Source: a virus. Taken from it: a stretch of 64,000 nt of DNA. Shown in pieces: positions 1-64,000 of this stretch. Each line of letters begins with the position of its first letter. Position 1 is the first letter of the stretch. A program made the translations under genes and the position numbers. Under the pieces are notes generated by a model. That model was not told the origin of the DNA, did no database searches, and saw only the letters and a program-made list of their open reading frames with translations. The stretch lies in IMG/VR virus record IMGVR_UViG_3300027969_002424, positions 1 to 64,000 of that record, one strand, 5' to 3'.

Positions 1-204
1 TTCTTTTTCAAACTCTTGTCGTTTGCGTGTACTGAAACGATTTACAGGGTCACCATATATACTGCGATACTTTCCCTTATGATCGGGATAGTAGAGTACA
101 TAGTTTGTGGGATATTCTTTGTATTGACGCTTTCCGTTCTGGTCTCGTTCCACCACATAGATACGATCCTCATCCCTTGAGTGTATTGCATCCACATAGG
201 ACAT
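1..204 (-). CDS. 43: T4-family DNA polymerase (gp43-like), N-terminal part only
   Basis: The reading frame starts at ATG 204 and runs off the left edge, giving 68 residues beginning MSYVDAIHSRDEDRIYVVER. The pattern of an early Y-V-..-I stretch, then ER D.NGKR, a P-T..LYYPD segment and KY.SIYGD matches the extreme N-terminus of the T4 gp43 family-B polymerase (YIRYIDENGKE...PTMF...KYKDIYG). The exonuclease and polymerase motifs lie outside the window, so activity cannot be judged. The start overlaps the stop of the upstream dsbA-like gene as TAATG, which implies translational coupling. The call rests on this N-terminal similarity and on the neighbouring T4-type replication genes. Confidence 0.72.
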   Translation of the reverse strand, partial: MSYVDAIHSRDEDRIYVVERDQNGKRQYKEYPTNYVLYYPDHKGKYRSIYGDPVNRFSTRKRQEFEKE

Positions 205-464
205 TACAGTGTTTTACCCACAGTTTCCAAGATAGTATTTAATTCCTCGTGGTCGGCATTTGTTTGACCAAGACTTGCTTTGTGTGCGACAGATATTGCC
301 TTCTTAAGAATGCTAGGCTTTACTTCTAGTTCTTCTGCAATAGCCTTGACAGTATCACTTAGACCCTCGCGTAGGGTATCGATCTCGTGTAATACTACCA
401 TGCCCTCGTTGATAAGTTGAGTCAACTTAATCTTTTGCTCTCCGGTAAACATTTTATCACTCAT
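204..464 (-). CDS. dsbA: DsbA-like dsDNA-binding late-transcription accessory protein
   Basis: An 86-residue, mostly helical acidic protein. The core (INEGM..LHEIDTLREGL, then AIAEELEVKPSILKKAI, then HEELNTILETVG) resembles the small double-stranded DNA-binding protein DsbA of T4-like phages, which binds near late promoters. The start was placed at ATG 464 because AAGGAG lies just upstream (plus-strand ctcctt at 470-475). The longer frame back to 515 would cross the -35 box of a sigma-70 promoter. It is transcribed toward the DNA polymerase, whose ATG overlaps its stop. The family call is from pattern recall and moderately sure; a generic small helical regulator is the alternative. Confidence 0.6.
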   Translation of the reverse strand: MSDKMFTGEQKIKLTQLINEGMVVLHEIDTLREGLSDTVKAIAEELEVKPSILKKAISVAHKASLGQTNADHEELNTILETVGKTL

Positions 465-486
465 AGTTTCTCCTTGTAAAGTAATT

Positions 487-515
487 AGTATACATGCCTT
501 GTGTAGAAAAGTCAA
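487..515 (-). promoter_or_regulatory. Sigma-70-type promoter of dsbA-like/polymerase genes
   Basis: On the minus strand TTGACT (510-515) and TATACT (487-492) are separated by exactly 17 nt. The dsbA-like ATG follows at 464 with a good ribosome binding site in between. Confidence 0.7.
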
Positions 516-1120
516 ACATTTTGCTGTTTTTCTACAATCTTTTTAACCACAGTATTCAGTCCTGGGTTAATATGTAATGCGTGTGGCATTAAATGTGTTC
601 TTACATAGTTACGCATATACTTCGTGTCATCATTGCTATTATCGTGACACCAATCAATTGATTTCTGTTCGCACCATTTTGTGAATTCGATTTTGTTTGT
701 AGTTAGAAATGGGCGAACAACATTGTTTCTTTTTGCTGGGATAACTTTGGCTTGTCCATGCATTGCTGACCAAAGATATGTTTCTACGCAATCATCTAAG
801 TGATGACCAGTTATCACTGGACCCAATGAATTGCCAATACTATCCAAAAAATCATAGCGTTCATTACGCCAATGTTCTTCCATGCTAAGTTCTTTGGGTT
901 TACTCTTTTTAATCATCCCAATCATCAATGGAAGTTTTCGTTCTGTGCAGAAATTAGCAACAAATTGTAAGGCTCGTTCGCTATTCTCTGTTCCATGATG
1001 GAAGAAAGCGCAACCTACCTTATGCTTGTGTGAAAGGAAATCAGTGATGGCAACAGAGTCAACACCGCCACTAAGTGCGACAACAACTTCTTTTGGTAAT
1101 GGAAAGAGTAGTTTTAGCAT
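512..1120 (-). CDS. tilS: PP-loop ATPase, truncated TilS-like (tRNA-Ile lysidine synthase family)
   Basis: A 202-residue protein with the PP-loop ATP-pyrophosphatase signature SGGVDS at residues 17-22, then HHGTENSERA, ITGHHLDDCVETYLW and the TilS-type segment DNSND...MRNYVR..L.P....INPG near the end. TilS modifies the C34 of tRNA-Ile(CAU) with lysine so that it reads AUA. Bacterial TilS usually has about 400-plus residues with C-terminal tRNA-binding domains; this protein keeps only the catalytic N-terminal domain. A sigma-70 -10 box ends 6 nt before the ATG and no ribosome binding site is visible, so the message may be leaderless. Function on a phage or host tRNA is inferred. Confidence 0.75.
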   Translation of the reverse strand: MLKLLFPLPKEVVVALSGGVDSVAITDFLSHKHKVGCAFFHHGTENSERALQFVANFCTERKLPLMIGMIKKSKPKELSMEEHWRNERYDFLDSIGNSLGPVITGHHLDDCVETYLWSAMHGQAKVIPAKRNNVVRPFLTTNKIEFTKWCEQKSIDWCHDNSNDDTKYMRNYVRTHLMPHALHINPGLNTVVKKIVEKQQNV

Positions 1121-1126
1121 CTACGC

Positions 1127-1155
1127 ATTATAGCATAGAAACGATTTTATTGAAA
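1127..1155 (-). promoter_or_regulatory. Sigma-70-type promoter, -10 box 6 nt before tilS-like start
   Basis: A perfect TATAAT lies at 1127-1132 on the minus strand, with a weak -35 (TTTCAA, 1150-1155) at 17-nt spacing. Six bases separate the -10 from the ATG at 1120, so transcription would start at or next to the start codon. Confidence 0.5.
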
Positions 1156-1731
1156 GATTTCTGGGTGACTTTTGCCAAATATTTTCATGGCTTTGCCCGC
1201 AGTCATATCTGCTAGCATTTCAATTGGGCTACCAGGATAACTATCGCCCGGTTCGATCATATTCAATTCACCTTGACGTACATGGGTTAGTTCGTGATAA
1301 ACGGTACGCATAATGTCAACCATGTTACGATTAGCAACATATACCCAAACACTGTTATCGTTTTCTGAATGACGACCGGTGTGATGTCCTTGTTGTGCTT
1401 CTTCGGTATTGTAACTGAATTCAAATTTAGGTGTAGATTGTAGATGTAATTCTTTACTAGCCCACTGGATGAATTTTTGCATTATTGGATTGTCTTCCAA
1501 GAAGTTTGGTTCATCGCTTGCTTCATCTAATTTACCCTTGACCCATTCATCTGGTGATCTTTTGAATTTGTGAACGAACAAATCATGTAATGCTTTACCA
1601 GTGATACGATGTTTACTTGCAATATTTTGCATCAACTTGTCAATAGTATTATAGTCATATTTTTGCAATGACGGTAGTCTTTTTGATAATTCAATTGCAG
1701 CGGATTCAACAATGATGTGTTTTGTGAGCAT
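1147..1731 (-). CDS. Zincin-like metallopeptidase with HELTH motif
   Basis: 194 residues from ATG 1731; an in-frame GTG at 1755 would add eight residues. The sequence VYHELTHVRQGE carries the HExxH zinc motif, and an E in SPIEMLADMTAG about 25 residues later could be the third ligand, as in gluzincins. The N-terminal half has no recognisable domain. ATG 1731 is preferred because a late-type GATAAATA lies 4 nt upstream, within the codons of the longer form. The N-terminus MLTKHIIVES then resembles the short leaders of other proteins here proposed to be packaged. Substrate is unknown; it could process virion, host or cell-wall proteins. Confidence 0.6.
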   Translation of the reverse strand: MLTKHIIVESAAIELSKRLPSLQKYDYNTIDKLMQNIASKHRITGKALHDLFVHKFKRSPDEWVKGKLDEASDEPNFLEDNPIMQKFIQWASKELHLQSTPKFEFSYNTEEAQQGHHTGRHSENDNSVWVYVANRNMVDIMRTVYHELTHVRQGELNMIEPGDSYPGSPIEMLADMTAGKAMKIFGKSHPEIFQ

Positions 1732-1735
1732 TATG

Positions 1736-1743
1736 TATTTATC
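1736..1743 (-). promoter_or_regulatory. T4-late-type promoter element GATAAATA
   Basis: Minus-strand GATAAATA lies 4 nt before ATG 1731. It sits inside a 7-bp inverted repeat (GTGAGCA at 1755-1749 and TGCTCAC at 1731-1725, minus strand) that may be an operator. Confidence 0.55.
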
Positions 1744-1755
1744 AATGGTGCTCAC

Positions 1756-1827
1756 TTTAACGAACTAAATGGGTAGCGATTCCTATTCGTTGGCCAGCAG
1801 CCGGCCACACGGCCCTAAGGTGTGTTC
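1756..1827. other. GC-rich intergenic segment with inverted repeats
   Basis: This 72-nt gap holds unusually GC-rich sequence for this genome (ggccagcagccggcc near 1793-1807, then cacacggccctaaggtgtg). Several short inverted repeats are possible (GGCC/GGCC, CACAC/GTGTG). No tRNA cloverleaf or open frame was found. It could terminate the gene ending at 1828 or be a structured RNA. Confidence 0.35.
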
Positions 1828-2511
1828 TTACCAAGAATTTTCTTTTAATTCTAAGGTGTATGTATCAAATCTTTTCAATCTAGCTAAAAACTCATTAGTT
1901 TGTTCAGTAACAATTCCAGTCATTTGAAATGTAACTCGTGGAACATGTCCTGCATTTGCAGTAGAGTGCGGAACATTCTTCCAATCAAATGTACTGACAT
2001 CGCCGGCTTTCCATCCAGTGTGATTATAATTACCATAACTCCAAAAATGTCCCATCTGCCAATCTGTTAATTGAACAACGATTCTAGTAACTAAGTATGG
2101 TTGTTCTGGATTCCATTTTTCAAGTTTGTCTAAATGCAAGTTCCAAACTTCACCCGGCATCTGCACATGTACACGATTCATGCAATCTTTCAATCCAAAC
2201 AAATCACTAATCTTTTGCAGATTGGGAGATATCTTCCATGATAGATGACTGATTATATAATCTTTACCATACCCGGTTTGTTCTAAATCATAATCTTCTG
2301 CTGCTAGTTCTTCTTCAGGTCTAGATTTACCTGCTTGTCCTCGTGTACGCCATGTTGCAGGTTTGCTATTACTAACTGCGTTTTCAACATCACTAGAGTA
2401 GTCAGCAATAATTCTTCCTAACTTAACAACTGTGTCATAGTTTGGGTCCATTTTAGTTGTATCAAAGTGATACTTACTTCTTATTTTTGTATTTTCCCAA
2501 TTTGAATTCAT
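1828..2511 (-). CDS. 2-oxoglutarate/Fe(II)-dependent oxygenase-like (aspartyl/asparaginyl hydroxylase type)
   Basis: 227 residues. The C-terminal half has the double-stranded beta-helix signature: H-x-D in WNLHLDKLE (about residues 128-136), a distal His in WKNVPHSTAN (about 182-191) and an Arg in VPRVTFQMTG that fits the 2-oxoglutarate carboxylate-binding position. This arrangement is typical of aspartyl/asparaginyl beta-hydroxylase-like enzymes, which T4-like marine and freshwater phages often carry. The substrate is not known. The start overlaps the upstream sulfotransferase-like gene by 4 nt (ATGA type), so the oxygenase, sulfotransferase-like and solute-binding genes form one tightly coupled unit. 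Confidence 0.62.
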   Translation of the reverse strand: MNSNWENTKIRSKYHFDTTKMDPNYDTVVKLGRIIADYSSDVENAVSNSKPATWRTRGQAGKSRPEEELAAEDYDLEQTGYGKDYIISHLSWKISPNLQKISDLFGLKDCMNRVHVQMPGEVWNLHLDKLEKWNPEQPYLVTRIVVQLTDWQMGHFWSYGNYNHTGWKAGDVSTFDWKNVPHSTANAGHVPRVTFQMTGIVTEQTNEFLARLKRFDTYTLELKENSW

Positions 2512-3140
2512 ATTACAGTTACCCTTACATCTGATTCCCCATAATTTTGTTGATATTCAACTGGGGGTTGTTCTATATTTAACATATCACAGAGCATGGT
2601 ATTATTTAATGGGGTTTTGCCTGGGTAGTTTAAGGTGCCGTTGACAATACCGATGTTCTGTGCTTCAATAATTTTAGACATTGCACGTAGATTTTTATAA
2701 TGTTGATAGTTTGGATATGTAATATCAAAATGTCCGCATTTTACCCACCACCCTAAACAAGCGTCATCGGGTCTGTGTACCAATATCAGTGGACATTCTG
2801 GCCAGGTCTTTTTTATAAACTCAATATGTTGAGTATAGCTGAACCAATGACTTTTGATTATACGAATGCCTTCACCATTAAATGGGCGGTCAAATTCTAA
2901 TTCGTGTCCTTGTTTGCTGCGTGTGCCAAGACCATCTCCATCTAAAAACCAATCGCCGAATTCCATGCCCGGATCAAAGTATGCACCCATATGCATGAGT
3001 TCTGTGCGACCAGTCGCATCATGAAAATAGGTGCGCTCAATACTGTGGTCACTGCGATCAATACTGGGACTGTGATAGATGTTCTTCGCTACACTGCTCC
3101 ATTTACTGCCTGGGGCGCCGGCTACAAATATATATTTCAT
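2508..3140 (-). CDS. Sulfotransferase-like P-loop protein
   Basis: 210 residues. The N-terminus MKYIFVAGAPGSKWSSVAK has a P-loop-like GAPGSKWS that fits the 5'-PAPS binding loop of sulfotransferases. A second block (IIKSHWFSY..HIEFIKKTWP, then LILVHRPDDACLGWW) resembles the 3'-phosphate-binding strand-helix of the same fold. The central part, with many Asp and Gly, is not recognised. It overlaps both neighbours by 4 nt. A small-molecule or polysaccharide sulfotransferase is the likely family, but a nucleotide kinase-like fold cannot be excluded. Confidence 0.5.
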   Translation of the reverse strand: MKYIFVAGAPGSKWSSVAKNIYHSPSIDRSDHSIERTYFHDATGRTELMHMGAYFDPGMEFGDWFLDGDGLGTRSKQGHELEFDRPFNGEGIRIIKSHWFSYTQHIEFIKKTWPECPLILVHRPDDACLGWWVKCGHFDITYPNYQHYKNLRAMSKIIEAQNIGIVNGTLNYPGKTPLNNTMLCDMLNIEQPPVEYQQNYGESDVRVTVI

Positions 3141-4093
3141 TCAGGTTTAAATCGTTGTGCTATTGGTTGCCATTCTTTGCGTAACTTAATCATGCTAGCA
3201 TTTAGTCCTTGTGCTGTGTGTTCATTCGTACTTATGAACATCATGTTCTCCTCAAACTTTTCTTTAGCTTCTTTGCTATTGATAGCAGGGATGAAATTTG
3301 TACGATACCAGTCTTGTATATCTTTTGATGTACCTTTGGGTAGTATAAGATTCCAGCAGCCATATAGATTTAACCCCGGCGCGTAGTCTTTCATTAATGG
3401 CACTTTTTCTAATCCATGAATAGGTACTTCACTTGCTAGACCAATTAACTTTAACTTACCTGCTTGTACATAAGGATAACCAACTGCAACTGGTGTCACA
3501 CTAAACTCAACATGCCCGCCCATAACATCTAATAATGCTTGCGCTGGCCCTTTGTACATAATAGTTTCAACCTTATCACCTGCTACATTCAACTTACTAG
3601 TTAGATATTCTACTGCTAGTTTATGTCCGCCTCCACCAATAGCAAAATTGATAGGTCTTTGTTTAGATTTAATTTCATTTATCAATTCTTCTGGGGTGTT
3701 TACTTTACTACTAGGGTGTGCCCAGAATGCTAATGGGCTTTTAGCAATATTAGCGATTGGTTCAAATTCAAAAATGTTATATTTAAGCATTTGCGGATAC
3801 CATATTTCAGCAGTCACCCATTGACTATTACATGCTGGCATAGAGATGGTATATCCATCATTAGCTACAGTGTTGAAATAATTTGTAGCAAGATTGCCAT
3901 CTGCGCCTGGTTTATATTCAGATATAAATTTTGTACCAGTGTTCTTTTCTACAATGTCTGCTACGATTTTAAAACTTATCTCATTGCCAGCACCCGGACC
4001 GTTTGGATATATAACAGTAATTGGTTTAGTTGGTTGCCAAGCTATAGCAGACAATGACACAAGTAAAGTTAGAATAAAGATTATTGATTTCAT
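3137..4093 (-). CDS. Bug/TctC-family periplasmic solute-binding protein
   Basis: 318 residues from ATG 4093, which gives a clean signal peptide (MKSIIFILTLLVSLSAIAW). An upstream in-frame ATG at 4123 would put ten extra residues before it. The mature part shows the Bug fold pattern: PTKPITVIYPNGPGAGNE, the YKPGADGNLA strand-loop, INFAIGGGGHKLAVEYL, and MYKGPAQALLDVMGGHVEF. These are close to the tripartite tricarboxylate transporter binding proteins that are hugely amplified in Burkholderiales. No membrane permease genes are nearby, so the protein would work with host TctAB, bind a ligand alone, or serve an unrelated envelope role. It shares a symmetric promoter region with the divergent methyltransferase gene. 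Confidence 0.8.
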   Translation of the reverse strand: MKSIIFILTLLVSLSAIAWQPTKPITVIYPNGPGAGNEISFKIVADIVEKNTGTKFISEYKPGADGNLATNYFNTVANDGYTISMPACNSQWVTAEIWYPQMLKYNIFEFEPIANIAKSPLAFWAHPSSKVNTPEELINEIKSKQRPINFAIGGGGHKLAVEYLTSKLNVAGDKVETIMYKGPAQALLDVMGGHVEFSVTPVAVGYPYVQAGKLKLIGLASEVPIHGLEKVPLMKDYAPGLNLYGCWNLILPKGTSKDIQDWYRTNFIPAINSKEAKEKFEENMMFISTNEHTAQGLNASMIKLRKEWQPIAQRFKPE

Positions 4094-4101
4094 AAGAGTG
4101 A

Positions 4102-4117
4102 TTAAATATATATTTAA
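4102..4117. promoter_or_regulatory. Perfect 16-bp palindrome acting as candidate divergent late promoter
   Basis: TTAAATATATATTTAA is a perfect palindrome. Each strand carries TTAAATA (a variant of the late element). On each side the last A lies 18 nt from the corresponding ATG (plus 4126, minus 4093), an exactly symmetric layout for divergent transcription. Confidence 0.45.
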
Positions 4118-4125
4118 CAGCATTT

Positions 4126-4659
4126 ATGACAGTCAATCAAATTTTATTAAACCAATACTTTGGTACCATTTGGCATCAAAATAGCGATCCTTCCAAGAAG
4201 GATACTAAATCAGGGAAACAATTAATAGACAAAATTAATCCCGGTGAATCAGTACTAGATGTAGGGTGTGGAACTAATCCTTTTAAAGGAATCATTCCCA
4301 ATCTAACTGGAATTGATCCGGCTTTTGACCAAGCAGATCACAAGATATCAATTGATGATTTTGAAACTAGTGAGAAATATGATGTTGCACTATGTCTGGG
4401 TAGTATAAATTTTGGAGGTAGTAGTGACATTGAGAGACAAATTGCCAAAGTCATTTCATTAATGAAACCAAATGGGAGAATATATTGGCGTTGCAATCCA
4501 GGAAGACAAGATCACCCTAGTGATGAATGCAAAAATGTGCCTTTTTATGCATGGTCTATACAAGAGCATGAGAGACTAACTGCTATGTTTGAAGCACGAC
4601 TGATTGAATGTTGTTGGGAAGATAATGGTCGTAGAATATACGCTGAATGGAATCTTTAA
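4126..4659 (+). CDS. Class I SAM-dependent methyltransferase-like protein
   Basis: 177 residues. The SAM-binding motif I is clear in SVLDVGCGTNPFKG (about residues 40-53), followed by the acidic post-I residue in LTGIDPAFDQ, and motif IV-like YDVALCLGSINFGG. A later segment, MKPNGRIYWRCNPG, matches the strand after the nucleotide site of Rossmann methyltransferases. No substrate-recognition domain is visible. It is a lone plus-strand gene, divergent from the solute-binding protein and convergent with the endonuclease gene, with which it overlaps by 4 nt. The target is unknown. Confidence 0.72.
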   Translation: MTVNQILLNQYFGTIWHQNSDPSKKDTKSGKQLIDKINPGESVLDVGCGTNPFKGIIPNLTGIDPAFDQADHKISIDDFETSEKYDVALCLGSINFGGSSDIERQIAKVISLMKPNGRIYWRCNPGRQDHPSDECKNVPFYAWSIQEHERLTAMFEARLIECCWEDNGRRIYAEWNL

Positions 4660-5468
4660 TCGTCACTCTTACCACACTTAGCACGTTTAGCTTGTGTGAG
4701 TTTGCCGAAGTCAACTGGCCATTCTTGGCCTGGTTGTAATTCTTTAGCCCCTTGAGGGAATCCAAACTTTACACCTGAGGCTTGTTCAATCTGTGTTATA
4801 GGTAAACGAAACTTAGTTAAATCATTTCCTAAATTAGGATATGGAACAACATGTGGGAAACTCCATCCTGCTACTTCTTTAGTTTGATTGTTAATTACTA
4901 TTTTATAGAAGCCATGTGGAACGATTACTCCATTGCCAATCTTCTTATCAGAAGTGGAATATAATGCTCCAACATATACGGTATATGATTGGTTCCGTTG
5001 AACTGACCATCCACGGACAGATGTTTCCAGTAATTTCCAGATTCCACGATTTAATGAGCCAGCCTGGGGCGCCATGTTTGTCATTAAAAAACTCTCAAAT
5101 TCTACTTGCGTATCCCAAGACAAATCTCCATCAGGAGCCATATGTCCTTTATCGTAATTAGTTCCAATATAATCATCAGGTCTAGCACCATTAGAAATAT
5201 ACTGATTAGCGGCAAAAGCATTAGTACGAGCCACACAACCCAGTGCATTTTGCGGAAGTAGTTCATAAGTTACAAACCTTGGTAGTTTTGCAGATGCATC
5301 ATAACCAACTAGATATGCTTGTTGGCATAGTGGCTGAACACCTTGTGTTTGAGGGAATCCGTATGGTGCATGTACTTGGCATTGTTGAACTGAATTTGGG
5401 GGACGTTGTGTCCAAGCAGATACGGTGAATGAAGCAGTGACTAATAATAGTGATATTATTTTTTTCAT
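4656..5468 (-). CDS. Secreted DNA/RNA non-specific endonuclease (NUC1 family)
   Basis: 270 residues with a signal peptide (MKKIISLLLVTASFTVSAW). The beta-beta-alpha-metal core has the DRGH-type motif as YDKGHMAPDGDL (about residues 106-117), where the His is the general base. The metal-binding Asn lies in TNMAPQAGSLNRGIW about 20 residues later. Enzymes of this family (Serratia nuclease, NucA) hydrolyse DNA and RNA without sequence preference. Export to the periplasm suggests it destroys incoming or extracellular nucleic acid, for example a superinfecting phage genome, rather than the cytoplasmic host chromosome. Several Cys residues could form disulfides. Confidence 0.82.
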   Translation of the reverse strand: MKKIISLLLVTASFTVSAWTQRPPNSVQQCQVHAPYGFPQTQGVQPLCQQAYLVGYDASAKLPRFVTYELLPQNALGCVARTNAFAANQYISNGARPDDYIGTNYDKGHMAPDGDLSWDTQVEFESFLMTNMAPQAGSLNRGIWKLLETSVRGWSVQRNQSYTVYVGALYSTSDKKIGNGVIVPHGFYKIVINNQTKEVAGWSFPHVVPYPNLGNDLTKFRLPITQIEQASGVKFGFPQGAKELQPGQEWPVDFGKLTQAKRAKCGKSDD

Positions 5469-5469
5469 A

Positions 5470-5910
5470 TTACGCTCGGGCTTTCTTTAGAGTACTACGA
5501 ATCATCCATTGATGTTTTTCGTGAGCATCTAGCCTCTCAGCGATAAAGTTTGCTATACCTTGTTTGTTTTCTTGTGTAGCTGAAGCAAAGCAATGGTTGA
5601 GTAAATCAATCATCTTACTGTTATCTTCGAATAATTCAGCAAACATTAATTCAGCACGAGGAATTTTAAGTTGGTCTTGAATGATAGATAATTCAGCGTA
5701 GCGTGTTAAACTGCCGGGTGCATAACTATCCAATGTACGAATGTATTCAGCAACTTTATCTACTGCACTATATACTTCTTCATAGAAATTACCAAAGAAT
5801 TCGTGATATTCAGGGAAGTCAGGTCCTTCAACATTCCAATGAAAGTTCTGTGCTTTGATGGATAGTGAATTAACGCTAGCCAATAATACTTTTAAATCTT
5901 CTGCTAACAT
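5470..5910 (-). CDS. dps: Dps/ferritin-like DNA-protection protein
   Basis: 146 residues, the usual Dps length. The conserved ferroxidase-region pattern NFHWNVEGPDFPEYHEFFGNFYEE begins near residue 22, with the His and the Asp/Glu ligands expected at the Dps dimer interface, followed by DKVAEYIRTLDSYAPGS. Dps dodecamers bind DNA and oxidise Fe(II) with H2O2. Its stop lies 1 nt past the endonuclease start, and its start overlaps the stop of the next gene upstream. Together with the superoxide dismutase and ErpA-like genes it suggests that the phage manages oxidative or iron stress. Confidence 0.85.
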   Translation of the reverse strand: MLAEDLKVLLASVNSLSIKAQNFHWNVEGPDFPEYHEFFGNFYEEVYSAVDKVAEYIRTLDSYAPGSLTRYAELSIIQDQLKIPRAELMFAELFEDNSKMIDLLNHCFASATQENKQGIANFIAERLDAHEKHQWMIRSTLKKARA

Positions 5911-7922
5911 TATTGCTGTCCTTGTTGTTGTAGTAACTGTTTTGCCTTTTCTACACTAAGCATTGGGCGAGGATGTGATCCATCTATAATACTTTGTAGA
6001 TATTCTGCACTATAACCACTTGGTGCTTTTGCTGCTGGTTGTTCATCTGATGGTGCTACTTGAGTAGCAACTGGTTTACCAGTTAAACGATTAATACCAG
6101 GATCTTGATCTGGTAGTACACGACCGTGTGCGGCACCGCCTAATGCCATAGCACCTGCTAATGCTGCACTACCTAATGCGCTTTTCCAGCCTTCATCTAC
6201 TTGGTGTACACCTGAAAGTATTGCTGATTCTTTTATTGGTACACAGTTATTAACTCTAGTATCACCCTTCATCTTAGTGCCTTGTTTTTTATAACCAGTC
6301 CAGCATTTAGGATCCATACGTTGTTTTTCTTCATCCATAGTTTGATTACCACTAGCTTGATCAATTCTGCGTTGTAAGTTAGCTTGCTCATCCGGGGTTG
6401 GAGCACCTGGATTACCTCCTGACACTCTTAAGTTTGCAGGTTTTGGTTGTTTTGCATTACTTGGTGCTGCTGCTTGTTGACTTTGTTGTGCTAATTTACT
6501 AAATTCTTTAGCACCATAACTTACTGCCGCAGTTCTATTTCTTCTCTTTAAACTATTTAATCCATCTAGTACATCATCTATTGCATCTTTAGCATCATCG
6601 ACCGTTCTAAAAGATGATGGTCCAGATGATGGTGCGGCTGCTTGCCCTGCACCACCTGATGCTGCACCAGCTGATGGTGCGTATCCTCTACCGCCACTTG
6701 CTGCTGACATGCCTGAACCTATTCTACTAGCTGGTACATTACTAGTTGTAGCTGCATTGCTTGTAGTTTGTGGTGCTGATGCTCTGGTTTCAGGATTGAC
6801 TTCACCAGTGTGACCCACATGTTGCATAGCTTGATTGGCTCTTGATGCGTCATAACCTGTCATTTTACCGCCACCGTATGCATCTTTCATTCCGGCATAT
6901 GTTCCTTTTACACTACCAATTGCATCACCTACCCCACCCGCCATACGACCCAATAATCCTTGTTTGGGTTGTGCCGGCTGAACCGGTAACGGCTTTGCAG
7001 CAGGAAGTTTAAAGTTAGTAAATAAATTATTCAATGTCTCCTGTGGTACACCTGCTTTAATCATAATATCTGCAATTTGATCACTATCGGTTGGCTTATT
7101 TGCTTTATTCCATGCTTGCAATAATTTGTCAGCAGTAATCTTTGTTGTTAAGTTTTGCCCTTTGGTTTTAGCCCAATCTAGTATACCTTCATCAACTTGT
7201 TTTTTATGCTCATTAACTATTCTACCAATTAATCTATAAATTTGTGATTCAGATAGTTCAAATGATTCATTTCTCATTTGTAGACCATTGACTTCACCCG
7301 GCTTAGCAGGAACTCTTTTTGGTGCTATCGCTGATAGTGCAGAAGTAGCCGTAGTTGGTGGTTTAGGTTGTACTCTAGGAAATTTACTAAAATCACCTGT
7401 ATCTGTTCTTGTACCATCTGATGGACGACCAACAAGTTCTGTACCTTTGTTTAATGCAGCAGTTGCAGCAGCTTGTCTTTGTTGTCTTGCTGCTTGTGCA
7501 GCTTGTCCTGCAGGAGTAGTTGGTTCTTCTGCTGCTGAAACTGATGGATCTGCACTTGTTGATTGTTTTAATCCTGAAGCTGCAACTGGATTAGGAGTGC
7601 TAAACATATCTTTAACTTTGCCAATTGCTGTTCTATTGTTGCCGCCACCTACTAAGTTAGCAGCACCACCTGCTGATTGAATCTCTTGTGCGCTTTTGAA
7701 AATTTGTTGAATTTGTTGAGGGTCAACTGCAACTCCTTCTTTAATTTTTTTTGCATCATTATCAAATTGTTTTTTAGTAGCAGTATTGATACCTTTAAAA
7801 CGTTTGTCGCCTTTTTTGAAGTCACCTTCACTATCAGCTTTGCTAGCATTAGCCGCAGCAGCAGTTTTGTATTTTGCCAACTTGTCGTTAGATAGTTCTG
7901 CTAAAAATTCATTGGTTCTCAT
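5910..7922 (-). CDS. Large Ala/Gly-rich probable internal virion protein
   Basis: 670 residues of low-complexity Ala/Gly/Gln/Pro sequence around a few structured blocks. The leader MRTNEFLAEL matches the T4 capsid-targeting pattern. Residues 215-310 look folded (helices around SQIYRLIGRIVNEHKK and an ITADKLLQAWNKA block). Residues 536-566 hold a conserved Cys-pair block (KCWTGYKKQGTKMKG then VNNCVPIKES). Residues 575-599 are VDEGWKS followed by a hydrophobic Ala/Gly segment that recurs in the next gene. L/I/V-x-E sites resembling prohead-protease cleavage points occur at 7-9, 60-62, 243-245, 563-565 and 575-577. I infer a packaged, possibly membrane-penetrating protein; no enzyme domain was found. 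Confidence 0.5.
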   Translation of the reverse strand: MRTNEFLAELSNDKLAKYKTAAAANASKADSEGDFKKGDKRFKGINTATKKQFDNDAKKIKEGVAVDPQQIQQIFKSAQEIQSAGGAANLVGGGNNRTAIGKVKDMFSTPNPVAASGLKQSTSADPSVSAAEEPTTPAGQAAQAARQQRQAAATAALNKGTELVGRPSDGTRTDTGDFSKFPRVQPKPPTTATSALSAIAPKRVPAKPGEVNGLQMRNESFELSESQIYRLIGRIVNEHKKQVDEGILDWAKTKGQNLTTKITADKLLQAWNKANKPTDSDQIADIMIKAGVPQETLNNLFTNFKLPAAKPLPVQPAQPKQGLLGRMAGGVGDAIGSVKGTYAGMKDAYGGGKMTGYDASRANQAMQHVGHTGEVNPETRASAPQTTSNAATTSNVPASRIGSGMSAASGGRGYAPSAGAASGGAGQAAAPSSGPSSFRTVDDAKDAIDDVLDGLNSLKRRNRTAAVSYGAKEFSKLAQQSQQAAAPSNAKQPKPANLRVSGGNPGAPTPDEQANLQRRIDQASGNQTMDEEKQRMDPKCWTGYKKQGTKMKGDTRVNNCVPIKESAILSGVHQVDEGWKSALGSAALAGAMALGGAAHGRVLPDQDPGINRLTGKPVATQVAPSDEQPAAKAPSGYSAEYLQSIIDGSHPRPMLSVEKAKQLLQQQGQQ

Positions 7923-7924
7923 AA

Positions 7925-10030
7925 TTATGCTTTCTTATTTTTGATAGATTTTTTGCTTTCGTATGCTATAGAAGCACCGGGTCTAGAAGAAGATGTATAT
8001 CCTCTATCTTGTAATCTTGCTGGTTCATCACCAGTAGCTGAATATGGAGTGTTACTTAGATTGTTTGAATCATGTTGTCTCTGATATTCTTGGTTAGATG
8101 CATCCATTTCATCTTTACTAACTAATGGAGGTTGAACATCTGCACGATGTAATTTGAAATTATAAAACTTGATACCTTTTGATTTCATAAAATCTTTAAC
8201 TGCTTCTGAAGCCTGTCCCGGGGAGTTATATTCTGTTCCAAGATTGATATCTTTTGTAATTGATTTACCATCTACTTGAAAAGTAATTTGAGCAACAATA
8301 GGTTGTATTTCATGTGCATGTGCTCCTGCCCCGCCCAATGCAGCAGCACCTGCTAGTGCAGCACCTGCTAAATTACTTTTCCAACCTTCTTCTACTTTTT
8401 TCTTAGCAGCATCCCATGCAGCATCAGTCTTTACATTGTATTCTTTGCCACCAGCGCCAATGTCAGCAACTCTGCTACCAATATCTTTTTTAGTTTTTAC
8501 AACAGCTTTATTGTGTTTGTTCACACTCTTTTGCATTAATTTACCGAAGTCTGGATTGCGTTTAAGGGCCCGTTCATCTTCTGGACTTCTTGAACTTGCT
8601 GCTGCTGTTCTCAAATCACCTAAGTCAAATGCTTCCCTCATTCCTGCTACTTTGCTACCTTGAGTGTTAGCTGCGGTACCGGTACGGCTGGCTTTCATCT
8701 TATCTCCACCGCCACCAATGTGTCTACTACCATAATCGGTCTTGTCTGCCTTGCGTGGCTTTTTATATGGTAATTGTTGAACATTACCACCTTTACTTAA
8801 AAATGCTTGTAATGCAGAATCATCTTCCGCTACACCTTCAGCACTATCAGTAGCTAATACATCTGCAACTGTGCCAATATGATCGTTTGCTACTGTGATA
8901 TAACTGTATTCCCATGCATCTAATTGATTACCTTGCTTCAACATCTGATGTATCTGCTTGCAATTCTTTGCAATATTACGCAACTCTCCCATAGCCATTT
9001 GTGGAATCTGTTCTCCACCATCACTATCTTCGTATGCAAGTCCACCGGCGATAACACCAGCACCTTCCGTTACCCCTTGCTCTGCTTGATCCATGTACCA
9101 TTTAAGAATTTTTAGTAATTCAGTAAGTGATTCTTGCCCTTCAGGATTACAGTAGTTCTTAGCCATTCTAGCTAAGTCGTACATTGTTCGTAAGTTGCTG
9201 GTGCTTACATCACCTTCATTCATACCTATCTTACGCATCACCGCTGGAGAAGCGATTTTTTTTATCGCTTCTTTTTTTCCTACTTGTGCTGCCCTATTGC
9301 TTATTTTTTGTGATACATCATCATAATGTTTTGCCAATGGATTCATATAGCCGCCACCTAATGCATTATGCACCTCAGGCTTCATTGCTTGATTACTTTT
9401 GTTTTTAGCTAATTGTGCGGATCTTTGTAACAGATCAGAACTGAGTTCATTGATAGCATCACTATCAGGTTGCATCTCTTGACTGCTGATTAGATAATCC
9501 ATCACATTAACCATCATACCTTTTGCTGCGCCAATCTTCTCTGATACCCACTCGGGGAATTCAGATTGAACGGATAATCTCTTATCTAAATCACTAGCAG
9601 CACGGGCGATAGTGTGTAGACTGTTCTTTAATGTGTGACCTTCGTGTTCACCATGGTCTAAGTCATGCTTAACAAATCCAGTTCTTCTTAGTCTACCTTG
9701 ACCCGGGATAACGATTAAGTCTTGTTCTGCAATTTCCTCTTCGTTGACTTTTGTCATGCTTGCTTTGATTTCAGCTTTTGTTTTTCCATATTTCTTTTGA
9801 AATTCAGCAGTAGTTAACTCTGTTAAATCTATTGATAGTTCTTTAACTTTGCTTTCTGTAATGCTATTAGCGTAAGGCCCTTTCTTTTTAGCCTTCCCTT
9901 TCATTACTTGTTGTACAGGTTTCAGTCCCGGAACATTAACATTTTCACGGGTTTGAGTCATCATAGGCTTTGCTACGGTTGCGACTGACCCTGCTGTGGT
10001 TGAATTTTCTACTATTTGCTTAAATCTCAT
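7925..10030 (-). CDS. Large probable internal virion protein with repeated V-x-E-G sites
   Basis: 701 residues beginning MRFKQIVENST. Helical blocks occur at about 160-270 and 275-395. The C-terminus has a hydrophobic Ala/Gly stretch (551-573) preceded by VEEGWKS, shared with the downstream gene, and a beta-rich domain (576-640). Candidate prohead-protease motifs are IVE 6-8, ITE 57-59, IAE 100-102, MNE 270-272, VTE 320-322, VAE 400-402 and VEE 546-548, most followed by Gly, Asp or Ser. It is preceded by a textbook late promoter 23 nt upstream. Likely a packaged internal protein, perhaps cut into several pieces. Nothing indicates an enzyme. Confidence 0.5.
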   Translation of the reverse strand: MRFKQIVENSTTAGSVATVAKPMMTQTRENVNVPGLKPVQQVMKGKAKKKGPYANSITESKVKELSIDLTELTTAEFQKKYGKTKAEIKASMTKVNEEEIAEQDLIVIPGQGRLRRTGFVKHDLDHGEHEGHTLKNSLHTIARAASDLDKRLSVQSEFPEWVSEKIGAAKGMMVNVMDYLISSQEMQPDSDAINELSSDLLQRSAQLAKNKSNQAMKPEVHNALGGGYMNPLAKHYDDVSQKISNRAAQVGKKEAIKKIASPAVMRKIGMNEGDVSTSNLRTMYDLARMAKNYCNPEGQESLTELLKILKWYMDQAEQGVTEGAGVIAGGLAYEDSDGGEQIPQMAMGELRNIAKNCKQIHQMLKQGNQLDAWEYSYITVANDHIGTVADVLATDSAEGVAEDDSALQAFLSKGGNVQQLPYKKPRKADKTDYGSRHIGGGGDKMKASRTGTAANTQGSKVAGMREAFDLGDLRTAAASSRSPEDERALKRNPDFGKLMQKSVNKHNKAVVKTKKDIGSRVADIGAGGKEYNVKTDAAWDAAKKKVEEGWKSNLAGAALAGAAALGGAGAHAHEIQPIVAQITFQVDGKSITKDINLGTEYNSPGQASEAVKDFMKSKGIKFYNFKLHRADVQPPLVSKDEMDASNQEYQRQHDSNNLSNTPYSATGDEPARLQDRGYTSSSRPGASIAYESKKSIKNKKA

Positions 10031-10053
10031 GACGGTTTCCCAAAGTTATAGAG

Positions 10054-10061
10054 TATTTATC
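10054..10061 (-). promoter_or_regulatory. T4-late-type promoter element GATAAATA
   Basis: Minus-strand GATAAATA followed by CTC, 23 nt before ATG 10030. The spacing fits a T4 late promoter with a short leader; GGGAAA may be the ribosome binding site. Confidence 0.7.
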
Positions 10062-10083
10062 AAAATACCATAATAAGGAAACT

Positions 10084-11490
10084 TTAGATTTTGCCGTTTG
10101 CTTTAGCTGTTGGGGGTATTCCAGCACGACTGGTGTTCCAGTAGAATGCTTTTGCGTTCTTTTTTATACTGTCAGGGTGTACATCTACAGTTAGTGCTGT
10201 CTTGAATCGCGGGTCATTCTTTTGTTTTTCGCTTGGAATATATCCACTTGCTTCACTTATTCCACCACGATATTGATTATCTTTAACGCCAGCATAAGGA
10301 CTTACTGGTGGAGTTTTTTCTGCTGCAAATTGCATGGTGTTGTATTCTTCCGCCACACCTTTTACTTTTGGATCTAAATCTTTCAAGCTATTCACATCAC
10401 CTTGCTTGCGCCACTTTGACCACATTTTTTGTCCAGCGGTAGTTTGTGTTTCAGAAGGCAATACATTGACACCTAACATGCGAATCAAAGCATACATATT
10501 TGCGGCTATACCTTGTCCTTGATATTTAGGATCGACTCTGGTCTTCATGCTTGTTACACCTTGCACTTCACCTGTATATAGATTTCGTGCTTTGGCAAAT
10601 TGTGCATCTCCAATTGGATTGAGATTTTTTTTATCATATGCTTTGATAGATAAGAAATCATTTTTCTTCCCTGCATTTGTAACATGATAAAGTATTCCGT
10701 TTATGTCTTGTTTGAAATCTAATCCTGGTTTCCATAACTCATTGTTGAATTGTTCTTCTTCATCTATGTTCTGATACATAGTCTCAAACGATAACTTCTC
10801 ACTATGTAACTTGTCTCTTAAATCATATAATTTTGTAATATATCCTTGACTACGCAACATCTTATATGCTAAATTTTCAGGACCAAACTCACCACCTTTA
10901 TCTAATCCTGCTTGTCTATATCGTTTGATCGTGTCTATTATATGTTTTACTTTACTATATTTTCTTGACTGTAGTGCTATCTCTATCAAACCTAATAACT
11001 TTTCATACTTGCTTTTAGTAGAAGTTTGGTCAAAATCACTTCTACGCTTAGTGGGTATTCTTATCCACTGATCATTCATTACACTGTATTCACCTAAACT
11101 TACAACAGGTTGTCTACTGTCTTGTACATATAATTCTACTGGAATTTTATGAATTGTTATATCATGTGTATCATTGTATATTGTTTTCTTTGCTGTAAAT
11201 AACTCTTTATATACTTCATTGGTAGGTAAATTACCCATGTCTACTAATATATGTAAATCTAAATCACTGTGCTTTGTGTAGCTAAATGCAGCATTACTAC
11301 CTGAGATTGTTATGTCTTTTACATCTAAATCATGTACACCTAATTCTTCTAAAAAATCTGCTGCTATCAGCATAAGCTGGTCTCTAACATCTGGTCGCAA
11401 TTTAGTTTCATTCCATAACTTAGGATTAAGTTTATCGTGGAATGTTACCGCATCACTTAGTTTAAAGCTATTAAGTTCTTTTTGATTCAT
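10084..11490 (-). CDS. Pol-beta-type nucleotidyltransferase fused to GNAT-like acetyltransferase
   Basis: 468 residues with at least three parts. Residues about 60-85 contain ISGSNAAFSYTKHSDLDLHI, the GS...SDLDL active-site signature of the nucleotidyltransferase (DNA polymerase beta-like) superfamily. Residues about 310-365 contain TRVDPKYQGQGIAANMY, the acetyl-CoA-binding motif A of GNAT acetyltransferases. The last 60 residues (ASGYIPSEKQKNDPRFKTAL..., ending NTSRAGIPPTAKANGKI) form a separate tail of unknown function. The fusion is unusual. Substrates are unknown; adenylylation of a tRNA, protein or antibiotic-like small molecule are possibilities. It overlaps an upstream 21-residue ORF by ATGA. 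Confidence 0.6.
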   Translation of the reverse strand: MNQKELNSFKLSDAVTFHDKLNPKLWNETKLRPDVRDQLMLIAADFLEELGVHDLDVKDITISGSNAAFSYTKHSDLDLHILVDMGNLPTNEVYKELFTAKKTIYNDTHDITIHKIPVELYVQDSRQPVVSLGEYSVMNDQWIRIPTKRRSDFDQTSTKSKYEKLLGLIEIALQSRKYSKVKHIIDTIKRYRQAGLDKGGEFGPENLAYKMLRSQGYITKLYDLRDKLHSEKLSFETMYQNIDEEEQFNNELWKPGLDFKQDINGILYHVTNAGKKNDFLSIKAYDKKNLNPIGDAQFAKARNLYTGEVQGVTSMKTRVDPKYQGQGIAANMYALIRMLGVNVLPSETQTTAGQKMWSKWRKQGDVNSLKDLDPKVKGVAEEYNTMQFAAEKTPPVSPYAGVKDNQYRGGISEASGYIPSEKQKNDPRFKTALTVDVHPDSIKKNAKAFYWNTSRAGIPPTAKANGKI

Positions 11491-11552
11491 TTTTTTGGGT
11501 CAGGTGGAACGGGAGGGAATTTCTTTGGAGTTTTATGTCTAAACCAACTCAT
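11487..11552 (-). CDS. Possible 21-residue basic protein MSWFRHKTPKK...
   Basis: A very short frame from ATG 11552 encoding MSWFRHKTPKKFPPVPPDPK plus a final Lys. Its stop overlaps the ATG of the nucleotidyltransferase fusion gene (ATGA), and a late-type AATAAATA lies 5 nt upstream. I recall small MSWFRHK-type ORFs in T4-like cyanophages, but cannot confirm this. It may be a real basic, proline-rich peptide or merely a translational coupler for the downstream gene. Confidence 0.4.
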   Translation of the reverse strand: MSWFRHKTPKKFPPVPPDPKK

Positions 11553-11557
11553 ATATG

Positions 11558-11565
11558 TATTTATT
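11558..11565 (-). promoter_or_regulatory. T4-late-type promoter element AATAAATA
   Basis: Minus-strand AATAAATA, 5 nt before ATG 11552; probably drives the nucleotidyltransferase fusion gene. Confidence 0.5.
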
Positions 11566-11571
11566 ACTATA

Positions 11572-12108
11572 TTATAAATCTAGTATTTGACGAGGTAACC
11601 AAAGTTCATATATATTTTTATCGATCGGAGTATCTACGCATTTAGATAAAGATTCAACTGCTTTTCCGTCAATAATATCTTCTAAAGATATTAAATTTTT
11701 GACTTGTGTATTAACAAATTCAGAATATTTGATTATATTTTTTGCATATTCTTCTGTAGAATTGAAACCTATATCATTTTTATACCAATCTTTATGCTGG
11801 TTAAGTTTGCTAAATCTACCTGCTGCCCATAATGCAATTTTAAAATCAAAGGTTATTATAGATATAATTTTATGTTTTTTTTCAATATGATATTCCATTT
11901 GATGACTTGGCAAACTTAGATATTTATTTTTCATGTTATTAATGTAAATATCTTTTTCTTGGTCTGTTTTAAATAATATAGGACATTTTAATTTGTCTCT
12001 TTCATCTTGAATTACTATATAATCATTTTCTAAAATAACGCCGGTTGGATCAATCATCGCGGTAATTAAATCCCCGCAGCATCCACCCATAAAAGAAACA
12101 ATATTCAT
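11572..12108 (-). CDS. Hypothetical protein, 178 residues
   Basis: No family was recognised. The protein is rich in Ile, Lys and Asn and its codons are more A+T-rich than those of its neighbours. It begins MNIVSFMGGCCGDLITAMID, where GGCCGD could be a nucleotide- or sulfate-binding loop; the protein is vaguely like small sulfotransferase- or kinase-like P-loop proteins, but the rest gives no support. An intrinsic terminator lies immediately upstream, so transcription must start within the roughly 25 nt between the two genes or read through. The composition suggests separate acquisition. Confidence 0.45.
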   Translation of the reverse strand: MNIVSFMGGCCGDLITAMIDPTGVILENDYIVIQDERDKLKCPILFKTDQEKDIYINNMKNKYLSLPSHQMEYHIEKKHKIISIITFDFKIALWAAGRFSKLNQHKDWYKNDIGFNSTEEYAKNIIKYSEFVNTQVKNLISLEDIIDGKAVESLSKCVDTPIDKNIYELWLPRQILDL

Positions 12109-12116
12109 TGTATTAG

Positions 12117-12140
12117 AAAAGCCCCTTTCGGGGCTTTTTT
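12117..12140 (-). terminator. Intrinsic terminator after glycosyltransferase-like gene
   Basis: Stem GCCCC/GGGGC with a 4-nt loop, flanked by A and T runs (aaaagcccc tttc ggggctttttt). It lies just past the stop at 12139 on the minus strand; the A/T flanks make it potentially bidirectional. Confidence 0.85.
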
Positions 12141-13068
12141 ATGCTGCTTTTACTGACTTGATTTCGTTGCCATCTTTGTCAGTTAATTTCATTCCCAGAC
12201 TTTGTTGTTGTTCTAAGAACATTGGTCCCACTGTCTTAAGTAGATGTTCTTGATTTTCCATACAGAAAACATAACTACCGCTGTGACGCAATAGAACACG
12301 CTTGTCCATCCAGATACGACCACCTAAGTCACGCCAATTTTCGCAGAATGTCCAATCTTCGCTGTAGTAGCGATTCTGACGAACTGCTGTGTCAAAATAT
12401 GTTTTCAAGTATTGATCATACATTGGATCTAATCCAATGTCGTTCTTGTATTGCTTAACAGCAGGGTGAGTATTCAATTTCTCAAATACATGTTTCTTCA
12501 TTAACAAGAAACCTGTACCTGCTTTAGATACTTCTTGCAATCCATCTGGTCCTTCTTCTGCACCTTCAAATCCGTTAACTACCCACTTGATAGGCATAGT
12601 TTTCATTGGGTACAATCCACCGATAACGTCTACGTCACGGTTCAATAGAACTAATAGATGCCATGGCTCCCAACCAATGTCAGCGTCAACAAAGAACAAG
12701 TGTGTTGCATCTGGCATAGCTAAGAACTTAGCAGTTAGTGTGTTACGGGCACGACTGATAAGACTTTCGTTGACCATTGTTTCCAATGTCCAGTCAATGT
12801 TCAATTGACGGGCTGTGTTAGCCCACTTGATGAAACTCATAAATGTTGATTCAGTCAACATACCACCATAGCAAGGCATAGCGATATGCACTTTGGTTGT
12901 ACGCAAGAAATCTACATTTACTTGTACTTGGCCTGCTACTGGGGTTTGATCTGCTGGAGCATCTGCTTTTTGTGCTTGCTCTGCTGCCGCTTGTTCAGCG
13001 ATTTCTTGTACCTTTTCTACTGGTACTGTTTTTTCTTCTTTAGTTGCTTTGGGTTTTCTTGTTGCCAT
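12139..13068 (-). CDS. GT-A-fold glycosyltransferase-like protein
   Basis: 309 residues. A Lys/Ala/Gln-rich N-terminal tail (1-50) precedes a GT-A-like domain: KVHIAMPCYGGMLTESTF at the first nucleotide-binding strand, ESLISRARNTLTAKFL, and HLFFVDADIGWEPW with the D-x-D-type metal motif (DAD). GLYPMK and a GTGFLLMKKHVFE acceptor-side segment follow, then YSEDWTFCENWRDLGG. This layout is common to phage glycosyltransferase family 2-like proteins. The acceptor is unknown (phage DNA, capsid or host surface). A late-type TGTAAATA lies 24 nt upstream with AGAGGA as ribosome binding site, and a strong terminator follows, so it is a single-gene late unit. Confidence 0.65.
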   Translation of the reverse strand: MATRKPKATKEEKTVPVEKVQEIAEQAAAEQAQKADAPADQTPVAGQVQVNVDFLRTTKVHIAMPCYGGMLTESTFMSFIKWANTARQLNIDWTLETMVNESLISRARNTLTAKFLAMPDATHLFFVDADIGWEPWHLLVLLNRDVDVIGGLYPMKTMPIKWVVNGFEGAEEGPDGLQEVSKAGTGFLLMKKHVFEKLNTHPAVKQYKNDIGLDPMYDQYLKTYFDTAVRQNRYYSEDWTFCENWRDLGGRIWMDKRVLLRHSGSYVFCMENQEHLLKTVGPMFLEQQQSLGMKLTDKDGNEIKSVKAA

Positions 13069-13092
13069 ATGGTCCTCTTGTTAAGATATAAT

Positions 13093-13100
13093 TATTTACA
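13093..13100 (-). promoter_or_regulatory. Variant late promoter element TGTAAATA
   Basis: Minus-strand TGTAAATA, 24 nt before ATG 13068; the same spacing is seen for other structural-type genes here. Confidence 0.45.
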
Positions 13101-13125
13101 TCCTACAGAGGGGTACGAAATATTT

Positions 13126-14844
13126 TTATTTTTCGTCTAGGTAATCAAATTTAGGTTCAACAGGTAATCCGTCGCTACGCTCACGCTTTTTCATTTGTTC
13201 GCTGTCTCGTGCGGCTCTTAGTTTAGCGATAGGTGCCCCATCACCTGCTAAGTCTTTTGCCACATGAGCCATAACATCACTTTCTTTTTCCATTACAGTT
13301 GCTATACCAACACCAACGCCTAAGCTAGCTAGTGTATATTTGAGTGTGTCTACCCAATTCTTGCCGTTCATTCTTGCACCCACTGCAGGGACGATTGAGT
13401 TCAATATACCTTGCATCATTAGATTAGTTTGATAGGGTGTTAGTTGTATATTATTAGCAAGATTTATTGCGCCACCGCCTAGTAGTGCTGCTATAGCTGT
13501 AATGATTCCACCTTGTAAGTATGGATTGTGTTTACCTTCTTTAAATATATCAATCAACTTTTTGCGAACAACTGGGTCATCAGTCTTTTGTAATAAGTGT
13601 CGTGCTTTCTCTACATAGTTTTCTACTTCTTGTTCTTGTGCTTTTTGCATTACAGGTGTATAGAACTTCATAGTAGCATCAACTATTGGATCAGTTTCTT
13701 TATCTTCTTCAATAGGTTCAGTAGTAGCACCCATCTTCATTTTTTCTTGCACCGGCATTGCCTTCTTAACTTTTTTAGTATTGTACACTCCAAATTCTCC
13801 ACCACCGTTGGTTTGGCTTGTCCAACCTGGTAATGACGGTAATACTCTTTTAATCATTCTAGCATACAACGCTCTACGACCGGGTTCTGCGGCTTGGAAA
13901 TATAACAATGAAGGTTTAAATTTTTTCACATACTGAACTATAGCATTGACTACAATTCCAAACACTTCTGCGGCTGCCCCTGTACCTTCGATACCCTGTT
14001 TAACAACTGGAAATCCGCCTTTCATATCCTGTGTAATTTGTTCAAAACTAACAAATTTGCTATTTTCATATACTTCGTCTGAATCAACATAATCATATGG
14101 ACTCATGTTCTCTGGTCCAATATATGGTTCTAAGAAATCCAATTGATATTCTACTCCATTGCTAGCAGTGAAGTTAAATTTAATCATATCAGGATTACTA
14201 GTGTCCCATTGTGAAGTAGCTGTAGATGCTTTAGTATCAAAAACTTCTTGTAAATTAACATCAACACCCATGCCAGCATCTAATAGCTTAACGACATTTG
14301 CTGCTAATGCGGGGTTACTTTGTGTAGCTGGATACAAACTCATTACCATTGCAGTCTTGCGTTTCTCGTTTAGTTTAGGCCACATTGCACGAATCTCACT
14401 TGCACTGGTAATGCCAGGACCAAACTCTACTGTTGGTAGATATTCAATGTAAGCATGTTGTCCAAATGGTTTTAAATCTTTGCCTGTGTATGGTTGAAAG
14501 TATGCAGGACTTCCATCTTTCTTTGTGCCACCTGGTTTAGGTTGCTCATTCTTATCTTTTTCACTACGCACAAATATTAATACATCACTGTCAGGATTAT
14601 ACTTGCTTGTTATTTCTTGTGGTCTGAATGGACTACGAACTTGTACAAATTGTCCTTTCTTTACACCTGCTACTTTAGCAAGTTTTTCTTTGATTGCAAA
14701 AGGAAAAGGTCTTTCACTAGTATCGTCTGATGCCGCAACATATACATCAGCACCCGGAAAGGTTTGTAATGCTGATTGATATAGTGAGGCATGACCCGCA
14801 TGAAACGGGTGAAAGCCTCCGGGCATTACGACTATTGTACTCAT
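13126..14844 (-). CDS. Cytidylyltransferase-like (HxGH) multidomain protein with C-terminal hydrophobic segments
   Basis: 572 residues. The N-terminal 150 residues form a nucleotidylyltransferase fold: MPGGFHPFHAGHASLY carries the HxGH motif and VYVAASDD follows, as in NMN adenylyltransferase and cytidylyltransferases. A middle domain (about 210-370; ASNGVEYQLDFLEPY, LLYFQAAEPGRRALYARMI) is unrecognised. Residues about 430-530 include Gly/Ala-rich hydrophobic helices (ITAIAALLGGGAINLA, TLASLGVGVGIATV) that could insert in membranes. It overlaps the upstream RyR-like gene by 4 nt. It may be a packaged enzyme; NAD or phospholipid-head metabolism is one guess based on the HxGH domain alone. Confidence 0.55.
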   Translation of the reverse strand: MSTIVVMPGGFHPFHAGHASLYQSALQTFPGADVYVAASDDTSERPFPFAIKEKLAKVAGVKKGQFVQVRSPFRPQEITSKYNPDSDVLIFVRSEKDKNEQPKPGGTKKDGSPAYFQPYTGKDLKPFGQHAYIEYLPTVEFGPGITSASEIRAMWPKLNEKRKTAMVMSLYPATQSNPALAANVVKLLDAGMGVDVNLQEVFDTKASTATSQWDTSNPDMIKFNFTASNGVEYQLDFLEPYIGPENMSPYDYVDSDEVYENSKFVSFEQITQDMKGGFPVVKQGIEGTGAAAEVFGIVVNAIVQYVKKFKPSLLYFQAAEPGRRALYARMIKRVLPSLPGWTSQTNGGGEFGVYNTKKVKKAMPVQEKMKMGATTEPIEEDKETDPIVDATMKFYTPVMQKAQEQEVENYVEKARHLLQKTDDPVVRKKLIDIFKEGKHNPYLQGGIITAIAALLGGGAINLANNIQLTPYQTNLMMQGILNSIVPAVGARMNGKNWVDTLKYTLASLGVGVGIATVMEKESDVMAHVAKDLAGDGAPIAKLRAARDSEQMKKRERSDGLPVEPKFDYLDEK

Positions 14845-15284
14845 TGTTGATTGCCTGTTATTGCCTGTAATAAGGCTCTGGCTACTACACGGTCTTTTTC
14901 TTGTTCTTCATCTGATAGTTGAGCATATGGAATGTTCATCAACTTTTCGCGCTGCTGAAGTTTTGCTTCTAATTTACCGGCAGCTTTTAGTTTCTCTGTG
15001 TCATCAAATTGTTCTGGGTGTGCTACAAACGCTTTAGCAGTTACATTCCATCCTTGATGTATCGCATCACTAATCTTTTCAATATCTTTTTCACCTGCTG
15101 TAATTGCTTTCAAAGCAAATTCAGCCGACTTCATATTAGCTTTCCATCCAAATGTATTGCCAGGACTACTGCGACCATAGTGGTATGCATCATCCAATGC
15201 TTTGTCACTTATTTGTGCTAGTTGACCAATGTCCATGCTTTCGTTTAGCATGTCAATATATTTTCTAAAAAGTTCTGTACTCAT
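14841..15284 (-). CDS. RyR-domain-like small protein
   Basis: 147 residues starting MSTELFRKYIDMLNES. Its second half (ISDAIHQGWN, then MNIPYAQLSDEEQEKDRVVAR) resembles the RyR domain first named in ryanodine receptors and also found in bacterial and phage proteins, where P-Y-x-x-L-x-x-x-x-K-x-x-D-R is characteristic. Biochemical function in phages is unknown. The leader ending MLNES resembles those of other candidate packaged proteins. It overlaps the cytidylyltransferase-like gene by ATGA and follows a virion-like gene, so it is probably late. Confidence 0.5.
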   Translation of the reverse strand: MSTELFRKYIDMLNESMDIGQLAQISDKALDDAYHYGRSSPGNTFGWKANMKSAEFALKAITAGEKDIEKISDAIHQGWNVTAKAFVAHPEQFDDTEKLKAAGKLEAKLQQREKLMNIPYAQLSDEEQEKDRVVARALLQAITGNQQ

Positions 15285-15285
15285 T

Positions 15286-15645
15286 TTAATAACTCAACTT
15301 TACAAAATTAACTACACCTTGTTGGAAATCTACAATCTTTGCTCTCATGTACACAAAGTTACCGGTAACATTTGTATATTGACTTGCGTTTGGATTATCA
15401 CTTCCATTGAATTCATACACATCAAACCATTGATTTTCAAGTGATGCTGGATTTGCTAGTGTAGCTTGGATAACGATGTTACCTACAATGTTTGACACAC
15501 TAAGGTTAACTGTCTGTAAATCTCTATTACCTAAGTAATAAGCAGCAGCAGGTTGAGCATTACCTACAACCGTGTAGGGTGCTGCATTACCTGGATTTAC
15601 ATAGGCTGTCTGCGGTAGCAGAATAAGTGTAGTAGATTGGCTCAT
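15286..15645 (-). CDS. Probable virion surface/structural protein, beta-rich
   Basis: 119 residues rich in Asn, Val, Thr and Ser, without Cys. The segment DLQTVNLSVSNIVGNIVIQA, then WFDVYEFNG and NVTGNFVYMRAKIVDFQQGV, has the alternating hydrophobic pattern of a jelly-roll or discoidin-like module. I recall similar modules from phage head-decoration and fibre proteins. Its ATG overlaps the stop of the 55-residue gene upstream (TAATG), so both are expressed from the late promoter near 15840. Confidence 0.5.
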   Translation of the reverse strand: MSQSTTLILLPQTAYVNPGNAAPYTVVGNAQPAAAYYLGNRDLQTVNLSVSNIVGNIVIQATLANPASLENQWFDVYEFNGSDNPNASQYTNVTGNFVYMRAKIVDFQQGVVNFVKLSY

Positions 15646-15812
15646 TATGCTCGTACCACTTCTACTACAATACTTTCACCGACTAATTCTTGTGCAACTT
15701 GTTCTAACGCAGCTTGAACATCTGCACCTACAAGTCCACCATTGTCGGTGTCTGAATCTTTAACGATTTTACTAAATTTGATGACTACTACATCTTCTAC
15801 AATCTTTGCCAT
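15645..15812 (-). CDS. Small hypothetical protein, 55 residues
   Basis: ATG 15812 to TAA 15645, sequence MAKIVEDVVVIKFSKIVKDS then a DTDNGG turn and an Ala/Glu-rich helix ending VEVVRA. GGAG lies upstream and a late GATAAATA is 25 nt before the start. The tight TAATG overlap with the beta-rich structural gene suggests that the two products act together, for example as an attachment subunit. No family is recognised. Confidence 0.65.
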   Translation of the reverse strand: MAKIVEDVVVIKFSKIVKDSDTDNGGLVGADVQAALEQVAQELVGESIVVEVVRA

Positions 15813-15837
15813 GGTAAATACTCCATTATTAATAGAG

Positions 15838-15845
15838 TATTTATC
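15838..15845 (-). promoter_or_regulatory. T4-late-type promoter element GATAAATA
   Basis: Minus-strand GATAAATACTC, 25 nt before ATG 15812; virtually the same sequence and spacing as the element at 10054. Confidence 0.7.
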
Positions 15846-15848
15846 ATT

Positions 15849-16577
15849 TCAGACAGGTACGGGTCGCTTTTCTAATTTATAGCGTTTTCCAAGCATATGT
15901 CCATACATTAATATCAAATAGCTTAGTGTACTTTCATTGTCATAGTCAATAGAATGATTTCCGCTAGTATAGCGATATTGCCAACTATTAATTGAAGCAA
16001 TTGGGCGTCTAATATAGTCATTTAACCATATTTTCAATGCATTACTTGGAACCAATTCTTTACTTTTCTTGATGGTATCGTGCAAATCTTTAATAAAATC
16101 TCTTTCTTCAATATACTTAGATTTTAAATAAATTCTATACTTGTGCTTTGGCTCATTGACATAATACTTTGTACCAGCAAACTGCTCCAATTGCACTTCT
16201 GTGATTTTTACGGTAACTAGTCCAAGATCCTTCAATGTAAGCAACAAATCTAAATTGTTGCTGTACACTGACATAGTATCCATCTCAAGTCTGAAAGTTA
16301 CTAATCCGGGATTTTTGTTACTGTTACGCCAATCAATGAAGTTATTAAGTTCATTGATTTTCTCCATCGTTACTGCTTTTCTATCTGCTCGTACCTTGCG
16401 ATATCCGGTCTCATTCAATCTCCTAATCAACTCACCCGGAGATTTAACATAATTAGTGAATGCTAATCCATCGATAGTAAATTTAGCCCGATATCTATAG
16501 TTGTTGTAATAATTAGTTTCCTTATATTCATAAAAATCAATATTAGGAATGTTTTCAACTGACCTCAATAATCCCAT
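15849..16577 (-). CDS. Conserved hypothetical protein, 242 residues
   Basis: No domain is recognised. The protein mixes charged and aromatic residues (NYYNNYRYRAKFTIDG; WQYRYTSGNHSIDYDNEST) and ends in a basic tail. The last block, HSIDYDNESTLSYLILMYGH, looks conserved-domain-like. Its start lies 23 nt inside the 3' end of clpA, so it is the third gene of the dnaJ-clpA operon and is probably made with the chaperones. A role as Clp substrate adaptor is possible from position only. Confidence 0.55.
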   Translation of the reverse strand: MGLLRSVENIPNIDFYEYKETNYYNNYRYRAKFTIDGLAFTNYVKSPGELIRRLNETGYRKVRADRKAVTMEKINELNNFIDWRNSNKNPGLVTFRLEMDTMSVYSNNLDLLLTLKDLGLVTVKITEVQLEQFAGTKYYVNEPKHKYRIYLKSKYIEERDFIKDLHDTIKKSKELVPSNALKIWLNDYIRRPIASINSWQYRYTSGNHSIDYDNESTLSYLILMYGHMLGKRYKLEKRPVPV

Positions 16578-18816
16578 CTTCGTTCACCTTGGCTGTTAGT
16601 TTATGTGTTACTGCAAAATCAATTGCACCTTCGTTCATCACTACATTGATTGTAGCAGATTTAATACGTTCAAACAAGACTTTTTTACTTAGAGGTACCC
16701 GAATCAATTCATCAATCTTGCGACTTAATGGTCGTGCGCCCATCTTCTTATCGTATCCTTGCTCTGCCAAATACTCAACTACTGGTTCACTTAGATTCAA
16801 TACAATATCATGCTTGTCAACCAAACTCTTTTTCAAGTCATCGGTAAACTTGATAACAATCTTCTTAATCGCAAGTGTATCCAATTTGTTAAACTTGCAA
16901 ATCAAGTCAACACGATTTCTAAACTCGGGCTTGAAGAATTCTTTCAATGCTTTGTCATCTTCACCGGTCTTCTCTTGTGTGCCGAAGCCGATGTTGTTGC
17001 GTTCGCTATCACTACTACCTAAATTACTGGTCATGATAATGATACTGTTCTTACAGTTAACTTGCTTACCATTACTTCCAGTGATATGACCTTCGTCCAA
17101 CATCTGCAAGAAGATGTTAAAGATATCTGGATGTGCTTTCTCAACTTCATCAAACAACATGATCGAATGTGGGTTCTTGCTCAAGTCATTGATCAATCGT
17201 CCACCTGACACTTGACTATCACCAAACCCAACATAACCCGGGGGAGGTCCAATCAAACTACTTACGCTATGTTTTTCTGAGTATTCGCTCATGTCATACT
17301 TAAGCAACGGCATGTCTAAATTCTTGCTTAGTAGTTTAGCAAGTTCAGTCTTACCGGTACCAGTTGGTCCCAAGAACAAGAAACTACCTGTTGGCTTAGT
17401 GTCATTACCAATACCAGCAAAGTTAACATAGACTCGCTCAAGTACCTGTTGTACAGTTTCATCTTGTCCGTATAGTTTGTCTTTGATGTTTGATTCTAAA
17501 TTTTGAATCAATTCAAAGTTATCACCCTTCATTTTATCAGCAGGTACTCCAGTGAATCGTTCAACTTGGTCAAACACAAGTTCTTTAGTAATGATTGCAC
17601 CTTTGTTTTCTGCTACACGCTGTTTAGCACAAGCAGCATCAAGCAAATCAATAGATTTATCTGGGTTCTTACGGTCATGAATATAGCGGTCAGCACTTTC
17701 AACTGCTGCTTTGATTGCCTCATCAGTAATTTCAACATTGTGAAAATCATTTAGTCTAAGACTCAATCCATTAAGAATGCGAATTGTTGTATCGTGGTTA
17801 GGTTCATCAACTGAGATACGATAGAACCTACGCATCAACGCACGGTCCTTCTCAAAGCTATCATAGTATTCTTCCCATGTTGTACTAGCAATAACTTTAA
17901 GAGTACCTTTAGTAATTGCAGGTTTAATCATGTTACTGAAATCAACCGACCCATTGTTAGCACCACCTGCGCCTTGCATAGTATGTGCCTCGTCAATAAA
18001 AAGAATAGTCTTTTTCTTTGTGTTCAATGCCTCAAGTACTTGCTTAACCTTTTCCTCAAAGTCACCGCGATACTTACTACCTGCAAGTAGTGACCCAATC
18101 TCTAAACTGTATAGTTGATGGTCTTGCAAGAATTCAGGCACTTCTTTATTAATCATCATCTGTGCTAGACCTTCAGCAATTGCTGTTTTACCAACACCAG
18201 GATCACCGACCATCAATACATTACTCTTAAACCGTTTAGCAAGTACGTTAATGATATCATCAAGTTCTTTGCTACGACCAATCAATGGCTCAAGTTTACC
18301 TTGTGCTGCTAGTTGTGTCAGGTTGATTGTGTATTCTTCTAGTATCTCATCAGCTTGGTTCTCTGTTAGATTTCCAGTCTCACCATGCTTATAATGTTTT
18401 TGCCAATGTGATACAAATTCGTTTTTGTTAATTCCGTATTTCAACAAGAAATAATGTGCATGGCTATTGCCTTCTGACGCAATGCTTAAGTATAAGTCAA
18501 CAGTAGTAACCTGTCTACGACCACTAAACAATACTTGTGTGACGCAACGATTCATAACACGCTCTAAACTATTTGTTTTGCGTGGAACTACATCGTCATC
18601 TTTGCTTACGATAGCATGTAAACTATCTAAGTATGCATTAATCTCTTGATCCATTGTTTCAACGTCTGCACCAAAACTATGCAAACATTTTTTGAATGAA
18701 TTATGATTTATCAGTCCAAGTAGTAAATGTTCCACGGTTACATATTGATGTTTTCTTTCTTTAGCATAATGAATCGCTTGTTCAATAATACTATCTATTT
18801 CGGGTGAATGGTTCAT
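16555..18816 (-). CDS. clpA: ClpA-type AAA+ unfoldase of the Clp protease
   Basis: 753 residues, full ClpA length. The N-domain (1-150) contains the Clp repeat ([20 protein letters not shown]). AAA module 1 has Walker A GDPGVGKT (204-211) and Walker B ILFIDEAH (271-278). Module 2 has Walker A GPTGTGKT (483-490), IMLFDEVE (552-559) and the sensor-2 GARPLSR region. An IGF tripeptide at 609-611 is the ClpP-docking loop, so it should feed a ClpP barrel, and a phage ClpP is encoded at 51.2 kb. The start overlaps dnaJ by ATGA. With the ClpS gene at 54.5 kb the N-end-rule branch is also represented. Confidence 0.95.
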
Positions 18817-19616
18817 TTTTGATTCCTTTGTTGTTTGTATGCTGCAATAGTATTTACTAATTGTTCGTCTATGATATCAGGTATGAATGGCTTAAACAAT
18901 ATAATTTGGTCTCCGTAAACTGTTGAGTTAGGTATAGGCATCCCATGCCCTGCTAATTTTAATTGCATATATGGTTGTGTTTTTGGTTTAACTGTAACCT
19001 CTAATGTCTTTCCAGACAATGTTGTGAATTCAAAAGTTGTTCCAACAATTAAATCTAATACTGATATCGGGTGATTACATGATAAATCATTACCTTGTCT
19101 ATCATATTTAAGATGGTTCTCCACTCTGAAATCTACCATTAAACTAGCACCATCTATGACATTATCAATACGCATCTGATTGCCGTTGTTAATTCCTTTA
19201 GGTACTTGGATAGTAATAGCATGAGTGTTAGTGGGTGTTTGTAATTTTAATATTTGCTCTCCACCATAATATGCTTGTTCAAGTGTGATTCCTACTGTGG
19301 TTCTAAATGTTTGTGGTTGTTTGCGCTGTTGGCTAAACGGGTCAAACGGGTTGCCTCCGCCAAACATCTGACTAAAGATATGTTCAAACCCTGGGGGAAC
19401 ACCAGCTTGCTGATGAAATCCTTGGGGAGCAGGATTGTCGTATTGTTGTCGTTTGTTTGTATCGCTTAGTGTATCATAAGCGGCTTGAATATCTTGGAAT
19501 TTAGCCTTGTCTCCGCCCTTGTCAGGATGATGCTGACTGGCTAGTTTCCTATATGCTTTTTTAATTTCGTCAGGTGATGCGTTTTTAGCTACACCTAATG
19601 TAGTATAATGATCCAT
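18813..19616 (-). CDS. cbpA: DnaJ-family cochaperone, CbpA type
   Basis: 267 residues. The J-domain spans 1-65 with the catalytic HPD at 30-32; a Gly/Phe/Gln-rich linker ([20 protein letters not shown]) follows, then the two-lobed C-terminal substrate-binding domain ([16 protein letters not shown]... and GHGMP). The zinc finger of true DnaJ is absent, as in CbpA. It stimulates a host DnaK, since no DnaK is in the window. A perfect TTGACA-17-TATAAT promoter ends 6 nt before the ATG with no ribosome binding site, suggesting a leaderless, early-type message that continues into clpA. Confidence 0.93.
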
Positions 19617-19622
19617 TCAATT

Positions 19623-19651
19623 ATTATAGCACAACATTATGCTAATGTCAA
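19623..19651 (-). promoter_or_regulatory. Consensus sigma-70 promoter of dnaJ-clpA operon
   Basis: Minus strand TTGACA (19646-19651), a 17-nt spacer, then TATAAT (19623-19628). Six nt separate the -10 from the ATG, giving a predicted leaderless transcript. Confidence 0.85.
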
Positions 19652-19656
19652 CACCT

Positions 19657-20256
19657 TTAGTTAGCGCCGGCAACCTTTTCTTTAGTACGACCGTATGCTG
19701 CAATACCCAAAACAGCACCCATAGCGATATGATATAGTCCTGCACCTTGTAGTGTCAATGGTTGCCATTGACTAGTTACTGCACCTTTACTGAGTGCTTG
19801 TAGTAGACTCCAAAGAATTGGGAACACAATGAAATCAGTAAGGCATGTAGCCATATATAGCCATCCCATTGCGGGACGCCATTTTGAATTTATCCAATGT
19901 TCACTTTCTTTATCATTTGCAACTAATACATCAGCACCGCTTGCTGCATTAGTGGGTGCTGCACCAGTTAGTACTGGTTGTTGTCCACTTGATTGATTGA
20001 TGTTTTGAGTACTTCCAAATCCTGTGTTTGGTTGTTGGTTGAAGCTAGGGGAGTTAAAACTGTTTTGATTGAATCCAGACGCTCCCGTTCCAAACGTTGA
20101 ATTTCCACCAAAGCCTGTTGTAGTATTTGTTGTTCCATAAGTACTTCCTTGTGGAAATTGCGGAATTGTTGGATCCGCTGCTAACAAATCATGTTGATCA
20201 TCACTCTTTGCTACTGCTAAATCTGTTGACGCTTTTTGTGCTAGAATAGTTGCCAT
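19657..20256 (-). CDS. Holin-like membrane protein (3-TM holin family-like)
   Basis: 199 residues. The first 120 are a disordered Gly/Asn/Gln/Phe-rich region. The C-terminal 80 residues start with SKWRPAMGWLYMATC and contain two to three hydrophobic segments (LTDFIVFPILWSLLQAL; GLYHIAMGAVLGIAAYG), ending in a short charged tail (RTKEKVAGAN). The W-R-P-x-x-G-W entry and the exit R-T-x-E-K match the pattern of the 3-TM holin family. The long Gln/Asn-rich extension is unusual for a holin; it could instead be a virion membrane-interacting protein. It lies directly upstream of the dnaJ promoter. Confidence 0.55.
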   Translation of the reverse strand: MATILAQKASTDLAVAKSDDQHDLLAADPTIPQFPQGSTYGTTNTTTGFGGNSTFGTGASGFNQNSFNSPSFNQQPNTGFGSTQNINQSSGQQPVLTGAAPTNAASGADVLVANDKESEHWINSKWRPAMGWLYMATCLTDFIVFPILWSLLQALSKGAVTSQWQPLTLQGAGLYHIAMGAVLGIAAYGRTKEKVAGAN

Positions 20257-20257
20257 T

Positions 20258-20806
20258 TTATAATCCTGCCATTGCTATGTATGCTTGTATCTCACTATCT
20301 GGTTTACCATATAATTTTACAGTTTCTAGTCCGGCGCGTCTACGCATCTCATTTAAATCTTCTTGGTTTTCTTCTTCAACACGATATTCGTGTGGACTAA
20401 TAGTAATTACTTGCTTCAATACTTCCGGGTCAGCATCGTATTCTTCTTCATCAATAGAAATAGTCCAATCATTTATTGTTAACTCGGTAAGTGTTTCTAA
20501 ATCATCAATCAATTCTACAATGCGTTCTGGAACTTTTGTTCTACGCTTCATCTCAACAAATACTAGATACTTACCAGGACTTAATTCACCTTCGCTTAAG
20601 CTAGAATCTAGTATCCAATCATATCCACGCTCAAACCAGTCAACCAAATCATTTCCTGCTGCTTCGCTTTTAACAACAAATGCCAATGTAACAATGTCAC
20701 TGTCTTTGCCCATCTTAGCAGCATACTCATCTACAGAAACGGTAGGTTCTATTTGATCTACCATATCCAAATAATCTAAGCCTTCATTAATGATTCTTCT
20801 TGTCAT
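20258..20806 (-). CDS. Conserved T4-like hypothetical protein with leader-like N-terminus
   Basis: 182 acidic residues starting MTRRIINEGLDYLDMVDQIE, which resembles the short leaders of candidate packaged proteins. The block VSVDEYAAKMGKDSDIVTLA and WFERGYDWILD looks strongly conserved, and I recall related proteins in marine T4-like phages without a known role. The C-terminus (EEENQEDLNEMRRRAG) is probably helical. It is flanked by equally anonymous T4-like genes with tiny gaps, so it is probably a late structural or assembly gene. Confidence 0.6.
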   Translation of the reverse strand: MTRRIINEGLDYLDMVDQIEPTVSVDEYAAKMGKDSDIVTLAFVVKSEAAGNDLVDWFERGYDWILDSSLSEGELSPGKYLVFVEMKRRTKVPERIVELIDDLETLTELTINDWTISIDEEEYDADPEVLKQVITISPHEYRVEEENQEDLNEMRRRAGLETVKLYGKPDSEIQAYIAMAGL

Positions 20807-20814
20807 GTTATACC

Positions 20815-21429
20815 TTACATTGGGGCTGCGGTTCCGGCGGCGGGCGGAGCACCTGGTGGCATACCGCCCATTCCTGCATCGCCTGCCTCTTGTTCTTCTG
20901 TGTCTTGCCCATCGTCTTTATCTAAATCTTCATCGTATGAATTATCTAATTCTTCCAGATCAATTGTCTGTCCAGCTAAGTCAATAGAACCTTCTTTGAT
21001 ATCATCTAGTAATTCTTTAGGAATCTCAATGTAAACAAACCAAACCTTCTTTGGTTTCATCTTTGGATATCTACCACCAGGAACAAAATCTTCGTAATCT
21101 TTAACTTCTACTGGAACTTCTATCTCGCTTTTAGCAAACTTAACTTTACACCCAATTGCTACTAATCGTCTAGCACCCTTTGGATTTGGCATTAAATCAT
21201 ATGGCCACATGAATATGCAGTTGACAGAATAGCGTTTTACCATTGGACCTTGGACTAATTCACCTAGTTCCCAGTTTCTGTATGCATATAAATCAGATTC
21301 ATCTAGTACTCTTTCAAAGTCTAGCAGGGTATTCATTGAACCATCGCTGGTAAATATGCCCTTTACGGTGTCAATAATGCTGACGTAATCAACATTGTCA
21401 AAGAAATTGTCGGCGGTTTCGTGCTTCAT
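20815..21429 (-). CDS. Conserved T4-like hypothetical protein with acidic Gly/Pro tail
   Basis: 204 residues. The folded part (1-150) contains ETADNFFDNVDYVSIIDTVK, YAYRNWELGELVQGP, FMWPYDLMPNPKGARRL and VWFVYIEIPKELLDD. The last 45 residues are acidic, then Gly/Met/Pro-rich (GDAGMGGMPPGAPPAAG). I recall similar proteins in T4-like phages; function is unknown. A GATAAATA late element lies 5 nt upstream with no ribosome binding site. It is divergent from phoH. Confidence 0.6.
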   Translation of the reverse strand: MKHETADNFFDNVDYVSIIDTVKGIFTSDGSMNTLLDFERVLDESDLYAYRNWELGELVQGPMVKRYSVNCIFMWPYDLMPNPKGARRLVAIGCKVKFAKSEIEVPVEVKDYEDFVPGGRYPKMKPKKVWFVYIEIPKELLDDIKEGSIDLAGQTIDLEELDNSYDEDLDKDDGQDTEEQEAGDAGMGGMPPGAPPAAGTAAPM

Positions 21430-21434
21430 TAATA

Positions 21435-21442
21435 TATTTATC
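21435..21442 (-). promoter_or_regulatory. T4-late-type promoter element GATAAATA
   Basis: Minus-strand GATAAATA, 5 nt before ATG 21429; predicts an almost leaderless late mRNA. Confidence 0.55.
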
Positions 21443-21599
21443 TTTTATTGATTATTAGCACTAATAAGAAATACTTGACCGTAGCCTTATATTTAGTCTA
21501 CAGAATTGTGTTAAAAGTATGTTACTTTACATCATCAAAATTCATTTAAATAATAATGAGTATTATGAGTACTCACGCTCTTATGAAGGAGAATTTACA

Positions 21600-22382
21600 T
21601 TGAGCAAACGGAAAACCAGTGCTTTACGCACTACCCAGCAAGATCCTCGCTTTACAAGCAAAAAAACAAATCAAACTTTTTACATGAAAGAATCAAAAAC
21701 AATAGACTTTTCACAGGCTCAGAAATCTGTACGTATCAATAAAAGACCCGTACAGTTAGTTCCCAAATCACTGAATCAAGAAAATTACATTATCGCACTA
21801 TTAGATGAGAACACCGATATCGTTGTTGTCACTGGTCCTGCGGGCACAGGTAAAACTTATTTGGCGATGCAAGCAGCTATTAAAGCAATGCGTGATGGTG
21901 AATGTGATAGAATCATATTATCCAGACCGGCAGTAGGGGTAGATGATGAAAAACACGGGTTCTTGCCCGGTGATATCAATCAAAAGATGGAACCGTGGAC
22001 AAGACCATTAATGGATGTATTACGTGAGTACTACACACAGTCAGAAATTACTCATATGTTAGAAGAACAAATCATAGAGATTGCCCCATTGGCATTCTGT
22101 CGTGGTCGTAACTTCAAACATAGTTGGGTAGTGTTAGATGAAGCGCAAAATGCAACACCTGGTCAACTCAAAATGATTATGACTAGAATCGGCGTTGGCA
22201 GTAAGATTGTAATTACTGGCGATATTGAACAAGCCGATAGAAAATCAGCCGACAATGGGCTACTAGACTTACAAAATCGATTGAGGAAGGGGGTGATACC
22301 AGGGTTGCAATTATGTACCTTTGACATTAAAGATGTTCAGAGGCACCGCATCATTGAACATGTACTAAACTTGTACAGTTAA
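21600..22382 (+). CDS. phoH: PhoH-like ATPase
   Basis: 260 residues from a TTG start at 21600. AAGGAG at 21586-21591 sits 8 nt upstream of this TTG, so it is preferred over the ATG at 21519, which has no visible site and would add 27 poorly folded residues. Walker A GPAGTGKTYLA and Walker B WVVLDEAQN are present, along with ILSRPAVGVDDEKHGFLPGD and KIVITGDIEQAD, the PhoH core. PhoH proteins are ATPases, probably RNA-linked helicases, and common phosphate-stress markers in marine phages. The gene ends at a shared terminator with the converging 22405 gene. Confidence 0.93.
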   Translation: MSKRKTSALRTTQQDPRFTSKKTNQTFYMKESKTIDFSQAQKSVRINKRPVQLVPKSLNQENYIIALLDENTDIVVVTGPAGTGKTYLAMQAAIKAMRDGECDRIILSRPAVGVDDEKHGFLPGDINQKMEPWTRPLMDVLREYYTQSEITHMLEEQIIEIAPLAFCRGRNFKHSWVVLDEAQNATPGQLKMIMTRIGVGSKIVITGDIEQADRKSADNGLLDLQNRLRKGVIPGLQLCTFDIKDVQRHRIIEHVLNLYS

Positions 22383-22406
22383 AAAGAGGGGCATTGCCCC
22401 TCTTTT
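22382..22406. terminator. Bidirectional intrinsic terminator
   Basis: Stem AAAAGAGGGGC / GCCCCTCTTTT with a 3-nt loop (ATT), between the converging phoH and 22405 genes. A and T runs on both sides allow termination on both strands. Confidence 0.88.
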
Positions 22407-22674
22407 ACTTCTTCTGAACTTCACTTTCAGTATTGCTTTTTTCTAACTGGTCAATCAATGTAGGATAGACTTTTTTGTAATATTCATTTAGTTTCTCCCA
22501 ACCAGTATCTACTACGTTACCTTCAATTACACATTTCTGTACTTTCTGTTTACCATAATCTAATATGACATTGCAGGTTTGAAGGTCAGATGTGCGTAGT
22601 CTTTTACTAATACTAACTTGTTCATCAATTTGTCCGTTTGGCTTACGAACAAATATAATCAATAAATATCTCAC
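22405..22674 (-). CDS. Conserved T4-like hypothetical protein downstream of clamp loader
   Basis: 89 residues, MRYLLIIFVRKPNGQIDEQV..., then NVILDYGKQKVQKCVIEG and a helical C-terminus (YYKKVYPTLIDQLEK). Its start overlaps the gp44-like gene by ATGA. In T4 the clamp-loader partner gp62 and the translational repressor regA are neighbours of gene 44, but this protein is shorter than gp62 and not obviously similar to either. I recall look-alikes in marine T4-like phages. Function unknown; association with the replication apparatus is by position. Confidence 0.6.
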   Translation of the reverse strand: MRYLLIIFVRKPNGQIDEQVSISKRLRTSDLQTCNVILDYGKQKVQKCVIEGNVVDTGWEKLNEYYKKVYPTLIDQLEKSNTESEVQKK

Positions 22675-23597
22675 GATGTTAACTCCACTAAGGTTGCTGC
22701 TAGACTAATTTCAGGGATTCCTACTAACGGCAATTGTGCAAGACCATTGCGAATGAATATGATACTTGCATCACGCTTTTCTTGCTGTGTGCCCCACAAG
22801 TCTAAGTTATCGTACATCCATTTATATGTATCTTCGATACGTGTTGGATATAATGCAATGTATTGCATCAGTTGCTGACGACCTTCAATAATCTTTCCGG
22901 CTTTAAACAAAGTTGTTGCTTCTAACAATAACTCATGTTCGCTGTTACCCTGTGATTGCGGGGGCAATAGTTTACCTGTGCTGCTATTGACTTGTAGTTG
23001 ATTCAGACATTTACGTAAGTCTGGGTATGCCACACGCACATAGCTGTCCAATGTATCTAAATCAAACTCTACTCCCTCAGTTACAAGAACCGTTGCGGCT
23101 CTTGCTGTATATTCTGTGCGATCGGGTTTAGCGATATGAAACTTGTGGCAACGACTCTCACGCAATGCTGGAATGATTTTGTGTTCATAGTTACAAGTAA
23201 GAATGAACCTCACTGTATCAGCATATGCTTCCATATCGTTACGCAATGCTGCTTGAAACTCTGGGCTTGTATAGTCAGCCTCGTCAAGTAATATCACTTT
23301 GAACTTACCAAACGGCATTGTCTGTGCGAATCCATTGATCTTATCACGCACAATTGCAACACCATTCTCACGACTTGCATTGATTTCTAGTACATCATAA
23401 TCTTCTACACCTAACTCATTTATCAATACTTTAGCTAATGTAGTCTTACCAGTACCGGGGTCACCACTCAACAATAAATGAGGGATACTACCATTAGTGA
23501 TCCAACCTTCTACTTGTTGTTTTTGTCGTTCGTCTACGAATACATAATCTGTTACAGATTTTGGACGATACTTTTCTACCCAAAGTTGATTCTTCAT
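22671..23597 (-). CDS. 44: Sliding-clamp loader large subunit (T4 gp44/RFC-small-like AAA+)
   Basis: 308 residues. Walker A GDPGTGKTTLAK (about 45-56), Walker B VILLDEADY (about 105-113) and the arginine-finger region ALRESRCHKFHI (SRC motif) are intact. The N-terminus LWVEKYRPKSVTDYVF is the hallmark start of RFC-small and gp44 proteins. It opens the ring clamp (gp45) on DNA using ATP and works with a small subunit. In T4-like phages the clamp also activates late promoters, consistent with the late elements seen here. Start and stop overlap the neighbours by 4 nt. Confidence 0.93.
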   Translation of the reverse strand: MKNQLWVEKYRPKSVTDYVFVDERQKQQVEGWITNGSIPHLLLSGDPGTGKTTLAKVLINELGVEDYDVLEINASRENGVAIVRDKINGFAQTMPFGKFKVILLDEADYTSPEFQAALRNDMEAYADTVRFILTCNYEHKIIPALRESRCHKFHIAKPDRTEYTARAATVLVTEGVEFDLDTLDSYVRVAYPDLRKCLNQLQVNSSTGKLLPPQSQGNSEHELLLEATTLFKAGKIIEGRQQLMQYIALYPTRIEDTYKWMYDNLDLWGTQQEKRDASIIFIRNGLAQLPLVGIPEISLAATLVELTS

Positions 23598-23902
23598 TTT
23601 CTAAGCATTTCAAAAGTTATGATGTGTGCGATACTTTGACCTAAGTCTTGGTCACTAGTGATGATATGCAATGCTGTACTGCGTTCATCTGTTCTAGGGT
23701 CATACGTACTATATTCCATTACATATCCACCGTTTGCTGAATAGATTGTGAAGTTCATACCATTATGATCTAATCTACGACCTTTACTAGAAGTAACAAT
23801 GTGTCGGTCCATGGGAATCAACCCATTATCACCATCACTTCGAACTTTATCCCAATCTTCTCTAACCCAGCTAATAACTTTTTTCTTAAACCAATTTATC
23901 AT
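23594..23902 (-). CDS. Hypothetical protein, 102 residues
   Basis: Begins with a basic amphipathic helix (MINWFKKKVISWVREDWDKV), then a compact beta-rich domain (GMNFTIYSANGGYVMEYSTY; ALHIITSDQDLGQSIAHII). It overlaps the clamp loader start by 4 nt, and its start abuts the GroES-like gene stop, so it is co-expressed with replication genes. No family recognised. The N-terminal helix could bind a membrane or DNA. Confidence 0.55.
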   Translation of the reverse strand: MINWFKKKVISWVREDWDKVRSDGDNGLIPMDRHIVTSSKGRRLDHNGMNFTIYSANGGYVMEYSTYDPRTDERSTALHIITSDQDLGQSIAHIITFEMLRK

Positions 23903-24312
23903 TAATACACCTTGTCGCTAAATGTTTCGTCATATACTTGTTCATCTGACGCTAATAGTATATCACTAGGATCAACTCTACGCAATGTTTTCTTACCCGT
24001 TTCATCTTCAATATCGATTCCACGTGTCCAGCGACCATGACTTACCATGACCCATAGTTCTTCATACAAATCAGGGTCTTTATTCTCTGCGCCAATCTTG
24101 TATATCTTTCCCCAGCGAGGTCTGATACCAGCACTTTTCATATCATCATTGGGTAGTAGTATACCGCTAGTGGTAATACGAACATCAAAACTCATATCAT
24201 AAACAATGATATGTGCGCCGATTGGTTTGAATTGACTTTTCTTAAACTTATGCGGTTCAAACGCTAATTTCTTTTCGTCAGTGGTTTCAAAGTCTAGTGT
24301 AATTTCTTCCAT
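23902..24312 (-). CDS. GroES/gp31-like cochaperonin
   Basis: 136 residues. After a charged N-terminal 30 residues, the pattern PIGAHIIVYD...RITTSGILLPNDD, a mobile-loop-like SAGIRPRWGKIYKIG, ELWVMVSHGRWTRG and a final VDPSDILLASDE follows the GroES fold (PLHDRVIV, GGIVL, GEVLAVG, VGDIVIF, ESDILAI). T4-like phages encode such a protein (gp31) to fit the folding of the major capsid protein by host GroEL. Sequence identity is low, so this rests on motif order; a PTS-like beta-barrel is an alternative. It joins the other phage chaperones in the window. Confidence 0.6.
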   Translation of the reverse strand: MEEITLDFETTDEKKLAFEPHKFKKSQFKPIGAHIIVYDMSFDVRITTSGILLPNDDMKSAGIRPRWGKIYKIGAENKDPDLYEELWVMVSHGRWTRGIDIEDETGKKTLRRVDPSDILLASDEQVYDETFSDKVY

Positions 24313-24313
24313 A

Positions 24314-24694
24314 TTATTTCTTCTTGGTTGCTTTCTTTACTTCTTCTTCTTTTATTTTTTCAACTTCAATATCATCTTCTAAAAATTCATCCAACTCACG
24401 CTCATGCTCTGTTAGTTCTGGAATTTCTACTGGTGATGCTACTTTAGCATCTGGTTGTATTTTTGATTGGGGCTTTGGTATATTTTTTGTTGCTTGTGCA
24501 GAACGATTACCTACTGTTTTCCCATATGCTTCATTAACTTTGGCAGTTACTGGTTTGATAATTCTTCCGTATGCATCAATCGTATCTCCACGTGCATTTA
24601 CGCCCATGTTACCAACTGCTCTAGTTTTTTCATTCTTAGCTAGAATCGCAGACATATCAACTGTTTTGCCCATTGCTGTTCTATGTGTAGCCAT
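24314..24694 (-). CDS. Conserved T4-like hypothetical protein, basic then acidic
   Basis: 126 residues. The first 80 are Ala/Arg/Asn-rich and poorly ordered (MATHRTAMGKTVDMSAILAK; NMGVNARGDTIDAYGRIIKP). The last 45 are acidic, then Lys-rich (ELDEFLEDDIEVEKIKEEE, then KKATKKK). I recall this N-terminus from T4-like marine phages, without function. TAAGGAG before the start is a good ribosome binding site. Low-complexity charged ends suggest a scaffold, DNA-packaging or nucleoid role. Confidence 0.55.
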   Translation of the reverse strand: MATHRTAMGKTVDMSAILAKNEKTRAVGNMGVNARGDTIDAYGRIIKPVTAKVNEAYGKTVGNRSAQATKNIPKPQSKIQPDAKVASPVEIPELTEHERELDEFLEDDIEVEKIKEEEVKKATKKK

Positions 24695-24704
24695 TTTAAT
24701 CTCC

Positions 24705-25244
24705 TTATTTTAAAAATTCATCTACCGACAATTGGTAGTACAAGCTATTTATTCTGTGAATTCCTATCAAATACAATACATAGCTTGCCACACTACTACC
24801 ACGACCCACTCCCCATACGATATTGTTTCTACGCATTGTGTCCACAAGGTACTTCAAGTACTGTAGTAGTGGGAACATACTCCTATCATGGAATTTTATC
24901 AGTTCATCACCTGCACGTTGTAGTTCTTCTTCGTTTTTACATTGATCCAATACCCATTTAGCAATATCCATTTCATAGTATTCAATGGGCATGTGCCATT
25001 GTGATTGATTGTGATTATCAAATTGTTCCAATGATAACTTACTGTCAACATATTCTACTAGTATGGGTAGATTTTCGTTAGACAGAAAAATATCATCTAA
25101 GTTGATTTTCTTATCTACAAAACACCCTTTGATAGTTCGTATTGGATCACGCATATATAAATCACAGAGATCATTTTCTGTGAGAATAATCTGCCCATAC
25201 ATATCTGTTTTCATCCATGAATGATAACATAGACTGTTGAGCAA
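24705..25244 (-). CDS. DnaE (DNA polymerase III alpha)-like fragment protein
   Basis: 179 residues. The final third, VWGVGRGSSVASYVLYLIGI then INSLYYQLSVDEFL, closely follows the catalytic palm block of bacterial DnaE ([24 protein letters not shown]...ERFL). The upstream part (residues 1-115) is helical and not obviously polymerase. The PHP, thumb and fingers domains are missing, as are the catalytic Asp residues of the remaining palm, so it cannot be a complete polymerase. Similar short proteins occur in T4-like marine phages. It may be a structural or regulatory derivative. It lies among baseplate/late-type hypothetical genes. Confidence 0.65.
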   Translation of the reverse strand: MLNSLCYHSWMKTDMYGQIILTENDLCDLYMRDPIRTIKGCFVDKKINLDDIFLSNENLPILVEYVDSKLSLEQFDNHNQSQWHMPIEYYEMDIAKWVLDQCKNEEELQRAGDELIKFHDRSMFPLLQYLKYLVDTMRRNNIVWGVGRGSSVASYVLYLIGIHRINSLYYQLSVDEFLK

Positions 25245-25252
25245 ATCAACAG

Positions 25253-25846
25253 TTATGGTTGTTTATCCTGAAAAATAATTTCAGTAGTTTTGTATTCTTT
25301 TTGTTCCCAATCTAAACCAACGCTTGCCCAATCGCAATGTTGTTTAATTAGTTTAACTATTTTTTCTTTTTTATTAGTTTTAGCTACATCAGACATAACG
25401 GTGCTGCATTCTGACCACCACGATTTATTACCAAAAGGATGGTTGCTAGCAGTATCTATATCATATATAAATTTAACATCATCACTTAATCCAGATCGTA
25501 GTGAGATAGTATTTACATGAAGTTTACCTTCAGTGATAGCATTAAGTTTTAATAATAATAGAATGGTTATAATTTGATCGTATGGTTCTTCTGGAAGAGT
25601 GCATACTTTAATATCTGCTTGTAGATATTTTTCTATAGCCTTTTTGTCTGTGTGTTCTACGAATACACTATTTTCTAAACACTCAGTTAAGAAATAAGTT
25701 ATTCTATCCATTGCTATATTTTGCTCTTTAATAGATGCTGTATCAACTTCCATTCCTAATGAAAGTTCATATACAGTCATTAAGAAGTATCCTTCAAAAT
25801 GAACCGCTGCTTGGAATGCGAATTCACGTTCTATTTTTGTTGCCAC
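25253..25846 (-). CDS. Conserved T4-like hypothetical protein
   Basis: 197 residues from GTG 25846. This start is preferred because AGAGG lies 6 nt upstream and the frame then clears most of the overlap with the upstream gene; an ATG at 25909 is the alternative. Conserved-looking blocks are EREFAFQAAVHFEGYFLMTV, EQNIAMDRITYFLTECLENS and VCTLPEEPYDQIITILLLLK. I recall this protein from T4-like cyanophages next to the small gene upstream, role unknown. No motif for an enzyme was seen. Confidence 0.6.
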   Translation of the reverse strand: MATKIEREFAFQAAVHFEGYFLMTVYELSLGMEVDTASIKEQNIAMDRITYFLTECLENSVFVEHTDKKAIEKYLQADIKVCTLPEEPYDQIITILLLLKLNAITEGKLHVNTISLRSGLSDDVKFIYDIDTASNHPFGNKSWWSECSTVMSDVAKTNKKEKIVKLIKQHCDWASVGLDWEQKEYKTTEIIFQDKQP

Positions 25847-26087
25847 TTTCACCCTCTTTTTGTATGTAGACTTGATTCTTGAGGTTTTGTTTTTCCATAA
25901 CCTGATCAAGTTTCTCGCCAGCTTCTCTGCGATAGCTTTCGATTACCATAGTAAGCTGATTGATTAATGGACGATTACCCATTTTATAGGCAAAGTTTAG
26001 CTTATTCATTAAACCGGTGATATCGGTCTGAATTTCTTCAAGTGTCTTTTCAGACAATTGTTTTCTGTCTAAGAATGGATGTTCCAT
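25824..26087 (-). CDS. Conserved small helical T4-like protein
   Basis: 87 residues beginning MEHPFLDRKQLSEKTLEEIQ, then a coiled-coil-like region (ITGLMNKLNFAYKMGN, LTMVIESYRREAGEKLDQV). I recall the same arrangement, next to the gene downstream, in T4-like marine phages. A late-type ACTAAATA lies 5 nt before the start, with no ribosome binding site visible. Probably an assembly or virion component; function unknown. Confidence 0.6.
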   Translation of the reverse strand: MEHPFLDRKQLSEKTLEEIQTDITGLMNKLNFAYKMGNRPLINQLTMVIESYRREAGEKLDQVMEKQNLKNQVYIQKEGESGNKNRT

Positions 26088-26092
26088 TCAAA

Positions 26093-26100
26093 TATTTAGT
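26093..26100 (-). promoter_or_regulatory. Variant late promoter element ACTAAATA
   Basis: Minus-strand ACTAAATA, 5 nt before ATG 26087; the same variant precedes the membrane protein gene at 60164. Confidence 0.4.
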
Positions 26101-26124
26101 TAGGTTTTAAGTACCCATTATATT

Positions 26125-28671
26125 TTAAGCGTTGGCGCCTCTAAGTATTGCAAAATTAATTATTGGAGTATCACTTGGGATAGCAGATTGATTGTATATC
26201 TGTATGGTAAATGTATTAGCGCCAACCGATAAAATGCTAGGAATATAACTGGTAGCAGTAGCACCGGAACGGAAATTTATTATAACTATATCAGATACTG
26301 TACAAACTACATTAGATACAGCAAAGCTATTCCATGTATTAGCAGTAGATGTTGTAGTAAACAATGTAATTGATCCAGTAACACATGGTGCTGCCATTGC
26401 GACTGCTGTACTACGACTTGTTGCTTGAGTTCCTGCACTACCAGCACCTGATGCATATCCAACACCTTGAGTTTTACTATTAGAAAGTATAAAACCAGTA
26501 CCGGTTAAATTACCACTAGTTAAAGTTGTTAATGTACCAACACTAGTAATATTACCTTGTGCTGCTGTTGTTACGGTTCCTGCTGTAGTTGCGCTTGTTG
26601 CTGCTCCGGACAAAGCACCAACAAACGTTGTTGCTGTAATAGATGCATTGCCCAAGTTAGCACTAATGCTTGTATTAATTACCGCAGATGAATTCCCATT
26701 TGATGATGATGTAGAGAACGTAGGGTATACCGTTGTTGATGTAGATGTATTTTGTAATAATGCCGACGCATTTGTTGCACTAGCTACAGTTCCAGTTACA
26801 TTAGCACCTACCAATGAACTCAACCCATTTCCGTTACCAGTAAATACACCTGTGTTAGCAGTAAATGCTACTGCGGTTACTGTACCATTAACTCCCAATG
26901 ATGTTAGTGTGCCAACACTAGTAATATTACCTTGTGCTGCTGTTGTTACAGTACCTGCTGTTGTAGCACTACCTGCTGTTGTAGCACTACCTGCTGTTGC
27001 TACACTTAAATTAGCTACCTGTGTTGTACTTGTAACTACAAAAGGTGCAGTACCGCCTGCAACATTAGATATAAATTGCGGACTGGTTACATTAGCACTT
27101 GCTAGTACTTGCGCTGTGCCTAAATTAAGTACATTAGCATTACCGGATACATTTGCTGTGCCTGTGATATTAGCACCAGTACTAGTTAATACTAATCTGT
27201 TAGCACCTGTTACTGCAATAGATACATTTGCATTAGCAGTAATAGAAATGTTACTATTACCATTTTGTAATAGTCCACTATTGATAGTAGTGATGTTACC
27301 AGTTGTAATAACTGATGTAGTTGTAGTTGAATTGCCTGAAATTAAGTTACCAACAACGTTAGCAGTACCTGCTATGTTAGCGCCGGTCGATGTAACAACA
27401 AATTGAGCAGTTACATTGCCCGCGATAAACGTAGAAACATTACCACCAGATGTAAGTGTGATATTGCTAGTACCACTATTGATTAATGGAATGTTAGCAC
27501 TCGTACTAAATACACCTGTTGTACCACTTACATTACCCAACCAAGTTAATCCTCGTGCATTACCTAATGTATTATAAGTTACTACTTCGCTAGCAATAGT
27601 TACATTACTACCAAATGCAAATTCACTATTACCAGTATCCCATCCCATAAACGCAGTTACGGGCGCACTTGTATAATACTGTAATGCAGTTCCTCTATCT
27701 TTCCCATCATTACTTGTTAATGCATTGCCGTTTGGTCCGCCGCCCAATGAAATGATTGGATCTTGAACATTAAATGAAGTTACATTGTAATAGATTGTAT
27801 TTCCTGTAACTGTTAAGTTTCCCGTAACGGTTGTATTTCCAGTTACTGTTAAATTATTACCAACAGTTAAATTACCCACTATAGAAGTGTTAGTAGGTAA
27901 ATCTACTGTCATTGTACCAGTTGATGTTATAGGACTATTTGTTACATCTAATGAAGTACTAGATAGACCTACACTAGTGACACCTGCCGCCGCTGCTGAG
28001 GTAGAAACTGTAATGTTTCCATTACTACTACTAAGTGATATTCCAGAGCCAGCATTTAATCTTGTTACACCAGTATTAATGATACTGATGTTTCCTGCGG
28101 TAGTAATAGGACTACCAGATATTTGTATACCTGCACCAGTTGTTGTCACACCTACACTAGTTACAGTACCAGTGGAAGCAGCATTTGCTATACTAGTAAC
28201 ACGACCATATTGGTCTACTGTAACGGTTGGATAAGTATACGTACCAGCAACAACACCACTGGTAGCTAAATCCAATGTGATGATACCACTACTAATAATA
28301 GGTCCGCCCACTGAGGTGATCCTAGCTCCTGCTGCTGCGCCTACCACATCAATGTTTGATACACCACCGCCACCATTACCGCCTCCAGGCGCAGTAATTG
28401 TTATGTTCCCGTTACTTTGAGTTAAAACAATACTATCATCACCGGCAACTAAATTAGTTACACCGGTGTTTGTGATAGTCAAATATGTGTTGCTATTACT
28501 ATATTCTACATATATTCCATTGCCAGAAACAAAAGTTGTAGTTGGACTAGCACAAGAAAATAGTGTAGTGAAATTGTTCTTAGATTTATTAAAGGCCGTA
28601 TATAACGAATCACTGCCCGCAGCTTCGTTCTGTAACCCAATATTGATGTTTTCTATGCCTGAAATTGCCAT
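26125..28671 (-). CDS. Repetitive Gly/Asn/Thr-rich tail-fibre or structural protein
   Basis: 848 residues. The N-terminus (1-120) anchors a long series of beta-strand repeats: pentapeptide-like VTGNLTVTGNT blocks near 265-290, imperfect repeats of GNITSVGTLTSL and TAGSAT, and many G-N-V/T-x steps typical of beta-helical fibres. The last 110 residues (TTSTANTWNSFAVSNVVCTV; YNQSAIPSDTPIINFAIL) form a compact tip domain. It has very low charge and no recognised enzyme. A late GATAAATA and AAGGA precede the start. The likely role is host recognition or a virion decoration fibre. Confidence 0.75.
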   Translation of the reverse strand: MAISGIENINIGLQNEAAGSDSLYTAFNKSKNNFTTLFSCASPTTTFVSGNGIYVEYSNSNTYLTITNTGVTNLVAGDDSIVLTQSNGNITITAPGGGNGGGGVSNIDVVGAAAGARITSVGGPIISSGIITLDLATSGVVAGTYTYPTVTVDQYGRVTSIANAASTGTVTSVGVTTTGAGIQISGSPITTAGNISIINTGVTRLNAGSGISLSSSNGNITVSTSAAAAGVTSVGLSSTSLDVTNSPITSTGTMTVDLPTNTSIVGNLTVGNNLTVTGNTTVTGNLTVTGNTIYYNVTSFNVQDPIISLGGGPNGNALTSNDGKDRGTALQYYTSAPVTAFMGWDTGNSEFAFGSNVTIASEVVTYNTLGNARGLTWLGNVSGTTGVFSTSANIPLINSGTSNITLTSGGNVSTFIAGNVTAQFVVTSTGANIAGTANVVGNLISGNSTTTTSVITTGNITTINSGLLQNGNSNISITANANVSIAVTGANRLVLTSTGANITGTANVSGNANVLNLGTAQVLASANVTSPQFISNVAGGTAPFVVTSTTQVANLSVATAGSATTAGSATTAGTVTTAAQGNITSVGTLTSLGVNGTVTAVAFTANTGVFTGNGNGLSSLVGANVTGTVASATNASALLQNTSTSTTVYPTFSTSSSNGNSSAVINTSISANLGNASITATTFVGALSGAATSATTAGTVTTAAQGNITSVGTLTTLTSGNLTGTGFILSNSKTQGVGYASGAGSAGTQATSRSTAVAMAAPCVTGSITLFTTTSTANTWNSFAVSNVVCTVSDIVIINFRSGATATSYIPSILSVGANTFTIQIYNQSAIPSDTPIINFAILRGANA
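26530..27005 (-). repeat. Internal direct repeats in fibre gene
   Basis: A segment of about 45 nt (accaacactagtaatattac..., through cttgtgctgctgttgttac) occurs near 26536-26574 and again near 26911-26949. A tandem 18-nt unit (cctgctgttgtagcacta) is repeated about 2.5 times near 26955-27003, encoding TAGSAT units. Confidence 0.75.
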
Positions 28672-28688
28672 GGTTAGTCCTTATTATG

Positions 28689-28696
28689 TATTTATC
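28689..28696 (-). promoter_or_regulatory. T4-late-type promoter element GATAAATA
   Basis: Minus-strand GATAAATACATAA, 17 nt before ATG 28671, with AAGGA between. Confidence 0.7.
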
Positions 28697-28715
28697 AATA
28701 GGGATTAAATCAGTA

Positions 28716-29060
28716 TCACTCCATCATGTCATAGCTTGGCTGAAAACTGCTTCCACAACCGCAAGTTGTCTGTGCATTTGGGTTACTAATAGTGAATTGA
28801 CTACCGGATAAGTCATCTTTAAAATCAACTTCTGCTCCGGCAACATATTGCATACTCATACTATCTACTAAAATCGTAGTAGATCCAGCTGGAATAGCCC
28901 AATCATCTTCGTTTTGTACTTCATCTAGTGTGAATCCATAACTCATTCCTGAGCATCCTCCACCTTGTACATACATGCGTAATCTTAATGCAGGATTTCC
29001 CTCTTCTGCTATTACTTCTAATATCTTTGCTCTTGCGTTTTCTGTAACTGTTAAGTTCAT
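28716..29060 (-). CDS. erpA: A-type iron-sulfur carrier (ErpA/IscA-like)
   Basis: 114 residues from ATG 29060, preceded by AAGGA. The upstream ATG at 29153 lies within the preceding gene and was rejected. The three cluster-binding Cys residues are present as [11 protein letters not shown] (first) and the C-terminal TTCGCGSSF (two). [20 protein letters not shown] and [10 protein letters not shown] are diagnostic. The length equals E. coli ErpA. A-type carriers deliver Fe-S clusters to apo-enzymes; a phage copy could mature its own radical SAM protein (50.2 kb) or host enzymes. It lies directly downstream of the kinase-like gene, one base from its stop. Confidence 0.92.
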
Positions 29061-29061
29061 A

Positions 29062-30159
29062 TTATGATGTTCCTTCGCTAAACCACGGATCAATGATAAC
29101 CGGTTGTCCGTTACTTCGTTGCATGACATTTGCCGTATGCAAATCCCATCCAAATTTATTGATATTTCCTGTACTATATAATAACTGCATCACAGTATAT
29201 AGCTGTTTATACATACTGTAAGTTTTTTTACTTGCAGGATTTTCTAGTATACTTTGCCATGTTCTAGCAAAAGTACCAGAATAGTTTGGACTAAAAAAAT
29301 ACCACGGGTGTCCATTTGTTAATTCGCTTTCCACAGTTGACCATGGTTTATTTCCACTAACATAATCACTTAATAACCAAACCATACCTTGTAAGAAACC
29401 ACCTTTTTCTATAGGGGATAATCTCTCCATCTCAATCTGAGTGTAGTCTTTGCCATTGATATCGATGGTGTTCACTTCATTGAATCTAGGAACGCATGGT
29501 AAATCTTGATGACTCATTGAAAACTCATAAAACTTACGAAATACTTGTTCAGCTTTGCTACCCGCATCCTCTGGCATCAATATCTTGATCACATGACTAT
29601 CATCTTTGGCAAAAACAGTAGCATCAGCACCGCTGCCAACATGATGATATCCAGCCGCTCTTAGTTGTTTCCAAATCTCATTGCTATTCTTAGTAGCTAC
29701 TTCAGCTTCATCCAAATTATCTTTGACAATCTTGAAGTAGTCATCATACTCACCTGAATCAATAGGTGCCGCATGGTAACCGGGTACTTTGATTCTATTC
29801 AACATACGCTGGTATAATTTAGTTCTATTGTCATCTGCTTTGTGTGAAGTGAATGTAAGTTGATCAGGATGATAGCTAGAAATCAAATCTTTGATTGACT
29901 CAATGACAAATGAGAATACTTGTAATTCATTACCAGAACCAGTCTTTCTAAAAGTTGTACCAGTTCCGTCCTTTTCATATTCAGTAAAGTCTATTTCCCA
30001 TACTGATTTACCTTCATCATCGTCATACTGTGAAGCATTAAAAACAATAACACGACCACCTATCGTAGCCTTAGTGGTGTATAAGTCTGGAGTTGCTCTA
30101 ACTACTTCACTAGAGACATTGCTAGTAAATACTTCGGTTATAAATTCTGTGGCTCTCAT
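29062..30159 (-). CDS. Protein-kinase-like fold protein with capsid-targeting-type leader
   Basis: 365 residues starting [14 protein letters not shown], nearly superposable on the T4 IPIII capsid-targeting leader (EFIAE). Residues 100-150 form a separate conserved block. A kinase-like core follows: Gly-rich loop GSGADATVF (175-183), candidate ATP-anchoring Lys192 in VIKILM, catalytic-loop-like [10 protein letters not shown] (337-346; D339, N344) and a DFG-equivalent IIDPW (355-359; D357). HRD is replaced by WDLH, as in aminoglycoside/choline-kinase-like proteins. It may phosphorylate host components right after injection, analogous to injected T4 Alt. Overlaps the SOD gene by 4 nt. Confidence 0.6.
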
Positions 30160-30710
30160 AGACTCTTACCCCAACGGGTATTAATCACATTCCAGTTTAT
30201 GATTTTCCACTGTTCTTTGATGTACTTTTTCTTATCACTGCCGTAATCTAATATGAAAGCATGTTCCCACCAGTCAATCAATAACAATATGTCATTGCGT
30301 ACTTGATGATTTACTATCGTTTTAATCTTGCCGTCTGTAGCTAAGTATATCCAACCACTACCCTGTATCTTCATGGCCTCAATCTCAAACTCAGACTTCA
30401 TGTTATCATAATCACCGTAATGTTTATTAACGAATCCCATCATAGGGCCGTTGGGCTTGTTATTGTTTCTCACTTCACGGAACTGCGGGAATAATGTATT
30501 ATGCAGGAAAGCGCCTGCATAGTTGAAATCTCTATCACCCTCTTTATTATTGTATCGTTCAGCATACCCGTGGGCTAGTTTCCCATAGTGCAAATCCAAT
30601 GTGTCTTTGGATAGTACAGGACTGACTTCAGCCGGAGTGAAGTTTAAGGGTATGATTTCTATGTCTTGAGGCTTACTCTTTTCCTCAAGCAATGTAATAA
30701 TGTCACGCAT
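30156..30710 (-). CDS. sod: Fe/Mn superoxide dismutase with N-terminal leader
   Basis: 184 residues. Following the leader MRDIITLLEEK, the SOD sequence is nearly complete: LSKDTLDLHYGKLAHGY (H41), NYAGAFLHNTLFPQF (H70), IQGSGWIYL and IDWWEHAFILDY (D146, H150). The four metal ligands are thus all present. The protein would dismutate superoxide to H2O2 and O2. Residues 1-20 have no counterpart in cellular SOD and match the packaged-protein leader. A late CATAAATA is 6 nt upstream of the ATG. The C-terminal half of the fold is slightly shortened compared with the usual 190-200 residues. Confidence 0.9.
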   Translation of the reverse strand: MRDIITLLEEKSKPQDIEIIPLNFTPAEVSPVLSKDTLDLHYGKLAHGYAERYNNKEGDRDFNYAGAFLHNTLFPQFREVRNNNKPNGPMMGFVNKHYGDYDNMKSEFEIEAMKIQGSGWIYLATDGKIKTIVNHQVRNDILLLIDWWEHAFILDYGSDKKKYIKEQWKIINWNVINTRWGKSL

Positions 30711-30716
30711 AACATG

Positions 30717-30724
30717 TATTTATG
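30717..30724 (-). promoter_or_regulatory. T4-late-type promoter element CATAAATA
   Basis: Minus-strand CATAAATA, 6 nt before the SOD start ATG 30710. Confidence 0.55.
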
Positions 30725-30731
30725 CGTATTG

Positions 30732-30947
30732 TTACCTGCGCCGAGTAATGCGTCCTTTAGATAGGTCGTAGGGTGAGAATTCTACTTCCACCGTGTCTCC
30801 GAGCAATATTTTAATGTCGTTCTTACGCATACGACCACTGATGTAACCAGTAATCACATTACTTGGATTCATCTGTACTTTGAACATAGCATTGGGTAAT
30901 ACATCGATCACCTTACCGTCCATCTTGATTCCCTCTTCTTTTGCCAT
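30732..30947 (-). CDS. infA: Translation initiation factor IF-1 homologue
   Basis: 71 residues, exactly the size of bacterial IF-1 (about 72). It has the S1/OB-fold sequence MDGKVIDVLPNAMFKVQM, ITGYISGRMRKNDIKILLGD and VEVEFSPYDLSKGRITRR. Cellular IF-1 has the same order of blocks (GTVLETLPN..FRVELEN, HISGKMRKNYIRILTGD, DLSKGRI..R). It sits in the ribosomal A site during initiation. A phage copy could bias initiation to phage or leaderless messages. An AAAGGAG lies about 14 nt from the ATG. Confidence 0.93.
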   Translation of the reverse strand: MAKEEGIKMDGKVIDVLPNAMFKVQMNPSNVITGYISGRMRKNDIKILLGDTVEVEFSPYDLSKGRITRRR

Positions 30948-30966
30948 TTTAGTTTATTAAACTCCT

Positions 30967-31365
30967 TTAGTTGCGGCGCATTGTGCTGATATCTCTAGCT
31001 TCCTCATCGCTAAAGACAGGAACAGCATTACTCTTGTGCATAGTACCAATACCAAGAATCTTTGTTCCTGTGTATTTTGGTGCTGGCTTGCTAGACACGG
31101 GACCAGAATGTCCAGTATCCAAACTCTTGATGTGATGTGTGTTGGTACGACCGATCGGTGTACTAAGTGAATAGACCAATGGTTCTGCTGCCATCGCTCG
31201 TTTTTGTCTCTTTGTTTCCTGTTCAACTCCCCACTTTTTCTGTAGGTCGTGCCAGTCAGATTCTAGTTCACGGTGCTTCCGTGCTTCCTCTGCATTGCGA
31301 AACTTAATTTTGCCCTTGCGTTTACCACCCATCGATAGGGAGGGATGTGCTAGATGCATAGTCAT
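30967..31365 (-). CDS. Conserved hypothetical protein, basic
   Basis: 132 residues. The first 60 are strongly basic and helical (SMGGKRKGKIKFRNAEEARK). The second half is loop-rich, with HHIKSLDTGHSGPVSSKPAP, TGTKILGIGTMHKSN and a DEEARDISTMRRN C-terminus. I recall the last block from many proteobacterial phages, role unknown. A consensus sigma-70 promoter precedes it, so it and the IF-1 gene probably form an early transcription unit. Confidence 0.55.
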   Translation of the reverse strand: MTMHLAHPSLSMGGKRKGKIKFRNAEEARKHRELESDWHDLQKKWGVEQETKRQKRAMAAEPLVYSLSTPIGRTNTHHIKSLDTGHSGPVSSKPAPKYTGTKILGIGTMHKSNAVPVFSDEEARDISTMRRN

Positions 31366-31394
31366 ACGGATATAAACATAGTTAATATGAGTAT

Positions 31395-31423
31395 ATTATA
31401 ATACAAAAATCATTTATTGTCAA
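31395..31423 (-). promoter_or_regulatory. Consensus sigma-70 promoter
   Basis: Minus strand TTGACA (31418-31423), a 17-nt spacer, then TATAAT (31395-31400); start codon 30 nt further at 31365. Confidence 0.88.
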
Positions 31424-31426
31424 CCG

Positions 31427-31822
31427 TCATCTTTTCAGTATTTCAACAATCTTTTCTTTTTCCAGAATGTCGGCTTCTAATTCCATATATTGCTTACGCA
31501 ATTCTCGCAATTTTTTCCACTTTACCTCTAGTTTTTCGTTGGGATGTAGTATCGCTAACCGTTCTTCTATCTTAGTCAAGGTCTTATCTAGGCTTTTGCC
31601 CTTGACTTTAATATCACCCTCAAAAACAGCATCACCTTTAACTTGTAAAGTACCAGTAGGTTGATGACTAATAGTGTCAGTCCAGACTGGACTTGTGCCA
31701 TTATTAACTAGAAATTGTCCGCCAGTTCCTGTAGTTATTGGATTTATTGGATTTATATTTATACTAGTACCTGTGGTTGTATAAACTTGTTGTGTTGGTG
31801 GATAGATTGAACTATTATTCAT
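31427..31822 (-). CDS. Coiled-coil virion-like protein
   Basis: 131 residues. Asn/Thr/Pro-rich N-terminal strand repeats (1-45: SSIYPPTQQVYTTTG and TGTGGQFLVNNGTSPVW) resemble fibre modules. A short beta segment (GTLQVKGDAVFEGDIKVKG) and a heptad-rich helix (SLDKTLTKIEERLAILH through ILEKEKIVEILKR) follow. Likely a small fibre or neck-whisker component. Its stop lies 3 nt past a consensus promoter on the same strand, and its start overlaps the AbrB-like gene by 4 nt. Confidence 0.5.
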   Translation of the reverse strand: MNNSSIYPPTQQVYTTTGTSININPINPITTGTGGQFLVNNGTSPVWTDTISHQPTGTLQVKGDAVFEGDIKVKGKSLDKTLTKIEERLAILHPNEKLEVKWKKLRELRKQYMELEADILEKEKIVEILKR

Positions 31823-32007
31823 GTTTTCTTTAATATATAACGGCCTTCTTCATCTAATCCAACTTCAATATTATCTCCCTCTTTCCAGCCCATTTGGTCA
31901 AGCAATGCTTGTGGGATAGGTAATAATAAGTCATCGTCATTGTCAGGATTTGGTTGCGTTATTACTTCATAACGCATTCTTTCTTGTCCAGGATTAGGTC
32001 TAGCCAT
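31819..32007 (-). CDS. AbrB/SpoVT-like small DNA-binding protein
   Basis: 62 residues from ATG 32007 (MARPNPGQERMRY...). The C-terminal LPIPQALLDQMGWKEGDNIE plus VGLDEEGRYILKK follows the swapped-hairpin AbrB fold (lPk.lr..Lg...Gd.i.v). Such proteins are transcription regulators or antitoxins. A TTG at 32043, overlapping the upstream stop, would add 12 residues. ATG 32007 is preferred because a TATACT box lies exactly 6 nt upstream, the same geometry as other presumed leaderless starts here. No toxin gene is adjacent. Confidence 0.55.
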   Translation of the reverse strand: MARPNPGQERMRYEVITQPNPDNDDDLLLPIPQALLDQMGWKEGDNIEVGLDEEGRYILKKT

Positions 32008-32013
32008 GTGTCT

Positions 32014-32043
32014 AGTATAATGTATTTGTTGATTACTAATCAA
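32014..32043 (-). promoter_or_regulatory. Candidate sigma-70 promoter, -10 box 6 nt before start
   Basis: Minus-strand TTGATT (32038-32043), an 18-nt spacer, then TATACT (32014-32019); 6 nt before ATG 32007. Confidence 0.4.
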
Positions 32044-32612
32044 GTTTTATGGATGAATGGTCCGTAAATCTTTTCAAGTTCTTGGATAGTTTGAGCAACA
32101 GTACTATCTTCATGCTTTACTGCAATGCCACCTGCACTACTCCATGCATCTAAATATTTGCCATAATCATCTACTAGTACATTTGGGATGCCACCATTTA
32201 ATGCATGTTTGTACTTTGCACCAGTGAATATTGCACTACCACTAGTTCCCGGGTTATATTGGTCTAGCCAATCTTTTTTAGCTTCTATGCTAGCCTTCGC
32301 ATACGGACCGCGCAACGGAGCAGACAATACGGTGAACGGGATTTTATTATCATTTAGCCACATTACAATACGCATACCACCTGTTAGTGGCTTTAAGTCT
32401 CTAAAAAACTGATAAACTTGTTCCGGGCTACTTGTTGCTAATGCTTGTATATCTTCTTCTCGTCTTGGAATCTCTTTGTAACTAGAAACCCCATGCTTTC
32501 CAGCCCAGGCGCCAAAGAAATCTGCTTGAACTCCATCCATATCTAGGTATAGATGTGGCATCTTTGCTTCTGGTTCAGACTCAATTTCTTCTAATAATTC
32601 TCGTATACGCAT
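32040..32612 (-). CDS. HAD-type 5'-nucleotidase-like protein with packaged-protein leader
   Basis: 190 residues from ATG 32612, giving the leader MRIRELLEEIES. The adjacent ATG at 32615 is one codon longer, but its gap to the late element would be only 2 nt. The phosphatase core starts at LYLDMDGVQADFFGAW (D-x-D-G-V nucleophile motif I), then FTVLSAPLRGP (motif II) and NVLVDDYGKYLDAW (acidic motif IV). This resembles 5'(3')-deoxyribonucleotidases. It could dephosphorylate nucleotides, or the leader suggests delivery with the DNA. GATAAATA is 5 nt upstream. Confidence 0.68.
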   Translation of the reverse strand: MRIRELLEEIESEPEAKMPHLYLDMDGVQADFFGAWAGKHGVSSYKEIPRREEDIQALATSSPEQVYQFFRDLKPLTGGMRIVMWLNDNKIPFTVLSAPLRGPYAKASIEAKKDWLDQYNPGTSGSAIFTGAKYKHALNGGIPNVLVDDYGKYLDAWSSAGGIAVKHEDSTVAQTIQELEKIYGPFIHKT

Positions 32613-32617
32613 CATTA

Positions 32618-32625
32618 TATTTATC
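32618..32625 (-). promoter_or_regulatory. T4-late-type promoter element GATAAATA
   Basis: Minus-strand GATAAATA, 5 nt before ATG 32612 (2 nt before the alternative ATG 32615). Confidence 0.55.
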
Positions 32626-32697
32626 TGTACAGTATAGGAACGATTTTATAGCTAAATACATAGTACAACAATAATAACAATAATAAGGAGTACAAAA

Positions 32698-32865
32698 ATG
32701 GTAACAAAAAAAGTTACTACTAGGCGAAAAGTAGTCGAGCCGCCTCCCCCTCCATCAGTAAAGAGTTTCCCGACCGCTGCCTTAGGTGTAGGTATGGTTA
32801 TCCTAACTAATTACCAAGCAGAAGTAAAGCAAGCACTAGGATTAATAATGAAAGCATTAACATGA
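32698..32865 (+). CDS. Small basic/proline-rich membrane-associated protein
   Basis: 55 residues: a basic N-terminus (MVTKKVTTRRKVVE), five prolines, then one hydrophobic segment (FPTAALGVGMVILTNY) and a helical tail. AAGGAG 8 nt upstream supports the start. The late-like GCTAAATA at 32651 may be its promoter. It overlaps the next gene (ATGA) and opens the plus-strand membrane-protein cassette. A small membrane-anchored adaptor or holin-like regulator is possible; function unknown. Confidence 0.6.
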   Translation: MVTKKVTTRRKVVEPPPPPSVKSFPTAALGVGMVILTNYQAEVKQALGLIMKALT

Positions 32866-33605
32866 AAATATTAGATAAAATTTTAGAATTTAAGAGAACT
32901 CCATATGTTATTGCAGGGGTTATATTTGTAAGCAGTTTGGCTGTTCTTAGTTGTTTCAAAAGTGCAGAAACGCAACTAACCACACTAAATCATGCTGCTT
33001 CTCTCACTCGCACTATGGCTAAATCGTCAGATGATTTGACTAATTATGCTAGATTTTTCGTGACGACCAAGAATGAACAATGGAGAACAGAATTCAATAA
33101 TGTGCTTAAAATCCGAAACGGAGAAGTAGCGGATGATAAGGGTGTGACAAAATCATTCAAAGACAGAGTAAAAGAAGTACCGTTTTTACAGACCGAATTA
33201 GATCAGTTATTAAAAGCAGAACAACTAAGCAACAATCTCGCTAAACTAGAAGTTGAAGCGTTCGCATGGATAGATAAGGGTAAGCCTGAATTGAATTTTG
33301 ACATAATGATGCACCATTACACAGAAGCACAGATGTTGATGTTTGGAGATGATTACAAAAAATACAAGAAAGAGATCGTTGTCACTACGGATGAATTCTA
33401 TGTGATGGTGGTAAGCAGATTACAATCAGAATATATGTTCTATATGACAGCAGCATGGACGATGATCATTGTCATAAATCTAAGTTTGATTTTATTAGTG
33501 ATGGTTATCAAGCATAAAGAAGTAGTTGATAAAAAACCGGTTAGAAAAGTTATTAAAAAGATACCGGTAAAAAAGCCAGCAGTTAAAAAAATTATTAAGG
33601 AGTAA
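32862..33605 (+). CDS. Chemoreceptor-like sensor module without signalling domain
   Basis: 247 residues: TM1 (about 14-32), a periplasmic helical domain (33-192), TM2 (193-217) and a Lys/Pro-rich cytoplasmic tail (KKPVRKVIKKIPVKKPAVKK). The segment TRTMAKSSDDLTNYARFFVT then VLKIRNGE closely follows the four-helix-bundle ligand-binding region of methyl-accepting chemotaxis proteins and sensor kinases (sDDLTr.AR.yv.TGd...irnG). HAMP and methylation/signalling domains are absent. It could be a decoy that titrates receptor arrays, or a superinfection-exclusion membrane protein. Confidence 0.55.
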   Translation: MKILDKILEFKRTPYVIAGVIFVSSLAVLSCFKSAETQLTTLNHAASLTRTMAKSSDDLTNYARFFVTTKNEQWRTEFNNVLKIRNGEVADDKGVTKSFKDRVKEVPFLQTELDQLLKAEQLSNNLAKLEVEAFAWIDKGKPELNFDIMMHHYTEAQMLMFGDDYKKYKKEIVVTTDEFYVMVVSRLQSEYMFYMTAAWTMIIVINLSLILLVMVIKHKEVVDKKPVRKVIKKIPVKKPAVKKIIKE

Positions 33606-33608
33606 AAA

Positions 33609-34130
33609 ATGGCAGAATCACGCAGCGAGAGAGAGGCACACATCAAAGATAGAGCCGGATGGACTATCACAGTAATAGCAGCATTATTAGCAGTTAACAC
33701 ATATATTGCTAATGGAATCAGTGGTAGTGTATTGACTAACACTATCAAAGCTAACGATACTTGGAACTTTTATCAAGCAAAAAGCATCAAACAGACTATA
33801 GCAGAAAATGCTAGAGATGATGCTATCGCCCGCAAAGATACTAAGAAAGTTGAACAATTGACTGCTAAGATCGACCGTTATGAGAGCGATCCAGTCAAGA
33901 ATGAAGGTAAGAAAGAACTCATGGAAAAAGCTAGAAAGTTAGAAGCTGAAAGAGATGAGGCAAAACAACATAGTCCATGGTTAACATTTGCTGGATCAAC
34001 ATTACAACTTAGTATCGTATTATTATCTGCTAGTATTTTAGCAGTTAGTATGGGAATGTTTTACTCTAGCATTGGTGTAGGATTGATTGGTGCAATATTG
34101 ATGAGCCAAGGCATTTGGATGTGGATGTAA
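33609..34130 (+). CDS. DUF4337-like membrane protein
   Basis: 173 residues. TM helix near 17-37 (WTITVIAALLAVNTYIANG), then the conserved core NTIKANDTWNFYQAKSIKQT, a coiled coil (about 65-120, ELMEKARKLEAERDEAKQHS), and C-terminal TM helices at 127-172 (LQLSIVLLSASILAVSMGMF). The NDxW.FYQAKSIKQ signature is that of DUF4337. Its biological role is unknown in bacteria and phages. Three bases after the sensor-like gene and eleven before the next gene, so one operon. Confidence 0.7.
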   Translation: MAESRSEREAHIKDRAGWTITVIAALLAVNTYIANGISGSVLTNTIKANDTWNFYQAKSIKQTIAENARDDAIARKDTKKVEQLTAKIDRYESDPVKNEGKKELMEKARKLEAERDEAKQHSPWLTFAGSTLQLSIVLLSASILAVSMGMFYSSIGVGLIGAILMSQGIWMWM

Positions 34131-34140
34131 GGCCATACTT

Positions 34141-34383
34141 ATGGCTAACATGGTATGGTCTATCGCAATAATCAGTGCAGGGATTGTATCGCCGGTTATA
34201 CAGCAGATTGGATATTTTCAAGATGAGGCTACTTGTCAAAGAAGCCTAACCGACCTTAAATCACAGATACCTGTACAACATAAAATGGTATGTGTACAAT
34301 ACCCAGAACCTCCGCCACCTCCACCGCCTCCTCCACCAACCCCTAAGTCACAATCACTTAATTCTAAGGATGCACGAAAATGA
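34141..34383 (+). CDS. Small membrane-anchored protein with poly-proline stretch
   Basis: 80 residues. An N-terminal hydrophobic signal anchor (MVWSIAIISAGIVSPVI), two Cys (in EATCQRS and KMVCVQY) that could pair in the periplasm, then eleven consecutive Pro-rich residues and a polar tail. The tract corresponds to cct/ccg/ccacct repeats near 34310-34345. It overlaps the next gene by 4 nt (ATGA). Probably spans the periplasm as part of the membrane cassette; no homologue recognised. Confidence 0.55.
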   Translation: MANMVWSIAIISAGIVSPVIQQIGYFQDEATCQRSLTDLKSQIPVQHKMVCVQYPEPPPPPPPPPPTPKSQSLNSKDARK

Positions 34384-34871
34384 TCGATCCGTTCACCGCA
34401 TTTGCGATAGCACAAGCAACAGTGGCCGGAATAAAGAAAGCAGTTGCATTGGGAAAAGATATAAACGGCCTCATAAACGAATTTAGCAAATTCTATAATT
34501 CTGCTGATGAGGTACATAATGCTAGTGTCAAATTAAAAGTACAAAGCATCAGGATGAGTGATGCTCAAATTAATTCCCAAGCGTTACAAATGGCTATGCA
34601 CTCCCGAGCATTGAGGCAATATGAGAAAGAACTGAAAGATATACTATTCTGGTCTGGCAACGCAGAAGTCTATTATGAGATGCAAGCTGAACGCAGGAGA
34701 TTGATGGAAGAACGCCAAGCAGAAGATAGACGCATAGAAGAACAGAAGCAAAAAGACCGTGAAGCCAAAGCAAGAGCCATCATGGGAACATTATGGATCA
34801 TGGGTTCTCTATGCATCATCGCACCACTAATAACTATTACATTCCAAGTGATAACTAATAAAGGTTTTTAA
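34380..34871 (+). CDS. T4-like coiled-coil membrane/structural protein
   Basis: 163 residues: MIDPFTAFAIAQATVAGIKK (amphipathic N-terminus), central helices (SALQMAM-type with YEKELKDILFWSGNAEVYYE), a long charged coiled coil (about 103-137) and one C-terminal TM (ITAPLITI-like; TLWIMGSLCIIAPLITITFQ). I recall this domain order from a cyanophage structural protein (MLDP.SAFA.AQ...). It may form virion-associated or membrane spikes. It precedes the giant fibre gene by 37 nt. Confidence 0.55.
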   Translation: MIDPFTAFAIAQATVAGIKKAVALGKDINGLINEFSKFYNSADEVHNASVKLKVQSIRMSDAQINSQALQMAMHSRALRQYEKELKDILFWSGNAEVYYEMQAERRRLMEERQAEDRRIEEQKQKDREAKARAIMGTLWIMGSLCIIAPLITITFQVITNKGF

Positions 34872-34876
34872 CTTAA

Positions 34877-34884
34877 CATAAATA
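34877..34884 (+). promoter_or_regulatory. T4-late-type promoter element CATAAATA
   Basis: CATAAATA lies 24 nt before ATG 34909, with AGAGGA between. Confidence 0.7.
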
Positions 34885-34908
34885 TTAGAGTATTAAAGAG
34901 GAATAATA

Positions 34909-37900
34909 ATGGCAAATAGATTTTGGGTAGGAGGGTCAGGAACTTGGAGTACAACTGCTACTACTAACTGGTCAGCAACTTCGGGCGGAACGGCTGGCGC
35001 AAGCGTTCCGACAGCCGCAGATAGTGTTTTCTTTGACCAAGCTGCTACTTATAATGTCACAATGACAGGTGCATTAACATGCTTAGATATTACCATTAGT
35101 GCCGGTGTGGTTTTACTTATTACTGGTACTGCGCCCACATTGACAGTATCCGGTTCTATGACATTATCTAACACTACTGCTTGGTCTATCACTGGTCTTC
35201 TAACATTTAACTCTACAAGTGCAGGTAGAACAATAACTACCAATAACACAACGATATCTTCCCCAATAACATTTTCTGGTGTAGGTGGTGTATGGAGTTT
35301 AGGCGGTAATTTAACTACTACTAGTACTATTACCACAACATTGACTAACGGTACAATAAACTTAAATGGGTTTGATTTAACTACTGGTATATTTAATAGT
35401 CAAAATGCTAACACTCGTGCAATAACATTTGGTAGTAATTTTATTTACCTAGTACATCCTACCGCAGCAACAACTGTATTAAATATAGGAAATACTGGTA
35501 TTACTTATACAGGAACTGGTGGTTTTAGCACAGCAATGACAGTTACCAGGACATTTACTGCTACAACTACCCCGACTGTTACGGGAGGTGTTCCACTTTA
35601 TATTACATCTGGCACCTCAGCAGTTACATTTACAGCGAGTTCTTGGTTTACACTTTTAAATTTTAATGGCTATACTGGTACTGCCTCAGGAACGATATTT
35701 GCTAAAGACCTTACATTAAGTTCTGGCGGAACTTACACAGGTATCGTATTAACTACGTACGGTACAGGATCATTAAATGCTAACGGAAGCACAACTGGTA
35801 TAGGTGCCCTAACACTTGGCGTAGCTACTCCTAACCCAACTGTAACTACACTGGCAACTAATTTTAATTGCTCTACTTATACCCAATCAGTAGCGACTGC
35901 AACATTTAATATAAATGGATTTACTTTAACTTGTTCAACTACAGCTAATTATAATGCTGGTACTTTATCAATAAATGCAGGTACTATAAATTGCACAACA
36001 TTCCAAACTGGTGATAGTTTTACTCTTAACAGTGGTACTATAAATCCATCTGTTTCTTTTGTTGCGAACTTTGGTGCACCTAGTGCAACATTCACTTATT
36101 CACCAGGCGGCACTTTAACAGCAGTTCCTACTTTTACTCAGCAAAATGGTACTGTTGTTTTAAATCAAAATCTTACATTGGCTCAAAATGGAACTTATAC
36201 TTTTTCTCTAGTCGCTGCAAGTGGTGTACTAACACTAAACAATAACACATTATCAACCGGTGGATTTGTTCGTACAGTATCTGGTGCAAATACTATAAAT
36301 TTTGGAACTAGTGGACAAATATTGTTAACCGGAAACAACATGACTGTTTGGGGAGTTACTGGTGCGTTGATAACCACAACAGGTACGGTGTCCATAAACA
36401 GCACATACACTGGTAGTGTTGGCACTAGAACTTTTAGTTTTTACCTAGTTTCGCAGTTCAACGTTGCTATAGGGTCTGGAACTGGCAATACCATGTATTT
36501 AGCGTCTGGTGCAACAGATACGGTAACATTACTTGGCGGCATGAACTCAGTTGATTTAACTGGAATGACCTTTACACTATCTCAATCCAGTGCATGTACA
36601 ATAGCGGGACCTTCTTTTATTATACCTGCAACAGGGGGTACAGTAAGTCCAGGCACAGGTCTGATTGAATTTAATGGCGCTGCTGTTGGTATATCTGTAA
36701 ACAGAGCAATTGATAATCCTTTGTCTTTTACTAGTGGTTCTGTATGCACATTACTTGCTAACTTAACAACTGGTAGTACTAGATCATCAACGATGAACAG
36801 TGCCACATTACGTCTTAACGGGTATCAATTGACAACTGGCACATTTGCAGCCACAATTGCTAGTACAAGAACAATAGCGTTTGGTACCACTGGAGTAATC
36901 AATGTAACTGGTACTGGTACTGTTTGGAACACAGGAACTATTACTCTTTTAACTATTACTGGTATTCCCGTTGTCAATGTGACTAGTACTGGTAGCACTG
37001 CAATTACTGTTGCATCTGGGGCATTGCCAGAAGCACAAGCAATAAGTTTCAACTTTACTGGTGGAACATATGCATTAACTTTCTTAGGTACAGCAGGTTA
37101 TACTGCAAAAAATGTAGACTTTACCGGGTTTGCAGGATCATGGACCTTAAGTACAGACAACACCATATATGGAAATTGGAAATATTCTACTGGAATGACC
37201 GTTACAACTGCACCAAATAGTTTAGTATTTGGCGCTACAATTGGTAATACACAAATAATGACCAGTAATGGCAAAACAACAAATACAATAAAACTTACAG
37301 GTGGCGGGATTGTTGGTTTGGCAGACCCATTGACATTAAGTTCTGACATACTAGTAGAAGCTGGTACATTTAATTCAAACAATTATGATATATCTACTGT
37401 TAGAATTAGTTCGTATACTACTACTACAACTAGAGCAATAAATTTAGGTAGTTCTATAGTTACAATGAGTGGTTTATTTCGTGTAAACACAATTGGATTA
37501 ACATTTAATGCCGGTACAAGTACAATAGCTTATACAGGCACAAATAGTTTGACTGTAGAAAATGGATCAGTCATTGGTTTAACTTTTTACAATTTTACTA
37601 ATACTACTATGGGTCCTAGTAACATTGGTATTACAGGAAAAAATACATTTAATAATTTAACATTACCTACATCTACTTCTACTTCTGCTATATATACATT
37701 TGCTAATGATATAATAGTCAATGGTAATTTGACTATCCCTACTCCACAATCTAATGTAAATGATGATAATAAATTAGTCGTAGCATCTGCTACCATTGGA
37801 AATCAAGTTAAAATAACTGTTAATGGTCAAATATCATCACTTACTAAAATCTTTTTTAGAGACATTAATGCACAAGGCAAATGGTTACCATGGGTTGGTG

Positions 37901-40900
37901 ATCGCTTAGGCAATATAAGCAATAATAATAATATTTCATTTACTCCCGGTAGAAATAAGTATTGGAGTTTAGCTGGTGGTGGTAATGCCACACAAGTTGC
38001 TTGGGCATTAACTTCAGGCGGAACACCGGCTGCTGCTAATTATCCTTTACCACAAGATACTATTATCATAGATAATAATGGGTTGAATACAAGTGCATCA
38101 ATAACTTTTAATTCGGCTATATATTTTACTAGTATAAACATGGCAAGTAGAACCAATGCTTTTACACTTGGTATTACTAATGGCGAGAATGTCTATGTTT
38201 CAGGAGATTGGACAAATGGTTCAGGGTTAACAAGTGTAACTAATGTGGGCGGAAAAATAAATTTTAATAACAGTCTACCGGGTTATGTTCAAAGTATAAC
38301 AAGTGCAGGTAAATTGTTTAGTTCACAAATTTATATTAACACAGTTGGAATAGTTCGACTACTAGACAATTTTGATCAAGACTCGTTAGTTGGAGTTCAA
38401 GGATTTGAACTTACGAAAGGCACACTTACTCTTAACGGGTTTAGTTTAAATACTGCACAATTTAACTCAAGTTTTACAAATGTCCGTACTATTAATTTTG
38501 GTTCAACTTTTATAAATGTTACTCATCCTACAGCAGGAACTTCCGTAATAGCTATGTCCAATGCCACTAACTTTAGTGCAACTGGTACCGGTGGCTTTAG
38601 AGCAAACATGTCAGTAACTAGAACATTTAATTGTGGCACAGGTGGTGCACCTACAGTAGCACCAAACTTGTTTATATTTACTGGTGCAAGTATACCTACT
38701 ATTAGTAGTGGTAGTTATTTTAATACAATAGACTTCACCGGTAGTACTTGCTCACCAGCAACATCAACAGTTAATGTTGTCAATGCAACATTAGCAACTG
38801 GAGTTGGAGTTTTTACTGGACTAACATTGAATTGTAGCAGTAGTGGAACAATAACAACTAATGCAAAAACAATAGCAGCAGTTACTTTATTGTCAGGAAG
38901 TCCACAAATATCTGGAACATGTACTTGTACGACATTCACAGTTAATGGTGGAACGCTTACTGCTTGGGGCGGTACAATTGTACCAACTGGTAGTTTTATT
39001 GTTACTACTGGTAATGTATACTTAAGCAATGGCGGTACATTAACCGTGACTACGATTACTCAAAACGGTGGTGGTGTATATCTAACTGCAAGTTTTACGA
39101 TGACTGCTGGAACTAGTACATACACATTCAATGCAGGTACATTAAGTATATACAATACACAAAGTAATCAAACATTATCAGTTGGTAGATTTATTTCTAA
39201 CGGCACTGGCGTTCGTTTTTTACAAATTTATGGATATATAAGATTAACAAACACAACGGCAGCAGCAACAGCAGTTGATATGGCAAATACAACTAACTTG
39301 ATAGTTGATTATGGTACATTCTATAGTCCATCTGCTGGATTCTTAACATCTGGTACAGTAGCACAAACATATACAATAGGAACGACTGGCGGTAACGTAA
39401 ACAATGCAATAAGTATACAATGGGATAGTGGTGGAACAGCAGTACCTACGATAACGACTGGTAGCTGGTTCGCTAACTTTAATCCAAGCGCAGCAGGCGC
39501 ATTCACGATACTTGCTACTACTATTAACATAGCAAACTCAGTGACATTAAGTAGTGCTGGAACTTGGACAAACTGTTCGTTCAACTTGCGCGGCACTGGG
39601 ACTTTCAATAGTAATACTAAAAGCTGTGCTACACTAACTCTTAATAGTGTTGGAGCATATAGTTTAGCTGGTTCAGGTCTACTATGTGTAACCTATCAAC
39701 AGACAGCAGGTTCATTCTTCTGTGGTAATAATTTGACTTGTAGTGGCACTGCTACTTTCAGTGGTGGTAGTTTTGGTATATCAAATGGCACATTAGCCTG
39801 TACAACATTTACAGTTAACGGTGGAACTCATGTTTGGGCAGGTGGTAATGGAACATTAACAGCGTCGGTTGGTATTGTTGTGTCAGCAGGTTCATTCACA
39901 TACAGTACCGGTACGATAACTGCGACACCAGCGTGGACTATATCGGGTACTGGTTCAGTAACATTTAACAATAGTTACTCGTTGACTGCGACTGGTACCT
40001 TCACTTTAACAGCTGGTACTTTAATACTTGCCCCAGGAGTAACTTTAACAGTTGGTATTTTTACTAGTAATGCTTCTGGTACACGTAATATTCAATTTGG
40101 TGATTCATTCACCGCAGGTAATATCTCACTAGCACATACGACAGCAGGACAAACTTGCATAGGTATGACCAATCTTACTGGTTTTACTTGGTCTGGAGCA
40201 GGTGGATTTGTTTCTGCGATGACTGTCGCTAGAACTTTTGGTGCAGGTGGAACGGGTGGAGCTACCGCAACTAATGCTCCCCCATTAACTATTACGGGAG
40301 GTTCGGCTGTAATAACATTTAATTTTCCTAGTTATTGGTCAAGACTCAATTTAACTGGTTTTGCCGGCGTGGGTGCCGCTTCACTTCAAGGTGGCGCGCA
40401 AAACGTGACCGGTGATGTCGTTGTTGGAGCCAGTGGAAGTTATGTTCCAGGTTTTGAGTTTTTTGGAGGAAATAATACACTTACCACAAATGGTAAAATA
40501 ATGGGTTCCTTGACAATATCGGGCGGTAATACTACATTGAAGGATGCATACACAGGTAATGCAACTTCAGGTTTGAGTCTCACCGGTGGAAATCTGTATA
40601 CGCAGGGATTTCCTATAACAACGAATACATTTGGTGGTACCGGGGCAAATGTTAGAGGTATATTTGGAACTGGTCAAATATTTAATATTACCGGATCAGG
40701 TCTTAATCAACCTAGTCAATTTAGTGGTTCAAATTTAACAGTAAGTGGATTGATTCTTAATTATAGTAATGCTAGTGCAAAATTTGTTTCAGTTGGAAAC
40801 GTCGGAAACCTTACTTTTGACTCAACAATTAATATAGGTGCAGGTCAATTGACTATTACTGGTAACAGTACCGCTACTTTTAATAACATAACAAATTCAG

Positions 40901-41259
40901 TTCAACCATGCACTCTTACAATTGCTACCGGTCTCGGAACCCCAACATTTATTAATTTCAATTTGCGTGGCACAGCAGGAAATTTAGTAACTATCAACTC
41001 AAATGTTGCGGGCACTCGTGCAACAATTCGTAAAGCTAGCGGCACAGTATATGGAGATTATCTATCTATCCAAGATATAAATGCGACCGGTGTAACCGGT
41101 CAGACCAATAGTGCTCCTACTTGGTATGCAGGACCCACTTCAACCAATGTAAGTAACAATACAGGTTGGATATTCACGCGACTACCCATCATCTCAATGG
41201 GTAATGTATCCATCGATGCAAGCAATGGCGGCATTACTTTTGGCGACCAACCCGTTTAA
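34909..41259 (+). CDS. Giant repetitive fibre-like protein, 2116 residues
   Basis: The N-terminus MANRFWVGGSGTWSTTATTN is a domain common at the start of phage structural proteins, and a second copy-like segment occurs near residue 1025 (KYWSLAGGGNATQVAW..SGG). Between and after lie long beta-solenoid-like repeats dominated by Thr, Gly, Asn and Ser, with recurrent motifs such as GTLTLNGFSLNTAQFNS, TRTINFG and GGTYTITGT that look like parallel beta-helix rungs. Residues 2080-2116 (PIISMGNVSIDASNGGITFG) form a different tail. Charge is low. Probably an extended receptor-binding or side fibre. It is on the plus strand, opposite most late genes, with its own late promoter. Confidence 0.8.
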   Translation: MANRFWVGGSGTWSTTATTNWSATSGGTAGASVPTAADSVFFDQAATYNVTMTGALTCLDITISAGVVLLITGTAPTLTVSGSMTLSNTTAWSITGLLTFNSTSAGRTITTNNTTISSPITFSGVGGVWSLGGNLTTTSTITTTLTNGTINLNGFDLTTGIFNSQNANTRAITFGSNFIYLVHPTAATTVLNIGNTGITYTGTGGFSTAMTVTRTFTATTTPTVTGGVPLYITSGTSAVTFTASSWFTLLNFNGYTGTASGTIFAKDLTLSSGGTYTGIVLTTYGTGSLNANGSTTGIGALTLGVATPNPTVTTLATNFNCSTYTQSVATATFNINGFTLTCSTTANYNAGTLSINAGTINCTTFQTGDSFTLNSGTINPSVSFVANFGAPSATFTYSPGGTLTAVPTFTQQNGTVVLNQNLTLAQNGTYTFSLVAASGVLTLNNNTLSTGGFVRTVSGANTINFGTSGQILLTGNNMTVWGVTGALITTTGTVSINSTYTGSVGTRTFSFYLVSQFNVAIGSGTGNTMYLASGATDTVTLLGGMNSVDLTGMTFTLSQSSACTIAGPSFIIPATGGTVSPGTGLIEFNGAAVGISVNRAIDNPLSFTSGSVCTLLANLTTGSTRSSTMNSATLRLNGYQLTTGTFAATIASTRTIAFGTTGVINVTGTGTVWNTGTITLLTITGIPVVNVTSTGSTAITVASGALPEAQAISFNFTGGTYALTFLGTAGYTAKNVDFTGFAGSWTLSTDNTIYGNWKYSTGMTVTTAPNSLVFGATIGNTQIMTSNGKTTNTIKLTGGGIVGLADPLTLSSDILVEAGTFNSNNYDISTVRISSYTTTTTRAINLGSSIVTMSGLFRVNTIGLTFNAGTSTIAYTGTNSLTVENGSVIGLTFYNFTNTTMGPSNIGITGKNTFNNLTLPTSTSTSAIYTFANDIIVNGNLTIPTPQSNVNDDNKLVVASATIGNQVKITVNGQISSLTKIFFRDINAQGKWLPWVGDRLGNISNNNNISFTPGRNKYWSLAGGGNATQVAWALTSGGTPAAANYPLPQDTIIIDNNGLNTSASITFNSAIYFTSINMASRTNAFTLGITNGENVYVSGDWTNGSGLTSVTNVGGKINFNNSLPGYVQSITSAGKLFSSQIYINTVGIVRLLDNFDQDSLVGVQGFELTKGTLTLNGFSLNTAQFNSSFTNVRTINFGSTFINVTHPTAGTSVIAMSNATNFSATGTGGFRANMSVTRTFNCGTGGAPTVAPNLFIFTGASIPTISSGSYFNTIDFTGSTCSPATSTVNVVNATLATGVGVFTGLTLNCSSSGTITTNAKTIAAVTLLSGSPQISGTCTCTTFTVNGGTLTAWGGTIVPTGSFIVTTGNVYLSNGGTLTVTTITQNGGGVYLTASFTMTAGTSTYTFNAGTLSIYNTQSNQTLSVGRFISNGTGVRFLQIYGYIRLTNTTAAATAVDMANTTNLIVDYGTFYSPSAGFLTSGTVAQTYTIGTTGGNVNNAISIQWDSGGTAVPTITTGSWFANFNPSAAGAFTILATTINIANSVTLSSAGTWTNCSFNLRGTGTFNSNTKSCATLTLNSVGAYSLAGSGLLCVTYQQTAGSFFCGNNLTCSGTATFSGGSFGISNGTLACTTFTVNGGTHVWAGGNGTLTASVGIVVSAGSFTYSTGTITATPAWTISGTGSVTFNNSYSLTATGTFTLTAGTLILAPGVTLTVGIFTSNASGTRNIQFGDSFTAGNISLAHTTAGQTCIGMTNLTGFTWSGAGGFVSAMTVARTFGAGGTGGATATNAPPLTITGGSAVITFNFPSYWSRLNLTGFAGVGAASLQGGAQNVTGDVVVGASGSYVPGFEFFGGNNTLTTNGKIMGSLTISGGNTTLKDAYTGNATSGLSLTGGNLYTQGFPITTNTFGGTGANVRGIFGTGQIFNITGSGLNQPSQFSGSNLTVSGLILNYSNASAKFVSVGNVGNLTFDSTINIGAGQLTITGNSTATFNNITNSVQPCTLTIATGLGTPTFINFNLRGTAGNLVTINSNVAGTRATIRKASGTVYGDYLSIQDINATGVTGQTNSAPTWYAGPTSTNVSNNTGWIFTRLPIISMGNVSIDASNGGITFGDQPV

Positions 41260-41267
41260 CATAAATA
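41260..41267 (+). promoter_or_regulatory. T4-late-type promoter element CATAAATA
   Basis: CATAAATA overlaps the stop codon of the fibre gene and lies 4 nt before ATG 41272. Confidence 0.5.
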
Positions 41268-41271
41268 AAAT

Positions 41272-41598
41272 ATGAAATACTTAACCATCACCTTACTATG
41301 CCTGTCCTTCCTACCCGTTTATGCACAAGATAAACCCGATGAAGTTGTAAATGTCAAAATAGAATGTTACAATACTATGAAGATATTCACAGAGTTACAG
41401 AAAACTTATAAAGAAATTCCTGTTATCCTAGGTAAGACTAGTGATGAAGCAGGTTCTACTATGACATTATGGATGAGTCCAAAAGAGAAAACTTGGACAA
41501 TCATAGCAACTAAAGATAAACTTAGTTGTATTGTTGGAGCCGGCACTGAAGCTGAGTTCTCTCCTATCTTTATGAAAAAGAAAGATTTATTTAATTGA
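41272..41598 (+). CDS. Secreted hypothetical protein, 108 residues
   Basis: Clear signal peptide (MKYLTITLLCLSFLPVYAQ) with cleavage near residue 18-19. The mature part has two Cys (IECYNTMK and KLSCIVG) that could form one disulfide, and ends MKKKDLFN. No family recognised. It overlaps the D-Ala-D-Ala peptidase gene by TTGA, so the two are probably translated together and act in the periplasm. It may be an inhibitor or partner of the peptidase. Confidence 0.6.
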   Translation: MKYLTITLLCLSFLPVYAQDKPDEVVNVKIECYNTMKIFTELQKTYKEIPVILGKTSDEAGSTMTLWMSPKEKTWTIIATKDKLSCIVGAGTEAEFSPIFMKKKDLFN

Positions 41599-42329
41599 AA
41601 AAATGTATCACAGCCTTACTGCTATGTGCTTCTTTTTGTGCTAATGCTTACCCCGCATTGACTGCACAAGCATGGTTAGTTGCTGATGACAATGGACTTA
41701 TATTAGATGGTTCACACACTAAAGACGTTCGTTCTATTGCTAGCATAACTAAACTGATGACTAGCATAGTTGTATTGGATAGTGGACAATCATTAACTGA
41801 AACAATACCAAAGAAACTATACAATAGAACATTCACTCGACAAGAGTTACTCAATCTAGCCATTATCAAATCAGATAACAATGCTGCTAGAATGCTTTGC
41901 GAATACTATCCGGGCGGTATGTTTAGATGCATTCAAGCAATGAATAATAAAGCTACTGAATTAAAAATGCACAGTAGCAATTTCACTGACCCAACCGGGT
42001 TGCTTACTACCAATGTAAGCACCGCAGAAGATTTAGTTAAGTTGGTAATGGCAGCAAAGAATTACCCAACTATTACTAACGCAAGCAATACCTCAACCAT
42101 TCAATGGCAAATTAACAAAAAGACTCGTGCTATCTTTCACAATACCAATGACCTAGTTGGCAAAGGCGTTGACTTTATAGTAAGTAAAACAGGATGGATA
42201 ACCGCTAGCGGTGGCTGCATTGTTATGATGCTACACGGAGAGCAGGGAGTTAGGACAGTTGTATTACTAGGTAGTAAGAATACAAAGACCCGTATACCAG
42301 AAGCGTATATGGTATCTAAATTACATTAA
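41595..42329 (+). CDS. Secreted D-alanyl-D-alanine (endo)peptidase, peptidase S11/PBP7-like
   Basis: 244 residues with a signal peptide (MKKCITALLLCASFCANAY), starting at TTG 41595 that overlaps the upstream stop. The three active-site motifs of serine penicillin-binding enzymes are intact: SITK (S-x-x-K, about residue 50), SDN in IIKSDNNAARML and KTG in VSKTGWITASGG. S11 enzymes such as PBP7/PBP5 cut D-Ala cross-links in peptidoglycan. A phage copy could aid lysis or modify the wall to let the fibre act. It is the last gene of the plus-strand cassette. Confidence 0.88.
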   Translation: MKKCITALLLCASFCANAYPALTAQAWLVADDNGLILDGSHTKDVRSIASITKLMTSIVVLDSGQSLTETIPKKLYNRTFTRQELLNLAIIKSDNNAARMLCEYYPGGMFRCIQAMNNKATELKMHSSNFTDPTGLLTTNVSTAEDLVKLVMAAKNYPTITNASNTSTIQWQINKKTRAIFHNTNDLVGKGVDFIVSKTGWITASGGCIVMMLHGEQGVRTVVLLGSKNTKTRIPEAYMVSKLH

Positions 42330-42571
42330 CGCTTTTTAGGCATGTAATCTACTCCTGCAATGGGAGTAAAGTCTTTGGTAAGATTGTTAATCATATCTTC
42401 ACCGTACTTTAGTGTAATGAGGCTGAAATTTTGCTCATTACCTTCTTTGTGTATACCGATCATTAAATGTCGATGCCATTTAATTTTTGTGGCAATGATT
42501 TTTTTGACAGAATTATCATTTAAGATATCATCAAAGTTATTATTTTCACGGAAAAAAGTATAGTATTTCAT
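42326..42571 (-). CDS. Conserved hypothetical protein, 81 residues
   Basis: From ATG 42571, which overlaps the upstream stop (ATGA); an ATG three codons earlier is less likely. MKYYTFFRENNNFDDILND, IATKIKWHRHLMIGI and SLITLKYGEDMINNL look like a compact alpha/beta fold. I recall similar small proteins in myophages, with no role known. Converges with the S11 peptidase gene with a 4-nt overlap. Confidence 0.55.
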   Translation of the reverse strand: MKYYTFFRENNNFDDILNDNSVKKIIATKIKWHRHLMIGIHKEGNEQNFSLITLKYGEDMINNLTKDFTPIAGVDYMPKKR

Positions 42572-42768
42572 TGTTTCCACAACACAAAGGCTGTATAGTC
42601 TCGTTCTTCTTCAAAGTAAAATTCGTACATGCCACCATCACTACCAGCTGGTACTACACAATTGTAACCCCATTCGCCAATACAGTTTCTCTCTAACCAG
42701 CCTATCATTGGTCTTAGTTTGCCATAATCAATAATGATTTCAGCTTTGAGTTTCGTATTTAGTGACAA
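42568..42768 (-). CDS. Conserved hypothetical protein, 66 residues
   Basis: LKAEIIIDYGKLRPMIGWLE, then CIGEWGYNCVVPAGSDGGMY and YEFYFEEERDYTAFVLWKQ. The tight hydrophobic pattern suggests a small beta-alpha-beta domain. Its start is 29 nt inside the dCMP deaminase gene. Not recognised beyond a small conserved phage protein. Confidence 0.5.
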   Translation of the reverse strand: MSLNTKLKAEIIIDYGKLRPMIGWLERNCIGEWGYNCVVPAGSDGGMYEFYFEEERDYTAFVLWKQ

Positions 42769-43189
42769 CTAACCCACTACTTTCTAGGAATTGTATTCCT
42801 GACGTATCTCTATATGTATCTCGGTAGTATAAGCTATTGATACCACTCTGATATATTAGTTTAGCACAATTGATGCATGGCGCATGTGTGCAGAACATAG
42901 TCGCACCCTCGCTAGATTCTGTGCTTGCGGACACTTTAGCAATTGCGTTTGTTTCTGCATGTAATACTTCTTGCTTGGTTACAAGCCGCTTTACAAACTT
43001 CTCATCCAATTCAACTACCTCAACTGTCTCACAAGTATTATCCCATCCACTTGGCATACCATTGTAACCTGTAGCAAGTATCTTGTTACCCTTGACAATG
43101 ACAGAACCAACTTGCAATCGTTTAGCATAACTCAATGTGCTAGTGAGTTCTGCTACCTTCATGTAATAATCAATAAATTTTTGTTTCAT
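42740..43189 (-). CDS. Deoxycytidylate (dCMP) deaminase
   Basis: 149 residues. The zinc-cytidine deaminase motifs are present: HAETNAI (H-A-E, about residues 77-83) and HAPCINCAKLIYQSGI (P-C-x-x-C). The start MKQKFIDYYMKVAELTS, YAKRLQVGSVIV and YNGMPSGWDNTCE also fit dCMP deaminases of T-even phages. It converts dCMP to dUMP for thymidylate synthesis. No thymidylate synthase or nucleotide reductase is in the window. Overlaps both neighbours. Confidence 0.9.
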   Translation of the reverse strand: MKQKFIDYYMKVAELTSTLSYAKRLQVGSVIVKGNKILATGYNGMPSGWDNTCETVEVVELDEKFVKRLVTKQEVLHAETNAIAKVSASTESSEGATMFCTHAPCINCAKLIYQSGINSLYYRDTYRDTSGIQFLESSGLVVTKYETQS

Positions 43190-43650
43190 TCTGATTCAAC
43201 CTCAATCCAAGTATGATCTCCTAACCATTTAACAGCAGCAATATATTCATAACTTTCTGGAGCACTAGCACTCCAACCATTTGGTCCTGTTTTAGCTAAT
43301 ATCGTTTTCTTCTTTTCTCTTTCAAATACTAACCAATATGTTTGCCCATGGTAAGTTTGGAACTGATATTCAGCAGCGTGTACTGCGTCGGTTATTTCTA
43401 ATCTGCGTTTAATCTGTCGTGCTTGTTTTTCTAATACACTAACCAATTCCATAATACGATTGTATTCTTGCTCGGCATGCATTCTGCCAACGTTGAGCAT
43501 TATATCTTTTTGTTTTTCAACCGGGACTAAATCAAATTTAACACCGCCTGCTTCAGTTGGGTATGGGGTAATGTTTCTATTAAAGAAGGGCACAAGCGTA
43601 TTGCCTGTGGTTATATCAAAACTATTTCTTCCTTTAAGTTTGTTACTCAT
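43186..43650 (-). CDS. DUF2452-like conserved T4-like protein
   Basis: 154 residues. The core NITPYPTEAGGVKFDLVPVE, KDIMLNVGRMHAEQEYNRIM, a coiled helix (LVSVLEKQARQIKRRLEITD) and the closing YEYIAAVKWLGDHTWIEV match DUF2452, found in cyanophages and some bacteria. Function is unknown. It overlaps the deaminase by 4 nt (ATGA), so it is co-translated with it. Confidence 0.7.
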   Translation of the reverse strand: MSNKLKGRNSFDITTGNTLVPFFNRNITPYPTEAGGVKFDLVPVEKQKDIMLNVGRMHAEQEYNRIMELVSVLEKQARQIKRRLEITDAVHAAEYQFQTYHGQTYWLVFEREKKKTILAKTGPNGWSASAPESYEYIAAVKWLGDHTWIEVESE

Positions 43651-43883
43651 TTTACATAGAATGTTTTGATATGTTCTCTAGCTGACCTGTTGTTTAATAT
43701 ACTTAGTACATAATTTGTCTGATTATATTTTTCACAAAATGCTTCACCTAATTTAGTATTACCTTTGAGTTCTTCAAATAGAAAATTCTTACAAAAATCA
43801 TCAAATTCTTCTTGGGTGATATAGAAGCCTTCAGCTTTGCCCGGAAAATACGATACTAATTCTTTTGCCATCTGTTCAAACAT
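43647..43883 (-). CDS. Hypothetical protein, 78 residues
   Basis: Begins MFEQMAKELVSYFPGKAEGF at ATG 43883; upstream starts would lie inside the next gene. The rest is helical and acidic (EEFDDFCKNFLFEELKGNTK, AREHIKTFYVK). It overlaps DUF2452 by 4 nt. No family recognised. Confidence 0.5.
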   Translation of the reverse strand: MFEQMAKELVSYFPGKAEGFYITQEEFDDFCKNFLFEELKGNTKLGEAFCEKYNQTNYVLSILNNRSAREHIKTFYVK

Positions 43884-43884
43884 A

Positions 43885-44418
43885 TCAATCCCACATGCTA
43901 CGAAAATACTTACCGAACAGTTCCAAACCTTCTTGTATCCGTTCATCGTGTTTCATGTGCCCGACATGGTCATACCAGTGTGCATCAGGATTCTTATCTA
44001 CCATTTTGTATGTTGCTTCCAACACACCAGTAACTGGATTAGGATATTGTTTATCGGTCTTTACCCAATCATATTTAGGTTCGCCATGATGATATTGATC
44101 ATCATAATCAGCTTTGAGTAGTTGCTCAAAAGACCATATCATCTTGTCTAGTGTTTCATCCCATTTTTCTAGTCCTGCTTTCCAAGCATCATCGTATGAC
44201 TCTTGGTAAAACTCAAAACTATCTTGACTGCTAGAGGATCCATCATCAGCAAATTCATTTGGTACACCTTGCTTAGTTGCTTTAAGTTGCAGTAATGCTG
44301 GGTATATGATTAGTGCTAGAGTATGGTCCAATCCCCAAGTATCGTATGTATCAATTTGTACATCAATCTTTCTACGGGTCTTGTTATTCTTTGGATATTT
44401 GCCTATGTTTATTTTCAT
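43885..44418 (-). CDS. Conserved hypothetical protein, 177 residues
   Basis: Contains MKINIGKYPKNNKTRRKIDV, QIDTYDTWGLDHTLALIIYP, then DEWDET-like EKWDETLDKMIWSFEQLLKA and a C-terminal HMKHDERIQEGLELFGKYFR. Acid residues are frequent. I recall proteins with WGLD...LA..I.P.L..LK in many T4-like phages, without known function. One base separates it from the gene downstream. Confidence 0.6.
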   Translation of the reverse strand: MKINIGKYPKNNKTRRKIDVQIDTYDTWGLDHTLALIIYPALLQLKATKQGVPNEFADDGSSSSQDSFEFYQESYDDAWKAGLEKWDETLDKMIWSFEQLLKADYDDQYHHGEPKYDWVKTDKQYPNPVTGVLEATYKMVDKNPDAHWYDHVGHMKHDERIQEGLELFGKYFRSMWD

Positions 44419-44420
44419 GT

Positions 44421-44615
44421 TTAGCAGTCAATATCTACATTACGACCTTTTGGTAAACTCAATCTCTTATTGCGTTGGATGCGTGTTTCTTCCATAGCAG
44501 CAGTTTCAAGTGCTTTTAAATGATGCTTGTGATTTTCTTGTTGATATTGTTTGATAGCCGCAAGGTGACGAACTTGAAAAGCCTTTTCTTGTTCCGTTAC
44601 CTTGTTTACCTTCAT
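44421..44615 (-). CDS. Hypothetical protein, 64 residues
   Basis: From ATG 44615, overlapping the upstream stop (ATGA) with GGAAG upstream. MKVNKVTEQEKAFQVRHLAA, a helical stretch rich in Gln/His/Ala, then RNKRLSLPKGRNVDIDC. No domain recognised; probably a small soluble helical protein. Confidence 0.45.
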   Translation of the reverse strand: MKVNKVTEQEKAFQVRHLAAIKQYQQENHKHHLKALETAAMEETRIQRNKRLSLPKGRNVDIDC

Positions 44616-44962
44616 AATGTTGTTTTTACTTCCCCGTCGACAAACCAAACTATTTCTTCATCATAAGTAACACCTGCAATCTCTGTTTTGCCTTTTGCAA
44701 TTAATGCAAGTTCTTCCAATGATTTACCTTGACCAATAAATTGATTACTGGTATGCTCATATAGATAAAGTAATTCATTAATATTTTCAATGAAATATTT
44801 CTTAACTTGGATTACTTCAACCTTTTCCTCTTCCTCAAAATCTACCCCGGCTTCTTCTAATGCTTTCTGTAGACGATATAGTGTATATCTTGTACCAAAA
44901 AAAGCTCCTGCTAAAAATATAGACAATGACTGGAGTAGATAAATGATTGTAGAGTATTCCAT
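44612..44962 (-). CDS. Small single-pass membrane protein
   Basis: 116 residues. An N-terminal TM segment (IIYLLQSLSIFLAGAFFGTR) is followed by an acidic coiled region (LQKALEEAGVDFEEEEKVEV) and a folded C-terminal domain (GVTYDEEIVWFVDGEVKTTL). A late-like AATAAATA lies 5 nt upstream. Role unknown. Confidence 0.5.
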   Translation of the reverse strand: MEYSTIIYLLQSLSIFLAGAFFGTRYTLYRLQKALEEAGVDFEEEEKVEVIQVKKYFIENINELLYLYEHTSNQFIGQGKSLEELALIAKGKTEIAGVTYDEEIVWFVDGEVKTTL

Positions 44963-44966
44963 AGTA

Positions 44967-45248
44967 TTATTTATTAATAGTTAAATTAGACCATTTTTTC
45001 AACTTGTGAAACTTATTTAGTTTAGCTTCTTTAATTCCTTCAACAGTGACACCAACATTCATATCTGTCAACAGTTCTACCATTGCAAACAAGTCACCAA
45101 TTTCTTCTTCAAGCATATTTATGTTAGTTCTGTTTTTACCCGGTTTCATTTGATCGGGTCCAAAACGCATACACTTACTAACTGCTTGTGTGACCTCTGC
45201 ACATTCCTCTTGTAATATTAGTAATAATTCTTTTGTTTGTTCGTTCAT
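44967..45248 (-). CDS. MazG-like nucleotide pyrophosphohydrolase
   Basis: 93 residues from ATG 45248, which overlaps the upstream stop as TAATG. An ATG four codons earlier is possible. The all-alpha NTP-PPase motif is present: LQEECAEVTQAVSKCMRFG (E-E-x-x-E) and EEEIGDLFAMVELL (E-x-x-D). These enzymes hydrolyse NTP or dNTP to NMP and PPi, and are frequent in phages, possibly lowering (p)ppGpp or modified dNTP. Small single-domain form. Confidence 0.75.
   Translation of the reverse strand: MNEQTKELLLILQEECAEVTQAVSKCMRFGPDQMKPGKNRTNINMLEEEIGDLFAMVELLTDMNVGVTVEGIKEAKLNKFHKLKKWSNLTINK
44968..44975 (-). promoter_or_regulatory. Candidate late promoter element AATAAATA
   Basis: Minus-strand AATAAATA, 5 nt before ATG 44962; it overlaps the 3' end of the MazG-like gene. 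Confidence 0.35.
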
Positions 45249-45466
45249 TACTTGTTCCATTGTGTATTCAGTATAGAAACAACATAATCAGTTGATTCAG
45301 ATACTTCCCATGTTCCATGTGGTGGACAGAAAACAAAAGTAACATTCTCTGTTTCTCCAGTTTCTCTGAGTACAGGTGATGTATGAATTGATTGAATCAA
45401 ATCACTATTAAGTGCTATCTGCGTTCCACGATAAGCTGGGTTTGCGTTTGTTAGTATAATGTACAT
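45248..45466 (-). CDS. Conserved small beta-rich phage protein
   Basis: 72 residues: MYIILTNANPAYRGTQIALN, then IHTSPVLRETGETENVTFVF and CPPHGTWEVSESTDYVVSIL. I recall this pattern from many phage genomes, without function; the fold is probably a small beta-barrel. Its stop overlaps the MazG-like start (TAATG). Confidence 0.55.
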   Translation of the reverse strand: MYIILTNANPAYRGTQIALNSDLIQSIHTSPVLRETGETENVTFVFCPPHGTWEVSESTDYVVSILNTQWNK

Positions 45467-45475
45467 TTTGTTTCC

Positions 45476-45934
45476 TTAGTTTGTTTTTGCGTTTTTTAAA
45501 TATGTCTCGTTATGTATCCATTTGTTATTCGTAAAGAATCCCCAATCTCGTTGCTGAGGTCCCATAAAGAATAACGTAGTAGCAGGTTTGTTGTTATCCA
45601 GTTCAAGCCAATGATATTCATTTGACTTACGCATGATAATGCTTCCCGGGCCGCGCCATCTAATAAATTCAGCGAATTGCTCACCTTTACTATTAAATTG
45701 AGGGGTATGCTCATAGTAACCGCCACTAAGAATGATTGTCATAAAAGACCATGGATGATCATGCATAATTGGATCATCAGACCTTACAATCTTATGTAGT
45801 GTGACATTGAAGGGGAACCATTTGCGGTCTTTGAGAAAGACATAGTAACGGTGCATATAGTCTGCGCCAGTTCTACGATCTGGAATTAACCTGTATCGAC
45901 CTAGTTTGTTCATAACCTTATGAAATATGTTCAT
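45476..45934 (-). CDS. Cupin-fold protein
   Basis: 152 residues. The cupin motif 1 is clear as IMHDHPWSFMTIILSGGYYE (about 57-76, His/His/Glu), and motif 2 as GSIIMRKSNEYHWLEL (about 98-113), giving one jelly-roll with a likely metal centre. The basic N-terminus (MNKLGRYRLIPDRRTGADYM) is unassigned. A sugar isomerase, a dioxygenase or a simple binding protein are all possible. The related 2-oxoglutarate-type gene at 1.8 kb is a different subfamily. Confidence 0.65.
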   Translation of the reverse strand: MNIFHKVMNKLGRYRLIPDRRTGADYMHRYYVFLKDRKWFPFNVTLHKIVRSDDPIMHDHPWSFMTIILSGGYYEHTPQFNSKGEQFAEFIRWRGPGSIIMRKSNEYHWLELDNNKPATTLFFMGPQQRDWGFFTNNKWIHNETYLKNAKTN

Positions 45935-45957
45935 GTAACTCCTAGTATAAAATAATT

Positions 45958-45978
45958 AACGGGCTTGAGGTGCCCGTT
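45958..45978 (-). terminator. Intrinsic terminator after winged-helix gene
   Basis: Stem AACGGGC / GCCCGTT with a 7-nt loop, followed on the minus strand by AATTATTTTATA. It lies downstream of the stop at 45997. Confidence 0.7.
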
Positions 45979-45996
45979 GAACCTAGCTAGTCAATA

Positions 45997-46254
45997 TTAG
46001 ACTAGACCAAGAGCCAAAGCCTTGTAACCAGCAGCTACAACTTCACGGCTAGGACGACCCAAACGGTACTTAGTAGAAGTACGACCTTTAGTGTCGGTGT
46101 GCTTGTTAGCATATACAGCAAAACCTGCATAACGCAAATCGCTAACAGTAGCGGTTGGGTTCTTCACGCCAAAACGTGCAGCAATTTGTTTTGCGGTGAG
46201 TTGCTCACCTTTTTGTAGTGCCTCTAAGACACGGGCTTGTTTAGTTAAAGTCAT
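45997..46254 (-). CDS. Winged-helix DNA-binding regulator-like protein
   Basis: 85 residues from ATG 46254 (AAGGA upstream; the longer frame to 46353 runs through the promoter). MTLTKQARVLEALQKGEQLT, AKQIAARFGVKNPTATVSDL and the wing YANKHTDTKGRTSTKYRLG give a textbook winged helix. The tail (PSREVVAAGYKALALGL) is helical. Higher expression is suggested by a good sigma-70 promoter and its own terminator, i.e. a monocistronic early regulator. Confidence 0.75.
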   Translation of the reverse strand: MTLTKQARVLEALQKGEQLTAKQIAARFGVKNPTATVSDLRYAGFAVYANKHTDTKGRTSTKYRLGRPSREVVAAGYKALALGLV

Positions 46255-46300
46255 TTTGTTTTCCTTATTAAATGATTCATCGTTGTTACGATGTACTACA

Positions 46301-46329
46301 ATTATACGATAATATCTATTCTTATACAA
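46301..46329 (-). promoter_or_regulatory. Sigma-70-type promoter of winged-helix gene
   Basis: Minus strand TTGTAT (46324-46329), 17 nt, TATAAT (46301-46306); the ATG at 46254 follows with AAGGA. Confidence 0.65.
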
Positions 46330-46355
46330 GAAGTATTGGACATATTGTTGCATAT

Positions 46356-47198
46356 TTAAATGTCCAAAAACAATGTCTGAAACACATCGGCTTGACTATC
46401 ATGTCCTGCATAACCTCGAGGATTGCAAACCACGCGGGTCGTACCAACCATGTAGTCACTAGGATCATGCATATGACCGTGAGTCCAAAGAACAATCTGT
46501 GGATGATCCAAGATAAATTCGCTCAAGTCGCTAGCATATCCACCGTTCATCAATTGATCATTGCGATAGCGTTCATGTATGCTATTCAATGTAGGTGCAT
46601 GATGCCCTACAACAACAACTTTGTTATCTTTTCTATCAGCCAATACTGTTTTAAAATAAGCTACTGTTCTTTGATGGCGATGCATTGCGTGAGCAGGACG
46701 CAACTTAGTAAAGCCGAGTTCATCATTACGAATGATTCTAAAGTCATTCATCATATCACCCAATGCATGTAATGTAAGAGGATCACCTTTGTTACAGTCA
46801 GTCCACAATGTTGCACCAATGAATGTTACATCATCAATGACCTTAAGTTCTTGCTCAAGGAAATAGATGTTTGGAAACTTACTATATTCATCACGCAGGT
46901 ACTGGATACTGGCTTTCCAATTACCATGATAAAATTCGTGATTGCCTGCAATTACCACAACATGCGGGAATTGAAAACTACAACGTTTCATAAAGTCACG
47001 GAATCGTTGTGCTGATGCTTGTCTGCGACCTAAGTTAGGGATGTTCACCGGGTCCATTGGATGCACCTCAGGATGGTTGTGCAGGTCCTCAGCGACAAGA
47101 ATATCGCCGGACAATATCAATACATCAGCATTCTCTGTATTCTGAATGTTGATATCTTGGAACTCTAAGTGCAGGTCACTGCACAATGCTATTTTCAT
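46356..47198 (-). CDS. Calcineurin-like metallophosphoesterase
   Basis: 280 residues. The complete active-site set is present: CSDLHLEF (D-x-H, residues 7-14), LSGDILVAEDL (G-D), GNHEFYHG (G-N-H-E), VVVGHHAPT (G-H-H) and WTHGHMHDPSD (G-H-x-H). This fits an active two-metal phosphoesterase with unknown substrate (nucleic acid or nucleotide). It is in contrast to the metallophosphatase-like protein at 53.8 kb, which has lost these residues. Overlaps the upstream gene by 4 nt. Confidence 0.85.
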   Translation of the reverse strand: MKIALCSDLHLEFQDINIQNTENADVLILSGDILVAEDLHNHPEVHPMDPVNIPNLGRRQASAQRFRDFMKRCSFQFPHVVVIAGNHEFYHGNWKASIQYLRDEYSKFPNIYFLEQELKVIDDVTFIGATLWTDCNKGDPLTLHALGDMMNDFRIIRNDELGFTKLRPAHAMHRHQRTVAYFKTVLADRKDNKVVVVGHHAPTLNSIHERYRNDQLMNGGYASDLSEFILDHPQIVLWTHGHMHDPSDYMVGTTRVVCNPRGYAGHDSQADVFQTLFLDI

Positions 47199-47563
47199 TT
47201 TAATGCTTTTTTCATTTGTTTATCGTTCATATAAACATCATATGTGTTTGGCCCAGTTTGATGTAATGCTAACAAGTCTGATTGACTTATTGATGTTCCC
47301 ACAACGCTAGCCTTTTTCCCTACGGGAACATTTTCATTTTCCTCGTGTGTAATATTTAGTTCCATAGGCTCACCTGTTTCATCTACTGCCATAGAATTCA
47401 GTAGATAGTCATCTTCATCTAGTTCCATGATTAACCCACTCATGTACTTTTTATCATGCGGGTTATGAACATCAAAAATTTCTAGCCCGTAGTATTCTGG
47501 GAAGCGAGAAATCAATGTTGCGCCATTCCGTTTCAATTCTAGTATGCGATCAAATCCGTTCAT
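47195..47563 (-). CDS. Hypothetical protein, 122 residues
   Basis: MNGFDRILELKRNGATLISR, an acidic middle (LIMELDEDDYLLNSMAVDET) and KKASVVGTSISQSDLLALHQ, then a short Lys tail. Possibly an alpha/beta domain. It is co-transcribed with the metallophosphoesterase behind a sigma-70-type promoter. No family recognised. Confidence 0.5.
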   Translation of the reverse strand: MNGFDRILELKRNGATLISRFPEYYGLEIFDVHNPHDKKYMSGLIMELDEDDYLLNSMAVDETGEPMELNITHEENENVPVGKKASVVGTSISQSDLLALHQTGPNTYDVYMNDKQMKKALK

Positions 47564-47590
47564 AATCTATTCCTAAGTAATTAAAATAGT

Positions 47591-47619
47591 AGTATACACT
47601 AAGTTTGATTTATAGTCAA
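47591..47619 (-). promoter_or_regulatory. Sigma-70-type promoter
   Basis: Minus strand TTGACT (47614-47619), 17-nt spacer, TATACT (47591-47596), before ATG 47563. Confidence 0.65.
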
Positions 47620-47621
47620 TC

Positions 47622-47888
47622 TTATTTTGTTAACAATTCTATTAATTTCTTTTGGGTGATAACCTCGTGAACACCCTTTACTTCTTTTACTATCATTTCC
47701 ATCTCAACGATTTCCCAATCAGATATTTTGTGACTCTGATGTTGGTTTGACATAACAACTGTCAGGAATGATCGTAAGCCTCCAATCTTTTGAAAGATTC
47801 GTCCAATATTATCATAGTGATTATGATATGGAGTACCACTTACAAACATCGCTGGGTTGTCTTTACTTCTAATCTTGTAATAAATCAT
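47622..47888 (-). CDS. Conserved small phage protein, 88 residues
   Basis: From ATG 47888 (MIYYKIRSKDNPAMFVSGTP). The KIR.K...MF..G start, IGRIFQKIGGLRSFLTVVMS and WEIVEMEMIVKEV are a pattern I recall in many T4-like phages. Function unknown. An upstream ATG at 47918 lies in the 3' part of the next gene. Confidence 0.55.
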   Translation of the reverse strand: MIYYKIRSKDNPAMFVSGTPYHNHYDNIGRIFQKIGGLRSFLTVVMSNQHQSHKISDWEIVEMEMIVKEVKGVHEVITQKKLIELLTK

Positions 47889-47893
47889 TACAT

Positions 47894-48139
47894 TTAACCG
47901 TGTTTTAAAACAAACCATACCTCATCACTATTAGTATTAATTCGTATTTCAGTCAAAGTACGGTATTCACCACTAAATATGAATTCTGTATCGTAATTAA
48001 ATTTGCTCTTTAAAAATTTTTTGATATTGGTATGATACTCAACTGTACTTTCAGGGTTTGTTACTGGTCCGATTAATTTATAAAATGCATTTGTAACATT
48101 TTCATTTTTGGTAGGCCTAACCATGTCAATTATAATCAT
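47894..48139 (-). CDS. Hypothetical protein, 81 residues
   Basis: From ATG 48139, overlapping the SWIM-gene stop (ATGA): MIIIDMVRPTKNENVTNAFY, then IKKFLKSKFNYDTEFIFSGE and VWFVLKHG. A small alpha/beta protein, not recognised. Confidence 0.5.
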   Translation of the reverse strand: MIIIDMVRPTKNENVTNAFYKLIGPVTNPESTVEYHTNIKKFLKSKFNYDTEFIFSGEYRTLTEIRINTNSDEVWFVLKHG

Positions 48140-48468
48140 ACTAATTCTGCTATATGTTTGCAAGTGCCACGGAATGTATATCCAGGGCAGGTGCATGACT
48201 TTTCTTCTGTGTCAATAGAGTACACCTGACCCTTGCTACCGGACACTTTGATAATTGTACTCTTTTCTTTAACCTTTTTAAAGGGATTTGGGTTAAGTGC
48301 TACAAACTTACGACCACGCTTGTCAATAGTCAGTGGTGTTTTGAAATAGAGTGGCGTAGTAGAACCCTGCTTGATGTATGCAAGCACCTTGGTACCATCA
48401 AGCAAATATTTATGATTGGGCTGAACATCTCCCGACCATACTGTTGTTTCTACTACTGCTTCCATCAT
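48136..48468 (-). CDS. SWIM zinc-finger protein
   Basis: 110 residues. The C-terminus SCTCPGYTFRGTCKHIAEL is a SWIM finger (C-x-C-x(n)-C-x-H). The N-terminal 80 residues (HKYLLDGTKVLAYIKQGS; KFVALNPNPFKKVKEKST; VSGSKGQVYSIDTEEKS) form a beta-rich region. SWIM fingers bind DNA or proteins and occur in helicases and recombination regulators. The start overlaps the upstream stop (TAATG). Likely an early DNA-transaction or host-takeover factor. Confidence 0.75.
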   Translation of the reverse strand: MMEAVVETTVWSGDVQPNHKYLLDGTKVLAYIKQGSTTPLYFKTPLTIDKRGRKFVALNPNPFKKVKEKSTIIKVSGSKGQVYSIDTEEKSCTCPGYTFRGTCKHIAELV

Positions 48469-48671
48469 TAAACCTTAAACAAATCGTTGAGTGAAGTCCA
48501 CGGAACAGTGGAATAGTTACTATCATAACTATCATTCACCAGTCGATACTTACGGCCCATGGATTTTATATACTCGCCCTGACCGTCAGTATAAACCCGT
48601 CGCATTTCTGTATAGGTGTTTTTCACAACTCCGTCCAGTAGCGCACGACAGGTAATTTTACGCTTGTTCAT
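48468..48671 (-). CDS. Hypothetical basic protein, 67 residues
   Basis: MNKRKITCRALLDGVVKNTY, TEMRRVYTDGQGEYIKSMGR and a tail SDSNYSTVPWTSLNDLFKV-like. Many basic and Tyr residues. It overlaps the SWIM-finger gene by one base. Not recognised. Confidence 0.5.
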   Translation of the reverse strand: MNKRKITCRALLDGVVKNTYTEMRRVYTDGQGEYIKSMGRKYRLVNDSYDSNYSTVPWTSLNDLFKV

Positions 48672-48817
48672 TTTTCAACTCCGTACTTGGCAAGTTCCTC
48701 GAAGGTGTTGATGGTGCCATCTTCAATCAATGCAATCAAACAATCAAACTCGTCACGATCACTAGAGCCAAACTCGTCTTCCTGCTCGTAAGCTAGGGCT
48801 AGTAGTTGTTCTTTCAT
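48668..48817 (-). CDS. Hypothetical acidic protein, 49 residues
   Basis: MKEQLLALAYEQEDEFGSSD, then RDEFDCLIALIEDGTINTFE and ELAKYGVEK. Very acidic and helical. Its ATG overlaps the upstream stop as TAATG and its stop overlaps the next ATG as ATGA, so it is bracketed by translational couplings and very likely real. Small acidic proteins in early phage regions are often inhibitors of host proteins; this is inference. Confidence 0.6.
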   Translation of the reverse strand: MKEQLLALAYEQEDEFGSSDRDEFDCLIALIEDGTINTFEELAKYGVEK

Positions 48818-49284
48818 TATGCAGTCACCTTAGCCAATTGCTCAGCCAATACATACAATTGTCCAGGCACCATTGAATCATGGCTACGATTAACACCAAC
48901 ATACCACACACCATCACACATAATGTAATAGTATTCGCAATCATATTCCTTGCTCAAAAATTCGGCATACGATTGGTCCACTGTGAATTCAACATTTTTA
49001 TCGCCGCGATCACGACCATAGAATGTAGTCATCTTGCCGTACAATTCGGCATACTTTTCATGGGAGATGTTAGGGATAACATCGCAACCGCTGAAGGGAT
49101 GTTTTTCACCGATTTCTTCTTTAAGACTAGAGATAAAACCAAGAGCAACCAGATGATTTGCCTTAGCACTATCATAGTGGTCCTGCAGGATACGACCATT
49201 GTGTTCCAGATAACCATCCCAGTGACAGTAAACGCTTTTCAGTTTCTCACCATGCATGACACCGATTCGTGAACGTGTACCCAT
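48817..49284 (-). CDS. Conserved phage protein (MGTRSRIGV family)
   Basis: 155 residues: MGTRSRIGVMHGEKLKSVYC, HWDGYLEHNGRILQDHYDSA and ALGFISSLKEEIG are a pattern widespread in phages with no assigned function. The middle holds HPFSGCDVIPNISHEKYAEL and the C-terminus YYYIMCDGVWYVGVNRSHDS. A perfect sigma-70 promoter and AGGAG precede the start; likely early. Confidence 0.65.
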   Translation of the reverse strand: MGTRSRIGVMHGEKLKSVYCHWDGYLEHNGRILQDHYDSAKANHLVALGFISSLKEEIGEKHPFSGCDVIPNISHEKYAELYGKMTTFYGRDRGDKNVEFTVDQSYAEFLSKEYDCEYYYIMCDGVWYVGVNRSHDSMVPGQLYVLAEQLAKVTA

Positions 49285-49317
49285 TTGAAACTCCTGTTGT
49301 TAACTGATTAAGACTCT

Positions 49318-49346
49318 ATTATATACCCGAATCCATTTATTGTCAA
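49318..49346 (-). promoter_or_regulatory. Consensus sigma-70 promoter
   Basis: Minus strand TTGACA (49341-49346), 17 nt, TATAAT (49318-49323), before ATG 49284 with AGGAG. Confidence 0.88.
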
Positions 49347-49349
49347 CTA

Positions 49350-49673
49350 TTAAGATCCAGTGTGCAACATTAGGACTTCAGGGTTAGCAGTATTTTGCTC
49401 AAAAGCCTCGATAAAATTGTGATGTGTTTTGGACCGATTGAGCACCGCATTTGCTGCAACAAACAAAGCCGCATAAGTAAGACCATTAATTTCCACAGTA
49501 ATATCTTTGCCAAAGAAGTCTTTGTATGTCAAGAATTTGACACCTTCGTAGGGATGACGGTCGCTAAGATTGTCAATCTCATAGATGGACCAAATAGCAC
49601 TCAATCCCAACTCCTCACGAACGGTCTCGTAGTAGTCAAATTTAGTGTCAAATTCTGTATCTGTCATTTTCAA
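49350..49673 (-). CDS. Hypothetical early-type protein, 107 residues
   Basis: MKMTDTEFDTKFDYYETVRE, SIYEIDNLSDRHPYEGVKFL, then YKDFFGKDITVEINGLTYAA and a helical LFVAANAVLNRSKTHHNF. AAAGGAC is the likely ribosome binding site. It is driven by its own consensus promoter, part of a duplicated promoter cassette. No family recognised; candidate early host-takeover protein by position. Confidence 0.55.
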   Translation of the reverse strand: MKMTDTEFDTKFDYYETVREELGLSAIWSIYEIDNLSDRHPYEGVKFLTYKDFFGKDITVEINGLTYAALFVAANAVLNRSKTHHNFIEAFEQNTANPEVLMLHTGS

Positions 49674-49700
49674 GTCCTTTAATTAACTGTCTAAGTATGT

Positions 49701-49729
49701 ATTATATACCCAAAACCATTTAATGTCAA
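49701..49729 (-). promoter_or_regulatory. Consensus sigma-70 promoter (copy 1 of duplicated cassette)
   Basis: Minus strand TTGACA (49724-49729), 17 nt, TATAAT (49701-49706). The surrounding segment is duplicated at 50012-50068. Confidence 0.9.
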
Positions 49730-49731
49730 CC

Positions 49732-50004
49732 TTAAACTAGGTCCACTTGAATCTGTTTACCGCGGATAGTAGTGCCAAGTCCAGTTGGGATAGCTTTGCG
49801 GTGTGCTTTAGCCAAGTATCGCTCAGCCGCTAGCATTTCCATCGCATCCCAGCACAATACGCGGGCGTTAGTGGTAGCAAACATTTCGGTCATTTGCTGG
49901 ACTGTCATGTACATGCCAATGTCGTTCTCGGAGCCATCGCCCTTGAAAATCACACGGAATTTTTGAGAATTTTTCAAACCTTCAATGATAGTCTTTGTAC
50001 GCAT
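49732..50004 (-). CDS. Hypothetical early-type protein, 90 residues
   Basis: MRTKTIIEGLKNSQKFRVIF, then KGDGSENDIGMYMTVQQMTE, FATTNARVLCWDAMEMLAAE and basic ARKAIPTGLGTTIRGKQIQV-like end. It looks like a compact alpha/beta domain. Ribosome binding site AAAGGAC. Own consensus promoter, matching copy of the duplicated cassette. Not recognised. Confidence 0.55.
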   Translation of the reverse strand: MRTKTIIEGLKNSQKFRVIFKGDGSENDIGMYMTVQQMTEMFATTNARVLCWDAMEMLAAERYLAKAHRKAIPTGLGTTIRGKQIQVDLV

Positions 50005-50037
50005 TTTCTTGTCCTTTAATTAACTGTCTAAGTATGT

Positions 50038-50066
50038 ATTATATACCCAAAACCATTTGTTGTCAA
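50038..50066 (-). promoter_or_regulatory. Consensus sigma-70 promoter (copy 2 of duplicated cassette)
   Basis: Minus strand TTGACA (50061-50066), 17 nt, TATAAT (50038-50043), before ATG 50004. Confidence 0.9.
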
Positions 50067-50069
50067 CCT

Positions 50070-50165
50070 TTAGGGTTTCATCATAAACGCAAAGTAATAG
50101 AAAAACGGGCCAAACATCACCGAAGTGATGATGGCCGCTTGAAGTAGTTCAATTAAGTATTTCAT
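50070..50165 (-). CDS. 31-residue membrane peptide
   Basis: ATG 50165 to TAA 50070: MKYLIELLQAAIITSVMFGP, then a Phe/Tyr-rich stretch and KP at the end; almost wholly hydrophobic, one TM helix. A TATACT -10 box lies exactly 6 nt before the ATG with TTGACA 17 nt further up and no ribosome binding site. The coding sequence contains a stem (catcac/gtgatg flanked by ggcc). Small early TM peptides often block superinfection or modulate host membrane proteins. Confidence 0.6.
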   Translation of the reverse strand: MKYLIELLQAAIITSVMFGPFFYYFAFMMKP

Positions 50166-50171
50166 GTTGTA

Positions 50172-50200
50172 AGTATAGCACAAAACCCATTTATTGTCAA
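50172..50200 (-). promoter_or_regulatory. Sigma-70 promoter of 31-residue membrane peptide
   Basis: Minus strand TTGACA (50195-50200), 17 nt, TATACT (50172-50177); 6 nt to the ATG. The -35 overlaps the end of the radical SAM gene. Confidence 0.8.
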
Positions 50201-51240
50201 CCGTAAGTTATATAGTCTCTTATATTGATTTTTCTTAAGGAATCTTGTTTTTTGACAAAATTATCAAAATCAGTTTGATTGTCATTCCCACTAGCAATTA
50301 AGTTAGAGTAATGATTCAAAGTTGAATTTTCTTCTTTGGTAAATTTTTCTCTAGCTGCCAAAGTAAATGAATTTACACTAGTTATCAAAAGTTCTTTTTT
50401 GTCAGCTATGTTATTGAAACTATGACCTATATTATGTTCTTTCACAAAGTTTATAATATTATCAAAATCATAAATATTCAATGCAGTAAGTGTGGTATAT
50501 AAATTGATACTAACTGCTTCATAATTGCTTGCAAATTTTTTATATTTTTCTAATACATCACAAAAAATATTCCACTTAGTGGGCCATCTCATATATTCTT
50601 GAACTTTTCCTACTCCATCTAGACTTATAGTAATTTGTATGGAGATACCTGTTTCAGCGATAGGAATTAACTCATCCATAAATGAGGTACAATTAGTATT
50701 AACTCTAATTGATTTTATATTTGGTGGCAAACTTTTTAATACTTCTTTTATATTTTTGCTATTGCTTGGTTCGCCACCAGTTAAGTCTAGTTGAGTTATT
50801 CTATCAATGGGCAATACTTTACTATTATAATAAGGAGTAGCATCTCTTATTTCATAATTAGAAGATATTAAAGATGCTATCTTAGTACTAACATGCGGAC
50901 TACAAAATTGACATGCAGTATTACAAATATTATCTAACATTAAATCTACTGTTAGATAATCAATATCAGATTGCATTTTCATATCTTCGTTATAATACAT
51001 CCTATCACTTTTTTGATTAATTTCTTCTTTTTCTTGGCACCGAACGCATTCTTTGGGAAATTTATTTTCTTTAAAAGTATTTTTTATATTTTTCATCCAG
51101 TTACTGTTTATCATTTCGCTATAACTAGAAAAAAAAGGTATATCGTTCATAACGCAACACCCACTGATCACTGCATTTGATCCAAACTCAACATAAGGTG
51201 GTGTAAGTTTAGCATAGTGATCAAGTCTAGCACAGTACAT
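50197..51240 (-). CDS. Radical SAM/twitch-domain protein
   Basis: 347 residues. The radical SAM cluster motif is NICNTACQFCSPH (C-x3-C-x2-C) around 107-119, followed by LDLTGGEPSN (GGE SAM-binding motif), RVNTNCTSF and a SLDG strand. Preceding Cys pairs (CCVMN; KECVRCQEKE) may bind an auxiliary cluster, as in SPASM/twitch enzymes. Similar proteins are widespread in T4-like aquatic phages. The reaction is unknown; peptide or tRNA/nucleotide modification are plausible. It needs an Fe-S cluster that the phage ErpA-like carrier could supply. Overlaps the clpP stop by one base. Confidence 0.85.
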   Translation of the reverse strand: MYCARLDHYAKLTPPYVEFGSNAVISGCCVMNDIPFFSSYSEMINSNWMKNIKNTFKENKFPKECVRCQEKEEINQKSDRMYYNEDMKMQSDIDYLTVDLMLDNICNTACQFCSPHVSTKIASLISSNYEIRDATPYYNSKVLPIDRITQLDLTGGEPSNSKNIKEVLKSLPPNIKSIRVNTNCTSFMDELIPIAETGISIQITISLDGVGKVQEYMRWPTKWNIFCDVLEKYKKFASNYEAVSINLYTTLTALNIYDFDNIINFVKEHNIGHSFNNIADKKELLITSVNSFTLAAREKFTKEENSTLNHYSNLIASGNDNQTDFDNFVKKQDSLRKINIRDYITYG

Positions 51241-51827
51241 TACGGACGCTTTTTCAGTACAGAATCAGCTAATCCGTATGCTACTGCTTCGGTAGCACTC
51301 ATAAAAAAGTCTCGTTCCATATCTTTAGCTAGTTCCTCGTATGTCTTACCAACACTATTGTGGTCAACATAGATTTGTGTAAGACATTTTTTCATAGTTA
51401 TAATTTCTCTGACTTGAATTTCCATGTCGGTAGCTTGACCTCGTGCGCCACCACTGGGCTGATGAATCATATGCCTTGCGTTGGGCAACATATAACGCTT
51501 ACCTTTTGCTCCCGCTTGTGCAAGCAAACTACCCATACTACATGCTTGACCCATGACGATGGTCATAACATCAGGCTTAATGAATTGCATACAATCGTAG
51601 ATTGCCATACCAGCAGTTACACTACCACCTGGGCTATTGATGTAAACACTAATATCCTTCTCGCCTTCGCTTTCTAAGTAAAGCAATTGGGCAACGACTA
51701 GATTTGCCATTTGATCGTGTACTTCGCCCTCAAGCAAAATAACACGGTCACGCAACATGCGGCTGTATATATCATAACTACGCTCACCTTTGCTTGTTTG
51801 TTCTAAAACCATTGGGACTAAACTCAT
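51240..51827 (-). CDS. clpP: ClpP protease subunit
   Basis: 195 residues from ATG 51827 (AAGGAAG upstream; frames further up cross the promoter). The catalytic triad is intact: Ser97 in [11 protein letters not shown], His122 in [10 protein letters not shown] and Asp173 in [11 protein letters not shown], matching E. coli S98/H123/D172 spacing. [17 protein letters not shown] and the N-terminal axial loop [20 protein letters not shown] are normal. It forms the tetradecameric barrel for the phage ClpX and ClpA ATPases or those of the host. Own sigma-70-type promoter. No propeptide is obvious. Confidence 0.96.
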
Positions 51828-51846
51828 ATACTTCCTTAAAATTAAA

Positions 51847-51875
51847 AGTATAACAGAAAGATTAGCTAGTTGCAA
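51847..51875 (-). promoter_or_regulatory. Sigma-70-type promoter of clpP
   Basis: Minus strand TTGCAA (51870-51875), 17 nt, TATACT (51847-51852), then AAGGAAG and ATG 51827. Confidence 0.65.
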
Positions 51876-51884
51876 CTATATTGG

Positions 51885-53414
51885 TTACCGTTTGCGTTTT
51901 TCTCTTGTACCTACTTCTTTGGGTTTTGATACTGGGTTGACGATATTTTTAGATGCAGTTGCTAATTGATCAATGCCTGCACTTTTTTCTCGTTTGGCTC
52001 TAGGTGTAGTTGTTGTCTGTTCATCATCTTTTGGCGCACCAGAACCTTTGTCAATTTTAAATGTGTAATTACCTTTTATACCAGTACTATAATATGTTTT
52101 ACCTGCTGATAGATAAACGCCTTTGATGCTTGTACCTGGATAAATTGTATTGAATTCTTGCAGTGTCCATTTACCTTTGCCTTCACTTGCTTTGGTATAC
52201 ATCTGTACTAATGCACCATTGTTTAATATATCAGCAGCAGCTTTACTAAAATTTGTTTTTTCATTTACTTCTTGTGCTGCTTTATGCGCTACTGCTGCCA
52301 TCAAGTGATAATACAAATTAACATTATCTGGGTCATCTGTGTTACGTTCTTCTGCTAACTTTGTTAAATTATCACTAAGTCCAAGTTGTCCAAGATTATC
52401 TAAACTAACAGGACCTATTTTCTTAAATGCTCTGATCATTTCAACATCGTCTGGACTAATGATACCATAACGTACACCCAGCATCAATGGAGAACCTGCT
52501 TGTCCTGCATCTTGTATCTCACGTAATATATCAACTACTTCTTTATGTTTGTTTAAGAATTTTCCACCATCCGGGGTTTCTGCTATCTTATCAATCTGAT
52601 CAATCAAATTACTTGCGCTAGCTGTAGCACCTTTGCCACCTTTTGTACTAACTAATACGCTACCACCTTGACTATTAGTTATAACGCTATCACTAAGTCC
52701 TGCTGTTTTACTATCATCAAAACTAATCAATGTCTTTTGAAATGTTCCACCTAAAAACTTATTTGCAGCTTCACCGGCATTACCGGTGTATTGACCTTTT
52801 TGCAATGCTATTGGTTGTAGTATCTCACAGAAGTAATCACGAAAAGCCGAAAAGCTAACTCCCTCAGGTGCTTCAAATGATATTGGTAATGGTTGTCCTA
52901 TTGCGATATTATGTGCTAGTGCATACAATGGACTATCTGTTCCTAAACTGCTAGCAAGTTGATTCATTATCTTTGAGATAGTTAAATCAAGTTTGTCAGT
53001 TAATAAATCTTGTGGACTTAAGCCAGCATCTGCTTTTGCTGCTGCTTTACCGCCAAACTTATATGTTGAACCATCTACTGTGAATGTGTTTGATACTTTG
53101 TTATCAGTAAGTGAGGGCTTAACTTCTTGTAGATATTGTCCAATAACAAAAGTACCAAATGAGATTATTGCAAACCCACCTGTACGTCCAGAACGACTAT
53201 TTTGCCATTGAATATCTGGAACTTGTTGTTCAATTTGAATTAATGCTTGATCTAATTCTTCGGGTGTAAATTTGCCACCACCTTCCGGGAAGAATTTAAT
53301 ATCGTTAAATATTGCTTCATCACCGTTTTCATTTTTGAAAACGTCGCCTGGTTTGCGACCTGCTAATCCTGTACTTTCGTTCAGTTGGTCTAATAATGTT
53401 ATAAATTCACGCAT
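51885..53414 (-). CDS. Large probable packaged protein with MREFITLLDQLNES leader
   Basis: 509 residues. The start resembles the T4 packaged-protein leader. Folded parts include YGIISPDDVEMIRAFKKIG and KGKWTLQEFNTIYPGTSIKG; residues about 110-140 (NTFTVDGSTYKFGGKAAAKA) and about 245-270 (GGSVLVSTKGGKGATAS) are Gly/Ser/Lys-rich. The last 60 residues are basic and disordered (TTTTPRAKREKSAGIDQLAT, ...KEVGTREKRKR). VSTKGGKG could bind phosphate, but no catalytic family is recognised. Expressed late from GATAAATA 7 nt upstream. Likely injected or head-internal. Confidence 0.5.
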   Translation of the reverse strand: MREFITLLDQLNESTGLAGRKPGDVFKNENGDEAIFNDIKFFPEGGGKFTPEELDQALIQIEQQVPDIQWQNSRSGRTGGFAIISFGTFVIGQYLQEVKPSLTDNKVSNTFTVDGSTYKFGGKAAAKADAGLSPQDLLTDKLDLTISKIMNQLASSLGTDSPLYALAHNIAIGQPLPISFEAPEGVSFSAFRDYFCEILQPIALQKGQYTGNAGEAANKFLGGTFQKTLISFDDSKTAGLSDSVITNSQGGSVLVSTKGGKGATASASNLIDQIDKIAETPDGGKFLNKHKEVVDILREIQDAGQAGSPLMLGVRYGIISPDDVEMIRAFKKIGPVSLDNLGQLGLSDNLTKLAEERNTDDPDNVNLYYHLMAAVAHKAAQEVNEKTNFSKAAADILNNGALVQMYTKASEGKGKWTLQEFNTIYPGTSIKGVYLSAGKTYYSTGIKGNYTFKIDKGSGAPKDDEQTTTTPRAKREKSAGIDQLATASKNIVNPVSKPKEVGTREKRKR

Positions 53415-53421
53415 AGTTTAG

Positions 53422-53429
53422 TATTTATC
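53422..53429 (-). promoter_or_regulatory. T4-late-type promoter element GATAAATA
   Basis: Minus-strand GATAAATA, 7 nt before ATG 53414. Confidence 0.6.
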
Positions 53430-53485
53430 TATAGGAAAAATTATAAATTTATTGCCCGATAGTAAATACAATGAAGGAGAAAATT

Positions 53486-53803
53486 ATGTTAAAATTTCTA
53501 AAAAGTCTGTTTGGTATGGGACCATATAGCGAGAGTCGCCCGATTGATGCAGTTGCACCTGGTGCAGCACCTTATAAGGTACCAGAACCCGCTGCAACTA
53601 CGCCGATTCCGTATGTTCCCGAATCACCACTTGTGAAGTTAGGTCCTGAGCCTACCGCAGTGCCGGTCGTTGAAACTACACCTAAGCCAAAAGCAGTAGC
53701 TAAACCGAAAGCAACAAAGCCAGCTGTAAAGCCAGCAGCTAAAGCACCAGCTAAGCCAAAAGCACCAGCAACAAAAAAGCCTAAGATTAGCATTGCTAAG
53801 TAA
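53486..53803 (+). CDS. Basic Lys/Ala/Pro-repeat protein (histone-H1-tail-like)
   Basis: 105 residues from ATG 53486 (GAAGGAG upstream). An amphipathic N-terminus MLKFLKSLFGMGPYSE, a Pro-rich middle and a C-terminal half made of KPKA/KPAVKPAAKAPAK repeats. Such tails resemble histone H1 and bacterial AlgP-like DNA-condensing proteins. It could bind packaged DNA, or the N-terminal helix could anchor it at a membrane. It overlaps nothing but abuts the dead metallophosphatase gene (TAA then ATG). Confidence 0.6.
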   Translation: MLKFLKSLFGMGPYSESRPIDAVAPGAAPYKVPEPAATTPIPYVPESPLVKLGPEPTAVPVVETTPKPKAVAKPKATKPAVKPAAKAPAKPKAPATKKPKISIAK

Positions 53804-54508
53804 ATGAATACGATAGGGTTTGACTTAATAAGTGACTTGAATCTAATCCCTGAGGATAGTTTCAATTGGGAAGGTAAAGCAACTAGTTTATACTGTATAA
53901 TAGCAGGAAACATTAGTCAAGATTTACGCACTATTAAGCAAACCTTATCTCATTTATCTAAATTCTATCAAGGTGTATTCTATACGTTAGGTTCACTAGA
54001 ATATCATAACACTGATGTTGTAGCTAAACGCACAGACGAAATACACAAAGCCTGCAAAAGTATACGCAATTTAGCAATCATGCATCATCATGTAGTAGTG
54101 ATTGATGGCATTGCTATCATAGGTGCTAATGGTTGGTATGGAAACACAGTAGAAACTGATGATGTTGTAGTCAATGCTATAGTTGAAGTACATCGCAATG
54201 AAGATTTGATCTATCTAAAGAGTACCATTGAACGCTTACAAAAACATTTAGATGTTAAAAAAATTGTAGTAGTCTCTAACTCTGCGCCCAATGAAGAATT
54301 GTATTTTGGGGAACATCCAAAGCATTTAGAAAATCAATTACACATGAGTATGAGTTTAATATCCGATACTGAAAACAAAGTATCGCACTGGTTATACGGC
54401 ACATATGGAAAAGTAGTTGACACCAATATCAATGGCATCAACTACATAAACAACGGGTGTTTTAAAAGAAACCCTTATTGGGCTAAAAGAATAGAAATTA
54501 CTCTTTAA
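53804..54508 (+). CDS. Catalytically dead calcineurin-like phosphoesterase homologue
   Basis: 234 residues with the strand order of a metallophosphoesterase but nearly every metal ligand replaced: SDLNL (10-14) for D-x-H, AGNIS (34-38) for G-D, LGSLEYH (62-68) for G-N-H-E, VVSNSAP (157-161 region) for the G-H-H/V-x-H motif, and LYGTYGK (197-203) for G-H-x-H. The hydrophobic framework (IIGANGWYG, INYINNGCFKRN) is kept, and the frame is intact for over 230 codons, so this is not random decay. An active relative is encoded at 46.4 kb. Best seen as a pseudo-phosphatase retained for binding or regulation. Confidence 0.65.
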   Translation: MNTIGFDLISDLNLIPEDSFNWEGKATSLYCIIAGNISQDLRTIKQTLSHLSKFYQGVFYTLGSLEYHNTDVVAKRTDEIHKACKSIRNLAIMHHHVVVIDGIAIIGANGWYGNTVETDDVVVNAIVEVHRNEDLIYLKSTIERLQKHLDVKKIVVVSNSAPNEELYFGEHPKHLENQLHMSMSLISDTENKVSHWLYGTYGKVVDTNINGINYINNGCFKRNPYWAKRIEITL

Positions 54509-54810
54509 GCCTCTGCTTCAACTTTAATTTGAAGTGGATAACCTTGACTACGTGCTTCTAACGTAACCTCAATACCTTTTTGTTCTGCAATTTCATAAGG
54601 CAGTACAGCAACTACAGCACTACCTTCTTCATGGATATTGTGTGTAATTGTACTAGCAGTATCTTGATTATAATTAAAGTAATCAATTAAACTACCTACG
54701 ACAAACTCTATACTAGTTACATTATCATTGATGTAAATGATTTTGTACAATGGAGGCTCAGCCAATGCTAGATTAGGTTTGATTTTGATTTTTGTTTCCG
54801 TTTTAGACAT
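54505..54810 (-). CDS. clpS: ClpS adaptor protein
   Basis: 101 residues from ATG 54810; the frame upstream runs into a terminator, so this internal Met is chosen. The ClpS core is PPLYKIIYINDNVTSIEFVV, ITHNIHEEGSAVVAVLPYEI and a helical GIEVTLEARSQGYPLQIKVE end. The residues lining the N-degron pocket are largely kept (N28, D29, T32, H60), except D to N at residue 30 and M to I at 34. ClpS hands N-degron substrates to ClpA, and this phage also encodes ClpA and ClpP, so a phage N-end-rule pathway is possible. Converges with the preceding plus-strand gene by 4 nt. Confidence 0.88.
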   Translation of the reverse strand: MSKTETKIKIKPNLALAEPPLYKIIYINDNVTSIEFVVGSLIDYFNYNQDTASTITHNIHEEGSAVVAVLPYEIAEQKGIEVTLEARSQGYPLQIKVEAEA

Positions 54811-54835
54811 AGTTAGTTTATATGTGTTAGTTATA

Positions 54836-54866
54836 AAAAGTGTGTAGTCACCATAACTACACACTT
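54836..54866 (-). terminator. Intrinsic terminator after hsp20-like gene
   Basis: Perfect 11-bp stem AAGTGTGTAGT / ACTACACACTT with a 7-nt loop; on the minus strand it is followed by TTTTATAAC. It closes transcription from the hsp20 gene (54878). Confidence 0.82.
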
Positions 54867-54877
54867 ATGCTATTATA

Positions 54878-55342
54878 CTATTTAGTATAGGTAATAGCAA
54901 TAGACTTGGGCTTTTTCTCTTCAGGAATTTCACGTTTTAAGTGAACATTAAGAATACCCAATTCTAAATGAGCATTAGAAATTTCTACATAATCAGCAAG
55001 TTGAAATTCACGACGGAAGTTTCGTTCGCTGATTCCTTTGTGTAGATAATTAACCTCATTTGTCTCAACTGTATCCGCAGCATGATTACCTTCAATTATT
55101 AAGAAATTTTTGTCTTTTGTAACTGACAGGTTATCGTGACCAAATCCCGCAACAGCAATACTAATCATATACTCGTCCTCATTTATTTGGATTACATTAT
55201 ACGGGGGATAGTGTGAATTGGAATTTAGATGTTGAGAATGCATTCTGTTCAACTCGTCAAACATAGTATCAAAACCGATACCAAATTTGTGTAGTTGTGG
55301 AATGTCAATGGTGCGAAGGTGTAAAGTTTTTGTGTTTGTCAT
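54878..55342 (-). CDS. hsp20: Small heat-shock protein Hsp20 (IbpA-like)
   Basis: 154 residues. The alpha-crystallin domain spans about 48-140: YPPYNVIQINEDEYMISIAV, GFGHDNLSVTKDKNFLIIEG, ISERNFRREFQLADYVEIS and HLELGILNVHLKREIPEEKK, with the usual C-terminal I-x-I as IAITYTK nearby. Small heat-shock proteins hold unfolding proteins for DnaK/ClpB refolding. AAAGGAG precedes the start, and the leader RNA can form a hairpin (55377-55400). Part of the chaperone/Clp cluster with clpS, clpX and rpsU. Confidence 0.92.
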   Translation of the reverse strand: MTNTKTLHLRTIDIPQLHKFGIGFDTMFDELNRMHSQHLNSNSHYPPYNVIQINEDEYMISIAVAGFGHDNLSVTKDKNFLIIEGNHAADTVETNEVNYLHKGISERNFRREFQLADYVEISNAHLELGILNVHLKREIPEEKKPKSIAITYTK

Positions 55343-55376
55343 TTGTTTTCTCCTTTATAAGCAAGATGACTATTAA

Positions 55377-55400
55377 GTAGACCCGATTATCGGCATCTAC
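55377..55400 (-). promoter_or_regulatory. Inverted repeat in hsp20 leader
   Basis: Minus strand GTAGA-TG-CCGA-TAA-TCGG-G-TCTAC forms a two-part stem about 35 nt before the hsp20 start. A late-like AATAAATA and a TATAAT-like box overlap upstream (55407-55417). It may regulate hsp20 translation, but it does not cover the ribosome binding site. Confidence 0.35.
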
Positions 55401-55449
55401 AATGAGTATTTATTATACTAAAAATACGCAAAAAATTCTACTATTTAGG

Positions 55450-55671
55450 TCAAAATAGTTTTTTGGGAAGACTTTGGTCACGTAAGTATTTTTGCCATCT
55501 GCGTTTGGCTAGACCTTTATCTACTTTACGCTGTATACTAGGCTTGACATATTGTTCCCGATCACGCAATTCCTGCAATAGGTTTTGGTCTGTAATCTTC
55601 TTTTTAAACTTCCGTAATGCTTTTTCAACATTTCCATCTGTTACAATAACTCGTCTTCCTTTAATACTCAT
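55450..55671 (-). CDS. rpsU: Ribosomal protein bS21 homologue
   Basis: 73 residues, size and sequence of bacterial S21: [40 protein letters not shown] and [11 protein letters not shown]. Cellular S21 helps the ribosome read Shine-Dalgarno sequences. Phage copies, known from aquatic phages, may remodel host ribosomes to favour phage mRNA. The start overlaps the clpX stop by ATGA, so the two are produced together. Confidence 0.93.
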
Positions 55672-56876
55672 AAAATTGATTTTGGTTCTAAAACTTGCTC
55701 CCTTGTTATATTTATCTCAGTTACGTTATTTTCTCTGTACTTTTTGGTGTTGAACATATGCGGCATGAGTACTTTTTCAATTTCCGTGTGTAATCCACGT
55801 GCCCCAGTCTTTAATTTCAAGCAATTTTCAACAATTTGTTCTAGTGCCCCGGCATCAAATTCTAATTTGATATTGTCAATACTCAATAGATACTTGTACT
55901 GGTCAATATAGTTGTTTTTTACTTCCGTAAGTACACGCAGCAATTCTTGCTTATTTAATTCCCCGATGCTAACCGTAGTAGTAAAACGGCCGATAAATTC
56001 AGGAATCATCCCGTACTTAGTTAAGTCATCCGGAGAAACTTGTCCTAAATCACCTTCTTTTTTGTGGTCTTTGATCTCTGCACCAAATCCAATACTAGTT
56101 CCGTTCATGCGGTTATTGATTATATCTTTCAATCCAACAAAGGCTCCGCCTGATATGAATAATATATTTTTCGTATCAATCTCCAGCATTTCTCCACCAG
56201 GATGCTTTCTGCCACCTGCTGCTGGAATACGACAAACTGTACCTTCAACCAACTTAAGCAATGCTTGTTGCACACCTTCACCTGATACATCGCGTGTAAT
56301 GTTTACGCTTTCTCCTTTACGTGCAATCTTGTCAATTTCATCAACGAACACAATGCCACGCTCTGCTAGTCTAGGATCACCTCCAGCAGCATTCACCAAC
56401 ATGCTAATCATTGATTCAACATCATCACCAACATATCCTGCCTCAGTTAAACTTGTAGCATCAGCAACGACAAAGGGCACTTTGAGATATTTGGCTACAG
56501 TCTTAGCAAGCAAGGTTTTACCTGAACCAGTTGGTCCAATCAACAATACATTACCTTTTTGAATGTCTAAATCTTTAGGAGGATGTGTGATGCGCTTATA
56601 GTGATTAGCGATAGCCACACTCAGTACCTCCTTGGCACTATCTTGACCAATAACATGCTGGTCTAGATAATCTTTAATTGAAGAAGGATCGTTGTATGGT
56701 TCTTCTTCTTTGGGTTTAGGAGTTTCTGCTACTAGATTTTCATCTTCAATAAGTTGGGTACATAGTTCAATACATTCACTACATATAGCAACATCATCTC
56801 CAACGATTAGTTTTTTAACTTTATCTTTATGTGTATTACAAAAAGAACAATATGTCAATTTTGATTCAGTGGTCAT
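55668..56876 (-). CDS. clpX: ClpX unfoldase of the Clp protease
   Basis: 402 residues. The N-terminal zinc-binding domain has C10, C13, C32 and C35. The single AAA+ module has Walker A GPTGSGKT (114-121), Walker B IVFVDEID (175-182), pore loop GYVG (147-150) and the IGF ClpP-docking loop (262-264). The sensor-2 region [10 protein letters not shown] is intact. All parts of a working ClpX are present and the phage encodes ClpP. A GATAAATT element lies 5 nt before the ATG. It overlaps rpsU downstream. Confidence 0.96.
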
Positions 56877-56881
56877 ATATT

Positions 56882-56889
56882 AATTTATC
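56882..56889 (-). promoter_or_regulatory. Variant late promoter element GATAAATT before clpX
   Basis: Minus-strand GATAAATTAATAT then ATG 56876, closely paralleling the GATAAATATATTA-ATG at 21429. Confidence 0.45.
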
Positions 56890-56915
56890 TTTTTGTCACG
56901 GTATTCATATTTTAC

Positions 56916-57902
56916 TTAAGTGCAACCACTAACACTTACAACAGACAATTCAATCTTACTTGTTTGTTGTAGTACTGGATTGTATCCAGGTGAAATTTTT
57001 AGTTGTAGGAACCCAGACTCTATTCCATTACCAAATATAAAAATACCACGACGGTCATTCATATTATAGAATACTGGCTTTCTGTTTGCAATAGCATCCG
57101 GAGTATAGCATGTTTTATATAATGATTTACCATTACCATCAAGCATATCTAATGCAATTCGTACTTCTTTTCTACCAGAGATTTCAGTTTTAACATTTTG
57201 TAAGGTAGGCATGTCATTAAACTTAAACCAATTTCTATCACCTTGCGTATTATTCTTATCAGTAATGATAATGTTTGCGGGAGCCATTGCACCTGTTTTA
57301 TAAGTGTTGTCCTCTAACAATCCCATAGCCTCACGCATTGCAATAATAAAATCATTGTTCCATTGAATACTATACGGAATCTTTAAGATAGTATTACGAT
57401 AGCTATCCACAGATAATACATAAGGCTGTTGATTGATTACAAAAGCATTCTTTGGATAACTACCCATTACAGTTTGTAGTAGTTGATCACCTTTTTGCTT
57501 TTGATTCAAAAATGAATTAAGAGTAGTAGCTACCTTCTCACCATCAAAGGACTTTTTATCTTTACCCTGTGATAGTTTTTGATTCATCAACTTACTATCA
57601 GCAACTAGTACATCTACTGTAACTTCTACATTAGAGTTTTTTGGTACAATTGAGATTATTTTAAAATCATCAACATATCCAGCACTATAGACAGAAACAT
57701 TGTCCTTTAATGTATTCTCAAAACTTGATTCACGCTCACTAAGAACAATTGTACCTACTCGTATTTGAATGGCTTCACGAAAAGCAAGTTCTTTTGCTTG
57801 TTCAAGTGTGGGTGCTGTGCTAACTACACGAATGTATTTGTTTTCAGCAACTGCACTACCAACAAACAATAAACATGCCACTAAACTTAGTAGCTTGTTC
57901 AT
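56916..57902 (-). CDS. Secreted envelope protein, FlgT-N-like start
   Basis: 328 residues. Signal peptide (MNKLLSLVACLLFVGSAVAE). The mature start, ...RVVSTAPTLEQAKELAFREAIQIRVG, has the pattern of secreted proteins with the FlgT N-terminal or similar Ala/Gln domain. The middle holds YIRVVSTAPT and SYPKNAFVINQQPYVLSVDS; the C-terminus KIELSVVSVSGCT ends in one Cys. A second Cys sits in TCYTPDAIA, which could pair with it. Directly follows the lipoprotein gene with a 2-nt gap, so both probably act at the outer membrane. Confidence 0.5.
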   Translation of the reverse strand: MNKLLSLVACLLFVGSAVAENKYIRVVSTAPTLEQAKELAFREAIQIRVGTIVLSERESSFENTLKDNVSVYSAGYVDDFKIISIVPKNSNVEVTVDVLVADSKLMNQKLSQGKDKKSFDGEKVATTLNSFLNQKQKGDQLLQTVMGSYPKNAFVINQQPYVLSVDSYRNTILKIPYSIQWNNDFIIAMREAMGLLEDNTYKTGAMAPANIIITDKNNTQGDRNWFKFNDMPTLQNVKTEISGRKEVRIALDMLDGNGKSLYKTCYTPDAIANRKPVFYNMNDRRGIFIFGNGIESGFLQLKISPGYNPVLQQTSKIELSVVSVSGCT

Positions 57903-57904
57903 GT

Positions 57905-58585
57905 TTATTTTCCGTCGAATTTTTTACGCAACATAGTTGCGGCAACATCGCTTTCAGTATCCCAGCGCAAAGTAACTGCTACTTCTTGTGGGCCAATCTT
58001 TTCTTGCTTGACCACACGGAAACCACGCAAGATACCTTGTGCATTTACTGCAATGTTATCAGTAAGATTGTGTGCAGTGTCGTTGTAGTTGTTACGTTCC
58101 ATGAAGTTGGTAGACTTATCGGCTGCATCTTCTTGCTTAGCCTTCAACACTTCTTCATCACTCAGTGCTACAGTATCGCCGCTAGGAGCACGTTGTTTCA
58201 TCTTGTCCATTGCTTGCTCAATGTTCTTAGCAATAGTACGATTTACACGGCTGCTGCTAACATCTTCATTGATGAAGTGCCGAACATTAGCACGGGCTTT
58301 GTCGCCTGCACGAATCAATGCTACACGGACATTGTTCTCAGTATTACCATTGGTAGCAGCAGTACCTACAGCCTCGATAGCCGTAATGTCACAATTTTTC
58401 TTGCTAGTGAACCAGCTGCATTCAGATTCAATTGTAATTGCCTCTGCTTTAAAACTAGTAGCCAATTTCTGAGAACGAATCGGCTCAATTTTATTATCAG
58501 CGGCCTCATCTTTTTTACCAGATGATGCACATCCGACAAGGGCCACAGCAAATGCTAACGCAGTAAGTTTAAGTTTCATTTTCAT
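57905..58585 (-). CDS. Outer-membrane lipoprotein
   Basis: 226 residues with lipobox LVGCASSGKK (Cys19). The mature part is charged and helical: AAGTAATNG-type loop near 85, KARANVRHFINEDVSSSRVN, and AVTLRWDTESDVAATMLRKK at the end. The arrangement resembles LPP20/LpoB-like lipoproteins, but no definite family. It has its own promoter and GGAG site, and is paired with a secreted protein downstream. Possibly blocks a receptor or helps the secreted partner at the envelope. Confidence 0.6.
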   Translation of the reverse strand: MKMKLKLTALAFAVALVGCASSGKKDEAADNKIEPIRSQKLATSFKAEAITIESECSWFTSKKNCDITAIEAVGTAATNGNTENNVRVALIRAGDKARANVRHFINEDVSSSRVNRTIAKNIEQAMDKMKQRAPSGDTVALSDEEVLKAKQEDAADKSTNFMERNNYNDTAHNLTDNIAVNAQGILRGFRVVKQEKIGPQEVAVTLRWDTESDVAATMLRKKFDGK

Positions 58586-58615
58586 TGGATTTCTCCAGTA
58601 GTTAAAGATATATGT

Positions 58616-58644
58616 ATTGTATACTAGAATGGATTAAAGTTCAA
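58616..58644 (-). promoter_or_regulatory. Sigma-70-type promoter of lipoprotein gene
   Basis: Minus strand TTGAAC (58639-58644), 17 nt, TACAAT (58616-58621); GGAG and ATG 58585 follow. Confidence 0.55.
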
Positions 58645-60164
58645 GAGTTTTTGGTCAAATAATCTTCAATTTGTTGTTTCTCTATTTCGGACAACAATTC
58701 AATGTCATATTCACCTTCTTCAATCTTTTGAACCAAATACTTAATGTATTCTTGGTCGTGTAGATAGGTATTGGATTGGTCCTTGTTGACCATAATCCAT
58801 CTTGCGCCGTCAAATTTGTAAACCTTATTTGGTAAGGAATCTACCCGAACAAAGGTGTCACCTTTGCCAGCTATAGTTGGAAACGATGTTCCAAAATTTG
58901 TTTTAGTTTGTTTACCCGAATCTGCAACTAATTTTAATATATCTGGGCGCATGCCAGTCAATACATCTTTGTGCATATGCTTGTTGTCAAACATTACATA
59001 ACCACCATCTAATTCTTGGTATGGAATAGTATTAGATTCTATCACTTCTGGCAATTCAACTATCTTGATAGGTTCTTCAATTACAACCGGCTCTATATCT
59101 TGCAGATAAGGACTATCAAAAACATCACACTCTTTATTTGGGCAGAATGGACCGATGCCAGGAGCATCAACTAATGGGGTGCCACACTTATAGCAAGGCT
59201 CTAATATAGGGTCACTTGGTTCACTCTTGTAGACTTGGATAGGTACGGGTTCTATTCCAGGTGGTGTTTGACTACCAGCCGGTGTAAACAAGTATGGATG
59301 GTCATTGATATCAAATTCTTCTATAGGTTCTTCTTCTATAGGTTCTTCTATAGGTTCTTCTATGACTTCTTCTATGACTTCTTCTATGGGTTCTTCATCG
59401 TCCCAGTCTTTACTCTGATTAGCAGCTAATACTAACATCAACGCTAATGGATCAAACACGATAACAAGCAAGATGATGACCCAGCGTACTGCTTTTTCTA
59501 AGATGTTTTGATCAGGGTTATCTCCATATATCAGTGCAGCGATATACTTGATAGGACCTACTTCAGCCTCTACTTTACGCAATTGACTAGCAATAGGTGC
59601 CCGTTCTTCATTGAATGTTTTAATTGCAGACTGTGACGCAGCGATATCACGCTGTAATGCTACTCTTTCCTTTGCTTGATTACGGCGAATCTGTACTGCT
59701 TTCTCAGCACCTTTATCCGTATCAGTACGACTCAACATCTGGTCTACTTGAGCATCCATCTGTTGTAATGCTTTTTTACTTGTCTCTATGTTATCACGTT
59801 CGGTCTTTATTTTCTCATCAAGCAATGATACTTGGGCACCGATATCACCTGTGCCGATACCTTGATCAATGTGTGCTTTGCTTAAGAAACCAAAGATACC
59901 CATGCTTGTAATCAATGCAATAGCCATTACAGCAGGCACTAAGTATAGTTTGAGTAGTAATCCAGCACGATGCCAATACTTACGCAACCAAACAGTTGTG
60001 GTAATCTTAGCGAGTTCAAGTACTGAACCCATGATGATAACTGGAACTACTGCTCCAGCAAAGATAGTAGTCAACCCGATAATACTATACCATGCGGCGA
60101 TAGTACTAACTGTTAATGCTACTAATAAGGTGAAATTGGAAAAACTGAAAATTCTTTTGAGCAT
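58641..60164 (-). CDS. Multi-pass membrane/virion protein with acidic repeats and zinc-ribbon-like insert
   Basis: 507 residues. About four TM helices lie at 10-110 (VALTVSTIAAWYSIIGLTTI; VVPVIIMGSVLELAK; LYLVPAVMAIALITSMGIFG) and one near 235-252 (IILLVIVFDPLALMLVLAAN). A coiled coil occupies 120-205. Then acidic EEPIEEVIEE repeats, a zinc-ribbon-like CYKCGTPL...FCPNKEC, and a C-terminal domain (FVRVDSLPNKVYKFDGARWI). I recall this domain order in T4-like cyanophage proteins. It may be an internal or envelope-associated virion protein. ACTAAATA 4 nt before the ATG. Confidence 0.55.
   Translation of the reverse strand: MLKRIFSFSNFTLLVALTVSTIAAWYSIIGLTTIFAGAVVPVIIMGSVLELAKITTTVWLRKYWHRAGLLLKLYLVPAVMAIALITSMGIFGFLSKAHIDQGIGTGDIGAQVSLLDEKIKTERDNIETSKKALQQMDAQVDQMLSRTDTDKGAEKAVQIRRNQAKERVALQRDIAASQSAIKTFNEERAPIASQLRKVEAEVGPIKYIAALIYGDNPDQNILEKAVRWVIILLVIVFDPLALMLVLAANQSKDWDDEEPIEEVIEEVIEEPIEEPIEEEPIEEFDINDHPYLFTPAGSQTPPGIEPVPIQVYKSEPSDPILEPCYKCGTPLVDAPGIGPFCPNKECDVFDSPYLQDIEPVVIEEPIKIVELPEVIESNTIPYQELDGGYVMFDNKHMHKDVLTGMRPDILKLVADSGKQTKTNFGTSFPTIAGKGDTFVRVDSLPNKVYKFDGARWIMVNKDQSNTYLHDQEYIKYLVQKIEEGEYDIELLSEIEKQQIEDYLTKNS
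59318..59398 (-). repeat. 15-nt tandem repeats encoding acidic EEPIE units
   Basis: Imperfect units of ggttcttctata / gacttcttctat repeated about five times, encoding the EEPIEEVIEE stretch of the membrane protein gene. Confidence 0.8.
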
Positions 60165-60168
60165 TGTT

Positions 60169-60189
60169 TATTTAGTCTGAAACAGACTA
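60169..60189 (-). promoter_or_regulatory. Late element ACTAAATA fused to 7-bp inverted repeat
   Basis: Plus strand TAGTCTG AAA CAGACTA (60173-60189) is a perfect 7-bp inverted repeat. On the minus strand it is directly followed by AATAAA, part of ACTAAATA (60169-60176), 4 nt before ATG 60164. The hairpin may also terminate the upstream 60199 gene, or act as an operator. Confidence 0.4.
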
Positions 60190-60198
60190 CCTAAATAG

Positions 60199-60396
60199 TC
60201 ATTCAAATAGCTGACCGTAGATATCAATGAATTGTTCTAAATTTAATACTAACTTTTGTGGAATGCCTGGACCTTGATAAGCCAAGTAAGTAACACTAGC
60301 ACCACCGCGGTGTTCATCTTGTTCTCTTACTTGTATTATCTCCATGCGATTGCCATCCTCAAAGGTATATGATCTACCTACTAATGGATGTGTCAT
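60199..60396 (-). CDS. Hypothetical protein, 65 residues
   Basis: MTHPLVGRSYTFEDGNRMEI, IQVREQDEHRGGASVTYLAY and LVLNLEQFIDIYGQLFE: likely a small beta-barrel then helix. Overlaps the upstream gene by 4 nt. Not recognised. Confidence 0.5.
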   Translation of the reverse strand: MTHPLVGRSYTFEDGNRMEIIQVREQDEHRGGASVTYLAYQGPGIPQKLVLNLEQFIDIYGQLFE

Positions 60397-60620
60397 ATTA
60401 TATGACCAGTAACTTGATAGATTAGTTGATCCAATTCTGTTTGATAATCGTGATTACCTTGTCTACGCTTCAACCAGATTTTTTCTAACAATTCTTTACC
60501 TTGAAAATCTTCTTCCATTGGCAACGAACTGCGACTGGCTAATTCGTCAAGTAAATCTTCGGTTTCAAAGTCACTCAAATCAACATCAACTTCTACTTCG
60601 GTATAAACTGTTTTGTACAT
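60393..60620 (-). CDS. Hypothetical acidic protein, 75 residues
   Basis: MYKTVYTEVEVDVDLSDFET, EDLLDELASRSSLPMEEDFQ and a basic/helical end (LEKIWLKRRQGNHDYQTELD). Acidic N-terminus, possible interaction module. Two bases from the upstream zinc-ribbon gene. Not recognised. Confidence 0.5.
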   Translation of the reverse strand: MYKTVYTEVEVDVDLSDFETEDLLDELASRSSLPMEEDFQGKELLEKIWLKRRQGNHDYQTELDQLIYQVTGHII

Positions 60621-60622
60621 GA

Positions 60623-61156
60623 TTATGCCTCAGTTGATTCTTCATCTTCTGCACTAGTCCATGGCCATCGCGCTTTAGTTTCAGCATCTTTCTTTTCTTG
60701 TTCGACTCCAACTTCGGTCAATTCAGTAGCACTATCACACATTGGACAAATCTTAATGGCTTCATCTAACTCAACACCATTATCATCTTCCCATTTCCAT
60801 TCTGCATCAAATTTTGAACCAGTCCATTTGCATTTAGTACATTTGTGGGTGATAGGTGATACATAATCTTCATGCACTTCCCATTCTTCTAAACTATAGG
60901 TAACTTCATATCCGCCCTTGCGGTCAGTCCACCAATCATCTTCATTGAGATAATCCCAATCAATATCTACATCATTGTCATAGGCATCACCTAGAATAGT
61001 ATCAATATCTTCTTCACCTGATTCTAGTTCAGCAAGTTTTGCCTCAATCTCATCTTCATCCAATTCAGGATAAATCTCACTCAATAGATCGGTGTCTATC
61101 TCTAGACCATATCGTTTCTCTACTTGATGCCATTCGCTCTTAACAACTGATACCAT
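60623..61156 (-). CDS. Acidic protein with zinc ribbon
   Basis: 177 residues. Strongly acidic N-terminal half (SEIYPELDEDEIEAKLAELE, then GEEDIDTILGDAYDNDVDI). A zinc ribbon is formed by HKCTKCKWTGSKF and, 20 residues later, KICPMCDSATEL (C-x2-C ... C-x2-C). The tail is charged. Such ribbons occur in DNA or RNA-polymerase-interacting phage proteins. Just 3 nt from the downstream small gene, in one operon with it. Confidence 0.6.
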   Translation of the reverse strand: MVSVVKSEWHQVEKRYGLEIDTDLLSEIYPELDEDEIEAKLAELESGEEDIDTILGDAYDNDVDIDWDYLNEDDWWTDRKGGYEVTYSLEEWEVHEDYVSPITHKCTKCKWTGSKFDAEWKWEDDNGVELDEAIKICPMCDSATELTEVGVEQEKKDAETKARWPWTSAEDEESTEA

Positions 61157-61159
61157 GAT

Positions 61160-61336
61160 TTACTCCACAGAACGTAAAATTTTCTCACTATAAACATGCA
61201 ACACGCCGCGGTCATCTTCAACGACCAAACGAATTGCGCCACTTAGTTTAGCAAAGACTGCTACAACATGACCTACAAAGGTATAGTCACCGCCGACCTT
61301 TTCTACCTTATCACCTACTTTAAATTGTGCTTCCAT
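61160..61336 (-). CDS. Conserved 58-residue phage protein
   Basis: MEAQFKVGDKVEKVGGDYTF, VGHVVAVFAKLSGAIRLVVE and DDRGVLHVYSEKILRSVE: an SH3/KOW-like small beta-barrel pattern (VGDKVEKVGGDYTF.G.VV) I recall in many phages, function unknown. AGGAG 8 nt before the ATG. It lies between the DNA ligase gene and the zinc-ribbon gene. Confidence 0.65.
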   Translation of the reverse strand: MEAQFKVGDKVEKVGGDYTFVGHVVAVFAKLSGAIRLVVEDDRGVLHVYSEKILRSVE

Positions 61337-61365
61337 ATCTTAACTCCTGGTTAAGATATATTATA

Positions 61366-62700
61366 TCACTTATCGTCTCGGAAGCGAAGGAATCTGGGAA
61401 AACGTAAACTGTAAGTTCCGTCTTTATTTTGTGTTATGGTATCACACAAGATTTCAGCAGTACGACCAATGACCATATCACTATTATCCCAATAGTCAGT
61501 TCTATCACTGTCAGTAAACCCGCTACCAACATTGACTGAAATATCGAACCCAAGGTCGACGCCGGCGCAAACAAGAGCTCCAAGTCGTCCTTTATTCTTA
61601 CCAGTGCCTTCTTCAACATCAATAACCTCCAAGTCTACAGTAACGGTGGGTTTCCATTTCATCCAAGCGGTAGTACGCTTGCATTCATAGAATGCGTCTA
61701 GGTCTTTAATCATAATACCTTCGAACCCATCTGCTACATTCTCTCTAGCATAGCGTTCAAGTTGATTGCGGCCTGCAGCAGTATCTAAATTGACTTTGAT
61801 ATGAGGCAAGTAATCAACATTGGGCATGAGTTCAATTACTTCTTTCATCTTATCTAATACTTTAAGTCTCTTAGTAAGAGGTTCTTCCCAACGACCTTTA
61901 AAGAATTCTTCTAATGGAATAATATCAAAGATATTAAATATGCTATCATCTGCTTTTACATCAGATTTTCTACGTGCTTGGCGCATTAGTTCTTGGAATG
62001 ATGCTCCAATTACTTCTCCATCGAGTACAAAACCTTTCTTCAATAGCCTAGAATTTGTTTTCAACAATAAAGAATAATTAGTAGTAATCTGTTCTTCAAT
62101 CAGTTTGAAATTTTCAAACTCTTTGCCATTGCGACTATAACATATAACTGCACATCCACCTGTATCATTTGGTGTTACTGTCATCAATACACGTACACCA
62201 TCTAATTTAGGTTCAAGCCGTTTGATACCTTGCATCTCGGGTCTATCTTCACTAGTGGTTGCTAGTTGACAACCAAATATTGGTATCTCAAATTCAGTAC
62301 CTTTGCATATTTTGTTAATTGTTTTTTCACTTATACCTGCACGAAGGTCTCTACGAATGATAGGTGCAACAAATCCATTCCATTCTTCACTATCAAATTT
62401 CCATGCCATTTGATGTACTGCTGTAATTGCTGCATTACCTGACAATTCACGCAAACTTAATTTGTACAACAAATCGCCAAATTCATCCCAAGGATTAGGG
62501 CAATGATTAACCCCTTTAGATTCTGGTACATCACGTACACCGAATGTTACATACGGATTATAACAGGCCTTTGCAAAGGTAAGGAAATTAATAGCACTTT
62601 CATTGCCTAGGACACTTGCGTCTAACGCTTCTTTGATGACCTCTTCCTTATGAATTCGGCTATCACTTTCATTCAACTTAGATATCCAACTAACTGACAT
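61366..62700 (-). CDS. 30: ATP-dependent DNA ligase (T4 gp30-like)
   Basis: 444 residues. The nucleotidyltransferase motifs are present: EPKLDGVRVL (motif I, active-site Lys in K-L-D-G-V-R), YSRNGKEFENF (III), LDGEVIGASF (IIIa), FEGIMIKDLD (IV) and WMKWKPTV (V). The N-terminal 140 residues (SWISKLNESDSRIHKEEVIK...) are the helical DNA-binding region. A C-terminal OB-like part (LEVIDVEEGTGKNKGRLGAL...) follows. It seals nicks in phage DNA. AATAAATA and AGGAG lie upstream of the ATG. Confidence 0.93.
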   Translation of the reverse strand: MSVSWISKLNESDSRIHKEEVIKEALDASVLGNESAINFLTFAKACYNPYVTFGVRDVPESKGVNHCPNPWDEFGDLLYKLSLRELSGNAAITAVHQMAWKFDSEEWNGFVAPIIRRDLRAGISEKTINKICKGTEFEIPIFGCQLATTSEDRPEMQGIKRLEPKLDGVRVLMTVTPNDTGGCAVICYSRNGKEFENFKLIEEQITTNYSLLLKTNSRLLKKGFVLDGEVIGASFQELMRQARRKSDVKADDSIFNIFDIIPLEEFFKGRWEEPLTKRLKVLDKMKEVIELMPNVDYLPHIKVNLDTAAGRNQLERYARENVADGFEGIMIKDLDAFYECKRTTAWMKWKPTVTVDLEVIDVEEGTGKNKGRLGALVCAGVDLGFDISVNVGSGFTDSDRTDYWDNSDMVIGRTAEILCDTITQNKDGTYSLRFPRFLRFRDDK

Positions 62701-62746
62701 GGTTTCTCCTATATATACTCACATTATATTTATTCAGAAATTGTTT

Positions 62747-62956
62747 CTACGATTTTTTGTTAGTGACTGTTTCGGCTTTAATGCGACATTCATCTACTAC
62801 TTCCTCAGGAATATCCTCATATTCATCTAGTTCAGAACATTTATATTCAATTATCACACTGTCTGGATCCTCAGGCGCCATGCATTCTGGATCAACTTTG
62901 ATCCAGCACATTATTACTGCTACTCCTAGCACACCTATGATAACATTTTTAATCAT
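62747..62956 (-). CDS. Small membrane-anchored acidic protein
   Basis: 69 residues. An N-terminal TM/signal anchor (NVIIGVLGVAVIMCWIKV), then an acidic, Cys-containing exposed part (ECMAPEDPDSVIIEYKCSEL; EYEDIPEEVVDECRIKAE). Three Cys outside the anchor suggest periplasmic disulfides. It overlaps the upstream gene by 8 nt. No function known. Confidence 0.5.
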   Translation of the reverse strand: MIKNVIIGVLGVAVIMCWIKVDPECMAPEDPDSVIIEYKCSELDEYEDIPEEVVDECRIKAETVTNKKS

Positions 62957-63302
62957 TTGGCACCAAACTTAGTTTTTCTTCTTTTAAGATTCTGACCATT
63001 TGAATATTGCGTTCATCTTGTTCTTTGCGTTCACGCTTTTTGTCAAGGTTCCTATCAGTGTTCATGCGGTCGTATTCTCGTGCCCACAATACACCTTGCA
63101 TCCACTGACCAGCCCCTTCAAGTGAACCAGCAAACAATACTGCATCACGGGTATAGATGGGCAATGCGTCATTGTCTTTTGGGATTAATGCCACATTGTC
63201 ACCGTAACGGGCATCATGCTTATAGGGAGCCAACTTCATGCCCAGCAAGTCCGCCCGTTGTTCAATTGAACGAATTTGTGTGATTATGTTCCATCCACTC
63301 AT
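62949..63302 (-). CDS. Hypothetical protein, 117 residues
   Basis: MSGWNIITQIRSIEQRADLL, HDARYGDNVALIPKDNDALP, then AGSLEGAGQWMQGVLWAREY and a charged coiled C-terminus. I recall similar small proteins in T4-like phages, role unknown. Confidence 0.55.
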   Translation of the reverse strand: MSGWNIITQIRSIEQRADLLGMKLAPYKHDARYGDNVALIPKDNDALPIYTRDAVLFAGSLEGAGQWMQGVLWAREYDRMNTDRNLDKKRERKEQDERNIQMVRILKEEKLSLVPND

Positions 63303-63303
63303 A

Positions 63304-63663
63304 TTATGCCTTTAATTCTTCCCAGATTAATAGTTTTTCCATCATGTCAACAAACTTGGTTCTGCGGTTGTCAACATCATGCAACCAACATTCTACTAGT
63401 TTTTCATGTCCCCAACTATTTTTAGGAACTATTGGTTCAAGAGTCAACCATTGTACAATCTCATAGATAACATGCTTGTTAGCATAGTCTGCACTTCTAA
63501 CTGCACCGTATAGTTCGTTAGTAAGAATGCTCGTAAGGAACCCGCCCGGTTCCCAACCTCTGAGGAAATAATTATCCAATGCTTCCACAGTATGTTGAGG
63601 AATAGACAATTCGCCTAATAGGCGCTTAGTTTCTTCCCCGGGAAACAATGTTAGTTTAGCCAT
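63304..63663 (-). CDS. Hypothetical protein, 119 residues
   Basis: From ATG 63663: MAKLTLFPGEETKRLLGELS, then DNYFLRGWEPGGFLTSILTN and HVIYEIVQWLTLEPIVP. Mainly helical, with conserved-looking Trp and Gly. Stop 1 nt before the next gene's start. No family recognised. Confidence 0.5.
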   Translation of the reverse strand: MAKLTLFPGEETKRLLGELSIPQHTVEALDNYFLRGWEPGGFLTSILTNELYGAVRSADYANKHVIYEIVQWLTLEPIVPKNSWGHEKLVECWLHDVDNRRTKFVDMMEKLLIWEELKA

Positions 63664-63676
63664 GCTTACCAAAACA

Positions 63677-63808
63677 TTACTGATTAGCCTGCTCGTGTGC
63701 AACAGCTTTTATTTGATTCACACCACTATCTAGCATTCTAGCTATAGGTGCTACACCTGTAGTAGATACTACGATACCAACTACCGCGCCTAAAAGAAAA
63801 TTCATCAT
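63677..63808 (-). CDS. Small single-pass membrane protein, 43 residues
   Basis: MMNFLLGAVVGIVVSTTGVA, then PIARMLDSGVNQIKAVAHEQ and ANQ. One TM helix (FLLGAVVGIVVSTTGVA) and an amphipathic tail. I recall proteins of this type in cyanophages. It ends 13 nt before the start of the next gene. Function unknown. Confidence 0.6.
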   Translation of the reverse strand: MMNFLLGAVVGIVVSTTGVAPIARMLDSGVNQIKAVAHEQANQ

Positions 63809-63809
63809 G

Positions 63810-63932
63810 TTATTTGCTCCGAATCCATTCGCCTGCTTTAGTCAAGTCTGACCCAGCACCACTGACTGCACCACCAACAGTACCACATGCGGTAAGCATA
63901 CTTAACAAGAATGCAATAACAATAACTTTCAT
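63810..63932 (-). CDS. Entericidin-like small lipoprotein
   Basis: 40 residues: signal peptide MKVIVIAFLLSMLTAC with lipobox L-T-A-C, then GTVGGAVSGAGSDLTKAGEW and IRSK. The C-G/N-T-x-x-G-x-G...AG..I pattern matches the entericidin A/B toxin-antitoxin lipoproteins. Entericidin B promotes cell lysis at stationary phase. TGGAG lies 8 nt before the ATG. A phage role in lysis or envelope stress is inferred. Confidence 0.65.
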   Translation of the reverse strand: MKVIVIAFLLSMLTACGTVGGAVSGAGSDLTKAGEWIRSK

Positions 63933-63961
63933 ATTAACTCCAAAATGATTTGAATGCGAAC

Positions 63962-63990
63962 ATTATACTACAGAAAGGACTTTTACCCTA
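63962..63990 (-). promoter_or_regulatory. Weak sigma-70-type promoter of entericidin-like gene
   Basis: Minus-strand -10 box TATAAT at 63962-63967; no good -35 is seen at 16-18 nt spacing, so this is tentative. Confidence 0.35.
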
Positions 63991-64000
63991 TTTAATTGGG

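Follow-up and report, generated by a model that had tools for sequence, protein, structure and literature searches.

The closest described counterparts of the locus analysed here are the T4 internal proteins IPI, IPII and IPIII and the Alt protein, in which unrelated mature parts follow one capsid-targeting sequence (CTS), a short propeptide at the N-terminus that contains hydrophobic positions and a [L/I]xE site for gp21, a protease of the S77 family. It has been suggested that the CTS may let T4-like phages take up various proteins (PMC9026906). Enzymes are also found in virions of the cyanophages S-CREM2, S-SCSM1 and S-SZBM1, namely a cytidylyltransferase/NMNAT, an APH-like kinase and a SAM hydrolase; the available parts of these papers report their presence, speculate on delivery and mention no shared leader. 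For polyvalent proteins, which are multi-domain polypeptides, packaging and injection have been predicted (Iyer et al., 2017, PMC5512222); the available portion of that report lists no T4-type leader among their features. Finally, phiKZ-like phages and SPN3US are comparable for their large load of ejected inner-body proteins and their glutamate-specific prohead protease, but the protease motif is SxE or AxE and the propeptides are mostly longer than 100 residues (PMC5694885).

We analysed a window of 64,000 nucleotides (positions 1–64,000 of IMG/VR record IMGVR_UViG_3300027969_002424) from a phage which, in contrast to T4, is not T-even but a jumbo phage related to PA5oct and 121Q. A preliminary description had noted a shared leader on unrelated proteins and proposed that these are packed in the head. 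All eight quoted N-termini are true starts of coding-biased ORFs, and all lie on the minus strand. The leader occupies the first 8–13 residues with the general form M-R/K-x-x-x-hydrophobic-hydrophobic-x-E; its tight form is M[RK]xxxF[IL]xE. Tested against shuffled sequences, the tight form is enriched at gene N-termini: it occurs twice in G000 (0.01 expected), five times in the near-identical 303-kb contig G001 (0.02 expected), and 5, 6, 2 and 2 times in four relatives (0.03, 0.02, 0.04 and 0.01 expected), while it is found at 0 of ~9,000 internal Met residues. The sharing is thus more extensive than first noted, with 2–6 tight forms per genome against 0.01–0.04 expected. When retention of the N-terminal [LIVF]xE was scored for the window gene families with at least three relatives, it was kept in 5/6 relatives of g037, 18/24 of g003, 9/13 of g036, 8/13 of g011 and 7/11 of g042, as compared to 0–35% in most other families.

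T4 has three small basic internal proteins plus Alt, whereas the leader of the window phage stands on recognisable enzymes (superoxide dismutase, nucleotidase, kinase and metallopeptidase). The Fe/Mn superoxide dismutase (SOD) g037 (30156–30710; PF02777, E=3.7e-22) begins with MRDIITLLE/E (residues 1–9, 30684–30710; the slash marks the putative cut). Aligned with the solved structure 1ues, it has an N-terminal extension of ~14 residues, query residue 18 falling on chain residue 4, in line with the earlier claim; solved cellular relatives of these enzymes lack such an extension. The NT5C-type HAD 5′-nucleotidase g042 (32040–32612) carries MRIRELLE/E (residues 1–9, 32586–32612) before a PF06941 match (4.4e-7) that starts at residue 21, and its viral homologues without a leader start at the nucleotidase domain. 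The metallopeptidase-like protein g003 (1147–1731; HELTH motif) has the leader MLTKHIIVE/SAAIE (residues 1–9, 1705–1731). Among 80 relatives, HEL[TV]H is present in 67, and [LIVFY]xE is kept in 16 of 18 distinct N-termini, almost always as E/S; the domain also occurs behind MRAxEFITE, MRYTEFIIES and MRSYQIINES.

The kinase-like protein g036 (29062–30159) combines a leader (residues 1–9, 30133–30159), whose register exactly equals that of the 10-residue T4 propeptide MKTYQEFIAE/A, with a DUF6934-like module, an internal NLDE/AE joint and a PolyVal-like kinase. Its Pfam matches are sub-threshold; a PHROG kinase matches at E=3.4e-10, the invariant kinase residues are present and the domains are shuffled among relatives. 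Like polyvalent proteins, g036 and its relatives L094, L096, L100 and L102 hold several disparate domains per polypeptide. However, the weak similarity of g036 to the PolyVal kinase (17.9 bits) lies below the curated cut-off of 27, and many cargo proteins here, unlike polyvalent proteins, are single-domain. The AlphaFold model of g036 is of low confidence (pLDDT 57).

The remaining members are less readily named. The 670-aa low-complexity modular protein g010 (5910–7922; MRTNEFLAE/L, residues 1–9 at 7896–7922) is built of modules common to other phage families of unknown function, and its N-terminus with the leader is kept only in near-identical relatives. The 701-aa modular protein g011 (7925–10030; MRFKQIVE/N, residues 1–8 at 10007–10030) has the internal linkers GVTE/G and GVAE/D, and its relatives keep MKISDIFES, MKINQIIVET and MKIKDICES. 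Finally, g073 (51885–53414) is a 509-aa protein of unknown fold with the leader MREFITLLDQLNE/STGLAGRK (residues 1–13, 53376–53414), in which E13-S14 is near-invariant among 24 aligned relatives. Its AlphaFold model folds well (pLDDT 79), residues 1–14 forming a low-confidence segment before the domain; the predicted structure had no match in the PDB at E≤0.001. Named phages gave no match to g011, g036 or g073, and nothing decisive was gained from NCBIfam and PADLOC.

The preliminary description placed most of these genes behind late promoters. This holds once the box is corrected: the sequence TATAAATA showed no enrichment as a late box, and the enriched 8-mer GATAAATA was taken instead. NATAAATA lies 12–31 nt upstream of 5/8 leader genes versus 21/179 other genes. 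Late-promoter-like boxes, all on the minus strand, precede g003 (1736–1743), g011 (10054–10061), g042 (32618–32625) and g073 (53422–53429, retained ahead of the start in most relatives) as GATAAATA, and g037 (30717–30724) as NATAAATA. The boxes of g011 and g037 would also serve g010 and g036, which lie directly behind them. Judged from the GATAAATA boxes, the leader genes are predicted to be expressed late, as are the T4 internal proteins.

Beyond the relatives, IMG/VR was scanned with two exact patterns. MRAxEFITE was found on 121 distinct proteins in 13 unrelated clusters, with 131/131 sites at gene starts and Arg2 in all 131, although the scan pattern also permitted Ser. The T4-IPIII-like MKTFxxFIxEA was found on 118 proteins in 44 unrelated clusters, with 125/127 sites at gene starts. 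Thus, as in T4, one leader precedes non-homologous mature proteins. Synonymous codons of the leader vary freely while the residues are fixed, indicating selection at the level of the peptide. On the other hand, 257 Gb of cellular genomes yielded 10 MRAxEFITE matches, the chance level, nearly all inside ORFs. In the relatives, domains are exchanged behind a constant leader. Two features go beyond T4: the leader is found on proteins of up to ~860 aa (L094), and [LIV]xE sites recur at internal domain joints, for instance NEFITE/SS inside L102.

The gp21-like protease sought elsewhere in the genome is present: an S77 prohead protease of the T4 gp21 family is encoded at contig positions 141816–142259 (PF03420, E=2.8e-29; PHROG head maturation protease, E=2.5e-62), and the S77 protease was found in 7/9 relatives and in 13/16 large leader-bearing contigs. 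The region of the mature N-terminus of the major capsid protein shows the same motif, with QLLAE/S in the window phage, FLVE/N in PA5oct and FLTE/A in T4. The T4 records read MKTYQEFIAEA for IPII/IPIII and MAKINELLRES for gp24. Both systems have a short propeptide in which hydrophobic positions accompany a gp21-type [L/I]xE.

T4-like cyanophage isolates whose virion proteomes have been published allowed a direct examination of the link between leader and virion. S-CREM2 has the tight leader on 4/52 virion proteins versus 0/134 others (p=0.0056, a test of four genes only); the four are the SAM hydrolase, the kinase, the cytidylyltransferase and ORF13. In S-SCSM1, it is carried by 1/48 virion proteins versus 0/199 others. 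Virion enzymes of both cyanophages therefore carry the leader, which is not equally common in cytoplasmic genes. The authors of the S-CREM2 study left co-purification open. Since a T4-like peptide stands on unrelated enzymes and all its close matches in S-CREM2 are in virions, it probably marks head-packed enzymes. For PA5oct, homologues of g037, of the N-terminal module of g036 and of one leader family of relatives were flagged by ESI-MS/MS; this agreement with packaging rests on four hand-picked families, and the set contains likely contaminants (ribonucleotide reductase, thymidylate synthase).

Very probably, the leader is a propeptide that targets proteins to the capsid in the manner of the T4 internal proteins, placed on modular and exchangeable cargo that would be packed in the head, cut and delivered with the DNA. 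The analogy with T4 supports the head-packed enzyme set of the preliminary description and, together with the proteomes of relatives, strongly supports the view that the window phage would package and cleave these proteins; we infer that it also delivers them into the host. The leader genes would be transcribed late in infection from the GATAAATA promoters, and each protein would dock in the prohead core by its first 8–13 residues. The S77 protease would then cut after the Glu of [L/I/V]-x-E and free the mature enzyme inside the head, the DNA would be packaged on top of the freed cargo, and at infection the cargo would exit with it. This putative cargo comprises the superoxide dismutase, the 5′-nucleotidase, the PolyVal-like kinase, the metallopeptidase and several unknowns, some being multi-domain with further [LIV]xE sites at domain joints.

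Alternatively, the leader proteins could be parts of the prohead core or scaffold whose assembly depends on the leader and which, instead of reaching the host, are broken down or expelled when the head matures. T4 gp22, gp67 and gp68 have such sites and undergo degradation (PMC9026906), and the low-complexity g010 and g011 are scaffold-like; this explanation may hold for these two proteins only. As a general account it is unlikely, given that intact, conserved catalytic motifs (SOD, HELTH, kinase) would be senseless in a scaffold and that mature cyanophage virions still contain enzymes with the leader. The leader might also serve translation initiation, the RNA structure around the start of late genes or intracellular targeting, its link with virions being incidental. 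In many leader genes the late box is only 12–15 nt away from the ATG and a Shine-Dalgarno sequence is lacking, so that selection on the RNA could act around the start. However, 43/51 genes with a near box have no leader, the leader genes of MKTF-type phages use more distant boxes, the residues rather than the codons are constrained, and in S-CREM2 only virion proteins carry the leader, which makes such a role highly improbable.

Amphipathic N-terminal helices ending in LxE could also be common enough to look alike without a function. [LIV]xE alone is indeed frequent and nearly uninformative (0.30 of genes in the first 20 residues versus ~0.2–0.27 in later windows), and was dropped as a test. 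Lax patterns likewise fail to predict MS detection in PA5oct, where simple regular expressions gave 5/90 flagged genes versus 10/225 and a further leader test 5/8 versus 43/109 (p=0.18), without enrichment. Nevertheless, coincidence is contradicted by the shuffles, the internal-Met control, the viral and cellular scans and the cyanophage proteome; the viral scans largely refute it, and we give it almost no weight.

We lean slightly towards a broader proposal, in which the capsid-targeting leader would serve T4-like phages and gp23-type jumbo phages in general as an address tag that can be read from the sequence. Whole enzymes, or enzyme chains with prohead-protease sites between their domains, would be exchanged behind it, and a processed, lineage-specific cocktail would be delivered before phage gene expression. 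The cocktail would then include redox, nucleotide, kinase, GNAT, peptidase, cell-wall and nucleic-acid enzymes, and the injected repertoire of uncultured phages could be mined from sequence alone. Host defence acts in exactly those first minutes when a largely uncharted set of phage proteins enters the cell along with the genome. With a tag that predicts virion packaging, many genes of uncultured phages now labelled "hypothetical" or "auxiliary metabolic" would become candidates for delivered effectors. The tag would also offer an explanation for the recurring cytidylyltransferases, kinases and SAM hydrolases of cyanophage virions, and supply head-loading applications with many examples from nature.

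Leader sequences are heterogeneous, and the strength of the genes first listed is uneven: g016 (14841–15284, minus strand; leader-like MSTELFRKYIDMLNE/S) is weak. Weak members such as g016, g087 and g023 may lie outside the set. The DNA ligase g087 (LNES) and g023 have a conserved LxE near the N-terminus and were left uncounted because it is probably native sequence. The GVAE[GS] linker, rejected as a general feature as it is not enriched in relatives, has 7 sites in the window phage's own leader proteins versus 2 elsewhere. As for g016, its relatives are too few for judging N-terminal conservation; its domain begins after the putative site and, in G006_018, is fused inside a larger protein.

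The eight N-termini quoted in the preliminary description, all on the minus strand and belonging to a metallopeptidase-like protein (g003), a kinase (g036), a superoxide dismutase (SOD, g037), a nucleotidase (g042) and the proteins g010, g011, g016 and g073, are genuine gene starts (8/8). The 211,612-bp IMG/VR source record, whose first 64000 bases form the window, was compared with contig G001 (IMGVR_UViG_3300027969_000039; 303 kb), which is near-identical to it, and with four relatives, 223-374 kb in length. The lax [LIV]xE motif is frequent and the structured leader rare; its tight form, M[RK]xxxF[LI]xE, occurs 50- to several-hundred-fold above shuffled N-termini in each genome examined and at none of ~9,000 internal methionines used as control, which establishes the leader signal and bears out the proposed enrichment. 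In relatives, variants such as MRAHEFITES, MRAREFITEA, MRAKEFISEG and MRAFEFLFED stand on different genes. Among orthologues the hydrophobic-x-Glu motif is kept and the remaining residues drift, as in the metallopeptidase (MLTKHIIVES, MKSYQIITES, MISKQFITES, MRYKEFISES, MKIHQVINES). The g073 family carries MRDILxxLxxLxE↓STGLAGR (arrow, predicted cleavage point) with near-invariant E13-S14, shortened in divergent members to MSEFTRLFE↓S or MDHRLLFE↓S.

The breadth of the leader was established by scanning 2.9 million viral contigs with a degenerate DNA pattern for MRAxEFITE, allowing Arg or Ser at position 2. At least 119 stretches matched; all 131 sites among the matches listed lie at gene starts and have Arg at position 2, and they represent 121 distinct proteins in 13 clusters, with no similarity between clusters once the leader is removed. 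Synonymous codon variation is seen for Glu, Phe, Ile, Ala and Thr, and therefore selection acts on the leader peptide. The same motif gave only 10 matches in 84,980 cellular genomes (257 Gb), nearly all within reading frames. A T4-IPIII-like pattern, MKTFxxFIxEA, returned 127 viral sites, 125 of them at gene starts (118 proteins, 44 clusters), on GNAT acetyltransferases, a P-loop kinase, a glucosaminidase and an independent HAD nucleotidase (L359) similar to g042, among others. Members of the largest MRAxEFITE cluster (74/121 proteins among the matches listed) are often encoded side by side, as T4 ipII/ipIII are; they are similar in size to a tandem pair in G001 (47949-48715; MRASEFLTE, 125 aa, and MRAKEFITE, 130 aa). 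An S77 protease, of the T4 gp21 family, is encoded by 13/16 large leader-bearing contigs, the remaining three measuring 117-139 kb.

The most likely reading is that the leader is a capsid-targeting propeptide of the T4 type, carried by a set of exchangeable cargo proteins. The gp21-like protease sought elsewhere in the genome is present (Peptidase_S77, E=2.8e-29), in a standard head cluster of core, protease, gp22-like scaffold and gp23. The gp23-type major capsid protein, which has its closest counterparts (~64-66% identity) in jumbo phages, among them PA5oct, Vibrio 2.275.O and members of the SP27 group, aligns QLLAE↓SSAG at the known T4 gp23 cleavage site (FLTE↓AEIG), where PA5oct has FLVE↓NASAG. 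In T4 IPIII, head targeting needs no more than the first 10 residues, of which 4 and 7 govern targeting and 8 and 10 processing (PMC9026906); the window leaders share this layout but are one residue shorter before the site. By homology, head loading and cleavage would also take place in this phage, and T4 precedent suggests injection into the host.

Virion proteomes of isolated phages bear on this reading. Mapping the CsCl-purified virion proteins of cyanophage S-CREM2 from PMC10665884 Table 3 onto the genome ties the tight leader exclusively to virion proteins as tabulated there: exactly four genes carry it, all virion proteins (SAM hydrolase, MKDFDSFLEE; APH-like kinase, MKRFDAFLTE; cytidylyltransferase, MKNFSSFLTE; ORF13, MKDLHSFLTE), against 0/134 other genes (p=0.0056), so that it is not equally common outside the tabulated virion set. 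The virion-borne Cas9-like nuclease of S-CREM2 (OR473000, 7704-10313) shows the leader motif further in, as RFASFMAEA at residues 18-26, and may have a later start codon or an extended propeptide. In S-SCSM1 the sole tight-leader gene is a virion-borne NMNAT (MKSFLQFLKE; 1/48 vs 0/199); the two one-sided p-values multiplied give ~0.001. In PA5oct, homologues of SOD g037, of the g036 N-terminal module, of an MKSLKHFIAES family and of an MRATEFLIE family are flagged by ESI-MS/MS; a plain regex test of leader against MS flag was not significant there, and PA5oct therefore lends weak support.

The cargo is modular. The g036 kinase domain lies directly behind a leader in the protein L103 (MKANEFVIE↓AETDT, 223 aa), or ends longer chains, at a joint reading NLDE↓AE, PIDE↓AE, QLDE↓AE, PLDE↓AE, NVAE↓AE or GVTE↓AE. 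A domain joint within L102 reads NEFITE↓SS, and a DUF6934-like module, N-terminal or internal, follows ITE↓VF, LQE↓VF, LDE↓LF or VDE↓AF. Leaderless NT5C homologues start right at the domain; SOD g037 aligns with PDB 1ues from residue 18 (chain residue 4), metal-ligand regions included; and residues 1-14 of g073 are predicted by AlphaFold to lie outside the confident fold. Another leader protein of the phage (G001 72841-74523; MRFTEFISE, 560 aa) has modules separated by five GVAE[GS] linkers; one of these modules is found again in other viruses, behind a leader of the MKTF type (L453).

The most enriched upstream 8-mer is GATAAATA (forward vs reverse 19 vs 1, 29 vs 3, 26 vs 2). NATAAATA boxes precede structural genes and 5/8 leader genes; the description of most leader genes as lying behind late promoters holds with this box. 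In g003 (1736-1743), g037 (30717-30724), g042 (32618-32625), g073 (53422-53429) and the core gene g150 (upstream of 140590 in the full record), head and cargo genes alike, only 12-15 nt separate the box from the ATG and a Shine-Dalgarno is missing, which suggests late mRNAs that are nearly leaderless. In most of the other boxed genes the box stands further off, at -25 to -34, and a Shine-Dalgarno is usually present. The leader is ~4.5 times commoner in near-box genes than in others (p=0.0012).

The leader-bearing enzymes had no match in 50,697 named phage records. Among the open-access papers searched, none paired 'capsid targeting sequence' with metagenomics, and only two, both on SPN3US, paired it with jumbo phage; on this open-access coverage novelty is provisional. 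As guesses at function, the SOD might counter an oxidative burst or serve stability, the nucleotidase might act on nucleotide pools or in signal removal, and the kinase and metallopeptidase might act in host takeover. Host-like genes were also recognized by family match or sequence: a ClpA/B-like ATPase, a DnaJ-like protein, a Dps/ferritin-like protein, ClpP and an A-type Fe-S protein (16555-19616, 5470-5910, 51240-51827 and 28716-29060). Outside the window, two large clusters (82786-92093 and 192115-209363 of the full record) encode proteins with CPxPWxH / CxxxCxxC radical-SAM/SPASM-like motifs, in a number unusual for a phage.
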